Below are positions 1 to 64,000 of a stretch of DNA of 64,000 bases, piece after piece. The position numbers and the translations under genes were made by a program. The stretch's first letter is position 1. Each line of letters starts with the position of its first letter. The stretch covers positions 450,557-514,556 of the forward strand of contig MU004182.1 in assembly GCA_010093605.1 (NCBI GenBank), written 5' to 3'. The DNA is from Lophium mytilinum (Eukaryota; Ascomycota; Dothideomycetes; Mytilinidiales; Mytilinidiaceae). The notes below the pieces were generated by a model, which worked only from the letters and a program-made list of their open reading frames with translations, searched no databases and was not told the DNA's origin.

Positions 1-135
1 TTAATCCTAATCAACCACCATCAACCACCGGGGTCTCTTTCGTTTGAACCCCGTCCTCAATCGCTCCCAATACCACCATCGCTTTCTCCTCTCTACCGTC
101 GCTTTACCTCTCCACCCTCGCTCCCACTAGCCCTC

Positions 136-814
136 ATGATCAGCATGCCGAAGGAAGTCAGCCACCGACCCTCCTCCTCCATCTCTACCACAGCCGCGGC
201 CGGTGGCGCATCCCGGGCAGCCACAACATGGACCACCAAGGACGACGAGACCCTGATGAGCGCCAGAGCCTCAGGGCTGAACTGGCAACCCATTGCTACG
301 AAACACTTCCCTTCCAAAACCGCGAATGCCTGTCGCAAACGCCACGAACGATTGATGGAGCGCAAGAACGCCGAGGACTGGGACGGCGTGAAGCTGGAGA
401 CTCTTGCCATGGAATACATGAACGTGCGGCGCGAGATGTGGACGGTCCTGGCCAACCGGGTGGGCGAGAAGTGGACTATGGTTGAAGCCAAGGTATGTTC
501 TCTCGAAAGACACTCACGAAAACAAACACTAACCCTGGCAGTGCATGGAAAAAGGCCTCAAGAACCTCCAGCAAGCCCATCGTTCCGCGCAGAGGAAGGA
601 GCGAGGTAATTCAGTCGGCGACAGCGGTATCGGTTGTTCGGACGCTGAGCACGAATTAGATGAAGGCCACAGCCATACATCGGAGCTGTCAGACGGCTCG
701 CAGCACCATGGGCATGTACAGCAGGGCGGCTACGCGCTCCCAGGTCAACGTGGCGGCCCCAGCATCCAGTCCATGCTTTCTCTTTCTCCGGCATACCCTC
801 AACCTCCGCAGTAG
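136..814 (+). CDS. Myb/SANT-like DNA-binding protein
   Basis: Two exons, 136-492 and 542-814, joined in phase 0 across a 49-nt intron (gtatgt...ctaaccctggcag), giving about 209 residues. A low-complexity Ser/Thr/Ala N-terminus precedes a Myb-like repeat at about residues 33-75: WTTKDDETL, then NWQPIATKHFP, then a basic RKRHERL helix, which is the classical helix-turn-helix layout. A second, weaker tryptophan-containing segment (MWTVLANRVGEKW) follows, so there may be two tandem SANT repeats. The tail is Gly/Gln/His rich. Small fungal Myb proteins of this type are presumed nuclear DNA-binding proteins; the target is unknown. The intron interrupts the end of the second repeat. The family call is firm and the specific role is unassigned. 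Confidence 0.82.
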
Positions 815-1254
815 TCTTGTTATGTATGTACCAGTACACTACTGGAAGACTATCCGCGCTACGAATTTCTTACTTCTTCATCCGCATTATTTTGTCACCG
901 ACGTCGACACGAATCTTCTTTTGCATACTTTAGGGACGGTTGGGCGGATTTATTTCGTTAGTTAATGTACGATTGCGGCGAAAGGGCGGAGAGCTTCATT
1001 CAACAAGCTTGCACTACACCTAGACTGGACTGGATAGGATCATTGTCACTCCTTGGGTACACCGTCAATACCCCGATATCGATATCATACAGCATAGCAA
1101 ATTGTATTTTGTACGCGCTATACCAATACTGATATGAGCCTGGTCATGTGACTTCAACCCACTCAATGACGATGACAACGATTTTAGCTTCCACCACCTC
1201 TAACCGCGCCGCAGCCTCATTCACCACCACCATGCTCTCCAACGCGCCATTGAC
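815..1254. other. intergenic spacer
   Basis: Holds the 3' flank of the Myb gene and the promoter of the sirtuin gene. A short out-of-frame ATG at 1232 opens a 24-codon reading frame that overlaps the sirtuin start and could act as a leaky upstream ORF. No other feature seen. Confidence 0.5.
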
Positions 1255-2484
1255 ATGCCCTTATTGCGCGTCCCCTATACCGACCCTCTCCCACCACCCC
1301 ACATAATACCCCGGACTGCAGCGACTGTCTCGGGCGCAATCGGATGTCTCACAGACTTCCTAACCGCGCCGCCATCTAAAAACCTCAAACTCGACACCGC
1401 CCGTAATGACCGCACGGTCTTGCTGTCCGGCGCAGGCATCTCGGTAGCATCAGGCCTTGCAGATTATAGAGGCACAAATGGGACGTACACTCTGAACCGG
1501 ACATATAGACCCGTATATTATAACGAGTTCACCTCCAACCATGAAGCACGGAAACGATACTGGGCGCGAAGTTACCTAGGCTGGACGAACCTGCACAAGG
1601 CGCGGCCAAACATCGCCCACAAAGCCGTCGCTCGACTAGGAGAATTGGGCGTGATAAGCAGCTGCATCACACAAAGTACGCCGTGCATCCCCACGCGTCC
1701 CTCACACATACACCTACTCTAACAACCATACACAGACGTCGACTCCTTCCACCCCATCGCCCACCCCGCCCTCCGCACCACCGAGCTCCACGGCTACCTC
1801 CGCGCCCTCGTCTGCCTCACCTGCCGCACCGAGTACCCCCGCACCGCCTTCCAGACCCAGCTCTCCACCCTCAACCCCGCCTGGGCCGCTTTCCTGGCCG
1901 AGGTCCTTGCGTCCGGCGCGCTGGATACTGAAGACCCCGCCCAGCGCCGCGCGCGCGGGCTGAAGACGAACCCGGACGGTGACGTCGATATCCCCGGCGC
2001 GCCGTATAGCACGTTCCGCTACCCAGCATGTCCTACCTGCCTTGCGGCTGGCACCGCGGGCGTGAAGGTTGATAGCGATGGCGGATGGGCGGCAGACTCG
2101 ACGGGGGGCGTGCTGAAGCCGGCTGTGGTTATGTTTGGGGAGAGTATACCGCAGGCGACGAAGATAGCGGCGGAGGAGGCGGTGGATGGGGCGAGTCGGG
2201 TGTTGGTGGTGGGTAGTAGTTTGGCGACGTATTCGGCGTGGCGGTTGGTGAAGCGGGCGAGGGAGAACGGGATGCCGATTGGGGTTCTGAATATTGGGGG
2301 TGTGAGGGGGGAGGAGGTGTTTTTTGGAGGGGTGGGCGAGGTGAATACGGGGAGGGAGGCGGTGAGGGCGAGTGTGGATGCCGGGGAGGTGTTGCCCGCG
2401 GTGGTGAGGATGGTGGAGGAGATGAGGGGGTTTAAAGGGTTGAGGGAGGAGATGAAGATGGATAGGGAGAAGGGCGTTGCGTAG
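1255..2484 (+). CDS. SIR2-family NAD-dependent protein deacylase (SIRT4-like, class II)
   Basis: Exons 1255-1675 and 1736-2484, with a 60-nt intron that splits an Asn codon and restores the invariant TQNVDSFH motif; about 389 residues. NAD-binding GAGIS lies at residues 59-63, followed by ASGLADYRG. The catalytic His is in ELHG at about 159. Two zinc-binding CxxC pairs (CLTC near 167 and CPTC further on) and the late GSSLATYSAW and LNIGG segments are all present, so the enzyme should be active. The family removes acyl groups from lysine using NAD+. The ELHGYLRAL/NPDGDVDIP pattern matches the fungal class II group, often mitochondrial, although no strong presequence is visible here. The last third is unusually rich in GGG/GAG codons. 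Confidence 0.93.
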
Positions 2485-3775
2485 GTAGGTGGGTAGGTAG
2501 CTATAACGGCATCTAAAAGATGATTGTGTCTTTTTCTGAGCTTTTTATTTCACGGCCTCGTGTTTCGGTTGTGGAGAACTTTTCATCTAGATTTCGCATC
2601 CTTCAGGTGCGCCGGGAAACCGATGAAGACCAAAGGACGCCGTTGAACCTACACCATCAAAAAGATCCAGCAAGGTAGTGAGTGAGAAACAGCTATCGTT
2701 CCAACCGTAAGAAAATCTTCTATTTCATACTCTCTTCCAGCACACGCGGACACCACGTGCTTCCTAGTTCCCAATTACCAACCAAATACAAAAGATCGCA
2801 CCGCCCGAAAGCATTCTCTTTGCTAGAGGTCAGACACTGTTGGAGGATTAAAAGGCTTGAATTCGACATCGCATGCGCGTTTGAAAATTCGGACTTGCCG
2901 ACCTCATGGCTGCTGCGGAGCAAGTTGGCTAAAGGCTGGAGATTATGTTGGGGAGCAAACTCGTCTGCGTCCAGCCTCCATGGTGGAGGAGTAGTCGGAG
3001 GGTGCTTAGACAGTGATGATGCTGTACACCAAAAGTAGGGTTGGTGAAAAGTGTTGCTAATGAATAGTGGTAGTTAAGAAAGGCGCGAGTTGGTGTTGAG
3101 ATGGGGAGCTGGAGATTAGAAAGGGAGTGTGCTGGTGGTGACCATCAAAACGGGGTGGGTGGCAGCGACTCCTCCAGTCATCAGCTGTCTCAGAGTCGGC
3201 TTCTGACCAGCGTCCGCTGTCTTCAGACCAGACTCTACCACCCAGTCCAAAGACATCGTAGAAGTCTGTACACTTTGTTGCAAAACCTCCACCCACCCAT
3301 GAAGAAAAGTTCCATGAGCGATGGGGAGGGAGATTTTATACCCAGCGGAAGTTAGCCGCACGTGATGGGGAGGCATATCACGCGGTGACACAAACGCCAG
3401 CGTGCCTATCTCCATGGGACTCTGCTTTTCTTTTATTTTAACGCCATATTCATCTTCCACATCTTCGTGTCTTCACACTTACAACTCAGAAATGACTGCA
3501 GGGGAGTGTTTTTCTAAACCCGACTCAAACGACCTATGCCACGTTGTTTCTGCGTTTACGTATGCTACCTCTTAACAAGCCTTGCATTCTGCGGAACCTT
3601 TTCTAGCTACGCTTACTTCTTTTGCTTTGTCTCATATCGCTTTTCTGTATCTCACTCCGATACTCACTTGCCGGTCAGCCATAGAAGACCGACATCTAAG
3701 AACGGTTCAAGCAAAACATAGGTAGACCACCAACCTTCCGAATACTAGACCGAAGACGAAGCAGAGGAGAAAAGC
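2485..3775. other. gene-poor spacer
   Basis: Only short reading frames on both strands, none with recognisable domains or splice partners. I see no supported gene. The last 60 bases are the 5' flank of the coiled-coil gene. Confidence 0.4.
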
Positions 3776-4357
3776 ATGAATCCCCCGACAACCCCTAATG
3801 TCAGTAGGAGGCCGTCCCCAGCCTCGCCAAGCTCCATAATCACAGTCATCCGATGGAGAGCACCTGCCGTGGTGCCTCAAAACGATGGAACAGAACCCCT
3901 CTCGTCGTCCGCGCCTCGCGAAGTTCCCGCAGAAGAAGAACCAAGAAACGAAAGTCCTCAAACTTCTTCAAGCCCCCACAACGACAACGTCAACCCTGAA
4001 CACCCTTCTCCCTCAGCTCCCTCAGAGACAGCAAGTTGGTGGGACAGCCAGCTTGTCGCATGGCTACAAGCAAAGAAAGCCCTAAAAGAAAAAGTGGAAA
4101 AACTGAGAGAGGAAATGGCAAAACTGAGAGATGAAATCGTAAGATTGAAAATGGAGAAAGAGGATTTGAAGAGGGAGAATCATGAGTTGGAAGATCATGG
4201 TAACTACATGCAGGGGGTAAGAAAGGGATTGTGGAATGATACTATAGAGGGGGATTACCAACTCAGAAAAGCGAGGAAGGAGGTAACGGAGTTAAGGGGG
4301 AGGCTCGAGAAGATGGAAGGAGAGAGAGAGAAGCAAGCGGAGAGTCGAGATGCCTAG
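3776..4357 (+). CDS. orphan coiled-coil protein
   Basis: A single exon of 193 codons. The first 80 residues are Pro/Ser/Glu rich and probably disordered. After a short WWDSQLVAWLQ segment, residues of about 100-190 form a heptad-like, Lys/Glu-rich coiled coil (KKALKEKVEKLREEM, then several similar heptads). There is no transmembrane segment and no known domain. It resembles in style, not in sequence, the coiled-coil stalks of the membrane protein family found further along the window. Function unknown. Confidence 0.55.
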   Translation: MNPPTTPNVSRRPSPASPSSIITVIRWRAPAVVPQNDGTEPLSSSAPREVPAEEEPRNESPQTSSSPHNDNVNPEHPSPSAPSETASWWDSQLVAWLQAKKALKEKVEKLREEMAKLRDEIVRLKMEKEDLKRENHELEDHGNYMQGVRKGLWNDTIEGDYQLRKARKEVTELRGRLEKMEGEREKQAESRDA

Positions 4358-4607
4358 ATAATAGGCGGGTTCGTTGGGAGAGGTGGGAAATGGGAGGTTA
4401 CCACTTTGATGACGAGAGAAGATGTCGAAGTGGCCCGAATTTGGAGCTATTTCTACGTTTTTACGCACAAAGAAAGTGCCTGTACAGCGATAGGTAAATC
4501 TAAAATTGATCGAGAGGTACTATGGCGAGACTAGTAGGTATGAGAAAGAACATTATAAGAGCAAGCAAGCATTTCAGAACCAAAACGCCCCCCAAAAACA
4601 TCCGCAG

Positions 4608-4956
4608 CATCGATGCAATGCAACCCATGCACCGTCTTGTTTAAGAATCTGAAACCCCTTCTTCTAAATCTTCGTCTCGGTACCTGCTAATACTACGCTC
4701 TCTAATGTTAGCTCCCACCTATCCAATCCTGGTCCATCCACCGCATTCCTTTCTGAAGTTTGCCGCAATAAGATTGCTGTCGATAGTTATCGTTTAAGAG
4801 CGGATGTGCACCTCGGTGGTGCCGCCACGATGCCAGGTAGCAAGCAGCACACCGCAGCGACCGCACTTGTGCTGGACATCCTTGAGCGAGTTCATGAGGT
4901 AGGGAATGCAGCCTAAGCAGACGAGACAGCAGAGACCGAGAGCCCAAGCGCTGAAC
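4608..4956 (-). pseudogene. LITAF-domain fragment (copy 1)
   Basis: The minus strand encodes a run with ALGLCCLVCLGCIPYLMNSL, then HKCGRCG, then LATWH, ending at a stop at 4794. This is the second half of a LITAF (SIMPLE) domain: the hydrophobic membrane-associating helix and the C-terminal zinc knuckle. The N-terminal CxxC knuckle is not found upstream. The obvious upstream donor/acceptor pair joins out of frame, so I read it as a decayed or truncated gene. A homologous copy lies on the opposite strand at about 55967-56317, and similarity runs past the stop codon into 3' sequence. LITAF proteins act at endosomal and lysosomal membranes. Confidence 0.6.
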
Positions 4957-5189
4957 ATTCCGTTAGCTTCTCTCCTCCTCAATTTCGGCTCAGGCATGAA
5001 CGTACTGGGTGTTTTCGGAGATGCTGGTTGCCCCAAAGAAGACGAGGCAGTTTGAAATTGACTCGGGACAGACTCTCCGTTGGCGGATATTCCGGCCAAG
5101 CTGCGTTGGCAGTTGGATGTCGGGATGCTCGGCCTTTATTGCAGGTGTTAGCGCCATTCAGATCAAGTATTCCTAGAGGTATACTCTCA

Positions 5190-5375
5190 GGAATTACAAT
5201 TCTGTTAGATTTATATCTAGCAAATCCATTGCCGCCAGTTGCGGAGGAGGCGTAGGGTCCTCAGGCGGCGACCATGTAGTCGATGGTGGCCATGTAGATG
5301 GCGAGGTTGGCCATGCCGATGAGAATGGAGATGGCCAACGGCACGGCCCAGGGGATTGGCGGGCCCAGGAGCACT
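5190..5375 (-). pseudogene. MFS transporter relic
   Basis: Read on the minus strand, this stretch gives PWAVPLAISILIGMANL, then YMATIDYMVAA, an in-frame TGA where Tyr is expected, then GPYASSATGGNGFAR. This is the conserved tenth/eleventh-helix region of DHA1-type major facilitator transporters, normally reading AAYGPYxxSAxxGN. Sequence either side does not continue the protein. It is a short broken remnant unrelated in position to the intact MFS gene at 25.1 kb. Confidence 0.55.
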
Positions 5376-5399
5376 GTCGTCGTTGTCGATTAAGATCAG

Positions 5400-5535
5400 A
5401 TCGTTACTGTCACGGAATAAGGAGCTGTAGGCCGTGTACGTGGGGTATTGGATGAAGATGATGTAGCAAAGAGGGAGGTCTGGAGGAAGGTGAGTTTATA
5501 TATAAGGTGTCGTGCGCCTGCCGTAGCCCTCATCG
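5400..5535. repeat. diverged duplicated segment (copy 1 of 2)
   Basis: Shares a discontinuous but clear similarity with 30495-30655 on the same strand: a CACGGAA.AAGGAG block, a GTGTACRYG...GATGATG block, then a terminal CTGTCGTAGCCCTC/CCTGACA block. It contains no intact reading frame here. It adjoins the MFS relic and may be part of the same decayed locus. Confidence 0.45.
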
Positions 5536-6353
5536 CTACTCCCTGACAGTTGCGGCAATAGGCGGATTGATAGCGCTACTTTTCAGTTTGCTTGATGCTT
5601 TTAAAGAACGAAAGAAGGCTAATATTGGTAGTACATAAGAGATGAGATAAGAATGATGAGTCGGCGTCTTTACCTTTGTAGGACGATCTTGAGAGCATGC
5701 CTGTCTTAAAAATATAACCGACTCAAGACAATCCTATCTTGAAAACGTCACTGTCTGGAAACGTCCTCATACCGGGAACATGCTCTTCGGGAAAGCTCGC
5801 TTGTCGGGATTTAGGACTGCTCCTTGGTTGAGTGGTGCTGGTTTCAGTTCTGCTGCGCCGTCGGTGAAATGCCAATAATAATCTTCCTGCCGTCCTCTAG
5901 CGTACTTCCAACGGCTCGGAGATTTTGGGAATAAGCAGTTGATGTAGAGAAGTAGGGATATATGGAATGAGAAACCGATAGATCAAGTTAGCGCTTTTAA
6001 GAGTGGAGTCTTAGTGGGAGCAGCTTGAATCACACTTTTGACCAAAGAGTAGAGATATAGACTTGCAGGAGTGATGAGGACAAACCGAGTAAACGTATAT
6101 GAGATTCAGGGGATAAATACGAACAGCAGCAGAAGCATCGTGGGAGTCTATATTAGCCCTCCGCGATGCACTAATATTTTCCTATCATATGGGCGCATCC
6201 TAATACAGTTCCTTGATCCGCCAACCATAGCAAACGCCTCGCTGAAACCGAGGACCCAATAAGCAAGACTCCAACCCAGAGCTGGAGTGTGGTACCCTAA
6301 CTCCAATTTTAACAAAGGCCGTATGTTAACTCACGATCGAACACGAGCGCACT
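5536..6353. other. gene-free stretch
   Basis: No coding signal. Around 5725-5820 there are loosely repeated GGGAAMRTSCTC-like units (GTCTGGAAACGTCC, CCGGGAACATGCTC, CGGGAAAGCTCGC). The rest is unremarkable spacer and the 3' flank of the phosphatase gene. Confidence 0.35.
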
Positions 6354-8101
6354 CTACGGCGGGGCAATGACTCTTCCAGAATCCACAATAACCTGCTCAT
6401 CGAGCCGCTTCTCCGTCTCTCCGTACTCGACCCTCTTCCAAGTCGAGATCCTGGCCTCGTTCGCATCGACTTCGAACACGCGGATGCGGCGATGATACCA
6501 CTCGTCTCGGCCATATCCTCCAAAACCAACGCCACCGGCATAACACATCCACAGCTCCGGATCGTCGGACTTGTCGTTCTTGGCAAGGGCACAGTAGTCG
6601 TTGACATGATCGTGGCCGCACGAAACCGCCTTGACGCCTTCTTCGACTAGAGCATCCTTGAAGTGTGTATTGAAGCGTGGTGCCATAGGGGTTTCTCCCC
6701 ATTTACCGACTATCATGTTCTTTTCGTTCGTGTACTCAGGCAGGGGAATATGGATAAAAGCCATATCGAGGTGGATGTGAGTGTACTGCTTGTGGCCATT
6801 CGACTTCTTGAGGGTTTGCGCTGTATCCTTGAACCACTGGATTTGCTTAGGTTTGAGCCAGTCGTAGCCGGGATACAGGCGCTCATCGGGCGAACCGCTG
6901 TGAGTATCGAGGAAGTAGAGGGTCAGAGCCGAGTGTTTGTTGTTGCCGTGGGCGAGGACTTCGACATAGTAGTTACCAATGCCCTCGATAGTATTGGAAC
7001 CAGTTGCAGCGAGAGAGTAAGGTAGAGACTCGATCAGGGACATAAGGGCGTCCCGAGGGAGAGAACCTGTATCATCGTGATTCCCCCAAATAGTGGCATA
7101 AGGAATGTGGTGTTTGGCGAGAAGTTCGGCGATCTTGAACAAGGCCTGCATAATGTTAGAGCGTCGGGAAACATGGAGTGGGATAAACTAACAGTTTGAG
7201 CGTCTGGAGCCGTCTCCCCGTTTACTATGTCTCCAGAAAGAACTACCATGTCAGGCTTTTCGTCAACTATGGCCTTGGCCACGAACTCGAGGGTTCTAGG
7301 GTCGGCATCGCATTTTGCAAACTCTTTAGTCTTTGGGTTTGCGTCTCTGCAGACACCTAATCCAGTGCTGAGATGGAGGTCAGAAACCTGCATGATCTTG
7401 AACTTGCCATCTTTTCCGATTCTGGGGACCGGTTTCGAGAATGGCTTGGGGCTTCCTCGGCGAATGGTCAGTCGGGCCTCGTGAATCTCTCCAGCTGTGT
7501 CCAGCTGCAACGCGTTGTCCTTGATTTCCCAGCCCGGGCGCGGTTCGACAGCATCTGCACCGAATAAAACGTCAACTGCAGTCACGACATTGGTAGAGTC
7601 GGCGGCGTGTCGCTTGGCCGTCCGTTTCAGCCAAATTCCAGCAGGACGAGCCTCCCATCTATGAGCCGCCTCATCTTTTTCGCCCACTGCAGGATCTAGG
7701 CGTCCGATCCTAACGTCCTCAATGACTCGGTCATCCTCCTTCAGCTCTTCTTCTCGCTTGCGTTTGATGTGGACGTATGCGCCAGAGACCCAGCCGGTGC
7801 TGAGGTAGAGATCCTTCTCGATGCGGTGCCATTCGTTGGCGTCAAGCTTGCAAGATCCTAGCGGGTTGAGGCTTGAACATGTTTGGACGGTTATGTCGGT
7901 GATGACGAGACCTTCATGGTGGAGAGGGAGGTGGCTGTGAATGGACTGAGGGAGAACGCGGTAACGAGTGTCTAGGAAGAACACCAAGAATAGAATAATG
8001 GTGGCGAAGATACCAAGCTGAATGCTAGCGCGAACCTTTGAAGATGTTAGCATTCTGGTCTGCTCGGAGAAGTTTGCTCAACATACAATCCGTCGCGTCA
8101 T
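6354..8101 (-). CDS. DCR2-type calcineurin-like metallophosphatase
   Basis: Three exons on the minus strand: 8101-8087 (15 nt, MTRRI), 8035-7193 and 7145-6354, about 549 residues. I prefer the tiny first exon over the ATG at 8053 because it has a consensus donor (gtatgt) and branch site (ctaac), and it yields the basic start expected before the membrane anchor IQLGIFATIILFLVFFL. Catalytic metal-binding motifs are intact: VSDLH, SGDIVNG, GNHDD and GHDH. DCR2 proteins are membrane-anchored Ser/Thr phosphatases. Yeast Dcr2 dephosphorylates Sic1 and Ire1, which tempers the cell cycle and the unfolded protein response. The enzymatic domain is at residues of about 215-500. Function by homology; substrates here unknown. 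Confidence 0.88.
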
Positions 8102-8663
8102 GGTTGCTGAGGGTGCCCTCGCTCGGGGGTGCCTGCGGGGAATGCGGAGGTGGTGTTCACTAGCTATGGACTTGTCAGATGCGCTCGTGGAAGCCGCTCG
8201 CCATCCTAGTTGATGACTAGGTAGAGATGCAGGTTAGATAGCACGGTGACGGCACGGTTTGGTGACGGCAACTGGCGAAGGTTGGTGTTTGTCGTTCGAG
8301 TGTGGTCGAGGTTGCGTTTCCCTAGAAATCTGGCGTCCTGTCTTCCGAGTCACGCTAGCGCGAAATGCATGCTGGCGATCATACCAGGGTAACTGGGGAA
8401 AAGCTGCGTGGAACAAAAGTGGCAGTCTAAGACCGGGCATGCATAGTATACTCGCGAGAACTATCAAATTCAAGTTGTGATATTTGAATAGATAACCTAA
8501 CGCAGTGTGAAGCTACTGCACTTCGTTTATATAAAGTATGTAACGCAATATAAATATCGAGGTATGAAGTGTGGGATGAAACTTCGTGGACTGCCACTTT
8601 TATGTCAAGGAAACCTGACTACATGAGAAATAAATCGAGCCCTCCAGGTCAACCATCGAGAGC
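8102..8663. other. divergent promoter region between DCR2-like and TRM61-like genes
   Basis: Head-to-head intergenic region of about 560 bp. No reading frame is convincing. It must contain both promoters; I see no clear regulatory motif. Confidence 0.4.
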
Positions 8664-10064
8664 ATGAAAGCCTTATTACGAATCCCCACAACAACGCGTA
8701 GAAGCCTCCTGGCACAAAGAACGAGGCCGAACGCAGTGTGCCAACAATGCTGCCGCCAGCTCACCACCCATGGAAAAGTGTTTGAAGGTCCTGATATACT
8801 CCCAATTACCTACGCATCCTGCTAACAGCTTCATAGAAGGCGATATCGTCTTGCTGCGCGGCAAGCGCGATGGCCCGTCCGACGGCCTCCTCTCCAAGCC
8901 CCTAGATCCCTCCAAGACGATGTCTATAAATACAGGACGCGGCGAAGTCCCCCACTCCAACATCATCGGCAAGCGTATTCGAGACATTGTCTTAGCAAAA
9001 AAGGGCCACGAGTTCCGCGTCTATGAGCCAACGCTTGCAGAGTACGTCCGATTGACTCCGCGCGTAGTCACACCCGTGCGTGTTTAGGATCATTCTTCCT
9101 ACCATACTCTCCCAATCGCAGCTGATTGTAAAATTAGATATATCCCAGCGATGCGAACATCATCGTGTCCCTCCTGGACATACACGTCACTCCTCCCTCC
9201 GGATCTAACGAGGATGCCCCACCGCTCGAGATCCTCGAAGCTGGCACTGGACATGGTGCATTGACACTCCACCTTTCGCGAGCAATTCACGCCGCGAATC
9301 CTGCACTACCAAACCTACAATCTACTTCCACGGGCCTTAGAGAGGGAGAAGATCCAGAAAAACTAGCCGAATCAATCGTCGAATCCAACAATGCCAGCCT
9401 GGAAGCATGGAAGCAACAACGCCGAGCCGTCGTCCACACCCTAGATATCTCGAAGGAGTTCCAGTCGCATGCGCGGAAGGTCGTGCGTAACTTCCGGAAA
9501 GGGATATATGCTGGCAATGTCGACTTCCATGTCGGCGATGTCTCCGCCTGGGTAGCGTCTGAGATGAAGGCGCGCAACACAACGGAGCCCTTCCTGTCGC
9601 ACATCTTCCTGGACTTGCCCTCAGCCGATTCCCACCTCGCGAATGTAGCACCAGCGCTGCATGTTGATGGGATACTTGCCGTATTCAATCCGAGTATCAC
9701 GCAGATTGCGGAGTGCGTTGAGATCATCCGCACCCAGAAGCTGCCGTATGTGCTAGATCAGGTGGTTGAGCTGGGTGCTACGGCTACAATGCGGCAATGG
9801 GACGTTCGGTCTGTTAGACCACGCTCTGTTTTCAAGAAGGCGGCTTTGTCGCAGGCCAGTGAAACCTCTGAAGCGTCTTCGGACGAGGCGAGTCAAGATG
9901 AGGCAGTCGAGGGGCATGCTTCGAGAGATGGGGAGCTCGAGGACAATATGGCCAAGACTAAATCCGACTACGCTATGGTGTGTCGTCCGAAGGTTGGGGA
10001 AAGGGTTGTTGGTGGCGGCTTTCTTGGCTTGTGGAGACGCATGCGATCTTCTGGAGAGGAGTGA
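8664..10064 (+). CDS. tRNA (adenine-58-N1) methyltransferase-like protein, mitochondrial type
   Basis: Exons 8664-8787, 8837-9075 and 9138-10064, about 429 residues. The ATG at 8664 supplies a basic, Arg/Ser/Thr-rich N-terminus (MKALLRIPTTTRRSLLAQR) typical of a mitochondrial presequence. Its first intron (gtcctg...gctaacagcttcatag) restores the reading through FEEGDIVLLRGK. The TRM61/GCD14 features follow: GKRIRDIVLAKKG, PTLAEYV, the SAM-binding LEAGTGHGALTLHL, VGDV, and a FLDLPSAD catalytic-pocket segment. The family methylates N1 of A58 in the T-loop of tRNA. The C-terminus is acidic and Ser rich and may be disordered. No TRM6 partner is in the window. Confidence 0.85.
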
Positions 10065-10504
10065 GTGAGGCTTAAGATTTGTATTGTAGTTGTGTGTATC
10101 ATTGTGTCCCAGCGGCTATCTGGGCATGTACCAATTATGCTTTTCAAGCATTCGTAAAATATAACGACGTTGACCAGCATCACCTGTGCCTGCAGGCTTG
10201 CCCCGTTTCTCTATCTGCCGATTCCCCTACTCTCTCCACATCGGATGCTGCGATTCCCATTTTGAGAGTCAAAGCTGTCAACCATGTATAAAAGTTTGCA
10301 AAGTAGGACAGGTCAATATTATAAACCGAGGAGATATGGTTGTCCACGTGACCTTATAGTACAGCCAATCAACGCGTTCTCCCCGCCGATGCAGACTTCC
10401 GCTCGCATGCCCCGCGACGTCAACAAACACCACAACTTCATCTCTCTCTCTCCAATCCACTACTACCACAACCCCACAACAGAAACACAATCGCAAACCC
10501 TATA

Positions 10505-11213
10505 ATGCCCGCCTCAACCTCGCGCACCCCCTCCCCCGCGCCCGCCCCGCCAACCGCCGACTCCCCCGGGCCCAAAGCCACCCGCCTGATCTCCATCTTC
10601 ACGCAATCCGTCGACGCGACCCTCGCCAAATGCTCATACAAAAGCTTCGCCGCCTGCTTCCCCACAGCCGCCAAATACGTGCCGGAGTCGCTGGACGCGC
10701 TCTGGCGCAACTTTACGGGCCAATTGGGGAGTGTGTGGAAGGCCGAGTTTGAGGCGATCTTGAAGGAGAGGGAGGTGGTGAAGAGTCTGAATGGGCTGGA
10801 TGATGCGGTGGGGGAGGCGAGGAAGAGGATGGAGAGGGAGGGGGGAGAGGGGGAGGTGCCTGTGCCGTGAGTCGCGTACCCCTACCATTTCAGTTGAAGA
10901 GGTGGGACGAAGCTAATTTTGGGTGTTGGATAGGCCGCATACGCTTCCGCCCTCGACGTTGCATCTTGCGCATCTGATGCCTTTCCTGGAAGAACATACA
11001 GCGATTTTGGATACGCAGCTTGCGGAGACACAGACGAAGAATCGGGAATTAGCCGACGAGGTTATTGGCCAGAGGAAGGAGATTGAGAGCCTGTTGAGGG
11101 GACTTGAGAGCGTGATAAGAGATCTGGAGACTTCTGCGCAGTTGATGGGGGCGGAGGAGGTGCAGGGGCTTGGCGCGGAGGTTAGGGAGATTGAGGGGGG
11201 GATGAAGAAGTGA
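10505..11213 (+). CDS. nnf1: kinetochore protein Nnf1 (MIND/Mis12 complex)
   Basis: Exons 10505-10866 and 10934-11213 joined across a 67-nt intron (gtgagt...ttggatag), about 213 residues. After a Pro/Ser/Ala-rich leader, residues of about 25-110 match the Nnf1 signature: TLAKCSYKSFAACFP, then WRNFTGQLGSVWKAEFEAIL and KEREVVKSLNGLDD. The second exon begins PHTLPPSTL and continues as a coiled coil (HTAILDTQLAETQTKNREL), as in Nnf1/PMF1. Nnf1 pairs with Mtw1 in the MIND complex, linking inner kinetochore to the Ndc80 complex. Length agrees with fungal Nnf1. Confidence 0.85.
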
Positions 11214-12607
11214 TGAAGATAGCGAGATGAACCCGCATCAAGAAAGCCTGGAACTCACCCGCCGCGTGGTGCTTTTTCAGCGTATGGTTCTCTCGCTCGG
11301 TGTCGCCTTCAGCCTCGCCGACATTCAGCGTGCCTACAAAACCCCGCACAAAGGGCACAACAAGCAGATTATCGACATCGCAATGCTGCCAAAGACGGAC
11401 TACCAGTTCACGGACGTGTTGCGGACTGGGTCAGATACGTCAAGCTTGTTATGCTCGTCATCGACCTGATCCTCGCTATTATAAACCACCGCTGTCCCAA
11501 GACCGGCGAGCAAACGCGGCCTTCGACATCTCGATGACGGCGGCCATTGTCTATCTTCAAAACGCTCGGAAAGACATTGCGGGTAAGGGGCTTTTGCAAC
11601 TGGGGGAAGGTCGCGATAATGCACCAGGAGTGTGTGAGAACGAAAGTAACCGATTGCTCGCCAATTACAAAGACAGACGAAATCAACCTTCTCTTTCGTA
11701 TTACCTAACGTTACGTATCAATCATGTGAAAATCTCTTAATGTTTGACTTTCTTTCCTCTCTTGTGACTCCTTCTACCTGTTATCTTCTAAGCTCGAGTT
11801 GCGGACCGATTCCCTTCATACAGATTCTTCATTCCACCCTTGGGACATTTCCTGGCTCTCTACCTATTTCCGTCCTTTTGCCATGGAAGGTCCTGAGCAC
11901 TGAACTCGAACAATATTTCGCAGCGTTGCCTGAATTCGTACTCTTGATGTCTATACCAGATGTAAGTGATCTCCTCTAATCAAACATGACAAACGGCCTT
12001 CATGGCTCAGCCTGCATAGCATCAAGACCTCTTCGCTGTAATGGGCATCATCATCGCCAGCATGCGTACGCCAAGCTTTCAGCCACCCGACTCCATTGGG
12101 CATATCCGAACCGTCTGTTAATACTCCCGCTCAGAATGCCCCGACTTCTTAGAGAGCACACTCCAGACATGTTTTGATGTCTGGCCGCTTCACATTGAGA
12201 ACCAGTTTGTATGTTTTGCACCCGCTCTGCCCTTTTTACTGCTGGAAACCATGGAGCAAAGTCTCGGTAAAGCTTTTATATCCTAGATGTATTGTTTCGA
12301 AGCCATCACATGTGAGCACTGGTAAGCTCACGTGCGTACATCCGTCCGCTGAATGCTGTGCAAGAGTAGCAGAGTCGCTGGGGGCTCTTCGGCCACCTCA
12401 AGCTATCTAATGTATCCGATTCTATTCACTGTTGCCCGTCGCCCCTCCCGACAATCTTTGCCGACTATTTAAACGTCGGTCTCCATACGAACCGCTGCTC
12501 CCCAACGACTACACTCACACACTGAGCCACCCACCATATCGAACACGTGCGTCTCTCATCAACTCACTAAACACCACCAACCGACATCTTCGAACCTTCT
12601 CCTTATC
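11214..12607. other. gene-poor spacer before the family cluster
   Basis: About 1.4 kb with only short frames. One at 11227-11469 is open but has no domain and no homologous neighbour. The final 140 bases form a TATA-type promoter and a CA-rich leader of the next gene. Confidence 0.4.
12466..12474 (+). promoter_or_regulatory. TATA-type core promoter of family member A
   Basis: TATTTAAAC lies 134 bp before the ATG at 12608 and is followed by a C/A-rich leader. The same box-plus-leader layout precedes the other five paralogues. Confidence 0.5.
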
Positions 12608-13519
12608 ATGGCCGCCTATATTGATTATCTCAAGGCCCTCCTCAGCCGCGCCGACGCCAATGGCACCCTACTTGCGGAGGGAGCCCATGGCATTCAGTCT
12701 CCTCCCAACGACGAACCCGCAACGGCGACGAAGGCGAGCAATCTTGCCCGCGAGAACCTCAAATCTCTGGAATCTCTCCTAGCAGAGAATGACCGCAGCC
12801 TTCCAGATCAAATCAGAGAGAAGCTGCTGCAACATTCCCGCGTGTCGACACTATCAGGTCGCGCTTTGAACCTGTTCAATCTGTTGATGGAGCATAAGAC
12901 CGAAACCGTGTACACCACCATAGGCGCCGTCACCGCTAGTGTCTTAGGCTATCTGGTGGCCCAGTACGTGGCTCGACAGGCTGTGAAAGAAGAGGGCCAA
13001 GACCACGAAGTGGCCGGCTCGAGGCATCGCGTCGCCAAATCCCTCGAAGCCGGGTCCAAGACGGAAACTTTTGAACACGCGAAGGACCGTGAAGGTGGCG
13101 TCGCGGCCCTGAACAACGAGCTAGCCAAGCCGGGGAATGAGGTGAACGATATCGAGGGTGGTAACGATGGTGCAGTTGCAGAAGCGGATACAGAGAATCA
13201 TGTGGACTCGGGCTCACTGCTCAAGACCTGGGCGGAGAATTCGAGCGGCGCGAAGGACGAGGGAAAGCGTGAGGCTGCCGGAGACCACCAGACCGACGTC
13301 CGTTTGCCGACAATAACTATCAGCCCCGGACCTTCCAATACGCAGGAGCTCGAAGTAGTGGACAACAAGGTCTGCTTTGGCACTACGAATGCCAACCTTC
13401 CGCTCAATCAGACTATTGAGAGCGTTGATGGTGACTCCGGTGCGGACATCTCTTCACTAGACTTGGACTGGGAGGTCATAGATGATGAGCACGAGGTTGG
13501 TTGGGTTGGGGAAGACTAG
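12608..13519 (+). CDS. membrane coiled-coil family member A (unrecognised family)
   Basis: A single exon, 303 residues. The N-terminal domain (residues 1-95) begins MAAYIDYLKALLSR and contains the conserved LPDQIREKLL segment. A transmembrane helix lies at about 101-120 (VYTTIGAVTASVLGYLVAQY), preceded by LLMEHK. The rest is hydrophilic and acidic, and ends near W288 in LDWEVIDDE. The three cysteines shared by members C, D and F are replaced together here (C4 to Y, CDL to SNL, HC to HS). Its closest relatives in the window are at 15866, 27621(-) and 51614(-). Topology by the positive-inside rule would put the long tail in the cytosol. No known domain recognised; function unknown. Confidence 0.75.
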   Translation: MAAYIDYLKALLSRADANGTLLAEGAHGIQSPPNDEPATATKASNLARENLKSLESLLAENDRSLPDQIREKLLQHSRVSTLSGRALNLFNLLMEHKTETVYTTIGAVTASVLGYLVAQYVARQAVKEEGQDHEVAGSRHRVAKSLEAGSKTETFEHAKDREGGVAALNNELAKPGNEVNDIEGGNDGAVAEADTENHVDSGSLLKTWAENSSGAKDEGKREAAGDHQTDVRLPTITISPGPSNTQELEVVDNKVCFGTTNANLPLNQTIESVDGDSGADISSLDLDWEVIDDEHEVGWVGED

Positions 13520-14552
13520 CGGAGGTTTTTGATCGAGCTGTTGGGGTCTCGATCGGGTGCCCGAGTTGGAGCAGTACTATGGCAGTCGAATATTCAGTAG
13601 GTTTGACGGGCCCCTCAAAATCTCTCTCTCGGCAGTGGAGGATGTCGATGGTCTTGAGCTCCTCATGTACCGGTATTCACTATATTCTAGAGGATATTGC
13701 CTGCGCAATGCCTTGTAACCAAGTTTTCCTGTAGTCATGGCCCTTTCTTACAGGCCCATATCATTGATTATTATCTTTCTCTTCACGAAAAGCTCTTGCA
13801 ATGCTCGTGTATATCACCCGCCAAGATCGAACCGCGCTGGAAGCTCGGTTAAGTCGCGTCGATCCAGGGTCTATTCTATTATAAGAGTGGTGAATGATAG
13901 TGAGACTATACAGTCAATTTAATTTTCGCAGCCCCCACCAATCTTAGGGACTGGAACATTTCGCTCGTGATATGCTGGTAGACGTACTGGCGGACTGATG
14001 ATGTGGTTGCTTCTCTAAGGTATCCTTCCGGGGCGTCCAGGCTTTAGCCTGGAATCGGATTACGCTCCCTCCCTGAATGTCTAGGCCTAGCCTAGGTTCG
14101 AATCTTGCTCGGGTACTTCTTCTTTTCTACTTTTTGCTGCAATTCCGGCCTCGTACCGATCACGTAGTCGTGAAGCCTCCATGGTGTCACTAACACCTCT
14201 CTAGGACGTGTACCCACTCCGTATCTTTGCACGGGCGTGGCATCCGGGCCTTTCTCTTATTTGCGTGCGACTTCACGCGTCTCTTAACAGTGGCCTGTCG
14301 TCATGACCCATCGTTGGGAACTTTGCAAGTTCGGAGGTCTTCCTCTACGCTCCTTTCGGTCATAATCGCTAATTCTGTACCTCTCTGTAAAGAAATTCAT
14401 ATAGTGTTTAGTACTGGCCTCCTCTAAGCACTGTAAGTGTGAACCTGTTTGTTATTCCTCTGTTATTCTGATCAGGGTGAATGCTGTGCATACTTCAAAC
14501 ACGAAATATCCAACAGTACTCGATCCATTCACCAATGCCTATGCGTTGTGTC
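13520..14552. other. intergenic spacer
   Basis: No supported gene. At 14037-14053 a perfect hairpin CCAGGC-TTTA-GCCTGG occurs, followed near 14094 by a GGTTCGAATC string resembling a Pol III box B. The surrounding bases do not fold into a tRNA. Confidence 0.35.
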
Positions 14553-14560
14553 TATAAAAC
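14553..14560 (+). promoter_or_regulatory. TATA-type core promoter of family member B
   Basis: TATAAAAC is followed by CTCGAAG, about 135 bp before the ATG at 14696. It matches the TATAAAACCT seen upstream of member E. Confidence 0.5.
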
Positions 14561-14695
14561 CTCGAAGTCCCGTCAACAGCTTCTCTTCCACGTAACACCT
14601 ACAAATCAAAACCACCACCCACCACCTCGTTGCGAACCTTATTTACAAGCAACAGAACAACAAATATTCACCTCAACCAAATACTCAAATTCACC

Positions 14696-15118
14696 ATGCC
14701 AGACGCCGACTCAGAGGATCTCTGGGTCCTCCTGGAGGCGGTTCTGCGCCAAGCCCTCCCTCAGCTCGGAGAGGATTTCAAGACGGCCTGTCCGACTACC
14801 ACGTGGATCCTTAGCCTGATTATGGAGCACCCGGTGACGGCCGTGGCCCTGGCCGCAGGGGCACTGGCCATCGCGGCTGTGAGACCTCTAGTGATTTGGT
14901 GGACATCTCGAGAGCTAAAGGACACCGGTAGGGAAAAGCGTGCGCTCTTTAGAAAGGCGCGCGATGCAGACAGCCAGGCCGATCAGGAGAAGCTTCTGAA
15001 GCTTGAGGACATATTCAGTCAAGCCATTGATGAATATAACACCGGACCGAAAGATGTTCTGCTTGGGAAGAAACATCGCGAGGGTATCGGCGCCACTTTA
15101 GCGAAGTGGATAGTCTGA
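14696..15118 (+). CDS. short membrane family member B
   Basis: A single exon, 140 residues from the ATG at 14696. It lacks the long N-terminal domain but keeps the family membrane region: LIMEHP at 41-46, then AVALAAGALAIAAV. This resembles NLLMEHK in member A and ITAGALAITLIGY in member F. A charged helical stalk follows (RELKDTGREKRALFRKARD). The protein ends in LAKWIV, a truncated echo of the C-terminal tryptophan motif of its paralogues. It sits in tandem between members A and C, both on the same strand, suggesting local duplication followed by loss of parts. Function unknown. Confidence 0.65.
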   Translation: MPDADSEDLWVLLEAVLRQALPQLGEDFKTACPTTTWILSLIMEHPVTAVALAAGALAIAAVRPLVIWWTSRELKDTGREKRALFRKARDADSQADQEKLLKLEDIFSQAIDEYNTGPKDVLLGKKHREGIGATLAKWIV

Positions 15119-15702
15119 GAGTATCAATGACAGGGAACATAACAAGGTCTAGGACAGCGGCAACAGGGTATAGCTCCTGAATACCTCTTCGCTGATAACA
15201 ATGGCATATCAAGCATATTGTTTCTGACAAGTGACGTGAGCGACTTTCCGTTCTGGCTTTACTTTTGCAGGGCTAATTGTACTAGGGCCTGGCATGGGCA
15301 GAGATGCGAGCTATCTTGGCTCGACTGATCTGGCACTTCGATATAGAACTCGATGAGAGCTCGTTGTATTAGGACCGCGAGAAGGTTTCGGCGTGTGAGA
15401 GACGTCGCGTTTGACAGTTAGACTCAAGCTGAGGGACTCCTGATTCTGAGTAGAGCAAGGCTCAGAAGGTAGAGGATATATCTCATCACGGTGACCAGCA
15501 TATGACGGCTTGGAATGAGATTCATGGCCTGTGGTATATAATCACTAACTAAGAATATGTACAGCCGAGAGCTAGCTTCGTGGCAAGTCGCATCTACAGC
15601 AATTCACAGCAGTGCACCTGGCAATCCTTGCATAATATATACAGAAGTTGCGTAAAATCACCTCCATGGATTCACCGCTGGCTTTTGGTGGCATATCAAG
15701 CC
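15119..15702. other. intergenic spacer
   Basis: No supported coding sequence between the stop of member B and the TATA box of member C. Confidence 0.4.
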
Positions 15703-15711
15703 TATTTAAAC
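15703..15711 (+). promoter_or_regulatory. TATA-type core promoter of family member C
   Basis: TATTTAAAC, identical to the box of member A, lies about 155 bp before the ATG at 15866. A long C/A-rich leader of ACCACC and CAACC units follows. Confidence 0.5.
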
Positions 15712-15865
15712 CTCCCCTTCCTACAACTTACTCCTTTTCAACTCAAACACCCCACACCGCGCACCAACCACCACTTCGTCATCCACAGCAACCACCACTT
15801 CTTCATCTTCCACAGCATCCGCTAACATCACAACCCCAGCAAGCACTTTCAGCTCCTCAATCAGT

Positions 15866-16606
15866 ATGGCTAATTGCATAATCTTCCTCAAGTCTCTCTT
15901 GACCCGCAGCGATGCCAATAATACCCTTTCCGCTGAAGTCTACAACGGAATCAAGTGGTTGCCTAACGAAGAAGACTTCTACTGGCAGGTTTCTGCCAAC
16001 AAGACCTGCGGCCTTTCGAAAGAAGCCCAAGACGAGCTGAAGATTCTGTTGGAAGATGTCGCGCGGAACCTTCCCAATCCTATCAAGAAGGAGTTGATGC
16101 AGGTTTGCACGTGCTCGACGACCGGTCGTGTCCTGTACTTCCTGACAGGATCCAAGATGAGACTTGTTGGTACGGCTGTGGCAGTGGGACTAGCATATCT
16201 GGCTATAAAGTATGTGGTTCGGCATGGAAAGAAGATCCGCAAGGAGGAGCGGGAGATGTGCGAGATGAAGCTTGCTGAGTTGAAGCGCCAACTGGGAATC
16301 AATCTCAACGAAGAAGTCAATGAGCTCAAGGGGACTCTAGTCCACGCTGAAGATCTCAAGGGAGCAGTTGCAGGATTGGCCAAGCAGAAAGATCTCGACA
16401 AGCTTCAGGATCGGGTCGATACCATCAATAGCGGTGTTGAAGGGGAACAACTCCAGCAATCTCCCAAGGTGATAGCCGTAGACATGGAGGAGGGAGTCAC
16501 GGATGATCAGGAGGATGTCACTGCTGAATTCGATGGCGATTCCAACGGGTCAATTATTTCTGAGTGGATCGAGCTCGATGAGGAGTTGTGGAAGGAGGCG
16601 AAGTAG
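15866..16606 (+). CDS. membrane coiled-coil family member C
   Basis: A single exon, 246 residues. The N-terminal domain starts MANCIIFLKSLLTRSDANNT, close to member A, and carries the family landmarks GIKWLP, TCGL, LPNPIKKEL and VCTC. A transmembrane helix lies at about 98-118. It is followed by the family stalk KKIRKEEREM and a predicted coiled coil of about 60 residues. The acidic tail contains W234 in SIISEWIELDE. Conserved cysteines at 4, 48 and 81/83. The likely topology is N-terminus out, tail in the cytosol. No known domain; function unknown. Confidence 0.78.
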   Translation: MANCIIFLKSLLTRSDANNTLSAEVYNGIKWLPNEEDFYWQVSANKTCGLSKEAQDELKILLEDVARNLPNPIKKELMQVCTCSTTGRVLYFLTGSKMRLVGTAVAVGLAYLAIKYVVRHGKKIRKEEREMCEMKLAELKRQLGINLNEEVNELKGTLVHAEDLKGAVAGLAKQKDLDKLQDRVDTINSGVEGEQLQQSPKVIAVDMEEGVTDDQEDVTAEFDGDSNGSIISEWIELDEELWKEAK

Positions 16607-17446
16607 GCTGGCGGGACTCTGGAGTGAGTGGAGTGCTGTATCGAGATAAGTCCCGTAGCCCTTCATGTGTTAGACGAGCTTTCTGCAGCATTGCGATGGC
16701 TTGGGGAGCTCGAGTGTAGTACACCAGCTAATGGAAGCTTCGCAGACTATGTATCGTAAAGGGAGGTCATGGTTATCTCTACTTGATTCATGGTACTTTC
16801 TCGTGATGTCCTACTATGAACGCCGTTCTGCTTCACTTAGATTTCACAGTGACGCAAAAGAACAGAGCAGTGTTGACTTCAAGTGAATGAGTGGCCACTG
16901 ATTAAAGAGGGGAAGAAAGTGCGGTATTCGTTTTCGAGGGCGCTGATTATACCTCGGGAACAAGCTAGAATACAAGCTGAAAAAACCTACTCGTGAAACA
17001 ACTAGCGGTTTGTCTGAGAGCTCACTCGCAGAATTTCGCAGGCTTAATGGCCATCACATGCTCCTGTACCTACGATCACAAGCTTCGTGTACCAGGGTAT
17101 AGTAGCTCGGCGAACCAATGTGTGAGTGTATCTGGAAACGTAGGCAGTCCTAGCTGTGCACCCTATTTGTCCGTGACCAAATCCAACGCGCACTATGGAC
17201 AGAAGCGATCACGTCCACGACAGCTGCAATGGCCAAGAACATTTTAGATTTGGTCACATACGCGCGATATGGCGATAAAATGGCCCACCAAGCCAATTGT
17301 GTGATTGAACATCCGATCTACCGCGGAACTATCTTCATAACACTTTGCGTAGGTGCCGAGCCCGCCCTAATGAGTCTACCACTCTAGCGCTGGCGACGTA
17401 CAGGATCTATAACAAAGAAACACGTCACAGTCAAGTCCGTGGCTGT
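16607..17446. other. intergenic spacer
   Basis: Convergent 3' flanks of member C and the GMC oxidoreductase gene. No supported feature. Confidence 0.4.
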
Positions 17447-19792
17447 CTAGGAGATTCCTGATATAATATCCTCCGCAATAAGCTCCGATAGGGCATCTGT
17501 TATTTATCAGCGAATGCATAATTAAATCTGACATGACGCGGAAGTGAAAGGAGTTGAGCTTACAAATAGTACTCATCGGATGCCCAGCAGGAAGGAGCGG
17601 AAAGATGCTCGTATCCACAACTCGCAGCCCTTCAACGCCATAGACGCGTCCCCTCGTATCGACGACCGCATTTTTATCACCTTTCTTACCCATGGAGCCT
17701 AGAAAACCTCGCCATTAGCATTCTAAATAGTTCAGAGGAATTTCTTGAGAAATGCGTACATGTAGAGCTTGCATGATATCCGTTATCAGCCTTCTTCCTC
17801 ACCCATTCGAGAATCTGCGCATCTGTGACAACATCTGGGCCGGGCTCAACCTCGCTGACCCATACGCCAGTCGCTCTGGCCAGCTCTCTGAGTCGCTTGA
17901 TAGCGCCGACGATTAACTCCTCTTCGGCCTTTGTACTCATAGCATTGACATCGACGATGGGTCGCTCGTGGGGATCAGCGCTACGAAGAGTGACGCTACC
18001 GCGGGAGAGGATCGTTTGCACAGCGACGGTGACGGACATGTAGTTGTTCGCAGCGGGTTTGTCGGGAGGATTAGAGCCAGGGGATAGGCCCAGATATTCG
18101 AGCTCGGGAAAGTCGTCGGAGAAGGTCGCGAGTGCTTCTTGTGTCTCTGGAGAGAGAGACGAGCGGTTGGGGAGTTTCTCCCATCCTATACGTGGGTCAG
18201 AGACTAAATCTAGCAGATGCAGTTGCATAAAGTAGGTTACCAATTACACCCCCTCCCACACCAGTAAGAGGTCCAGTTTGTTCCGAAAGATAAGCCTCCA
18301 CGGCCTCTGCATGAAGGGTCTCGTTGGTAGTCACGCCCGAGTTTGTGGTGACATTTGTTTCGTGGCTCGTGAAGATAAACAGATGGTCCTGAAGGGTGTG
18401 TTAAGTCGTTTTCTTGAAGAGAGAAGCGCTCGCGAATACATACCCACATGTTCTTGCCGACTCCAGCAAGATCTGAAACAACGGGAATGCTGAAATTCGA
18501 AAGCGCGTCGGCTGGACCAATGCCCGAAAGTAAGAGAAGATGAGGAGAGTGAAACTGTTTTAGGTAAGCAAAGACCTACCAGGTGGGAGCGAGAGTAGTC
18601 TTACTACGCCCGAGGAAACGATGACCTCCTCCTTGGCCGAGATGGTGTACTCTGCACCGTTTGTTTCGACTAGCACACCCGTAGCCTTCTTCCCATCGAA
18701 TACGATTTTCTTAGCGAGAGTTCTAAGGTATAGTTTGAGAGCTGTCTTATCAAGAGCCTCTTGCAGGAATGAAGCTTCCGAGGAGCTTCTGGTCTGGAAT
18801 TCAGCATTGACTGCAAGCGTGCTTGGGGCATAGCCGTCCAGATGGCCACTGTTCAGTCCCTCGATTGGTTTAAAACCAGTCTTGGCGAATGCCTTTACCA
18901 TGAATTGATCAAACGCTGGCCTAAAATTGGGGAAGGATGCTTCGAGTGGCCCTCCGGTCGGGCTATACATCTCGGGTTCATATGGTATGGAGACGTTAAG
19001 ACCGATCTTTTCGAGGTTCGGAGGAGTGAACTTAACACTCTTCTTGAGGTATGGGAGGAACTTGTCCCACGTGAAAGACGAGTCGCCTACGAGATTGGAC
19101 CACGTATCGTATGCGCCTTTGTTCGTTCGATGGAAGATCATGTCATTGAGAGCAGAGCTGGGATCTTATTAGCTCTTGTGTAGAGCAGAGCTTATTTAGT
19201 CCACGCACCTCCCACCCAAAGTTTTTCCTGTAGAGGGATTAGCTTTCGCTCATTGGTGATGTCTCGTTCTCTGCTTACCTGCGGAATAATGTATTTGTCG
19301 TCCCCCAAAGCCCTAAATGAGAATGAGCACCGTATCTACCTCCCACTTATCAAGTCGCCGCGGGCCAGCCACTCACCTTTTGCGGTTCAGTGATGATGCC
19401 CCAGTCCACTAACACCGGACTCGGTTCCAAGTCATTGAAACTCAGATACTTGGCTCCGTACCCGGGAACTACGCTTGTGTTCCCATTGTCCAGCTCATAA
19501 AAGCTGCCCGCCTCGACTACTGCAACCGTGATGTTTGCACTCGAGGCAGCTAGTCGCGAAGCAGTTGCTAGCCCAGCTGTCCCACCGCCTACTACCTGCT
19601 TTCTTTGAGTAATTTGCGTCTGATTGTGAAAGAGAAGGTACGCACTACGTAGTCGTATGTCGCGTTCTCGGCGAGGATGCCGAAGGAATTTCCAAATAGT
19701 CGTGTCCTGCCGTTCGTGTTGGTGGCGCCAAAGATTGCAGACGCTCCTGCGCACAAGCTAGATAAAGCGGTAAAAAGATGTGTCCAACGCAT
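17447..19792 (-). CDS. secreted GMC-family FAD oxidoreductase
   Basis: Ten exons, minus strand: 19792-19646, 19595-19377, 19312-19279, 19227-19209, 19157-18605, 18554-18444, 18388-18241, 18185-17760, 17698-17564, 17496-17447; 613 residues. Every junction is in frame and restores a family motif: YDYVVVGGGTAGL (FAD-binding), GKTLGGSSALN (GMC signature 1), HSPHLLLLSGIGPA (signature 2) and HASSTCSMG. The two catalytic-site histidines are present in YHASS and GHPMS. The N-terminus is a clear signal peptide (MRWTHLFTALSSLCAGASA). GMC enzymes oxidise alcohols with FAD. In the 6-MSA-derived patulin pathway the last step is carried out by a secreted GMC oxidase, and terreic acid clusters also encode one, so a late oxidation in the neighbouring polyketide pathway is plausible. 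Confidence 0.9.
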
Positions 19793-21024
19793 GGTTCTTG
19801 TTACTCTCCCTTGAGGCTACTGAAAAGTAAAGACCTCATCACGAATCGATCGATTTGCTGTTCTTATACGTCTGATCACTCAGTCGCGTCTTTCCGACTC
19901 GTTGTTGATTTCTCAGCGTCGTCATAATCCTCCAAAATTTTCTGAAAGATGTGGGGTCATGCAAGGAACCAAAGCCAGGCCTTGACCTTCACGCGCAAGT
20001 TCGCTTCGTTAGTTCAGTACCGCGAGGCCTGTATGGAGGACGGAGAAGCATATCTTACCCAGTACCGGGGACAGTGGGAGCTGCATGAACCCACGAGCTA
20101 GGAAACGAGCTCGGTTCCAGTCCGAGAGCTGTCTCGTTGCGGTGCGGTTGGAGCCCGTGCTGCTAACATGACGAAAGATGAGACGATACCACAACTACTC
20201 GAGATGCCAATTCCGACTTACCGGAGTGGTGCGAAACGCTCGATGAGGAAATGTTTGGTTCTGCCTAATTGGGAAAGGTGGCGCAACGATCAACGCGGGG
20301 ATTCCGGAGATCATGGCTGCATGGTGTCAGGGTGTCTCGGGGACCGAATGGCGGGTACGTTACCACTAGGCCGACAAAATGCGAAGGGAAGAGAGGGATG
20401 AGAAACTGTTGGTTTTGAACGTTGGCGCCTTGCCGCGCTCGACAATGTAGGAACTTTAAGGCTGTGAGAATGAATTTAATACTTTCACGTCCCGTCAGCA
20501 CATTGAGGCTAATGCAGCGATATGAAGGGCAATGTGAAGGGCGTTTTCGAGTACTTCAGGCTTAGCGGCACTCATGAAGTAGTCTGGTGCATTCGAGGTT
20601 GTTTATTGGGTCGTGAGACAAGCTGTGGGGTGGCTTTTGAGAGACGAAAAAGCAATTCGGACATTCATTGGATAAGCACCGACGCAAGTACTGAAATGTG
20701 GTGATTTCAACGCTGAAAGGAAATGAATCGGAATACATAATAATAATACAGTGACAGGCCACAAGTTTAGGAACACTGGATCGACACTGTTTGGGGTCCC
20801 CCTATAGGATTTTGAAAACCTAAGGGTGATGTCGAGGTTCAAGCGGTACAGATTGGACTACCTCTGGATTAATGGTCTGCTCTGCAGCTAGGGTACCCCC
20901 GACAATGGTGTCAGGTGGGCAAATTGGAACCAAGCTGTAATGAGTCCGTGTGTCTAGACTTATAGCTTACTACTGTAACATAGTTCACTCATTGAAAATG
21001 TATTCTCACATTGACGTAGCTAGT
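19793..21024. other. gene-poor spacer
   Basis: About 1.2 kb with short, unrelated frames on both strands. It includes the GMC promoter next to 19792. No supported gene. Confidence 0.4.
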
Positions 21025-21789
21025 TTAGGCACCACCGCCGCCTCCTGCTGCCCCTGCTCCGCCCCGCCTCCTCTCGGCCTCCATCATTGCTATAAAGCTG
21101 ACAACGATTTGATCCAGAAACTGCTCATCGAGTCCCTCGATCAGTATATTGAGCTGCCCATCCTTAGAAAATCTCAGCGAGCGCGCGAATGCTGCAAAAA
21201 CTTTACCGGTGGCGGCACCCTCAAGTTTCAAGCCCCCGCCACTCAGTGAAGAGGTGCCATAGTCGCTTGTGCCCTTCCAGTAAAACTGTCGCTCGGGGCC
21301 GGCAGGCAATTCAACGAGAAAGCGGCGTGTGAAGACGCCGTCCTTGCTCATCTCAGCCTTGTGCTTCCCCCCAAAGGCTAAATCTATGCGCGAGGTGAAG
21401 TGGTGGTATTTGACGCTGCCAATGACCGGGCCTGACGAGTTCACGCGGCGGATAAGGAGGTCTGCGAGGCCTGATCGATAGTCAACAAAGTACGCTGGTG
21501 TGCGCTTGTCGGGGAGGGTAAATGTGACGCTCTTGCGGCCTGTGAAGCCGCCTTCGCTGTAGATGTTGTACTGAGCGGCTACGGCTTGAGGTCCACGAGA
21601 TGCGTATATTGTGGGCTCATTGGCCCTTGAAGCAGCGACGGCATTCTGTGATCGGGTACTGTTCTGTAATGTGGGCTGGGCCATGGAGGCCACTGTGCGG
21701 TAGGATGGTGGTCGGGACGGGGTGTACTCTGGACGCGTGTCTTCTTGGACTTGATCAGGTGTATACGTTGGGAGATACGTGGTATCCAT
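21025..21789 (-). CDS. tubby-like/LURP-like fold protein (DUF6593-type)
   Basis: A single exon; I start at the ATG at 21789 (MDTTYLPTYTPDQ), giving 254 residues. An in-frame upstream methionine at 21879 would add a basic leader of 30 residues. A disordered Pro/Tyr/Ser-rich N-terminus with an RPPSYRTVA motif precedes a beta-rich domain at about 85-240 (YNIYSEGGFTGRKSVTFTL, SVKYHHFTSRIDLAFGG, RQFYWKG). This layout, PPSY then beta-strands with FYWKG, is typical of fungal proteins assigned to the tubby C-terminal-like superfamily. The C-terminus is poly-Gly/Ala. A role in membrane or lipid binding is only suggested by fold. Its link to the metabolite cluster is positional. Confidence 0.6.
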   Translation of the reverse strand: MDTTYLPTYTPDQVQEDTRPEYTPSRPPSYRTVASMAQPTLQNSTRSQNAVAASRANEPTIYASRGPQAVAAQYNIYSEGGFTGRKSVTFTLPDKRTPAYFVDYRSGLADLLIRRVNSSGPVIGSVKYHHFTSRIDLAFGGKHKAEMSKDGVFTRRFLVELPAGPERQFYWKGTSDYGTSSLSGGGLKLEGAATGKVFAAFARSLRFSKDGQLNILIEGLDEQFLDQIVVSFIAMMEAERRRGGAGAAGGGGGA

Positions 21790-22289
21790 TGCGGCGAGTC
21801 GTCGTCGTCGTCGAAGCGCAGGTGCAAATGCCTTCGAGAGAGCAGTATAATTTGCGATTCTTCGTGGGCGTCGACGCAAATACGAAGGTAGGGCAGAAGA
21901 AGTGATGAGACGGTCCCTGTAGCTGCGGTCGTTACTGAAGATATTAGCAAGGCGGATGGGTTATATCCATTGTGATGCTGGGAGCAGCAGTGTTGGGCAG
22001 GTAGGTAGAAGTGCGTCGAGAGAGGCGCAGCGGTTCGGACTTCCGGGCATCCTGGCGTGCCTAGCAACTCGTAGACATATACTGTAGGCGACTGGCACCA
22101 ATGTCTCTTGCTTAGGAGAGCTGTGCCGCATTCTTGCAGGTTTACGATGTCGAGAGGGTATGTTGGATTGGCGGTGCCGAAGGACGTGTTGGCCTCGCGG
22201 TGCGCCTCGCCTGCTCAGCACGCGGGGCATGACAAAGGTGGCACTCTATTCTGCCTGTTGTACCCCTGTCTGCCGCTGCTCGAAGTGCT

Positions 22290-22555
22290 TTAATAGATTT
22301 TATATATATAAACGAGATAGAAACTCTTAGCTTTAGGCTCTCTAAAAAGCCATTAAGGTACTCTAAACAGTAGTAGACCGGGGCACCTACTATACCTACT
22401 GGGTAGAATAGTAATAAGAGAGCGTGGAAGATAAGTAGTAGTAGAAATTAGCAGTCTATAAATTAATAAGATATACCTACTACTTCTATACTTGTTTAGC
22501 ACTGTTAGAGGTCCTCTAGTATGCTCTTGCTACTTATTGAAATACTAGCTGTGGC
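22290..22555. repeat. AT-rich, TpA-rich degenerate block
   Basis: A sharp local drop in GC with many TA, TAGTAG and CTACTA strings, and no coding capacity. This is what repeat-induced point mutation leaves from a transposon, but no recognisable element ends or domains remain. Confidence 0.4.
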
Positions 22556-22919
22556 AAGCCTGACAGCTCTTCGGGCTAGGTAGTGTTGAACTGCTGTAGT
22601 GTGCCACTTTTTCATGCTAGCGTTCTCAGCCCGGTCACGTGTCGCATCGGACGTCAACCTAGGTAGTCCCATCGTAAAGCTCTCCTTTCACCCACCGCAG
22701 TCCTCACAGCCACCCAGCATCTCGCCCATTCGGTAGTAGCGGCGCCACCGCAATCTGATCCATTCCTTACGTACCAAGACCTACACATTACTAAGATTGC
22801 GCTTTCCTTCGTGCTATGCAATATTCAACATGTAGTACAAGGCCTATCAAAAGGCTTTCCCAGTCGACCACACTCGAAACATATCCAAACCAACCCCCAC
22901 CCTTCGTGGGACCTCAGAT

Positions 22920-24295
22920 TCAATCTCTTGAACTGCTCGCGTCAACTCTAAGCCGTTGATTTGCGCTCTCAAACGTACCCAGGATACTTTCAGTGAGAAG
23001 GCCTAACGCATCAAAACAATGTTGGGCTAGATCTATCTCCCAAATCCAATTCATCCTCTGAGACCATACATCTCTCCATTTCGCTGCATCTCCGTTTACT
23101 GACCCATCGGTGAAGCCATACAGTTCCATTGCTTCTCTGCTCGTCTCAACAATCTTCTGGGATCGAGGTCTTCTAACGGCGTCGTATGCAGCTAGGGCGG
23201 GCGCAATGTGCTCCGGATATCTCACGTAGCGAAACAGCGTTGCGAGAACTAGGGCATCTTCAATTGCTTGTCCACACCCGGCCCCTTGGAAAGGCGTGGT
23301 TGCGTGAGCTGCATCTCCCATCATCGCAATATTGCCAACATTATAGCAGGGAGCGGGGAGGTGATCCATCATCGCCCAAAGTGTTGGGTTCTCAACCAAC
23401 TTTTCATTTCGTTAGTCAAGTCTAGTAGGCTAATAATAGGGATATGGGAGTATAGACGATGGCGTACCTCGAGTACTTTGGTGGGCACTTCACTCCAGCC
23501 TTCGAAATCCTCCATTAGCTTTTCGTTGCTCGATGGAACAACGGCCGAAGGAGCCTGCCAGTCTTTCACCCCACTATGGGCGGCGACAACGTTCAGTGTC
23601 TTTCCAAAGTCAATCGGGTATGTCATGACCATGCCTCCATCACCGCACCACATATATGCGTCGTCAGCAAACTCGCCTAGTTTTGCCTGAGCTTGAATCA
23701 TCGGAATCAGACCGCGATATGCCACGATACCGGAGAAGACTGGAGTTGCTGCGGGCTGGGCTTCTCCAACGACATGCTCGCGGGTTGCGCTATGGACGCC
23801 ATCAGCGCCGATCAAACAATCCGTCGAAGCATTCGTTCCATCGGCGAAGTGGATCAGGACTTGGTCTCCAGACTCGTTGATGTCGACAAGTTCTTTACCA
23901 AAATGCGCCATGCCCTGTGGTATCAACTTGACCAGCTCTGCTAGGAACTTCGCCCGATGTACTGTCTGCTGGCCAGTAGCGTTTTCACACTTTCCCAGTA
24001 CCTCATCGGCGCCCTGGAGGCCATTTCGGAATTCAAACCATGTCTTCTCGAAGTCGGCCGACGTGTTGGAGGTCGCATGTCGTCGAAATGCCTCTGCGGC
24101 GGTGGGCGAGATGCAAGCCAAAGCTCTCTGCGCATTTGGCCCCAGCGCTAGTCCAGCTCCGATTTCTCTAAATTCAGGTGCGGCTTCGTAAATAGAGACG
24201 TTGAGGTGTGGGTATTGTAGTAGACCAATGGCAAGGCAAAGGCCCCCAATGCCACCGCCGGCAATGGCAACCGATACGGGCATGCAATGAGCCAT
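22920..24295 (-). CDS. FAD-dependent monooxygenase (salicylate hydroxylase type)
   Basis: Two exons, 24295-23468 and 23399-22920, with a 68-nt intron; 435 residues from the ATG at 24295 (a methionine 40 codons upstream is open but adds no family sequence). The dinucleotide fold GGGIGGLC lies at 13-20, the GADGVHS (DG) motif at 163-169, and MGDAAHATTPFQGAGCGQAIEDA (GD motif, at about 303) is complete. This group hydroxylates aromatic acids with NAD(P)H and O2, often with loss of the carboxylate. In this cluster it could convert a 6-methylsalicylate-like product to a catechol, as proposed for the flavoenzyme of terreic acid biosynthesis. It is divergently arranged with the MFS gene. Confidence 0.88.
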
Positions 24296-25083
24296 GGGTA
24301 TGAACAGGGGAGGATGGATCAAGAGCAGGGAAGTATCGTGCAAGACGCAGTAGAACGAGTCAATTAGGGCTAGGAATGAGTTGGTTTGGGGGCCGGGCTT
24401 CCGCGTTTTATCCATTCAGACTGCTTTCCCAACGCCACAACCGCCAGATCATGAAGACGTAGGCCTAGACTTTTTTTAGATTGCTATTGTATACCGCAGT
24501 CCAGCCGCCTCCCTCAGTAGGTCATTTCTCCAGCATATCTATCACTTTCGCTACGAAGTATCCGCATTGCGAGACCCGAACGATGGTAGTACTGGATTGA
24601 TGACGAGATGGTATAGGACTGTGTACATCAAGCTGTAGATGGCGACGATTGAAGTGCCCTGCCCAATTAAGAGACTGTCCAAAACAGTCGAGATGTGGAT
24701 TACCGCATTCAGCATTACCGCATTTGGGGGTCCGAGATCGACAGAAAGAGTTCCTAACACAAGAGTCATGTGACTCGCTAAACCCAATCGACGCTCCGAC
24801 ATTCACAAAGAAAGCTATTATGACGTTGCATGGTTTGCAAGGCTGCGCTCTTCGTTCTCTCCAAATCACCAAAGCATATGCTCCTCCGAGTCACGAACAA
24901 TGATTGCTAAGCTCTGCGGCGTAGCGGCTGTAGCAAAAATCCGAGTACGAAATCTTAAAACTTCAATGTGCCCACGCCGAGCAGTCCACGACACACATAC
25001 GCCAATTCCGGCAGCTGCAATCCACCACTTGTGAAACCCCCTGCATCTGCATTTATACCCGAAAACTGCCACGGACTACTATC
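24296..25083. promoter_or_regulatory. shared divergent promoter, FAD monooxygenase and MFS transporter
   Basis: A head-to-head region of 788 bp with no credible gene. The arrangement suggests co-regulation of the oxygenase and the exporter, probably by one of the Zn2Cys6 proteins of the cluster. I could not settle on a binding site by eye. Confidence 0.45.
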
Positions 25084-26816
25084 ATGGCTACCACGCACAG
25101 CCAAGACGAGGCTGCATCGTTCGACGATGTCGAGAAGGCTTCATCGCATCTATCTGATCCAAAGCCAGAAGCGGACGCACCTGCCACAGACTTCATCGTT
25201 TCATTCACCGGCGACGATGACCCTCGTAGCCCGAAGAGCATGTCTACTGCGCGAAAATGGTTGATAACCATCATTGTGTCGACCACCAGTTTGTGTGTGG
25301 CATGTACGAGTTCGCTCTACGTCGGCACTTACAATCAACTTGAGAAAGAGTTTCATTCGAGTGAAGTCGTAGTCACACTAGGTCTCAGTCTTTTCGTGGT
25401 TGGACTCGGTATCAGTCCCATGCTACTTGCCCCGTTGAGTGAGGTAAGCTACGATCTCCCGCCCCGCAAGTTTACCATCTACTACGGATTCTGACATCTG
25501 TAGTTCTATGGCAGGAAACCCGTCTACATTGGCTCTCTTTTCTTTTTCGTTGTCTTCATCATCCCCTCCGCGGTTGCTCAGAATCTAGCGACGATCATTG
25601 TCACTCGTTTCCTCGATGGATTCGCTGGAGCGGCTTTCTTGAGCGTAGCAGGAGGTACCGTCTCCGACCTGTTCCCGAAGGCTAAGTTGGCATTCCCAAT
25701 GATGATCTACACTCTGAGTCCCTTGTAAGTTCTCCTCACCTCGGCACTAAACACAACCATACTTACATTTCCGCAGCCTTGGACCGCAGTTGGGACCGCT
25801 CGTTGCAGACTTCATCAACTACAATACTAGCTGGCGATGGACATTCTGGGTGGCTCTCATATGGGCATTTGTGCAGTGGGCAGCTATCATCCTCCTCGTC
25901 CCCGAGACGTACATGCCAGTTCTCCTCCGCAGAGAAGCAATCAAAACGCGCAAAGAGACTGGAGACGATCGATGGTACGCGCCAATCGAGAAGATGGACC
26001 GCTCTATTGCTCAGGTTCGTAGTTTCACCAAACACGTATCACTCTTCTGAAGCTCACACTTCGCAGACCGTCCTTAGATCCTGCTACCGACCGTTCCTCC
26101 TGCTTACCCTCGAACCCATGTGCCTCTGTCTCTGCCTCTACTGCTCCGTTCTCCTTGGCGTACTGTACCTCTTCTTTGGTGCGTTCGGCCTGGTATTCCG
26201 CGAGAATCACGGCTTCAAGCTATGGCAAGTTGGTCTTACCTTCCTCGGCATCACCGTGGGTATGATCCTCGGCTCCGCGTCGAACCCGTTCTGGAACAAA
26301 AACTACATGCGCCTTCTCAAGAAGCATGAAGAGGAACATGGCGAGAAAGGAGGGTCAGAGCCAGAGTACCGTCTCCCGCCAGCCATTGGAGGATCGCCGC
26401 TCGTAGTCATCGGGTTGCTTTGGTTTGGATGGACGACGTACGCCTCGGTCCACTGGATCGTTCCTATCATCGGCAGCGCATTCTTTGGCGCTGGTGTGAT
26501 CATGATCTTTTCCGGCGTCTTCACGTTCCTGGTGGATGCTTACCCGCTCTATGGTGCGAGTGCGCTCGCGGCAAATAGCTTCGCGAGGAGTATGTTTGCC
26601 GCTGCATTCCCACTTTTCGGTCCAGCTAGTAAGTGCTATTGCTTCAGCGAGGAGACGAAGTGCTAACGCGGCTGTCTAGTGTATAATAATCTCGGCTACC
26701 AATGGGCAACATTCTTGCTAGCCATGCTTACGCTAGTCATGGCTCCGTTCCCATATATATTCTACCGCTACGGCAAGGAAATTCGGAAACGGAGTAAATA
26801 CGCTGGCTCCAGGTAG
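25084..26816 (+). CDS. MFS transporter, DHA1 drug/polyamine type
   Basis: Five exons: 25084-25443, 25504-25724, 25777-26014, 26067-26628, 26680-26816; 505 residues, all joins in frame. An acidic cytoplasmic N-terminus precedes about 12 hydrophobic helices. Diagnostic DHA1 pieces are LAPLSEFYGRKPVY (motif A, loop 2-3), LGPQLGPLVADF (motif C) and VDAYPLYGASALAANSFARS (helix 11 region). Such pumps export xenobiotics and endogenous polyketides. Next to a PKS pathway the likely job is product export or self-protection. Terreic acid and patulin clusters both include an MFS pump. Confidence 0.9.
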
Positions 26817-27620
26817 ATTGGAATAGCTCATCATTGAGTTCAAGCATTGCATGGGACGGCCTCGGATAACCCTACTTCTTAACTGGAACAAATTGGACGG
26901 TGATCCGGGTTTAAGAGCCAGGCGGCATGAATTGATTAGGGCCAAGTAAGCCGTTGAGACGGCAAAGGCGCATTGGGATTCATTTTGGCGGTTTAGTGCT
27001 AACAGCCGGGGGAACGCTGGGTCTTTGAGACAAAGGTTCTATGATCCATAGTGTTGAGCCAAAAACATGTATTTGTAGACATCATCAAACTACTTCAAAG
27101 GATGCCTAGCTAAGCTTTGTGATGATGCCTCATTCGTTCTTTCCGCAATGACCTCTTTCCCCCCTCTTCCCTACGCCAAGTGTGCTTGTGCAGTGACCTT
27201 ATATAAGATACTAGATTTTGGACGGATAAAATCTGGGACGGTATCTTGATTAGAACTTAGTGTGATCTTAAATCTGAGCTATGAAGGGGGATTAAATTTC
27301 TTTAGGAGCTGAAACACTCTTGGAAAGTTCACTTTCATCGGATTGCATTAGTGAGGATTGAGAATCTGTAGATAAGATTGAGTGACTGTGCAGGAACCTT
27401 ACTGCGCAATTACCCCTTGGGGTTTTCAAGGTACGGTTAAGAGGGAGACCGTCGCGTCTGTTAATTAGATCTAATTGACCTGATCGAGCGTATTGCCTGT
27501 ATGCGCAAGTGGGCCATGCCACGATGGGTTGCCTGAAAGTACTGTACAGATAGCAACCCGCTAAGCAGCAAACCCCGGATGGAACAACGAGTCCAGAAAA
27601 GATAGGCCAAGTACTGAGCA
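26817..27620. other. intergenic spacer
   Basis: 3' flanks of the MFS gene and of family member D, which converge here. No supported gene. Confidence 0.4.
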
Positions 27621-28577
27621 CTAAGCTAATTTAGACTCCTTCCCCTCTGTATTCTCCACCAGCTCCCAATTAGAGGAGATATCCTCGGCCTTCAGTCTAG
27701 CTTCTCTCTTAGCCCTATAGGCTGCATCTGAGACCATCCAACCCTCGCTCTCTAGCCTGCCTTGGTCTTTCAGCCAATTGGAGAGAGGAATAAGGAGTTC
27801 GGGTATATCTTCCTTCATAGGGCATTCTCCCGTTGTTCCTTCATTTGCCTCCCCAGATTCAGGCCCAGGTTTTCCAGCGTGATCCGTCGCCACTGACGAC
27901 TCCTCCTGTTCGACGGTACGTTCCGGCGTCTCGAGTGCTGCGCTCTCCGTTCTAGCCTTTGCGCTGTCCAAAGAGAGCCTCTTCACCTGCACCTCCTCGG
28001 TCTTCTCAGCAAAATCGGACAGAGTTTCAGGCCATTGGTAGGTCAGCTTCTCAAGCAGTTGGCCGTATCGTTCACGTTCCTTTACTCGGACATCTTTGAC
28101 ATGACGCACAAGCTGCCTATCGTACTTTTCTCGCTCCTCTGCTTGGACAATTCCGGAAAGTCGCGCAAGTTGTTGAAAGGACCACTCCCGCTCCTCCATT
28201 CGAACCTTCTCGACATAACGGTTGAAGTGTTGTACGGCTAAGTATCCAACGACTGTCAGGCTGAGGGCGCCTGTCGTAGCGTAGGCGATGTGTTCTTTAC
28301 GTGCGAAAAGGAAGGCGATAATCGTACTGAATGCTGACTTCTGAAAGGTGCAGTGCTTGGCTAATTGTCGTTGAATGTGGTCAGGAAGACGAGACAGATA
28401 CTCGGTAAGGATCGTCTTCAGGTCTTGCTGCTTCTCTGCAGAGAGATCACAGACTGTAGCACCATTGAAGAGGCTGCCACTAGGAAGCGACTTGATCCCG
28501 GCGGCGACTGCGGGTGGCAGCGCGTTCTCACCAGTGGCACCGAGGAGAGTCTTGAGATAGTCCACACAAGCGGCCAT
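27621..28577 (-). CDS. membrane coiled-coil family member D
   Basis: A single exon on the minus strand, 318 residues. Its N-terminus, MAACVDYLKTLL, is close to member F (MASCFEYLKTLI). Family landmarks are GIKSLPSGS, VCDL, LPDHIQRQL and HC at 75-76. A transmembrane helix lies at about 97-117, followed by YVEKVRMEERE and charged helical repeats (two similar units, AEEREKYDRQL and VKERERYGQLL). The acidic tail ends with W304 in SSNWELVENTE. It sits between the exporter and the P450 of the metabolite cluster. Function unknown; single-pass membrane protein with a probable cytosolic tail. Confidence 0.78.
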   Translation of the reverse strand: MAACVDYLKTLLGATGENALPPAVAAGIKSLPSGSLFNGATVCDLSAEKQQDLKTILTEYLSRLPDHIQRQLAKHCTFQKSAFSTIIAFLFARKEHIAYATTGALSLTVVGYLAVQHFNRYVEKVRMEEREWSFQQLARLSGIVQAEEREKYDRQLVRHVKDVRVKERERYGQLLEKLTYQWPETLSDFAEKTEEVQVKRLSLDSAKARTESAALETPERTVEQEESSVATDHAGKPGPESGEANEGTTGECPMKEDIPELLIPLSNWLKDQGRLESEGWMVSDAAYRAKREARLKAEDISSNWELVENTEGKESKLA

Positions 28578-28726
28578 TTTGGTGTATGAATACTTTAAGA
28601 GCTAAGAATGTAGAAATAGGTCTGCGTGAAGGAGTGGTATGATTGACCAGGGGTATGAACTAGTGTGGTGTGGTGTTGTGGTTTGCGTGGTGGTTGCCGT
28701 GGTTGGTGAGATGGGCGAGCGAGTGT

Positions 28727-28735
28727 GGTTTTAAG
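28727..28735 (-). promoter_or_regulatory. TATA-like core promoter of family member D
   Basis: On the minus strand CTTAAAACC lies 150 bp before the ATG at 28577, in front of a CA/ACC-rich leader like those of the paralogues. Confidence 0.4.
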
Positions 28736-29408
28736 GACAGCTGCTTCAGGGAAAGTCGAGGAATTTATGGGCGTGTCATGAGCAGCCAGAGACTGGCAGC
28801 AGTGAATTGATGGCACAAGGTTTGATATAGCTGTATAAGCCGCTGCCATGCTTAGTAAACGTCATCGCCGTAAAAGTTACGGTGAATTGTAGTTATCAAT
28901 ACAAGAAAATCTTTACAAACACTCCCCGTGGCGATGGAAAGCTTATGTGCACCGCTAGATATCAAGAGCTGGCGGCTGATAATCTTTCAAAGGACTGACA
29001 CTCAGCACTGTCCCTCAAACCAAGCGTAGTAAGTTATTTTGTGACTTTTCGGGGTAAAGTACAAAATCGGGATATGAAAAGGCGATGCAGTACCTTGAAG
29101 TGAGTGAGTTGTGGCTTATAATTCAATGGGTAAGATGTAGGGGGTGGCATACAACGACCTCACGGAGATAGCCCTGGCTGATGGCTAGATTTATTGCTCC
29201 TATTGCTCCGCTTGCTAAAATGCTAACAAGTTCGTAATACTTGGATGTGCAATAGGCCGCAACATCTCAGATCACCTTCATAAAGGCTGTAGCCGATAAG
29301 CTACTAAACGGCAGCTCCGAAAACCCATCTACCAGCCACCCGTGTTGATTTTCGTTCGGCAGTCCGGCTCATTCGACCCCGGAACCAATTCTAAACCTCT
29401 TCGTAGAT
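28736..29408. other. intergenic spacer
   Basis: No supported coding sequence between the promoter of member D and the end of member E. Confidence 0.4.
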
Positions 29409-30089
29409 TCAAACCCCATTAACAGCTTCCACAATCTCCCACTCTCCGTCGGAAAGAAGCTCAGTTCTACGTCTCGAAGAAGAACCTTCGGTGCCAACAG
29501 TGGAGGAAGCATCATTGAAGAGAGGCCCTTTGGCCGCCGCTTTCATACCTTCGTCGATATGTCCATCGGCCGTTGCATCCTCTTCAGTCTCCTTCACAAT
29601 GCTCTCTGTAGCGTTAGCGTTCCTTCCTGCGTCTGATGCCACAATGAAGTCCTCGCACTGCATCGATATGACGCTCTTGCTACCCTTCAACCATTTCTTG
29701 ATTCGGCTAGAAACTGAACGGCCTTCCCCATCGTCTTTTCCAGTAGCCCCGTTCCATACCGCTTCGGTGCTCCGCTCGGATCGAGCCGGCTCATTCTCGC
29801 TCAACAAACCTGATAGGTGGGCCACTGTGTCTTGTAACGCTTGGTTCTGCGCCTTCATGGAAGCTTGAAGATCCCTGGACACGTCGACCAAAGACTGATT
29901 GAACGCCTGAGAATCAGCCAGCTTCTGTTCGTAGCCCTTGCGCACCTCTCTCCGCATGCGCTCCATTGTTTGGTTCATATATTGCATAGCCGCGAATGCG
30001 ATCAACGTGGTTACGAGTATGCCCGTAGCAAGGTAAGCCATAGCTGTCTTGTTGTCAAGGATGTCAAAGATGCTCTTGCAGCGAGCCAT
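29409..30089 (-). CDS. short membrane coiled-coil family member E
   Basis: A single exon; the ATG at 30089 gives 226 residues. The frame is open further upstream to 30527, but the TATA box at about 30270 lies within that extension and favours the shorter start. It keeps MARC at the N-terminus, then goes almost directly to the transmembrane helix at 16-37 (MAYLATGILVTTLIAFAAMQY) and the stalk MERMRREVRKGYEQKL, matching the stalk of member F. A coiled coil with QNQALQDTVAHL follows. The C-terminus is W217 in SDGEWEIVEAVNGV. It therefore looks like a family member without the 90-residue N-terminal domain. It is in tandem with member D. Function unknown. Confidence 0.7.
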   Translation of the reverse strand: MARCKSIFDILDNKTAMAYLATGILVTTLIAFAAMQYMNQTMERMRREVRKGYEQKLADSQAFNQSLVDVSRDLQASMKAQNQALQDTVAHLSGLLSENEPARSERSTEAVWNGATGKDDGEGRSVSSRIKKWLKGSKSVISMQCEDFIVASDAGRNANATESIVKETEEDATADGHIDEGMKAAAKGPLFNDASSTVGTEGSSSRRRTELLSDGEWEIVEAVNGV

Positions 30090-30262
30090 TCTAATGTGGG
30101 GACCTGCAAGGGGTATGTGCCTTTTTGACTGTTGTATGAACGGAGGCAACGGGTCGATTGGTAAGATAAGTGTTTGTGTGTGGATTTTCCGGCTGTGGTG
30201 AGCGGATGCGTGGTGGGTTGGTGGGTGTGGATGTGTAAGAATGGCTACGAGGAGGAAGATTG

Positions 30263-30273
30263 AAGGTTTTATA
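30263..30273 (-). promoter_or_regulatory. TATA box of family member E
   Basis: On the minus strand TATAAAACCTT lies about 174 bp before the ATG at 30089; nearly identical to the box of member B. Confidence 0.5.
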
Positions 30274-30494
30274 GGCCTCTCAAGGTGACCCAAAGGGGCC
30301 ATCATTGGGGTGAATGAGGCAGACACAAATTGACACACCAATTTTCCTGAGATTTCCCTGGCCCAGTAGTCTACGCCATAGTCTCGGGGCAAAAGTGCAT
30401 GGTCAATATATAGAACACGACAATCATAAGACTTCGGAGGAAAGAGAACACGTTTGCTTCTATAGCCCTGCTGCTGTAGATTAATGTAGAAGAC

Positions 30495-30655
30495 GTGGCA
30501 CGGAACAAGGAGTGATAGGCTGTACACGTGATGTATAGGATGATGATGATGATGATGATGCAGCAGAAGAGATAGAGGTCGGGGGGAAGGTCAGGCTGTG
30601 TACATACAAGAGGCGATGTGCAGCTGTCGTAGCCCTCGCTACTATCCCCTGACAA
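30495..30655. repeat. diverged duplicated segment (copy 2 of 2) with a (GAT)n microsatellite
   Basis: Similar to 5400-5535 on the same strand; here a GATGATG core has expanded to about seven GAT units at 30540-30560. It lies between family member E and the P450 gene. No functional frame. Confidence 0.45.
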
Positions 30656-30806
30656 GATTTGACTAAATCTAAAAGTTATCTTTGCACTATATGAACGCTA
30701 CTTCATCGCAACATAGATAGGAAAGACGCGTGGTAAAGACTGTAAAGACAGTCACAACGTTATTTTCGCGACTACATAGCTCCGACAACCACCGTCAAGT
30801 ACCATC

Positions 30807-32644
30807 CTATTCAAACCTCGCAAAAACGTCCTGGCTCGCATCCAACTCCCTCAAAATCGTCTGCTTCTTCTCCTCCCCTCTCACAACAATATTCGCATCA
30901 TAGTCCTTCACGCAATGCATAAAGCCCTGTGAGCTTCCCGTCTCCGCGCTCACATCATTCACACCCACCGGCTTCTTCTCGAACTCAAACGCCCAAAGCA
31001 GCTTCGAGACCGCAATAAACAGGTTCCGCTCCGCAAGATGAATGCCAGGGCAAATGCGCCTCGACGCCCCGTAGCCGAAATGGTCACGCGCCTCCCAGTC
31101 CTTGGAGGAGGCATAGAAAGGCGCGAGTTGCGGGTGGTTCGAGTACCGTTCCGGGATAAAGTCTTCCGGGTGGCTGAACTTCTCGGCGTCCATGTGCATG
31201 CCCCAGACGTTGAGGATGACGGTGCTGTTCTTGGGGAGACGCATGCCGTTCACGTGGTCGTCTTCTGCGAGGCCGTGAACGACGCCGAGTGGTAGGACGG
31301 GTCGCCAGCGGTGGGCTTCTTTGATGATCATGTTGATGTATGGGAGTTTGGAGAAGTCGGCCCATTGTGGGGAACGATCGGGGCCGACGACTGAATCGAT
31401 CTCTGCTTGTGCTCTGCCGACGCGTTAGTAGGTATTGACATGGTATCGTATCGAAGGAAAGGAGGCTCCTCGCGTACTTCTTTTGAACCTCTGGGTATTC
31501 CGTCATCGCCTGTAAGATGGCTAGGATGATAGAAGAAGACGTATCAGATCCACCTTCCATCAGTGTACCACCGAGATACGCAAGCTGATGTTCGTTGAAC
31601 TGGTTCTTCTCTTGTTGGTCGAGAACAAGATCCATCAATGACTTCATCTCGACGCCCTTGCTGCGACGATCTTCAACTCGATGCAATGCTTCAGTATACA
31701 GGCCAGTCATCAAGTCGCCGACCTCGGTCGCTCGCTTCTTCCAGTAACCCATGAATCTCTCCGGAATCAATTGGAGAATAGTCCAAGAATCAACGGGGGG
31801 AGTGGCGCCGGTTTCAAGAACGAGCGACCATTTCTCCATGAGGCGGTATAAGCGGTTCAAGTATTCGTCTTGAATACTCTTGGTACGGATGCCAAAGACT
31901 GAGTAGAATCAGAAGACTATAATCTTGGAATGTTTAACAAGAAAACCCACCCAATGACATCGTAATGCTGTTACTGAACCGCTTTGGGTGCATCATATGC
32001 CCCGCCGGGTCCGTCAAGAAATCGTACAACATTTGACTAGCCTCAGCTTCTTGAACTTCCCAATGCTCTTTCTCACACCTAGACTCCATGAAGAACTGGT
32101 GGATTAATTTCCTCATTGTCCTCCAGGTATCGCCATATTGCATCATGAGGATATGGTCTCCTCCCGTAATGAGATGGGCGACTGCAGAGGGCGGCCGATA
32201 GCTGTAGAGAGTAGATTTCTTGTCAAGAAGGTCCTTCACGAGTTTCCAGTCGGAGATGACGATGGTGGTATTGCGGAAGCGCTTGAGAGAGAAGATCCCG
32301 CCGTATTTCTTAGCCCACTTGGACATGCTGTACTTGGGAATCAGCTATTCATTTCCTCTAGTTATGAAGCTAGAGATAGCGTACAGGAAGTGCCCATCGG
32401 CTTTGGGTATTTGGTGCTCATTTCCCCACACTGGAATAGTCGGGGGTCCTGTCAGTTGTCAGCCCAACTCTTACGGATACCGTTCAAGATCTCAAGACCA
32501 TAGATACGTACCAGGGGGAAGGTCCCTTTCGCGTCGTCCAACAGAAAGGAGAGACCAAAGTGTGAAAAGTAAGCCAGACACCGCAACGGCGGCGGCGACT
32601 GCTCTTGGAGTGAGCTCAGTTCCAAAGAGGAGTGTATCTAGCAT
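30807..32644 (-). CDS. cytochrome P450 monooxygenase
   Basis: Five exons: 32644-32512, 32448-32385, 32327-31951, 31898-31478, 31413-30807; 533 residues. An N-terminal membrane anchor (AVAAAVAVSGLLFTLWSLL) is followed by the proline hinge PPGPPTIPVWGN. The I-helix region is GGTLMEGGSDTSSS, the K-helix ExxR is EAHR, and the heme motif FGYGASRRICPG has its Cys at about 453. The second intron must use the acceptor at 32328; a nearer AG gives a stop. The SKWAKKYGGIFSLK and GSDTSS sequences resemble P450s of fungal polyketide pathways. A ring or methyl hydroxylation of the 6-MSA-type product is a reasonable inference. An in-frame ATG at 32686 could lengthen the start. Confidence 0.88.
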
Positions 32645-33776
32645 TTTGGCGGGGTTGAATTCGAGCCGTAGGGGTGTCTGGTTCATTAATCATGTGAGGT
32701 CGGCAACTATAATACTTCAGAATGAAACGCCTTCAATGCAGCTCGAATCCTACTACATCATAGCTACCAATATCATTCCTTCAATGGTGCTCCGCAAACC
32801 GTGCCATCTCTCCTTCCATTGGTACAGAGCTTGTGGCTAAATGCGGCATCGGACTACGTTCACTTCCTTTCCATCATTCGCTTACTCCCGTGTGTAGTCA
32901 AATCGACGATCCTAGCTACCTTCCCCAAGGAGCGATCCGAGTGCCATGTGTGGGTGGAGACAGCGCATTGACTAGATCCGTATCTTTGGCACATTGGTGG
33001 CAACTTGGCATGGATGATCTTACAGTCAGGGGTCAGGGTGTGGCGCATTCGAAGCGTTACATCTCGATGTCGTGCAGAGGTGAGGTCTTTGCTATCACGT
33101 ATCACGTGAGCGTCACATGACTAAGATCCTTGAATGGCACGCTATCTGACCCCAATTTCTCTATTGAGCTCTCCAATACGGCGCCATTAGTTCAGTTTGT
33201 CATTAGAATGACAAGGGTCTTGCTTTTTGATATCTTGTCCTGTCCTTCGGTAGTTGGGTAGGTTCCCAAGCTTCGGTGACCGAACGTAGGCGACAGGCAA
33301 CCCGGGAACATCCCGATCAAGGGCAAATATACCCGAGGAATAAGTGTACCAGAACTTCTTAGAGCCGAGGCAAGGTGCGCTAAAAGATATGTCTCTCACG
33401 CACGTGCGCTTTGAGTTGTCAACGTTCAAGTGATCCAAAAGGTCAGGCCAACTTCTTAGGAAACCCTTAGCAAAGAGGTGGACTCTCAATTAGATTTCTC
33501 TTGAATCAACTTCCCTGGTATACTTGAGAGTGATCTGTGAGCACTAAAAGGCGACTGCACAAAATAGTAAATTTATACCTAGCAGATCAAAACACATAAG
33601 TTTCCAAAAGGCACATTCGGAATATCAGATTCAACTTCTGGTACTGGACAGTGGAGAATGTTTGGTGCATTTTGAGTTATATCTTCTTCTGCCTCGGAAG
33701 AAAGCGCAACCTATCAACGCTATTACCGTTTAAAACCACATTTCTGGTATATGATCACTGAAACATCTTTAATCCA
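32645..33776. other. intergenic spacer
   Basis: P450 promoter plus the 3' flank of the cupin gene. Short frames only, none supported. Confidence 0.4.
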
Positions 33777-34866
33777 TCACACCCTCTTACGAAGAGGGGT
33801 TACCGTATCACCATTCAAGGCGCCATTGACTTCCCCTTTGACGTGAACCTTCGCCTTCCTCGACGTAGGAGACTCATCTCCATACATAACCTCGTTGACG
33901 CCATTGGTACTCTGCGAGCTCCGAAACGTCTCAGTCATATCGGTGACCAACTCCTCGTACTCCGCATTCGTAGGCTTGGGATGGCTAGACATCTCTACCT
34001 GCTTCTCCCACGACGGCTTGTCGGCATAGCTCTCATGCACATTCCACCTTGTGAAGAAGTTCCCTTTCATCTTCGAGACCGCAAAGTCCCAGTCTGTCGT
34101 GTACTCCTTGAAGAAAGGTTTGTAGCCTAGTAGTCCGCCGAGCCAGCGGCCGATGATCACGCAGGCCCAATAACCAAAGAAGGTGCGGAAGGGCATCCAA
34201 GCGGGTGCAGGTGTGTAGTGATCGCCTGCGTCGTGAATCTGTAGTGTTCAGATCAGTACCCATAGTACCAGGGATATGAATGTACTTACCTGAAGCGTCT
34301 GGATCAAGTCCAAGCCTCCACGATAAAGCAAAGCATCATGCCAATAGCCGTACCAATTCTCGAAGAACACGCGATCGAGCTGATAATCCATCCCCGTATC
34401 ACTTGCGCTCAACAAAATGGTCATTTTTTCGGGACTGTCTGGATGAATGTAGAACGCGTGCACATTCCCCGGCTTACAGCTAATCTCTTCATCGTCGGGG
34501 GTTACATTGCGTGGCACACCATTGATTTCGACGATGCAGATCCCCTCCTCGACTTTAAAGTACTCGGTCTGGAACTGGTGGAAGTGGGTTGGTGGGCCTT
34601 TTGGCTTTCTGGGGTCTGCGATCAATCTGCGGAGGTTATCGGGGATGGGTCCTTCGACGTTATGGCGGTAAGTTTGACGCATCTGAAAACTGCGGCCAAT
34701 GGGAGCAGGCATGAACTCTGAAGTCAAGAGACCCCCGAATCTTGTGATGATGTTAGAGCCGCACCTTCAATGAAGAGATCATGAAAGCTCACTTCTTGAC
34801 CTCCGTCTGCCCCACCGAGTTGTGGTAGGGGATGATCGGGTTTGGAGAGTACAGAGTGTGCCCCAT
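33777..34866 (-). CDS. cupin-domain protein with C-terminal membrane segment
   Basis: Three exons: 34866-34793, 34740-34290 and 34238-33777; 328 residues. The cupin motif 1 is complete ([16 protein letters not shown]77, H79, E84, G91). Motif 2 is KPGNVH with H119, so a metal site should form. A hydrophobic stretch ([20 protein letters not shown]) at about residue 190 suggests membrane attachment. Cupin proteins of this shape occur beside fungal polyketide synthases, where cupins may act as dioxygenases, isomerases or cyclases. No substrate can be read from the sequence. The gene is divergent from the PKS and downstream of nothing else, so it probably belongs to the cluster. Confidence 0.72.
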
Positions 34867-36101
34867 TTTCGTGTACTTAATGATTGGCCCTTCAAAATAG
34901 CCGAATGCTCGATATTTCGTTGTGTAAGAAAAAAGTCGTTGAAATGCAGTACTATACCGTCCGTAGTCTTGACAGAAGGGCTCAGCTTACTCTCATGGCT
35001 CTGGCAAATGATATATTCCAGAGTCGTTCATTACGCATTTGCGGATTGCAAAGTATGGAATGAAGCCGCCCCACACTAGATAGTAAAGACGTCTCAAAAG
35101 CTTAATTCTCGGACGACTCCTACTATACATGATCCCGAGTACCTGCATGGGTAATGATCATCGCATGGCTATCCGGAACCTCAACCGGGAAGGGATCGTC
35201 TCTGACGGCAGTCAGCATCTGCATCAAGCAGGGAGTAAATCGATCTTTTCGCTCTTGCCTAGTACCTTGTTGCAATCCCTATACATGACAGCATGCGATG
35301 TACCTCAAATGGATGAACCTACTGAACGGAGGGTTCGCGAACTACGTTTCCAGGTCGGTTACGCGAGGATCCCCGGCTCGGCCCGCACAGCCACAGCCGT
35401 GCTATCAAGCCACAAGCATGCTGCCGTTCGTGACGTAGTACAGCCCGATCATAATCGCTGAAGATGCCGTGATGTCGAGTATCTCGATTCACGGGAACCT
35501 CTCTACATTTCCGCAAACGAGCTTGCATCTCAAGTTTGACTACCGCCTGAGACAGTTCCACGTAGTCGCCCCCACTCAAGCGTGTAGATACTACATCGGA
35601 AAGATTATCAAGCCCGATCGAGTAGCAGTCTCTGGTATTCATTCGTGTTCATGCGGGCCGAATGCACCTAACAGAGCCTCGGACTACTAGCAAAGTTGCG
35701 GATGAGGCTATTCGGGGCTTCTCATGGCTCGCATCTTCCTTGCAATGATGCGAACTAAGCTTAAAATGTCAAGCCCGAAGGTTTTGAGAGCGGTTCGGAG
35801 CTATCCAAGCTGTTTCAGGAATGTGGGTGGTGTTGAGGCATGAGAAAGACGACTGACGTCGATGTAGAAACTCCAAGCGATGTTTGAACGCTCAGCTCTT
35901 GTTATAAGAAGGGACTGTAGCACGACTAGGCCAGATCAACTTGCTGTAATAGCATTACTTTTCAGATCAGGACTGAACATTTCTTCAATGTACTGATAGA
36001 TTCTTGTTTCTCATCTATCCTAGCCGCCATAGACTTCTACTATTCGCCCATCTTAGACCCCATTATTCTAGATCTTTGTCTTTCCAGCACCCAGACTCAA
36101 C
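34867..36101. promoter_or_regulatory. divergent promoter region, cupin gene and PKS
   Basis: A head-to-head spacer of 1.2 kb. Short frames at 35129-35690 have no domains. It must hold the PKS promoter; I see no unambiguous Zn2Cys6 site. Confidence 0.4.
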
Positions 36102-39100
36102 ATGCCTGCCACATCCACCCCCCAATCCCCGTCATCCACTGTCTCGTCTACCCCGTCGTGGGACAGCAGCAGACAGCGAGCAGGGAATGAGACTCCCTGG
36201 ACAGAAGTCAGCGAAGATGTTAGTGATCGTCCTACTCCTCATCTAAATCCTCCCAAGTCCGCCTTATCGCCACTATATACCCCCCCCACCCCCATCAGCT
36301 TTTCTTAGTACACTCCCTTCTCTCATCGGCACATCCCCACTGACACCACCGCAAAGGGCTCCACCACCAACGTCGCCATCGTCGGCCTCGGCTGCCGCGT
36401 CTCCGGCAACAACAACTCCCCCGAGGAACTCTGGTCCACTATCCTCCAGAAACTCGATACGTCTTCAGAAATCCCCGCCGCACGATGGGAGCCCTATCTC
36501 CGCCGCGACGCACGCAATGCCAAAACCCTCGCCAACGTCACAAAACGCGGCTACTTCCTCTCCAACCTACCTGCCTTCGACGCCGCCTTCTTCGGTATCT
36601 CTCCCAAGGAAGCCGAGCAAATGGATCCGCAGCAGCGCCTCTCCCTCGAAGTAACGTGGGAAGCGCTCGAGAACGCCGGAATCCCGCCACAGAGTCTATC
36701 TGGGTCGGATACTGCCGTGTTTATGGGCGTGAACAGTGATGACTATTCGAAGCTGTTGCTGGAAGATATCCCAAACGTGGAGCCATGGATGGGGATTGGA
36801 ACCGCGTATTGCGGCGTTCCCAATCGGATTTCTTACCATATGAATCTGATGGGCCCGAGTACGGCGGTTGATGCGGCGTGTGCGAGCTCGTTGGTTGCGA
36901 TCCATCACGGTGCCCGAGCTATCCTGGACGGAGAATCGAAGGTCGCGATAGCTGGCGGTGTCAATGCGCTGTGTGGTCCTGGCCTGACCAGTGTTCTGGA
37001 TAAGGCCGGGGCTACGTGCAAGGAGGGGTCTTGCAAGTCTTTCGACGACTCGGCGAATGGGTATGGGAGAGGGGAGGGTGCTACGGTGGTTATCCTGAAG
37101 CGCATGGAGGATGCTGTCAAGGACGACGACAACATCATCGCCGTCCTTCGGGGCTCTGCTGTCGGTCAAGATGGTAAGACCAACGGCATCATGGCGCCGA
37201 ATGCCAAAGCCCAGGAACGCGTCGCCAGGAAAGCTCTCTCTGTCGCCGATATCGATCCCTCAACCGTGGGCTACGTTGAAGCACACGCCACGTCCACCTC
37301 TCTCGGCGACCCCACCGAAGTAGCTGCTATCTCTGCCGTCTACGGGCAAGGCCGACAAAATGACCCTTGCTTCATTGGTTCCGTGAAACCCAACATCGGT
37401 CATCTCGAAGCTGGTGCTGGCGCTGCAGGCTTCATCAAAGCAGCCCTGGCGGTCAATAAGGGAATTCTTGCACCGCAAGCTAACCTCACCACGCTTAACT
37501 CCAAGGTCGATTGGAAGAAAGCTGGAGTACAAGTCGTCCAAAATACAACTGCATGGCCAGAATCTGAGGAGGTTCGACGAGCTGGCATCTGCTCCTACGG
37601 ATATGGCGGCACCGTTTCCCACGCAGTCATCGAGCAGTACATTAAGCCGCAGCATCCCCTAGCTGAAGACAGGGAAACGAGTGGTCCTCGGATCCTGCTC
37701 CTCTCTGCGCCTCAAGAGAAGCGTCTCGCCATCCAGGCTGGCACCCTACAGGAATGGATCGCTTCGGACGACGGGAAGCAGGACGACCTTACCTCCATCG
37801 CCAATACCTTGAGCACTCGTCGAGGCCATCACGACTACCGCGTCGCCTTCGTCGTCGACAGCCACGATGATGCTGCTGCAACCCTCAAAGCCTTCGCCGA
37901 AGATTCTGCAAACGAGTGGACCACATCAAGCCGATCCCTTGGTGCCAACAAGCCAGTCGTGTGGGTATTCTCAGGGCATGGCGCTCAGTGGAAGAACATG
38001 GCGAAGGAGCTCATCGGCAACCCCGTCTTCTACCGTGCCGTCAGCGCCCTCGACCCGATCGTACAAACTGAGATGGGCTTCTCCGCCCTGGAAGCGCTCA
38101 AGGCCGGAGACTTCGAGACCTCAACCCAGGTGCAGGTCTTGACTTACATTATGCAGGTCGGGCTCACGGCTGTCCTCCGATCCAAGGGCATCAAGCCTGA
38201 CGCAGTGATCGGCCATTCCGTTGGTGAGATTGCTGCAACGGTGGCGGCGGGCTCGCTATCTCCTGAAGAGGGCGCCCTCATCGTCACTCGCCGCGCGAAC
38301 CTCTACAGCCGTGTTGCAGGCTCAGGGGCAATGATTCTCGTCAACAAACCCTTCGCAGAGATGCAAGAGAAGCTAAGTGGTCGTTCTGACCTGGCTCCCG
38401 CTATCGATTCTTCGCCATCATCTTGCGTAGTATCTGGAGAGAAGAAGTCAGTCGAGGAGTTCACCGAAGAGCTGAAGACACAAGGTGTGAAGGCATTCCG
38501 TGTCAATACTGACATTGCCTTCCACCATCCCATGCTCGAGACTCTTCGCAAGGACCTCACCACCGCTCTTACAGGTGCTATCAAACCGCAAGCGCCTAAA
38601 GTGCCACTCTACTCCACCTCGCTCTCCGATCCTCGCGGCGACGCTCTTCGCGATGTCAGTTACTGGCTGGAGAACATGATCCACCCTGTCCGCCTCACCT
38701 CCGCGGTTGGTGCAGCGCTTGAAGACGGTCTCAGAGTCTTCCTCGAAGTCTCCACGCACCCTATCATTGCGCACTCGATCAGCGAAACCATCATGGACAA
38801 GGGCATCGAAGACTTCAAAGTCGCCAACACCATGACGCGGAACAAGCCCTCGGAGAAATCGATCCTCTCCAGTATCGCTCAACTGCATTGCAACGGTGCT
38901 GCTGTAGATTGGAAGAAGCAGATGGGGACTCAATGGTCGACCGCTGTGCCTCTTACGACATGGAGCCACAAAGATATCTGGCGGAGCATTGAGACCGGCC
39001 CTTTGAATGCCTCTACGACGCATGATGTAGATAAGCATACTCTCCTGGGCGAACGGTCTGCAATTGCGGGCGAGAGCACAGTTGTATACCGCACCGTCAT

Positions 39101-41582
39101 CGACGACCAGACGAAGCCGTTTCCTGGAAGCCATCCGCTACACGGCTCAGAGATCGTGCCAGCAGCTGCCCTTTGCAACACTTTCTTGCATAGCACCGGA
39201 GCGACCACGCTCTCCAACATCATTCTCCGTGTCCCAGTCGCAATCAGCCAGAAGCGCGATATTCAAGTCGTGGTTCACCCAGGCCAAGTCAAGATTTGCT
39301 CGCGCCTAACCCAAGACAAGGGGGAGCAGCAAGATGACGCCTCTTGGCTTACCCACACAACCGGTCGATGGGCCTTGGACACTACACCCGTGGAGCCCGA
39401 GGTGTTCGACGTTGAAGCTATCAAGTCGCGCATCGGAGCGAAGCTCGCGGACAACTTCTCCATCGACTACCTCGACAAGGTCGGCGTCTCTGCCATGGGA
39501 TTTCCATGGGCTGTGACCGAGCACTACGGCAACCTGAAAGAGATGATTGCACGTGTGGACGTCTCTCCTGAGACTGCTGCTGGCGAGGCTTTGCCGTGGG
39601 ACGAGTATTCGTGGGCCCCCATTTTGGATGCTGCGACGTCCGTTGGCTCTACGATCTTCATGGACAAGCCTGCTCTTCGCATGCCGGCGCAGATTGTGAA
39701 GGTGTTCAAGTACACGAGCCAGCCACCACCAAAAGTAGGCTATCTATACGTTGAAGAAGCTACGGATACCTCTCTAGCCGTGCACGTTACCGTTCTCAAC
39801 GAAGAAGGGGTAGCAGTCGCCAAGTTCCAGTCGATGCGATTCTCCGAAATCGAAGGGACTCCTGGTGTCAGTGGCAGTGTGGAAAGCCTAGTCCACCAGC
39901 TTGCTTGGCCCCCGGCTACATACAGCGAAGAAGCACTCCCTATCGACCATGTAGTGCTCATCTCTCGCGACCTCGAGCTCTCAGAGAAATACGCCATCTA
40001 CCTCAGCGACCGAGTGAGCTCCGTCACCACCTTGACGTCTGCCAACCAGCTCTCTGCACAGGGAGTGAGCGAGAAGGGCACTGCCATCGTATACGTTCCC
40101 GGCCGCGTCACTTCGCAAGAGCCGCTCGCAGCCGTCTCGCAGTCCTTCATCTTCGAGCTCCTCGACATCGTCAAGTTCGTCGTCAACTCCGAGCTCTCGG
40201 CCAAGGTCTTTGCCTTAACCGACCGCGTCTCTACGAGCGAAACGATCACAGGTCTCACACAGTCGCCTCTCCACGGTCTCACTCGGATCATCGCGTCCGA
40301 GCACCCCGAAGCCTGGGGCGGATTGATCGACCTAGAAGCCCCCATCTTCCCACTAGAAACAATGAAATACGTCCGTGATGCCGACAACATCCGAATCGTT
40401 GACGGTATTCCACGAGTAGCTCGACTACGCTCGCTCCCCAGGGAGAAGCTCCTGCCAGCCGCCGAACAAACAGGCCTCACCATCCGGCCTGAAGGCACAT
40501 ACCTCGTCACGGGAGGCCTTGGAGCACTCGGTTTCGAAGTCGCCGAATTCCTCGTCGAAAAGGGTGCTCGCCGCCTCATTCTCGTGTCTCGCCGCGGCAT
40601 GCCCGCACGCAGCCAATGGCCTTCACTGCTGAAATCAGACTCGCCCCTCGCGCCAGCCCTAAAGCGTATCCAGCTTCTCGAGTCCCACGGCGCAGTCGTC
40701 TACACCCTCGCGGTCGACATGTCCGCCCCCGACGCCGAATCCCGCCTCCGCTCCGCCATCGACACCCTCCCTTTCCCCCCCGTCACCGGCGTTGTCCACG
40801 CCGCTGGCGTGCTAGAAGACGAGTTGGTGCTCAACACAACCGCCCCCTCCTTCCAACGCGTCCTCGCCCCCAAAATCACCGGCGCGCTCGCCCTAAACTC
40901 CCTCTTCCCCATCGGTTCCCTCGACTTCCTCACCCTCTTCTCCTCCTGCGGCCAGCTCTTCGGCTTCCCGGGCCAAGCCTCCTACGCCTCAGGCAACGCC
41001 TTCCTCGACGCGCTCGCCACGCACCGCCGCAAACTCGGCGACAACGCCATCGCGCTGCAATGGACCAGCTGGCGCGGGCTGGGCATGGCCGCCAGCACCG
41101 ACTTCATCAGCGCCGAGCTCGCATCCAAAGGCATCACCGACATCACGCGCGACGAGGCCTTCCGCGCCTGGCAGCACGCCGCCAAGTACGACATGGACCA
41201 CGCCGTCGTGCTCCGCGCGCTGCAGCTCGAAGCCACCGAGCCGCTGCCCAGCGTGATGCTCGCGGATATCGCGCCGCGGAAGCAGGCGGAGGCGGGGGCT
41301 GCGGCGCCCGCGGCGAGTGCGGAGGCGGTGCCGACGGATGCGGCGGGGAAGAAGGCGTATCTGGATGCGAAGATTCGGGAGTGTGTGGCGAAGGTGCTGC
41401 ATAGCAGTGCTGATGAGGTGGATTCGAAGGCGCCGTTGAGCGATTTGGGGGTGGATAGCGTGATGACGGTGAGTTTGAGGAGTCAGTTGCAGAAGACGTT
41501 GGGGGTCAAGGTGCCGCCGACGCTAACGTGGAGTTGTCCTACTGTGGGGCATTTGGTTGGGTGGTTTGGGGAGAAGGTTTGA
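36102..41582 (+). CDS. iterative type I polyketide synthase, 6-methylsalicylic acid synthase type
   Basis: Exons 36102-36218 and 36357-41582, separated by a 138-nt intron, give 1780 residues, the usual 6-MSAS length. Domain order: KS (active Cys at about 214 in VDAACASS), AT (GHSVGEIA at about 657), thiohydrolase/dehydratase-like TH ([10 protein letters not shown] at about 965 and PILDAATS), KR (GGLGALG at about 1422, catalytic Tyr in SYASGN at about 1581) and ACP (phosphopantetheine Ser at about 1740 in LGVDSVMTV). There is no methyltransferase, enoylreductase or thioesterase, which defines the partially reducing 6-MSAS group. These make aromatic tetraketides such as 6-methylsalicylic acid, or pentaketides such as mellein. 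Chain length cannot be told from the domains. The KR region is strongly C-rich in third positions. Confidence 0.95.
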
Positions 41583-42054
41583 GGGGGGTGGAGAAGGGGG
41601 GGAAGAGGGAGAGGGTTTGGTGGGTGAGATAAATTGAGGCGACTGTTTTCCTTTTCGTTGTAATTTGTTGTATATCTCATTTTGTCGCTAGAACGTTACT
41701 GTAGATTGGAGGTGGAGTTCTTCTTTGGAAATGGAAAGTGTTATTTTACCTGTACTGCAGCTCGCAAGTCAAAAGTCCGTAAACTCCTGCTCGCCGTCGT
41801 CTGAGGTCCTTCAATGCATCATCAGAAATTTGAAAAAGATGTATAACTTAAAACAACGCAGATTAGAGAGGCCGTAACCCCGTGCAGTCGGCCTGTTCCA
41901 CTGGTGTCTTCAGGGTGGCTCAGCGTCTTGTCTCATCCGGATCCGGGAACAAGACTTGAAGTGATTGCAAGTAGACAGACTTATATAGTAGTCCTGTAAA
42001 ATAATTTACCATTGATAAACGCCAGAAAATGCATCGTGATATAGAGCTCAAGCG
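41583..42054. other. convergent 3' flanks of the PKS and regulator 1
   Basis: 472 bp with no coding signal. Confidence 0.4.
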
Positions 42055-44675
42055 TTACGCTCCACTGCCAGTATCTCCCGGCCAAACGCTGAAATCCTGA
42101 TCCCAATCCATGTTCTGAACGGCATTCTGCATATCAACCGACGCCAGCATATCCGCTGAGAAATCCATCGACATGGGCGCGGAGGTGAACGGAAGGGGTT
42201 CCGCAAAGACCGCGTTCATGTCGCCCGAAGGAAAAGTAGCACCAAATGTTGAAGCGTAATCGGAATCTAGGTTTGAAGGATTATTTGAAGGGATACTTGA
42301 AGGGAAATCTGAAGGGATATTTGAAGAAGAGAGATCGGGTGGGAAGCTCATCAATGAGGACGTGGGTATGAACGCGGCATTTTGGGGTGGTTGTGCTTGC
42401 GTCATCCATGACATCGAACCTCTAGGCTGCGCGATCGACTGCTGGGTGACTGGGGTGCTATTGCTTGATCCTCGGGAGTGGGAGATCTGGGGCGATGTGG
42501 AGAAGCTGCCGCTGCTCGTCCGCGCCGCAGACTGTTGCGTCACAGGCGTGTTGTTCCCGGATCCCCTCGGGTTTTGTATTGGGGCGGGTGCGGGACTCGG
42601 AAAGTTGCTGCGGAAGGTACCCAAAGCATCGCCACTCGTACTGCTCAGTTCCCGCAAAATCCTTGCTGCGTTATTTGCTGGTGATATTCCATGCGCAGCA
42701 AAAACCCCAAATGCACGTATTGCAGTTGAAACCGCCTTGCGGGCGGAGGCTGTGTGAGGACATAGAGGCCTTGCGAAGGTGAAGCCCACAACCGTAACAG
42801 AGGCTTCCCATAAGAACTGGTATGCTCGATGCCAGGATGTCAGCAGGTCAGTTTCGATCATCGCCTGATCAATGATATAAATGGTCGCTATCCCGTGATT
42901 GAGAGCTGAGACAGCGTTTCCAACCGATAACGTAGAGATACTGGGCCCAAGAGATTCGGGGTCCGCATTTGGAGTTGGATATTTGATGAAAGTGCGGCAG
43001 AGGCAGAGAAGAGCATTGTGGTATAGCAGCTCCAGAAGGAGGCGCTGACGTTGTAGCCAGATGGGCGCAAACGCGTCAAATTGGACTTGATATCGCGTTG
43101 CAGAAAAGGCTTCTCCGCCATCTTTACGAGATAATTTGAGTGCTGGAGGGACACCGCTGATCCAAGGCTGGAGCGATGCGAGACTTTGCCGCAGCGAAGA
43201 GGCAGATGCCTCGAGTACGCCGGGGTTCGAGTATAGAGAAGCAGTAGGCTGCACCGCTAACAGCTGATCGCATTTGGCGGAAAAGGAGACTGAGATGGTG
43301 CGAATCACGCCCATTAGCTTCACATATTGGTTGTGGCAGGTAAGCCAATTGATTCCCTCGTAATTGGTGTTGCTGGTGTCAACCAAGGCCACAGCGTGCG
43401 GATCGTTTTCCCACGGCTCGGTGGTGCCACCTGGCCCGGGCCAGGGAATCAAAAACGGCCGGCCGAGATCGAGACTGCATTTTGAATCTAGGTAGAAGAG
43501 CATCAACCACAGCCGTCGCAAAAGCGACCTTTGGGAGGCCGGGAGCTCTTCTGGAAGTTCATGATGCAAGCCCAGGGCACAAGCTACATGTACAGCAGCT
43601 GATAGCACCCCGTGGGCTTGCGGTAGTAACGAGCAGTTGATGAGGAAGATTATCGAATAAATGTGGACTTGCAGCGTCGAAATAGACGGGCCGTCCTGCT
43701 CACTTCGTACTAGGTTCTGGCTTCGATCGTACAACCATCTGCCCAGCTGGGTTGCACCACCAAAGTCAACCTCGGTGGCGGGAACACTGGACGCCAGAGC
43801 AGCAGTGCTGAACTGGATGCATAGGGCAAGGATTATGTCCACCAGCGCGGAGGGTTGCCGCGCCGTCTCGATTGGAGACGACCCTTGCGAAAGCCACAGG
43901 GTATTGTAGTGGTTACGAAACTCAGCTTCGTCCAGCACGGGGAACATGCTGTGATACGACTGCCAAAACATGTCTATGAGACCTTCTTCTTGGGGTCGGG
44001 ACAGCAATACTGCTGTGCCACCCTCGGCAGTTGGGTGAGAAGAAGGGGTGGTGATCGCCTGCATGGCTTCTGCAAGCCGCGGTTGGTTGCAGCTTGAAGC
44101 CAGATACCCGCCTAGTCGGTACAGGAAGAAATTGAACGATGTGGGCCCATAGTATTGTGCCTGCTTTGTATTGGGGTCCGTCTTCCAAAACCCTACCCAG
44201 CTCTTGGCGGAGCGTCTGTCGAAAGAATGCTGGCTCTCTGGACTTGTCGTGTCTACCGAGTCTGGCGGCGATGGCAGAGCACCCGTTGCGGTAGAAGCAG
44301 CTGGACTCGATAGAGCACTCTTCTGCTGCAGCTGGGCCTCTAGCTCGTTGACCCGAGATCTCAGAGTTTCCACATCCCTAGCGTGCCGACGCGTTAGTTG
44401 CGTGTTCAACCCCGCAAAAAGTACACTGTATAAAGTCTGAAATCAGGTATATACACTCACCTATCGGGGTGCTCTCCCGGGCGGCCCTTGCAGCACTCCA
44501 CACCTTTCACGCGGCAGTGCTTGCAGGGCTGGCCGTCGTCGCACTTGATTCGGTTTGCCCTGCAACGGTCGCAAGCTCGAGCGGCGACATTCCTCCTGGG
44601 ACGCGAGGAGGTCGGTGCGCCATTGGTTTGACTCTTGCTCCGGGCGTCCATGGACGAGGTGAAGGTCGCAAACAT
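42055..44675 (-). CDS. Zn2Cys6 fungal transcription factor 1
   Basis: Exons 44675-44461 and 44377-42055; about 845 residues if the ATG at 44675 is used (44651 and 44933 are alternatives). The zinc cluster ACDRCRANRIKCDDGQPCKHC lies near residue 45, split from a leucine-rich coil (RDVETLRSRVNELEAQL) by the 83-nt intron. The fungal-specific TF domain follows (MFPVLDEAEFRNHYNTLW, then LWLMLFYLDSKCSLDLGRPF). The C-terminus is Ser/Asn/Pro rich with short repeats (RGSGNNTPVTQQSAAR and RGSSNSTPVTQQSIAQ) and is a likely activation region. It is the nearest regulator to the PKS and convergent with it, so it is the prime candidate for pathway control. Confidence 0.88.
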
Positions 44676-47600
44676 GACGACGGCGATGGTTGCTCGATTC
44701 AGAGGCACGGGAAGAGGCGGTAGTAGAGGTAGTGGCAGGTGGTGCGGTGGGGTTGTGGGGTGTGTCACAGGTTCTTTATTACGGCGTGAGGCACCAGGCG
44801 TGGGCGCGGCAGGGGGCTTGGCATCAGATTCAGCCCTTGCTGAGAGCAGACAGTGCACCACCACCACTACCCAGCCCGATACGAGTCGGGATCGCGATTC
44901 CCATGGACCAGGTGCTGCCATCAGAGCCGCCAATGTGCGGCCAGCAAAGAAGCCCGCCGCGACGCCCGCGAACCAGCCCCTGAGACAACACCAGCCTAAA
45001 GGAGTATCCCTAGCCTAATCGTAGCCACCGGCCTGTCAAGCTTTCTGGGGCGTCGGGAGGCGGGAACGTTACTAACGGGCCATCCCGTCCGCGAGACGGC
45101 TCCTCGATGGCGCCATCGGCCCTGCTGCATGCGCTACGGAACTGGCTAGCAACGTTGTCTGCCGGTCTCGCCGCTCGCGTGTAGCAGAATCGTAGAAATG
45201 GGACGCCAGCCCGGTTCTCTCCAGCTCGGCATGCCGCGCGAGGATGGATTCGAGGCAGCAGTGGTGACGACCTGCCCTGTGCGACCATGGTGCCGTCTTC
45301 TGCAACAACAGCTGCATGGCACGTCCAGCGTACCGCGCATCCGCCTACGAATCAGGCCAAGTTCTCCTATGCACGTCAACCGAGCTGCACGATACGGGCT
45401 AGGATGTCCGATAAGTGCCATGGGTGGGGCGGTTCTCTTCCGCCCGAGGGAAACCTCCCCATAAAACACGAAATCTTCGCTTATAGTGCCGTACAAACGT
45501 CTCGAAAAGCATCAATTAGCTCGCTTTGTCTTACAGCCTGAGTTATCTCTTGGCCTCTGTTCGAAACCGGCAATTGCATTCGGCCCAAGAAAGTTGCACA
45601 GCTTTTCATCGCTCCAGACATCGGTTCAACACGAGCATGATACAGAGTCTGAACGTAAGTGGTTCAGCATTGTCGTCTCTTAGCCACAACCATCACCACG
45701 AAAGATTGAAAAACACATGTATTCTTTCTGCGCGGTTTCTCCCGGCATGGCGGAACTTGGCCGCTGCGAACTGCACTCGCAGTGCCGATCCCGTTTCAGA
45801 CCCAATGGCATTCTGGGAGTGACGCAGAATCCCACACGAATCCCACGCGAAATTGTTCTCAGGCTCGGGCCGAACGCCGACCGTTTCAATCCTTCCCGCC
45901 AACGGCCGGCAGTGGCGTGCAGGTGGCAAGTCGGCCATGCCATTTCTGACTTCCGGTGAACCCGCGCCAAACTCTAGCTACACAGCACCTAGCTACATCT
46001 AGCATCTATCATTGAAAGCCGACTGTCCGCTAGACAGTCGTCGATACTAAGTATCCGCGGATCGAGGTCTACATTCCTGAGAACGAGAGCGCGGGACAAG
46101 GATTCGACTACTATCAACATTACTCCCTCGGCAAAGAAGCTTTAAAAATGAAGTACCACGTGGCACGCCCCTGTATTGGCTAAGCTAAATATGTATAGCT
46201 CTCAAAATTCGTACGAGTCCACCGTACGACACGCAGCACTTTGCATGCTTCAAAACCGAAGATCCAACCCTCTATGAACCTCTCCCACATGGCAACACTC
46301 CGCCATGACGTAGGCGGCGCACGCAGGTGTCTTGCAAAACCCCGGGATCACGCTATATTAGAACGTTTTAACCAAAGGCGTACGTCCCAATGTCTCACAT
46401 TCGCATCATAGCTAATCTATATGTGCTGTCTTATCAGCTCTAGATGTAAGGTCCCCGAACTCGGGTCTTGCGCTGTACGTAATAATGGGAGATTTTATTA
46501 TTTTCCAAAACTGGGTCCCATACCTACTCACTTACCTAACGGCCAAGGAATACACGACAGCGACTGGTGTTCCATCCTCTCTCAACGTGGAAATGGTCAT
46601 GATATCAGCCATCTCGAAGAGTTGCTAGCTTTTTAGCCGATGTGCAGATACTTCACAGCTTCTTTCGTTTTCACCGTCCTCATTACTCACATATGGTGTA
46701 AGCCTCATTCGCACACACTGCCTTCTTAGGAATAGCCATGATAGGATGCCACTAGATCCATCCTTTAGAGCTGGATGCACGCTTCGGACGCTGACGTATC
46801 AATTCTAGGAAGACGCGACTTGCGGAGCGTCGAGTCGAAAACAGTCGACACCAATTCGGCTCTAAGCTTCTGCTCTGGTCATCTCGAATCTTGCCTCTGG
46901 CTTAGAGATCAATGGCCGGCAATAAAAGCGCAAGGAAGAGTTGTTGGTTATCGAGAGCACGAGCCGGCAAGAACACGAGGTTGATGCGTGGCTAGATGGC
47001 GCTAGAGGAGCCATTCCCATACTCTCGGGTATCCAAAGCTCCACTTAATCACGTCTAGTGTTCCAGTACGAAGTACCCTGTGGACTTTCACATGCTTCAA
47101 AAAATATGTCGCCATCTGCCTTGCTCCCAGATTTCAGTCCCGGCTTCAAAAGCGTATCTGACTTTATGGAAGACTAAACATAGTCCTGGGCCTCCTTAAC
47201 CTACGTACCTCACCGAGTTTTCGAACGTTTAAGCGACATCATACAACCCAAGTGTACCCTCCACTGTTTCGTACTCGCATTCCCCCTAGCTACTCTCTCC
47301 AAGACCCATTCGTCCGCCTACCTAGATAACGCGGCCAAGATGCACCTGCACAAATCAGCTCACTTTCCCTCCGCCACTTCTCTCAAAATCTATCACCAAG
47401 CCGACTCCCCTCTAGCTTACAGCCTAAGCTTAAGCGAAATGATCTGGAATAGGAATGTGCTTACACGCGCCCATGGCTATCTCAAACTCCGATCCGCCAA
47501 CTCAGATCTCCCATATTCCACAGTACACCAAGGCATACCCTCGACGGAAAGAACGGACACGCAGAGCAGCCGTATTACGCCCGTGGGATTACGGCCGTCA

Positions 47601-48130
47601 TGAGCTTACGTGATAACCCTTTTTTCCAATCAACTGAGGATGGTTGGGACCAATCCTTGTACTCCGTAAACGAGATCACATGCGTAGCAAGAGCCCAGAC
47701 TCGAGGAAGAGCGTGCTGACTCACACAGAGCTGAGAATAAGCACCAACTACGCATGCCTGCTCAACTCGTCTTATATGCTCTCTGCATCGTGAATAGGCG
47801 AGCCGTAGGATATCCCGTTCACACGTGCGAAAGTGTCGGATACGAGAATTGCGGTGACGGGGGCGTGCCGAGTACGAGCAAACACGCATCAGCTAATCTA
47901 AGAAGGCTTGCCAAAGCATCGTCAAGAGTAATCCTAAAACACGACCATTAAAACGGCGCGAAGTTAAGCCGTGGTTTCACGTTACCTAGGATGTCTCTGA
48001 AGAGGGCCTGACATGCTATAAACACATTGGTAGTACTAGTAGGAGAATCTATATATTTACAATAAATACAACACGATGCGGAAGAGAGGTGAGTCTAGTG
48101 GCGCCGGGAAGCAGTCTCATCTGCGTTATG
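44676..48130. other. long gene-free region between the two regulators
   Basis: About 3.4 kb. Many short frames on both strands but none with domains, splice partners or family resemblance. It contains the promoter of regulator 1 (44676 onward) and the 3' flank of regulator 2. GC content falls and no transposon ends are visible. Confidence 0.4.
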
Positions 48131-50296
48131 TCAAGTAATCCAATTATCACAATTGACATCATCGAGAAAAAGATCCCAGTCCATCCAAGGCGAAGGGTCA
48201 GTGAAGTGACCCAGACTGTCCAAGGCAGCGACAAGATCTTTGTCCTCGAAGGGCCCAGGATATAAGTTCTGGTCGACGTGTGGAAGTTCGCCGGGTTGCA
48301 AGACCTCACCCATTGACCCCTCGGGCTTTATCGGAAAGTCTGACGGGAAATCTGACACCGCACTCGTCTGGACGGACGTATTCTCTAAGGCATAACTCGT
48401 GGGAATTTCGGCAGTCTTGTATCGATTATGAAGAACCATTCGAGTCTTCTTCATCAGCTTCACAATCGGCCTCCACAGCATGCCTGTGTACGCATCGGCT
48501 ATTTGCTGGGAGTATTGCTCGAACGCGCTCTCCGCGGCAGTCCAAGCTCGACCAACACTTGGGTGGTCCGGCTGGGTGCATATCTCCGCCAGGACAACGG
48601 CAAGAGCGTACCATGGCACCCAGATAAACCAGGCCCAAGGAAACAACGCCGGGGATCGATTTGTGAAAAGCGAGCGCTCGACGACTCCAGTTGCCGCAAT
48701 CAAAACATCAAAGTCATCATCCGGCGGGGGTCTTGAGTCTTGCGGAGCGCGATGCATTGGTCGATAGAGCAGCACTCTCATCGACGCAGCAACATGCGAT
48801 GCGGTCATTGTGGCGTTGATATGGAGGGGATCAGATTCGCCGCAATATCTGACGACGCGCTCTTGCATCTCCCTTTCGAATTGCGTGAGAACATCAAGTC
48901 GGTCTTGCCAGGTTTGGAGGCTATCGCGCGATTGACTCCCACGGCTCGTGAAATCGTATCCGAGTCGGCGGTAGTTGACCATGGCTAGATGCGTTACTAG
49001 AGAGGGCGACATGTCTGTGAAACCGCCGGATGTCGTTGATAAACCTGCCAATTCGGCGTCGTTGACGTAGGCAGGCGGTCTGTCGAATTCCTCGGGGCGG
49101 AGCAACGGTACAGAGCCTCGATCTAGAGAGGTTTGTATGTCTAAAAGGCCAATACAATACCACAGTCTGCGCTTCGATTCCTTCTCCAAGGGCGACGAAC
49201 GCGGGTCTTCGACAGAAGGAATCCCTTGGCCATTTGCGAGACGAATTGCTAGAGCTACAAGAGCCCAAGTAGTGGACCGATTGGTACGAGTACGAAGCGC
49301 TACCTATACGATGGCTTGTAATTAGCGATTGCGACATGTTGTAGCTCAGGCGAGCAAGATGGAAAGGCGCTAGAATGTCGGAAAGGGTATTCGCCTTACG
49401 AGGTATATCACAAAAGCTTGCAAGACAACGTGGTCTCTGCTCGTGATAAGGTCAACACGTGAGAAAGCAGCCTCAGCAGCCGTCTGAAAGTGTTTATTCA
49501 GCGATTCTTTTCCTTGGCGTAGTATTTGCATCGACTCCGCTTCAGACAAGGTGCACAAGGCGGCGAAATAGATGGCATATTCCAAAGCCTCGACGCTCAG
49601 AGACACTGGCCGTGATGGGTCTGAGTACTTCTCGGTCACTGCAGCACACATTGTTGGCCAGTGGCCGACCTTGAATATCATATCAACTCGAAACTTGAAT
49701 ATGGCGAGCAATTTGTCTCTCAAATCTTGAGGAGGTGGCTGCAAGTCCCGGTTGGGTGTACCTTCCGACAGGCTCGTAAAGAAAACTGCGTTCGCGTGAA
49801 AACTGTGGCCGGGTGACGGTTCGCTGGTGGTGTTTTGGCTTTCCGGGGACTCGCCTTCGTCGTCGGACGGCTCTTCCAAAACATCGCGTAGTCCCGTGAC
49901 CTGCAGATGAGTTGATCAGCTCGGCTAGCTCTCATGACAATGGAGTTATGTCAATACCTCTGCAGCAAGGCCTGCCCAGAAGTCCGGCGCGACAAACCTC
50001 TTCGCATTGACAGCTATAGTTGGATCTTCAAGGGTATTTCTCGAGGAGGTTAGAACCTCAGAACCAGACTCTTGCTTTGGGGACGATGCGGTTGCTTCTA
50101 GCTGTCGCACCATGTCCTCCAATCGCAGGATTCTGTTATTGAGAGCATCTTTCCGTGGTCGACGCTTGCGCTTGTGCTGAACAGCGGTGCATTCGAGTTT
50201 TGTCTTTTGGCACGGACCACAAGGCAACGTCTTATCGCACTTGACCTTGCGTTGTCGGCATTGTTCGCAGCTCAGCTTCGTTGTAGGGGGAGCCAT
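48131..50296 (-). CDS. Zn2Cys6 fungal transcription factor 2
   Basis: Exons 50296-49958, 49900-49400 and 49303-48131, all phase 0, 670 residues. The zinc cluster is at residues 10-36 (CEQCRQRKVKCDKTLPCGPC), followed by the basic linker HKRKRRPRKD and a short coil. The fungal-specific TF domain spans about 150-450 (YAIYFAALCTLSEAES, WALVALAIRLANGQGIP, RRLWYCIGLLDIQTSLDRG). The C-terminus is acidic with WMDWDLFLDDVNCDNW, an activation-domain-like stretch. It could be a second pathway regulator or an unrelated neighbour; orientation and spacing do not decide. Confidence 0.9.
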
Positions 50297-51613
50297 CACA
50301 CGTGAGATAGGTATAGAGGATCTACCTTTCGGGAGAAGATAAGATGAAGATGAAGGTGTCGAAGCGGTCAAATTCGTGGTGACGTTGACATAAGCCCAGT
50401 GCACTAGGGGCTAGATCGGTGCCTATAATTAGCGGAAAACTTTAAATGACCCTGCCGTCTCAGATAAGACTAGTTCTCGATATTGATCTCTTGTTTGGAT
50501 GAGGCAGGCATTTGCAGTGGGATGTTCTGATTGTGCTGTTGCGATTTAATCCGAAGACGGAGAGTAAGAGCCTTTAAGAAGATCACATTCATTGAAACAT
50601 CAGCGGCCAAGGCAAGAAGCGATGATTCGTTGCGCCCTACGGAGTACTAGAGAAGTGCAATAGTGTTCTGGTCCGGTCCTGGAGTTCTGTGTTAATAACC
50701 AGGCCATTGCTCAGCAGCCAAGGTGATGACTCAGTGAGCGGGCCTAGCCCTACGGTGCCTGACGAGAGGATCAGTCCACTTTCTAGGGCACGCGAGTCCA
50801 GGTCTAGTCACGAAATTCTCACCATTAGACTCTGTCTCTTTTTAGACTATGCGAGCTCCTCTATAATAGTGGTAGCCTTGCATTTAAACTCCACAGTGCC
50901 ATGCACAGGCACAGATGTAGTACCTTGATCATCTAAAGGGGAATAGTATAGGCCGAATCAGGTAAGAGGCGCTTCTGACTACAAATCTACCTGCCCACAA
51001 TCCTCTATACTACACCAGCTTCGACAAGACCTTTATCACAACCAAGGCATCGTTAGAAGCAGTTCTAATCACTAATCCAGCATACTTGAACATCAAGAAC
51101 GGACAATTACTGGAATACGAGCATCCAACCAATCAGAAGCCGAAGATTGCGGACTTCCGAGAGGGGAAAACCTCCCGAACTCGGAACCTCAACACTGTAC
51201 TATTCGGCCTTTCGTTGTGATAGAATACATTCTACGAAATCAAGGGCCATGAGCTCCAGTGTCTGGTTTAAAAAGTTGAGCATCAGTGAAAGCCAAGAGA
51301 AGGTCGCCGGGTAGTCGAGTACAAGCCATCAATGAACGCCAGCTTCTCGGCAACTATAGCTAGGATCCCTGCTCTAGTAGAACAGACTGGGTTTTTGAGG
51401 TACGCAGCTCTTCTCAAAAGAGATGATCGTGATGATCTTGAAAAACTAGTGGGGACAGGGACAGGGAGATATTATTCATGTCGGTTCATTGGCTACAACT
51501 AGCTACCATACCCTTAACTCGTGTATGCAGGTTATAAGAATGCAATATATCTCCAAAACAATAGAAAGCCGCGACAGAAAACAACATCCACGGCTCTCCC
51601 AATTGTAGTGTGC
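50297..51613. other. intergenic spacer
   Basis: Promoter of regulator 2 and the 3' flank of family member F. Only short unsupported frames. Confidence 0.4.
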
Positions 51614-53332
51614 CTACTGGTCAAATACGGCGCCCTCCCAACCTTCTGACTCTGCTGTATTCAGCTCATCCCACTCAGACAAAATATTCGATTCGGCGGT
51701 CTTGTCGTTAGAAGAGTTTTGAGTATCAGCTGAAGGTAGCTCGACCGGGTCCCACTCCGAAGAAACAGACTTGGGAGACTCATTGCTGTCCTCAATGATG
51801 TTCGGGCATGGAGCTGAAGCCGCGTCGGCAAGTGCTACTTCGAGTTCGACCTCCCGTTTCAGAGCTTCATTTTTATTTTCATTTCCATGAAGCAGTGCCA
51901 ATTCTGCATCGGTCCACGTGGCATGATCTTCAGTCGTCTTTGCTTCAGGGAAATCGTGTAGGGACTCGGCCATATCCTCAACAGTCGATAAATCCCCCTC
52001 AGGGCCTTCGGTGTCTCCAACAGCCTGTTCAATCACCACCTTGATAGCGGCGAGAATGGGGTCAACTTTCGACGGGTTGTTATGGATCAGGGCCTGCTCA
52101 AGCAAGGCCTGAGAGATGAAGCGCAGTGCAGTGCGAACATCATTGGTATTCACAACTTCCTCGTGATACTTCCTTAGATGATCTGACTCGGCCTTGAAAA
52201 TCATCTCCGAGAATTTCTTCTTGATCTGCACCAAGACGTAGTCATGATGCTCCCGGTCGGCCGTGCAAACGTCAAACAGAGAGCGGATCTTAGGAGCCTG
52301 GTCGGAAATCCAACTGCTAACATTTTCGGTGGTCGTATTGCCATCCAGGAAAGCAGCGTTTTGTGGAAGCGTGTCAACCAGCCTGTCTGCAGCTGTATGG
52401 TGTTCATCAGCTGCCGCAGAGCTGGACTCCGAGCCCTCTATCATCTCATCTTTCTTGGGATTCAAATTCTCGGACTCATACTTGGAAGATCCAGGTTTTG
52501 GGATCTGCGCTTTTTCTTCGCCCTCGTCATCGCTTTCCTCGGCAATCCGGGTCATCACTTTCGTAATGATGGCCTCAAGCTCGTCTGCTTGCACCAGCGT
52601 TTGCTGCCTTTTTGCCAGACCCTCGACAAGCGTTACAATTCTCCCTAGAAGATTCGTTTGCACATTCTCATCTTCAGCTCCCTCGATTCTAGCCTTGACC
52701 AACTCTAAAATCTGCGCTTTAGTGCTCTCCCTATCCTTCTCCAATTCATCGACTCGCATGTCCGTAGCTTTCTTTGCGGCGTTGAGTTCTCCGATCTGAG
52801 TGATCAGCTCATCTCGAGCTTCTTCAACTTTCCGATCGAGAGACTCAGTGAAGCGGCGTTCGAGGGCAGCAAGCTTGACGTGGTACACGGCTTGTTTTTC
52901 CAGGAGTTGGGTCTCGTAGCCAGCTGTTTCCTTCGCGAGGAACGCCCGCTCCTCCTTCCGAACCTTCTCAATGTGTTTCATCGCGTACTGGACCGTGGCA
53001 TATCCGATCAGAGTAATGGCCAGTGCACCTGCAGTGATACTGGCTACATTAGACGGCTTGTATTCGATGAGGAACTTAAGAACACCGGTGGGCTTCTTGC
53101 ACTGGCAGTATACTTGAAGCTCGTTCTTGATCCGGTCGGGTAGGGCATAGCTATGATCCGCAAGGATTGCTTTTATATGTTGTTGAACCTCTTGGGGGAG
53201 GTCGCACGTTGCAGCGGTGTATAGGGAACTGCCGGTAGGAAGGAATTTGATGGCAGTGGTGAATGATTTCGGCAGTACACGTTTGTCCTGGCTATTGATA
53301 AGAGTCTTTAGGTACTCAAAGCACGACGCCAT
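51614..53332 (-). CDS. membrane coiled-coil family member F (longest)
   Basis: A single exon from the ATG at 53332, 572 residues. The N-terminal domain has MASCFEYLKTLI, AIKFLPTGSS, TCDL, LPDRIKNEL and YCQC. A transmembrane helix lies at about 96-117 (ITAGALAITLIGYATVQY), then KHIEKVRKEER and a long coiled coil to about residue 270. A helical middle region (about 370-470, FDVCTADREHHDYVLVQIKK) is unique to this member. The tail carries two tryptophan motifs, W527 (SSEWDPVELP) and W554 (LSEWDELNT). The frame extends 55 codons further upstream, but the TATA box at 53447-53453 lies inside that extension. Function unknown. Confidence 0.78.
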   Translation of the reverse strand: MASCFEYLKTLINSQDKRVLPKSFTTAIKFLPTGSSLYTAATCDLPQEVQQHIKAILADHSYALPDRIKNELQVYCQCKKPTGVLKFLIEYKPSNVASITAGALAITLIGYATVQYAMKHIEKVRKEERAFLAKETAGYETQLLEKQAVYHVKLAALERRFTESLDRKVEEARDELITQIGELNAAKKATDMRVDELEKDRESTKAQILELVKARIEGAEDENVQTNLLGRIVTLVEGLAKRQQTLVQADELEAIITKVMTRIAEESDDEGEEKAQIPKPGSSKYESENLNPKKDEMIEGSESSSAAADEHHTAADRLVDTLPQNAAFLDGNTTTENVSSWISDQAPKIRSLFDVCTADREHHDYVLVQIKKKFSEMIFKAESDHLRKYHEEVVNTNDVRTALRFISQALLEQALIHNNPSKVDPILAAIKVVIEQAVGDTEGPEGDLSTVEDMAESLHDFPEAKTTEDHATWTDAELALLHGNENKNEALKREVELEVALADAASAPCPNIIEDSNESPKSVSSEWDPVELPSADTQNSSNDKTAESNILSEWDELNTAESEGWEGAVFDQ

Positions 53333-53446
53333 CGTAGCGAGGAATGTAGTTGGCACAGGCTGTAGTGTTATAGTTGTGTTGATGAGTGGTGGTGGGTTGA
53401 ATGGGGAGGCGTTTGGCAATAGCTGCTTAAAGAACAGTAGAGGCCT

Positions 53447-53453
53447 CTTATAT
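53447..53453 (-). promoter_or_regulatory. TATA box of family member F
   Basis: On the minus strand ATATAAG, followed by AGGCCTC, lies 115 bp before the ATG at 53332. It supports starting at MASC rather than at the longer open frame. Confidence 0.45.
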
Positions 53454-53803
53454 GCATTGCCAAAAGAAAATGAGGGCGCGTACGGTTCTGGATTCACCGT
53501 CAGAAGTCTAGCCTACTCCTGAGCTGTTTCTCTAGATAGGACGCGTAAGTGGAATTTGAAAGTATGAGTAACAATGCACATTCACTACTTCCTGGAGCCA
53601 ACATCCTGCTAAGCTTTTCTAGGATTTACTGCGGTATCTGCACTCGTTCAATACAAAGCAAGCCCCCTCCGTCTCCGAGTCCCTTGAACCCTTCTCAAAA
53701 CTTCACACACCATCAATCCAGCCCACAACATCAACTCAACCCACACCATCACATCCTCCAGCACGACGAAACGGATTCCAACTACAAACCTCCACACTGG
53801 AAC

Positions 53804-54184
53804 ATGAGCCTCGCTGAGCTTCAACGGCTCCTCCGTCGAGATCCGACGATCTGGAACCAGGCATTCACGCTGTTCCTCGACGTTATGGTCTACACTGCTT
53901 ACTACAAGAGACCCATAATCCCCCAAGAGGAAATCGAAGTCGAGATCCTGAACCACGCGCTTGGCTTCCTGAATCCCAACGACATGGAGTACTTCAAGTC
54001 TCGCAACTCTTTGAATGATCTCTTGAAAGCTGTGGTGGGATACGCAGAGGAGGAAGTCATGCGCGAATCGAAGAAGCAAAACTGGCTTTCGCTGATGGGG
54101 AAGATGATCGCGGATTACAGTACGCCGTACATCAAGGAGGTATTCGATGCTCTTGTTGAACAAATACGAGGAGAAAGTGCATGA
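53804..54184 (+). CDS. small orphan protein
   Basis: The ATG at 53804 gives 126 residues (MSLAELQRLLRRDPTIWNQ). The frame is open upstream to 53549, but that stretch is a CA/ACC-rich leader like those of the family genes, so I prefer the short start. The protein is mostly helical and acidic with no transmembrane helix, and lacks the family landmarks. It is divergent from member F, sharing a spacer of 471 bp, so the two may be co-expressed. Function unknown. Confidence 0.5.
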   Translation: MSLAELQRLLRRDPTIWNQAFTLFLDVMVYTAYYKRPIIPQEEIEVEILNHALGFLNPNDMEYFKSRNSLNDLLKAVVGYAEEEVMRESKKQNWLSLMGKMIADYSTPYIKEVFDALVEQIRGESA

Positions 54185-55966
54185 ACTACTGCACTTGCGA
54201 GTAGAATTGGTACGTGGTCCTGTGGCATGCCTTAGCGTACTTGAAACTACACCTTTACATTGATAACCGACAAAGCCTTAGGGGCTGATTGTGGATGCGT
54301 CCAAGCTAGAGTAGGACAGCTCTCCGGGCTGTTGGACGGGTATTAACGGCATTCGTGGGCAGGAATATGAATTTGTGGGGGACAGTGATCAGCTCTTGTG
54401 CTTTTTTGCTCAAATTGAATAATCTACGAGTCTCGGATAGCATTATATTCTCTAGTTAGGATAGGGATCAACAAATACACAGTTCCTTTCAAGTAACCCC
54501 ACACCGCTGTTATACAAGCATTCGTCCCCCATACATCTTAATTTTCTTATTGCCTTTATAAGGTCACAAGGTTATAACTTTATACAAGATTCCAAGAGAT
54601 AAATTACGTCAGTATAGTACATGATTAACACAGTTTTGTAGTTATACTTATTAGCACCTTTTGTTGAATGCAGGCCGTAGCGTCTGATATTATGTGGAAG
54701 CCGAGCTAATATACAGGAATGGACCCAGGTTTGCTACTGTGATTGCTAGCTGTGGTGATTGTCATGCTCTAACACGGTGTGTATGAGACTTAAACCCCTA
54801 TGCGATATCCCTAAAGCCCTAGGCAGCGATAATTCTATGGCCGCGGGAGCTACTTTTGACCTACCAATAGCAAGATATGCAGCCGGCAATGCACTATCTT
54901 ACATCAACGAAGAATACAGCTAAAACTTGCCTTATCGTACTGGAAATGTAGCCTGGGGCGACAAGAGTTCTGGTATGTCTGGAGAATACCAGATCGCTGC
55001 TTACCAGTATGCAGGCCTATACCAAAGAGACCTTTTTCGCATATTCGCGATTACAAAGCGCATTGTTGGGAGGCTACTCCCACCTGACACTTCGAAGCGT
55101 ATCATGAATGGAGTACCAGGGAGATAATGGTGCCTAATCTGAATGCAAAAGGGTGGGCCATCCAGGGCTACCCTTCGCTCACCGAGTTAACCCGTTGATT
55201 GAAGCGATGGACGTTAAAGTCAAATACTTCAACCAAGCAGACCGCCTAAATAAGGCTCACTCAATCAATACGAAGAGGCCCGTTGATTGAGCCGTTAAGG
55301 TTCCATTGAAGCTGTTTTAATATCGAGGATTCTAGCTGCTGGATGCCGGTAACACTGTTATCTATAATGGCGGCGATAGGGTGTAGATTACTTACTACTA
55401 CGACTAACTATTCCGCTGCCGCGATAACACGCTTAACCTTAGAAGCACTAAAAAGGATAGTAAAGATGAAGGATCCAAGTAGAATGGGTAAGTGGAAACC
55501 TTTACCACGCCTTCCTACTGACCATCAAAGAACAGCAGGCAAGCACAAGTTCGCACAACGGTCAATGCCAACACACTCTTTTCCCTTTTCTTATCCATTG
55601 AACAACAACAACACAGCATTACGTCTCCCGGTAGATGGTCTTACGGCGGTCATTGGCACGCGGTGGAACCGATTACGGTCGACATGAAGCCCAACACACT
55701 TCACGGTGGATGGTTTTACGGTCGGCATTGGCCCGAGCCTCACAAAGCCATCAGAAAATCCACCCGTCTTGCTCCATCCGGTCGTCACTGCAGCCTGCCC
55801 CTCTCTAAGCTGATCTTGAAGCAGCTCGCTAACTTTCCCCGCCTCCGCGCCTATTGTCTATGCCTCCTAGGTTTCGCACTCTACCCGAGCCAAACTTATT
55901 TCCACTTGCTTCTACCTGTAGGCATCTCGGCTTCCTAGTTGAGGGGCAGAGAAACTAACTAAATTA
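54185..55966. other. gene-poor, partly AT-rich spacer
   Basis: 54420-54690 is AT rich with no frames. Further on, 55610-55770 contains two diverged copies of a GATGGTYTTACGGYSGKCATTGGC unit about 90 bp apart. No supported gene. Confidence 0.4.
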
Positions 55967-56317
55967 CAGCGCTTGGGCTTTCGATCTCTGCTGCCTCGTT
56001 TGCTTGAGCTGCATTCCCTACCTCATGAACTCGCTCAAGGACGTCCAGCACAAGTGCGGTCGCTGCGGCATGCTGCTTACTACCTGGCATTGTGGCGGCA
56101 CCACTAAGGTGCACATCCGCTCTCGACGACGACTGTCGACAGCACTCTTGTATACGACAAACCTGACTCTCGGAAAGAAATGCGGTGGATAGATCAGGAT
56201 TGGATAGGTGGGAGCCAGCAGTGGAGAGCGTATTGTTGGCAGGTGCCGAGATGGGGATTAGGAGGAAGGCTTCTCAAATTCTTGACAGGACGAAGCATGG
56301 GTTGCATTGCATCGATG
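55967..56317 (+). pseudogene. LITAF-domain fragment (copy 2, inverted)
   Basis: Homologous to 4608-4956 in opposite orientation, covering the CIPYLMNSLKDVQHKCGRCG coding part and about 200 bp of 3' sequence. An acceptor-like ttacag stands at 55961-55966, exactly where homology to copy 1 begins. Most base differences from copy 1 are C/T or G/A transitions. The stop of copy 1 is replaced by a read-through into RRRLSTALL, and no upstream exon encoding the first zinc knuckle is seen, so this is a remnant. Confidence 0.55.
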
Positions 56318-57143
56318 TCCAATCACTCGGTGTCCCGTAAGTCTTCGAAATACGTGGGCACACCTCGGTTCGCGGGCACTTCGCTGCCATTAGCATTAGT
56401 CCTCTCGAAGAGTATCTCCAAATATAGATCTCCTTCCAGGAAGCTGTCATTTGAATCTCCATTGTAATGGTGTTCCATCATCTACGAGAGCCCAGACTTC
56501 TTCGGTAAATCTATAAGCTGGTCGACATACTCCGGCTCACCAATAGTAACCTAAAAATACATGTCAACGTCGAGCCGAGTGACCCATCACATAGTTTTCA
56601 GCCAAGACTGAGTTTAGACAGGCGAGAATGAATCGTCGTTCCGTGAACCTCCTGCATTTTCGCCGGTTCCTGGGCCCTAGTTCATAAGCAAAACTTACAG
56701 CCGAATCAAGTTCCCCATTATCCACACTTTTTGTTCCACCTTTATTGGCAAATCGGGCTAGCATTGAAAAAAGTGGCCCATTGGCTACAAGCTTCGTTCC
56801 GAGTGACAAAAAGACCTGCTTTCGAGGGTTGGCAGTGGTCATTAAAACGACTTCATGAAGGCAACACCCCTGTGTCCGACCCTTATATCCCTATTTTGGA
56901 ATTACTGGTGCGAATATGCTGCTGGAAGTTTGGATCTATGATCTGAAAACTAAGTAGCTTCAGGATGATTTTCCAAAGAGGTCCTTGAATATCGTGCGGC
57001 CATGTCCTACAACAGCAGTAAGCCCCAGACCCAGACTCCTCGCATTATTCTCTGCTGGATTTCTTGCCTTTTATAGTCTGTTTCTAAGAGTCAATCTACC
57101 AACTCCCTCAGCCTTCTCAGGGATTTACCCGCCAACCTCCGTC
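56318..57143. other. intergenic spacer
   Basis: No supported coding sequence. The last part is the promoter and leader of the secreted-protein gene. Confidence 0.4.
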
Positions 57144-59835
57144 ATGAAGGTCAACGGGTCTCAACACTTCGTGAAGCTCCTTCTCCTCGTTTTTGGGATC
57201 CTCGCTTTGGTGTCTGGGAAGTCAACGGAACAGAAGGGCGGATGTTGTAATGCCTTTTCCCCTTTGCGCTTAAATGCTGACTAGCCCAGTGAAGGAACAC
57301 TACCGATTCAAGTCGTCCGGAAAGCCAATAAAGGTCTTGCCCTCCGCCGGCTCCAGATGTAGTACTGCCTTTCTCCCTCTGCGCTTGAGTACTGACTGGT
57401 GTAGCGAAAGAGTATTCAGCTCCATCCGAAAAGCTGACGATCGTCTCGACGATCACCGTCTCAACGTCCGCCGTCTCAACGTCCACCTCGGCGACTCAAA
57501 CAGGACTTCGAGCCACGGAAACCGCAAAAAGCAACTATATATGTGATTCTCTCGGTGACGAATGCAGTTTCGGTCGGTATTCCGCACTCATTTCCAGCGC
57601 ACATGGGCATGAAGACCAGGAGCCGGATAAGACCTCGACTGCTTTCAAAAAAGGCTACAAGTTAGGCCAAGCACATTACGTCAAAAACGCCACAGCCCAA
57701 AGCGCGAATAATGACGAGGAGTATATCGCCGGTTACCGCTATGGGAAGTTCAACTTTACTGTAATCGCGACTCTGGATGACTTCCCCAGCCCAAAAAGTG
57801 GTTTACACAGTGCAGACTCCAAGTTTCTCAACCAGGAATCCGCAAAATTCAGAGCAGCGTTCTGGGACGGTCTCGGGGATCGAGTCTTGAAGACACAGGA
57901 ATTAATTAATGATGAGGAGTGTTATGCCTGGGAGCCACTCACCGAAGAGGTGTGGGAAGAGTGGAAGGTTACGGATTGGCTGAAAGAAGAAGAATCTGAC
58001 TACAAGGGCGACAACTTCACATTACATCTGAAACAAAAGTATGCTCCGACATTGGACAATTCTACTTTCGATTGTACTCGTGAAGCCGGGTATACATGCG
58101 CGGTAAATCATGTTCTGTCTTGAAAGTTTGGTCTATCACTGACACATGGTAGCCTTTTAACTGTTCGTACTTCGAAACAGTTCCCCAGAATAGCAGTGCA
58201 AATGATCAAAGAAAGGCCTGGTATGCATTCGTCAAGATCGCTAATATGGCAAACGAGCACCAAGACCTATGGGAAGCGAACAAGAACGAATCTTTACTCG
58301 ATGGAATTATTGAATCCACTTACGAAGACGTCCACCGGTTCACTCAAGGGGAGAACGGTCAAATCGATGCAATAAAAAGAAACCATGCCGAGAAATCGAT
58401 ATTCTTGAACACGTTTATGGGTCTCATAGCGTTTGACTTTTATTTTGGGCTTCCCGACGATCAAGTAAACAAGACACTCGAAAGCAGGGCAGGAATCATT
58501 GACGCCGTCAAGGATATGCCGGCAAATTATCAGAGTCCCCCGTAAGCTTTTGGGCTGCCATTGCATGGCCGATGCTAATCAATCTTCATAGAGCTGATTT
58601 CGAAGGTTACTTCATGTGGACGAGTATAACGAACGCATCAGCGCATATGCATGACTCTCTAATGCAATTGATGCTGAATCTGACCACCCAGGGCCACTCA
58701 TTCCAACGCCACGCATCTGACAACCACATCACCCTGTCGGAAATGCTCACAGGGTAAGGCATATGAATTGATTCCTCGCGAGTCTTTGCTCTTGACGGTG
58801 TGGTACTCTTCACTGACTGTCAGCGCAGACGCTATGCCACCCGCAGAGTAAATATGTACCAACACATCCAAGAGGTCATGCGGCACGAATATATGGCTCT
58901 TCAAATCAACTTATTTTGGAAGTCCAATAGGGCCTACATTGCAGTCGCAGATGCTTTAACTGGGGGCTGCCGCAACGACACCAGAGGGAACCCAGATATA
59001 AGAGTGTGTCTGCCTGAGTATCCAGACAAGTCATTTTGGTCTTATTAGTATGTTCTCGAGTTTGGATTCTTTTCTGTTGACTGACTGGCTGGTAGTATTC
59101 CCAGGATGCATGACATTCGGCTTGAGACTCAAATGCTAGGCCCCCCTCCACATTTCATGCAGCTCAAGAACAAAACGGACTTTTACGGAGGAATAACTGT
59201 GGAGGTAAGTAACAGCTCCTTTCGATATGCCAGCTTCCAGTGACCCCACCGAGGGGCTTTTCTCCAGCCCTCTAACCTTTGATGTCATCCAGGATATTAC
59301 TCGAGGATCCTGGCAATACTGGCTCTCGCACAAGAATACTGCGTACGATCGAAACGACAGCTGGATTGGCGAGTTTGAGATAAGCATGTCAAATTACACG
59401 ACAAATCACACGAATGGCCGACACGAAGTGAATCCATATACCGCGTGGAAAAGAAAGGCCTTATTCAATATCCCAGTTGCGTACGCCCCGCGAGGCGACA
59501 CCATTTCCAGCATAAATACTGAGAAGGGAATGCATTATCCCTGCCGAACTGGTGTAGAAGATTGGACTTCGGAGTCAGTAGAAGGAGAGGACTCGCTCAA
59601 CTTCTTGCAAGCCACTATGCTGTGGAAGTCAAGGACTTGGTATCATTGGTGTGACGACGACGGCAAGAGCAAGGCGCATTGCAAACAACACTGGGATGAT
59701 AAGGAGTCCTTCGTTGACAATGATGGCAAAGTTGCTGAGGGGCATAACCGGTTTTACAAGTGCTTGAAGCCAGCTAGCGCGGAAGATCGGGGTTGGTTTA
59801 TGGGGAATTTGACTCATGACGATATCTATAAGTAG
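57144..59835 (+). CDS. large secreted glycoprotein of unknown function
   Basis: Eight exons: 57144-57243, 57290-57358, 57405-58102, 58153-58541, 58592-58753, 58829-59047, 59096-59204, 59293-59835; 762 residues, every junction in frame. The N-terminal signal peptide has a hydrophobic core LLLLVFGILALVSG. A Ser/Thr-rich linker at about 60-90 resembles O-glycosylated spacers. The body has more than ten N-x-S/T sites and scattered cysteines. Some phrases in exon 4 (FNCSYFETVP, then WYAFVKIA) faintly recall the C-terminal region of fungal killer-toxin-like class V chitinases, but no GH18, LysM or chitin-binding module is present, and I do not claim that identity. The first two introns look duplicated (see findings). 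Function not recognised. Confidence 0.62.
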
Positions 59836-60731
59836 TCGCTCCCTGTCAAGTGGGAGGAGGAAAAGGAGGATCGCTTCTTCGATGATGGGAAAGTGCTAAA
59901 ATAGTAGACTGCGGGGAGATGATGGATTAGATTGATATACTGGGTTAGGTGATATTGCGAAAGAACTACAAGGTTAGATTGCCTTATAACTAGTCCTAAT
60001 AGGTGCCTTGCTCGAGCTCTCTGCCTTCTCCAAACAATAGCTTCGTGAACAACCCTTCCCCAACCATCATAAACTCATCCGCTAAAATCCCTACCATAGG
60101 TCTGAACAGCTTGTTTGCAATGAGACATGTTTTCCTCGGCCTCGCATTGATTGCTTTATCCGCATTGAAATCTCGTCCTGGTCGATTTGGGTTCTCGAAA
60201 ATTTTCGACCTGATCTAGTAGTCCAAGCTAAAGTCAGATCTGTCGTTAGCACTGCTATTGATGTTGGCGGAATTTGACATCGCGTTATAGTGTGGTAGCT
60301 AGTGATGGATACATGAGTCTTTTGAAGCTGTGCCTGTTAGTGGTGAGATGAATATTTCGTATTGAGCGACGTGTCGATGTTATAAAAATAGCCCATGCCT
60401 TGTTCGGGCCGCAACCCTCGACTTTATTAGCTCCTTCGTACATTGACACTAGACCAAGTACCTATAAATTGCCTCTGACATGGCGCGCCTTCGATATATA
60501 GCATCACCACACCCATACCAGGCCGGGCGCTGTAAAAATACTACGACCTCGTGGGTCCTAGCGTCAAATACCATTTCGGTGATCCTCATCTCCAAATCTG
60601 CCATCTGGACCTTTGCGAGCCATCGGGACATCTTCCTGAGAACTGGTTCCGTAAGTCTAATATTGGAAGACTCCACTGAAATCCTGGAAAAACGCGGTAA
60701 GCAATATCTGTCAACAAGAGCACTTACGTGC
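59836..60731. other. intergenic spacer
   Basis: 3' flank of the large secreted-protein gene and upstream region of the next one. No supported gene. Confidence 0.4.
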
Positions 60732-60739
60732 TATAAAAG
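60732..60739 (+). promoter_or_regulatory. TATA box of the small secreted-protein gene
   Basis: TATAAAAG about 100 bp before the ATG at 60833, with a pyrimidine-rich leader. Confidence 0.5.
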
Positions 60740-60832
60740 CCAGTTATCCCTAGTGATTTCACAGAGCTCTTCCACTACTTGATTCACCTTTCTTTATCAC
60801 CTCTTGAGTCTCAAACCATATCTGTCATCAAC

Positions 60833-61688
60833 ATGGCTCGTGGCCTCCAGCAGCTCTTCTTCTTCCTTTGGCTCTTCACGTGGGTATCTGCAATAGAAGT
60901 AGATGGAAACAAGCCTTGTTAGACTCCCCTTACTTCTTGATCCCAACTAGAACATCAGCTCACCACTTCAAGTCGACGACCCCGAAGGTTGGGAGCTAGC
61001 CCAATGGTGTCTTGAAAACAACCAACGTGACAGCAATCCGGAGTGTGCAGGCGCCTACAAGATGATGGAAGAGATGGCGTTTGCAGTGGTCCACCGCACG
61101 ATGGTCCACCGCTGGAGCTCGATGGTCCACCGCTCGAATGCTGCGCTGTTGCAGGAGTCCCCGTTGCACGAGCTAAAGACCTCGGATTCCACGCCCTTGG
61201 ACAACAGTCAGGAGCCGACCGGCCTACACTGGCTGGACAAGCTCGATGAACAGGACTGCGCTCCAGAGCTCGGCGACTCTTTTTACACAGACGAGAAACT
61301 CATGGAGATTCTGGGACAGTGTGTAGTCTCTCTTCATTTGTCCGTACGCTCAACGCCCGCTAAGCATGAAAATAGAACCAAAAGCTCCGGCATTGACGAT
61401 GCAATGAAAGGCGAGGCGGATGCTGGGCTTCGAATATTACGGGGCTTTGGTGCCCTGTGGAGCAAGGACGAGGCGCCGAACGTCACGGATGAGGCTATCG
61501 AAGGCATCGCTCAGGCATTGAAGGACCTCCGTCGCCACTCGGACTATATTTCCAAGTCGCTCAGGAAGTTCAGATGTGTGATTCAGTCTACGTACGCGAG
61601 CCTGAACGCGAGGCTCGCGTACATTGTAGAAGAACAGACACGGCACTTAGAGGCAATCAAGAAGGAAGAGTTGTTTGAAGAGTTGTGA
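60833..61688 (+). CDS. secreted protein of unknown function with short tandem repeat
   Basis: Exons 60833-60898 and 60951-61688, 267 residues, phase 0. Signal peptide MARGLQQLFFFLWLFTWVSA. The mature part has paired cysteines (WCLENN and PECAG). A threefold MVHR-type repeat at about residues 63-78 is encoded by three GATGGTCCACCGC-like units at 61081-61133. A long C-terminal amphipathic helix (ARLAYIVEEQTRHLEAIKKEEL) follows. There are two N-glycosylation sites (ENRT, PNVT). It lies downstream of another secreted orphan in the same orientation. Size, cysteines and secretion would fit an effector-like or cell-wall protein, but this is only a guess. Confidence 0.62.
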
Positions 61689-61868
61689 CTGCTTCCTATT
61701 GCATGACTAGGAGTCGAGGGGATCCTATACATAATGGAAGCTTCGCACTACCACATGCCAAGGCTAATTTAGAAGGGGTTAGAATGCGTCTAGACTAAAC
61801 AAATGGAAGTTTTCATTCATTTTTCATATTAGTATGCCCTCCAAGACTCGAGACGCTCTTTTACTCTT

Positions 61869-63948
61869 TCAAACAGTGACAACAATAGTGCACCGTCCTT
61901 GAAACCAGAACGTCTTACTCACCTCCCTCTTCGCACGCTCCCACTCTTCTTCGTTGCACACAAGAGATAGGCCAGTAGAGAGGAGGACCTCCACCCTTAC
62001 ATTTGGCGTTTCAGGCGCGTCATGCTTGCTGTTTGAGGGCGGCACGTTTTGATAGCGTTCTTCGGGTCCACCATCTCGAGGGGGTGTTACCGGAGGTGGA
62101 CGAAAATTATTGAGGCCTTGGTCGACCCGCGCACCACCCATCTCGGAGTCCGCGCCCGCGTCTACATCCACATCCAGACCAGCAGCGGCTCTGGCTAAGC
62201 CTCTAAGAAGGGCGGGATCCGGGTCAGGTGTCGCCGGGTTGATCCTATGGCTAGCATCTTCGGTCCGCCCGTCTTTGACACTGTTGTGGGCACTCTGGCT
62301 GGGCCGTTCGGTAAGGTGAATTCCCTTAGTGATGCTTAACTCGTTGAGAGCTTGCTCGATCACGTGGTGTAGATCCGCATACCGCAATCCCCAGATGTCG
62401 GTAGTCGGGGAAGCTAAGTCCAGACCTAATCTTAGCGGTTTAGAGTCCGAGGACGAGAAATGAATGCTGATCATGCGAAGACCTTCTGAGGTGTCTGAAA
62501 AAGTCGTGTCTACTAATGGCGGAACGAGCTGCATGAGCTGCGGATGTGGATGGTGTAAGCTCATATTGTCATGAGAGGAAGGTGATGCGAGAGATGGGTC
62601 GAGTTGTGTTGGGTGCTGTGCCTGCAATTAGATCGCGTATGACTTTCTGTGGAGGTTCAAAGACGACGTAGAACAATATCAAACGAAAAATTGAAAGGAG
62701 GCACTTGGGTATACATACGTGCTCATAGCTCACACCTTCAAACCCTTCCGTCTCAGCGCTCTGTACGTCTCCATCTACACTACTGACTCCTTCTTTCTTC
62801 TTCCCGCCCTTCCTTGTCTCAATGGCGTAGACCCTTTGCCTCTCATTAGTGACCATCCTTCTTAGCAATGGCGTGACAAGGCCGACAATCGTATTGCCAT
62901 CTCTAGGCCATATCCACTTCGTTTCCGCTCCCGCATTCTCCCCGAGCTCCCCATCAACATTCTCACCTTCGCCTATAGCCTTCACCACCCCTCTTCCAAC
63001 ATCCCTCCCTTCGGCACCAACTCCAAAGAACTGTTCACCAGCCCCTTGGACTAGGAAGTCATTGACACAGCGGAATAACCGTAGTTTTACCATATCTGTG
63101 TCGCCTTTGCCTCGGTTCCCAACGCACGCCTGGCGTGCCGGATGCGCAGGGTCCAGCATATACGACTTCGCCTGTGCTTGAAGTTGCAAAAAGCTCTCTG
63201 GCCCAAGTTGTAGAGAGTCAAACAGCTTAGACATAGGGGGGCGGGTGTATTTCTTAGGTGGATTTGTAGGTGGGCGGCGGAAGAGGGCGGTCCGTGGGTG
63301 AAGCATGGTAGCATCTGCTTCATTCGAAGTCGCGCGGGTTTCAAAGAGGACGGACGGTTGAGGACCATCTTCATGTTCAGGGTCGCGTGTGGGAGTCTGA
63401 GACGGAAATGGTGGAAAGTTGGCGTTGGCATTAGCTTTTGTACTCGCTGTGACGGATGACGAATCTCTCGCTTTCATGGCATCCAATTGCTCGACAGGCT
63501 GCCGCAGCTGCTGGCCCATGGTCTCCAAAGCTGGATCCCGGACCAGACTCACACTGGCTGGGCCTTTCCTCGCGCGCTTCGACGTTGCTCTCACTAACAT
63601 CCTTTCGTGCCCTGTCGACCCAACTCTCCGCTCAACCTCTCCTTCTCTTGGCGGAGTAGAACTCTCAGCTCTCTTCCTCTTCCCTTTCCCTTGTGGGACT
63701 TGTGTCCGAAGATTCTCGATTCCCTCTTTCCGCCTTAACTCTGGCAACGGTGCTCCGTTTCGTAGCCCAGCTGCCTCGTTAGCAGCCTCCAACAACTCAG
63801 CTAGCTGGTTGTTCTCTTGATCAAAATTGCCTTGTGTATCTTCATGACTCTCCGGGGCATTTTCGACGGTGTACTCTTCGCTGTACACGAAAGGGTGTGA
63901 ATGTTGCTGTGAAGCGTGCAACTGGTAGTAGGGGGCGTTGGCAGCCAT
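61869..63948 (-). CDS. conserved fungal protein, probably nuclear
   Basis: Exons 63948-62719 and 62621-61869 joined in phase 0 by a 97-nt intron; 660 residues as modelled. The first 250 residues are disordered and basic with KRKR and SKRARK nuclear-localisation-like clusters. The region from about 235 to 300 is compact and looks conserved (LFDSLQLGPESFLQLQAQAKSYMLDPAHP, then CVGNRGKGDTDMVKLRLFRCVNDFL). The second exon contains low-complexity Pro/Asp stretches. A perfect donor (gtgagtaag) at about 61921 suggests another intron, in which case the C-terminus would differ from mine. I do not recognise a named domain. The gene ends near the window edge but appears complete at its 5' end. Confidence 0.6.
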
Positions 63949-64000
63949 GTTCAAGTCCGGTACGTTTGAAGCTAGGGATCGTAGTATGCGAATAGGTAAT

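Follow-up and report, generated by a model that had tools for sequence, protein, structure and literature searches.

Six genes, A to F, were delineated in a 64-kb stretch of Lophium mytilinum DNA, referred to as the window, each as a single open reading frame at the position given in an earlier note on this DNA. Gene A (12608..13519, + strand) encodes 303 residues, comprising an N-terminal domain (N-domain, residues 1–95), a predicted membrane helix (~100–122) and an acidic tail with a terminal tryptophan motif. Gene B (14696..15118, + strand; 140 residues) is truncated, and comprises the second half of the N-domain and a predicted membrane helix at ~46–68. Gene C (15866..16606, + strand; 246 residues) and gene D (27621..28577, − strand; 318 residues) have the same order of N-domain, membrane helix (~98–118 and ~96–117, respectively), basic stalk and terminal motif. 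The product of gene F (51614..53332, − strand; 572 residues) consists of the N-domain, a membrane helix (~94–116), a basic stalk and a long helix, followed by a helical stretch present in F only and an acidic tail that contains two motifs. Gene E (29409..30089, − strand; 226 residues) encodes a membrane helix, a basic stalk and the terminal motif, without the N-domain. Its start was placed at Met73 of the listed reading frame (position 30089) as the most likely candidate, because the 72 codons upstream exhibit the least coding-like codon usage among 20 stretches scored and enclose a TATAAA (30268..30273, − strand), 184 bp upstream of the corrected start. The polyketide synthase (PKS) gene of the surrounding cluster is one long reading frame too.

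Sequence comparison indicates that A–F are one genuine family of paralogues, predicted single-pass membrane proteins without a match to any described family. Homology among A, C, D and F extends across the ~90-residue N-domain and the membrane helix, with pairwise BLASTP E values of 2e-10 to 7e-30. The three sequence patterns proposed earlier for this domain match these four proteins and neither B nor E, and mutual alignment above background was borne out by leave-one-out N-domain profiles, which recovered each omitted member at 2e-14 to 2e-21. The profile of all four recovered E at 2e-7 via the helix and stalk. The claim that both B and E are devoid of the N-domain holds for E; B keeps the second half of the domain, because its match to the profile (16.7 bits, compared with 7.4 for the best of 1000 shuffles) covers profile positions 54–136. 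The paralogues are only 22–37% identical, in agreement with the proposed fast divergence.

One hydrophobic stretch stands out in each protein, as the earlier note had it, with best 19-residue mean hydropathies of 1.44–2.15 across the family. The customary mean-hydropathy threshold for a membrane helix is 1.6, and A (1.44) and D (1.55) fall below it. The stalk pattern as originally written fits E alone (1 of 6), and a relaxed form also accommodates C, D and F but not A and B. The proposed coiled coil was not supported by a simple heptad test, in which, depending on the protein, between 53 and 334 of 500 shuffles reached the observed heptad contrast. AlphaFold2 models of two proteins, D and F, each display one long helix at low confidence (mean pLDDT of 52.3 from an alignment of 4 sequences and 49.6 from 5 sequences, respectively). 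The low-confidence helices of the D model span residues 2–12, 22–29, 47–63, 66–75, 80–91 and 100–214. Around the tail motifs described below, at D residues 299–318 and over most of F residues 507–572, the pLDDT is below 50, as disorder would give, but both models are poor over their whole length and show short helices in these regions. Both models are too poor for naming a fold; Foldseek searches with them returned 4 and 392 matches, respectively, at E ≤10 and none at 0.001, and no weight was given to these matches.

The charges flanking the helix disagree among members, so that they do not fix the topology. No signal peptide was seen by eye in the family proteins; hence, a cytosolic tail would require the ~95-residue N-domain to cross the membrane. 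Cysteines at positions 4, 43/48 and 76/81 are common to C, D and F, and the N-domain of A has none. The shared cysteines would suit disulfides in a lumenal N-domain, an indication too thin for ranking.

A Pfam scan of the six proteins yielded no match that reaches its cut-off, and the description of a fast-diverging family of putative membrane proteins without a recognised domain is thus supported. The closest approach in that scan is D, which touches SLATT_fungal (PF18142) at residues 85–133 with 12 bits (E 0.23) and thereby raises the idea of SLATT-type membrane proteins that act in fungal conflict or as effectors. This is highly improbable: the D score compares with a curated cut-off of 26.5, the other five proteins are unlisted at E ≤1, one membrane helix is predicted here rather than the 2TM of the SLATT description, and the 28 neighbouring stretches scanned contain no NACHT, SMODS or SLOG match. 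Searches of the PDB returned no significant match, with best E values of 0.91 for the A/C/D/F N-terminal profile and 0.74 for F alone.

Searches of the 43-Mb L. mytilinum genome with B–F found members at this locus only. The family is therefore dispersed within the 64-kb window, as had been proposed, but not genome-wide, where these five queries gave no confident member elsewhere. In the first pass, each query had only 3 to 8 candidates scored, and neither E nor B as query recovered every known member, so that a very diverged one elsewhere could be missed. In the protein database, 7996 candidates from a capped list were scored against the A/C/D/F profile, and only A and D were retrieved; C was not returned, and F lay outside the length limit of that search. 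With D residues 1–140, all 308 candidates were scored and D alone appeared at E ≤10; this search missed the paralogue A, although the database contains it and it is 32% identical to D, so that distant relatives could be missed as well. A control search with the PKS scored 7989 candidates, of which 7506 passed 1e-100, and the numerous named fungi among the 120 matches listed indicate that the database holds fungal proteomes; the nearest non-identical PKS among the matches listed is 77% identical. Viral contigs and prokaryote genomes gave 119 and 37 pattern matches, respectively, with no relative among them. The proposed lineage restriction may hold, these searches being a weak test of it.

The earlier note described the tails as widely variable, which is true of their sequences; nonetheless, five members have a common C-terminal W-x-x-[LIV], located 10–19 residues before the stop codon. 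The motifs are LDWEVI in A (13463..13480, + strand; residues 286–291), SEWIEL in C (16559..16576, + strand; residues 232–237), SNWELV in D (27657..27674, − strand; residues 302–307, with a W-x-x-V core), GEWEIV in E (29430..29447, − strand) and SEWDEL in F (51662..51679, − strand; residues 552–557), which carries a second motif, SEWDPV (51743..51760, − strand; residues 525–530). The consensus of the terminal peptides is [SLG]-[DEN]-W-[DEI]-x-[LIV]. The exception is B, which ends in ...AKWIV. The probability of W-x-x-[LIV] in shuffled sequences is 0.087–0.113 per protein, with a product of 8e-6 if the paralogues are treated as independent, for a motif picked out post hoc after the tails had been inspected. 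Among 68 mechanical ATG-initiated reading frames of at least 100 residues, nine contain the looser W-x-x-[LIV] in their last 26 residues, five of which are the family members. The main BLASTP matches between A, C, D and F stop at residues 131–259, before the motif in every pair. The conservation of the terminal motif is firm, and this peptide, which resembles an Atg8-interacting motif (AIM/LIR), is common to five members and is absent from the earlier note, gives the proposed system concrete content.

Motif conservation bears on the possibility that the genes form a young, fast-evolving orphan tandem array in a recombination-active region into which metabolic genes moved, with no role in the cluster and with the tail motif inherited but unselected. 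Genes A-B-C and D-E are indeed arranged in tandem in the same orientation, B and E resemble truncation products, and the protein searches found no close relative. However, with paralogues only 22–37% identical, a tail peptide free of selection would be expected to have diverged as much as the remainder of the tail. The codon usage also argues against such an array, being neighbour-like in A, B and C, weakly so in D and F, and neutral in E, as does a TATA-like box 110–210 bp before the ATG in 5 of 6 family promoters (frequency of 0.054 in random 100-bp stretches), a pattern chosen only after the promoters had been read. We regard an orphan array as unlikely.

The AIM core is given in excerpts of PMC5119064 as [WY]-x-x-[LIV] accompanied by an acidic residue at one of the positions −3 to −1, +1 or +2, and by inspection the tails of A, C, D, E and F conform to it; B has no such tail motif. 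The wider xLIR pattern of iLIR (PMC5119064, in excerpt) fits the tails of A, C, E and F (4 of 6 proteins), and its sole five matches in the six proteins are these tail motifs, F contributing two. The D motif fails at position −1, and no xLIR occurs anywhere in B or D. Of the 68 mechanical reading frames, 4 carry a W-type xLIR within their final 28 residues, and all four are family members. By inspection, no motif among the six conforms to the strict cLIR, a pattern that fits 11 of the 27 verified LIRs in the same excerpts (PMC5119064). A scoring matrix built from these 27 LIRs places the tail motif as the top hexapeptide in each of A, C, D, E and F (scores of 23.8, 21.9, 13.7, 23.1 and 23.5, respectively), and the five best of the 1775 hexapeptides in the six proteins are tail motifs. 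Leave-one-out scores of the verified LIRs are noisy, with a median of 16.9 and a range of 3.5–26.8. In the background set, 2 of 5997 hexapeptides score at least 16 and one reaches 22.9. The D score lies near the median of unverified matches (12.9), and the score of F SEWDPV is partly due to its near-twin SEWDPI in the training set, the verified LIR of Arabidopsis Q9SB64, which differs by a single residue. The L. mytilinum genome contains an Atg8 gene (match at C15:247049-247309).

These features suggest, tentatively and short of an even chance, that the family consists of membrane-anchored selective-autophagy receptors or adaptors whose terminal W-x-x-[LIV] docks Atg8. Anchorage in the membrane of an organelle would fall to the membrane helix, and selection of the membrane site or cargo to the N-domain; the tail would serve as a flexible cytosolic spacer, and the terminal motif would bind Atg8 on the growing autophagosome, directing turnover. 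Counted against docking on Atg8 are the positions −2 to −4, frequently occupied in A, C, D and F by hydrophobic and not acidic residues, the xLIR failure of D and the strict cLIR result. Also counted against it are the motif-less B, the negative heptad test and the translocation that the N-domain would need. The motif itself is more secure than its partner, and it is possible, if somewhat doubtful, that the membrane-anchored adaptors dock a non-Atg8 partner through the terminal tryptophan; trafficking and motor adaptors, among them kinesin light chain, which reads W-acidic peptides, are examples. The hydrophobic −2 to −4 residues, together with a +1 position that is mostly acidic, would be in keeping with several tryptophan-anchored peptides. 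Nevertheless, the kinesin light chain W-acidic cargo pattern, L-[DE]-W-[DE], fits only A (LDWE) among the five terminal motifs by inspection, and the first rank that the LIR matrix assigns to the tail motif in all five proteins favors Atg8.

BNIP3 and BNIP3L are small membrane-anchored mitophagy receptors with a C-terminal anchor, and Q9SB64 we take to be NBR1, a soluble receptor. Compared by motif only, the BNIP3 and BNIP3L LIRs GSWVEL and SSWVEL are close to SEWIEL of C, but are N-terminal (residues 16–39), and the likeness of Q9SB64 to F extends over the six compared residues only (PMC5119064, in excerpt). The predicted architecture, with no sequence similarity claimed, resembles that of the mammalian ER-phagy receptor TEX264, which has one membrane helix and a long C-terminal region with a LIR near its end (excerpts of PMC6971691). 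The sequence of its disordered tail may be irrelevant except for the LIR, and diverged tails with a kept motif are the pattern seen here. TEX264 differs in having ~5 residues before the helix and an F-type LIR, FEEL, whereas the present proteins have a ~90-residue N-domain and a W-type motif. Atg39 and CCPG1 are likewise single-pass ER-phagy receptors with W-type AIM/LIR sequences (WNLV and WTVI), but these are located in a cytosolic N-terminus and the C-terminus is lumenal, unlike the C-terminal motif described here (PMC6971691, in excerpt).

The family is interleaved with a cluster of the 6-methylsalicylic-acid-synthase type, which includes the PKS, a P450, a GMC enzyme, a FAD enzyme and two Zn2Cys6 regulators. 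The family proteins could be accessory to this cluster, shaping or turning over the membranes of its P450 and other enzymes, a proposal compatible with Atg8 docking. All six members known in the genome lie within 41 kb among the cluster genes, and none occurs among the housekeeping genes at 1–11 kb of the window; the link is positional only, and chance insertion or accretion would fit the position as well. Among the 600-bp promoters, those of A, B and F and 4 of 8 from the cluster contain CGG-N-CCG sites, with differing spacings; C, D, E and the PKS lack such sites, and no regulator-type palindrome is common to the family and cluster promoters. Of the 7-mers, three recur in 5 of 6 family promoters (control mean of 0.39 and maximum of 4); of the 8-mers, three recur in 4 of 6 (control mean of 0.49 and maximum of 6). 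All but one of these k-mers are rich in ACC. Overlap among the control stretches is possible and inflates the longer k-mers, and the starts of some cluster genes were guesses. These k-mers were rejected as a co-regulation signal, being above the control mean and within the control maximum. An accessory role in the cluster is, overall, improbable.

Combining position with Atg8 docking leads to a decidedly unlikely but specific proposal, in which an enlarged complement of membrane-anchored Atg8 receptors would belong to the metabolite cluster itself, making metabolite production and membrane turnover a single inherited unit. The paralogues would mark the membranes of 6-methylsalicylic-acid-derived chemistry and hand them to autophagy, with each N-domain choosing a site or cargo. 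In the open-licence PMC literature, we found no paper joining biosynthetic gene clusters, autophagy receptors and Atg8. Even without Atg8 binding, the terminal motif makes these orphan proteins testable, with one peptide, one predicted partner and a single point mutant. If the tails bind Atg8, the locus would give a filamentous fungus several related genes for single-pass autophagy receptors, inside a metabolite cluster, in which a C-terminal W-type motif is paired with an undescribed N-terminal domain.

The six genes that the earlier note had described in the window, A, B and C on the forward strand and D, E and F on the reverse strand, were confirmed as open reading frames at their claimed coordinates, and the claim that their products align with one another above background was borne out. 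Pairwise BLASTP comparison of A, C, D and F yielded E-values of 2e-10 to 7e-30 with 22–37% identity, and E aligned with D and F at ~2e-6. Profiles of the ~90-residue N-terminal domain that precedes the predicted membrane helix, each built from three of A, C, D and F, recovered the fourth; the E-values, scaled to 1604 stop-to-stop ORFs, were 2e-14 for A, 2e-21 for C, 4e-20 for D and 5e-18 for F. With the helix included, the A/C/D/F profile gave an E-value of 2e-7 for E and 6e-4 for B; the next-best of the 1604 ORFs stood at 1.7. The B score of 16.7 bits compares with 7.4 for the top of 1000 shuffles (824 gave a score), and the E score of 27.5 bits with 4.5 for the top shuffle (746 gave a score). 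No additional member was seen within the window, a six-member profile included. Judged by sequence, A–F are a genuine local gene family of L. mytilinum, a Dothideomycete of the order Mytilinidiales.

The start of E is most likely at 30089 (Met73), giving a 226-residue protein, because synonymous-codon usage in the first 72 codons is less coding-like (−0.085 per codon) than in any other of the 20 stretches examined, and because a TATAAA lies within them, 184 bp ahead of Met73. Counted from Met73, E codon usage is merely neutral (−0.006). The proposal that B lacks the N-terminal domain holds only in part, as B keeps profile positions 54–136, half of that domain among them. Cysteines of this domain are located at residues 4, 48, 81 and 83 of C (15866–16606), 4, 43 and 76 of D (27621–28577) and 4, 43, 76 and 78 of F (51614–53332), with none in A; the sequence MARC is retained at the start of E as corrected, and one cysteine of B aligns with position 76. 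The cysteines may form a disulfide or a metal site, lost in A. The membrane helix was called from hydropathy, with best 19-residue means of 1.44, 2.15, 1.90, 1.55, 1.92 and 1.76 for A–F, respectively. The pattern put forward as common to the basic stalk after the helix fits E alone as written; with relaxed positions it fits C, D, E and F, and neither A nor B. Nor was the proposed coiled coil upheld: in a heptad shuffle test, the scores of A–F were reached by 53, 202, 210, 200, 67 and 334 of 500 shuffles. AlphaFold2 predicted, with low confidence, a single helix that extends from the membrane segment as far as residue 214 in D and 217 in F. Residues 361–410 of F (52103–52252, reverse strand) form a helical stretch present only in F, with the top local model confidence of that protein (70–78) and no Pfam or PDB match.

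The family genes are interleaved with a metabolite cluster of the 6-methylsalicylic-acid-synthase type (17376–50410). Its synthase-type gene (PKS; 36309–41579, forward strand) is a single 1757-codon open frame with KS, AT, DH, KR and ACP Pfam domains and the match label 'uniref: 6-methylsalicylic acid synthase'. Also interspersed with the family are genes for a P450, a GMC oxidoreductase, two Zn2Cys6 regulators and an FAD monooxygenase-like gene; MFS-like and cupin-like cluster genes were assigned by eye from translations, with no confirmation from Pfam. A DUF6593 gene (21025–21789, reverse strand), a single ORF, also lies within the cluster region. A 206-aa ORF (53564–54184, forward strand), for which no Pfam family scored above cut-off, diverges from F with ~230 bp between the starts, and the two possibly have a common promoter. 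The promoters of the family and of the cluster were not found to have any element in common. A TATA-like box, by a pattern picked after the promoters had been read, occurs 110–210 bp ahead of the ATG in five of the six family promoters (not D), compared with 0.054 for random 100-bp stretches; such boxes are also seen close to one or more of the other genes checked (Nnf1).

Searches of the 43.18 Mb, 24-contig genome with F, D, C, E and B (A was not used) located every place at E < 0.1 inside the window. Outside it, the best places had E-values of 0.18 with C as query, 0.7 with B, 2 with D and 2.1 with E, and query F gave nothing at E ≤ 0.001, the limit of that search. The depth of these searches is limited because 3 to 8 candidates were scored per query and queries E and B miss some of their own paralogues. 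As the earlier note had it, the proteins carry no recognised domain, no Pfam model reaching its cut-off for A–F. Against PDB sequences, neither the N-terminal profile nor F found a match below E 0.7. In the protein database, the A/C/D/F profile yielded two matches among 7996 candidates scored, both window proteins, and D yielded one among 308, the window's own. The family may be lineage-specific, as the note described it: these searches returned the window's own proteins alone, but the D search overlooked paralogue A. A control search with PKS demonstrated that fungal proteomes are present in the database; the closest non-identical PKS among the matches listed was at 77%, and the closest in other named fungi at 75%. 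Since the nearest PKS was at 77% and paralogue A was missed, the searches do not bear on relatives below ~40% identity.

A W-x-x-[LIV] motif resembling Atg8-interacting AIM/LIR peptides is found near the C-terminus of A (SLDLD-WEVI), C (GSIISE-WIEL), D (DISSN-WELV), E (LLSDGE-WEIV) and F (NILSE-WDEL), its tryptophan 16, 13, 15, 10 and 19 residues from the protein end, respectively; F contains a second motif, SVSSE-WDPV. The main BLASTP matches among A, C, D and F stop at residues 131–259, before the tail motif in every pair, and a weak extra match between C 194–238 and F 514–558 (E 0.47) covers it. In shuffles of the last 120 residues, W-x-x-[LIV] fell within the last 26 with a probability of 0.087–0.113 per protein; the product is 8e-6 under independence of the paralogues, an assumption that holds only partly. 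The W-type form of the wider published LIR pattern (xLIR) within the last 28 residues has a shuffle probability of 0.011–0.019 each, and is present in A, C, E and F, not D. Of the 68 ATG-ORFs of ≥100 aa called mechanically, nine contain the W-x-x-[LIV] core (five family, four non-family) and four the W-type xLIR, all family. A second tail tryptophan lies exactly 11 residues past the first in A (…EVGWVGED; 13469–13516, forward strand) and F (…SEGWEGAVFDQ; 51617–51673, reverse strand), and the spacing in C is 8. This spacing suggests a longer C-terminal module in common.

The motifs were also scored with a self-built matrix derived from 27 verified LIRs and residue frequencies, which differs from the iLIR matrix. 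In A, C, D, E and F alike, the tail motif is the top-ranked hexapeptide; among all 1775 hexapeptides from the six proteins, tail motifs fill the top five places (20.8–23.8), the score of SEWDPV in F being raised by a near-identical SEWDPI in the training set. The best hexapeptide of B, DLWVLL at residue 10 and outside the tail, ranks sixth (17.9) and SNWELV of D seventh (13.7). Of 5997 background hexapeptides from other window genes, two score at least 16, the best 22.9. The matrix is noisy: verified LIRs span 3.5–26.8 when each is left out in turn (median 16.9), five verified LIRs beyond the training set span 6.2–23.3, and the median for 20 unverified matches is 12.9. The strict cLIR pattern fits none of the six motifs and the D tail motif fails xLIR, so the proteins may function like AIM receptors, with membership itself putative.

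The plan of a conserved anchor, a drifting tail and a conserved end-peptide in A–F is as described for TEX264, in which the sequence of the disordered tail is perhaps irrelevant if long and flexible, the LIR excepted (PMC6971691). One match to Atg8 was detected in the genome (E 1.8e-37), with one TAG inside that is presumably an intron. Because of this TEX264-like plan and the Atg8 match, the family proteins are tentatively regarded as putative membrane-anchored Atg8-docking adaptors, a reading preferred here with fairly low confidence. The family, its predicted anchor, the conservation of the motif and the presence of a candidate partner in the genome are established steps of this scheme. The tail would further lie in the cytosol, the terminal motif would bind Atg8, and the proteins would choose cargo and be anchored in an organelle. 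The charges flanking the helix in A–F (0, −1, +2, +1, +1 and +3 on the N-side; −2, +2, +2, 0, +3 and +2 on the C-side) do not settle the topology.

This is a real local family that matches nothing described in the libraries searched and whose terminal motif is conserved and testable. Should its members prove to be neutral orphan genes, the family would be ordinary; binding of Atg8 by the tails would make it notable, and a tie to the metabolite cluster would make it striking.
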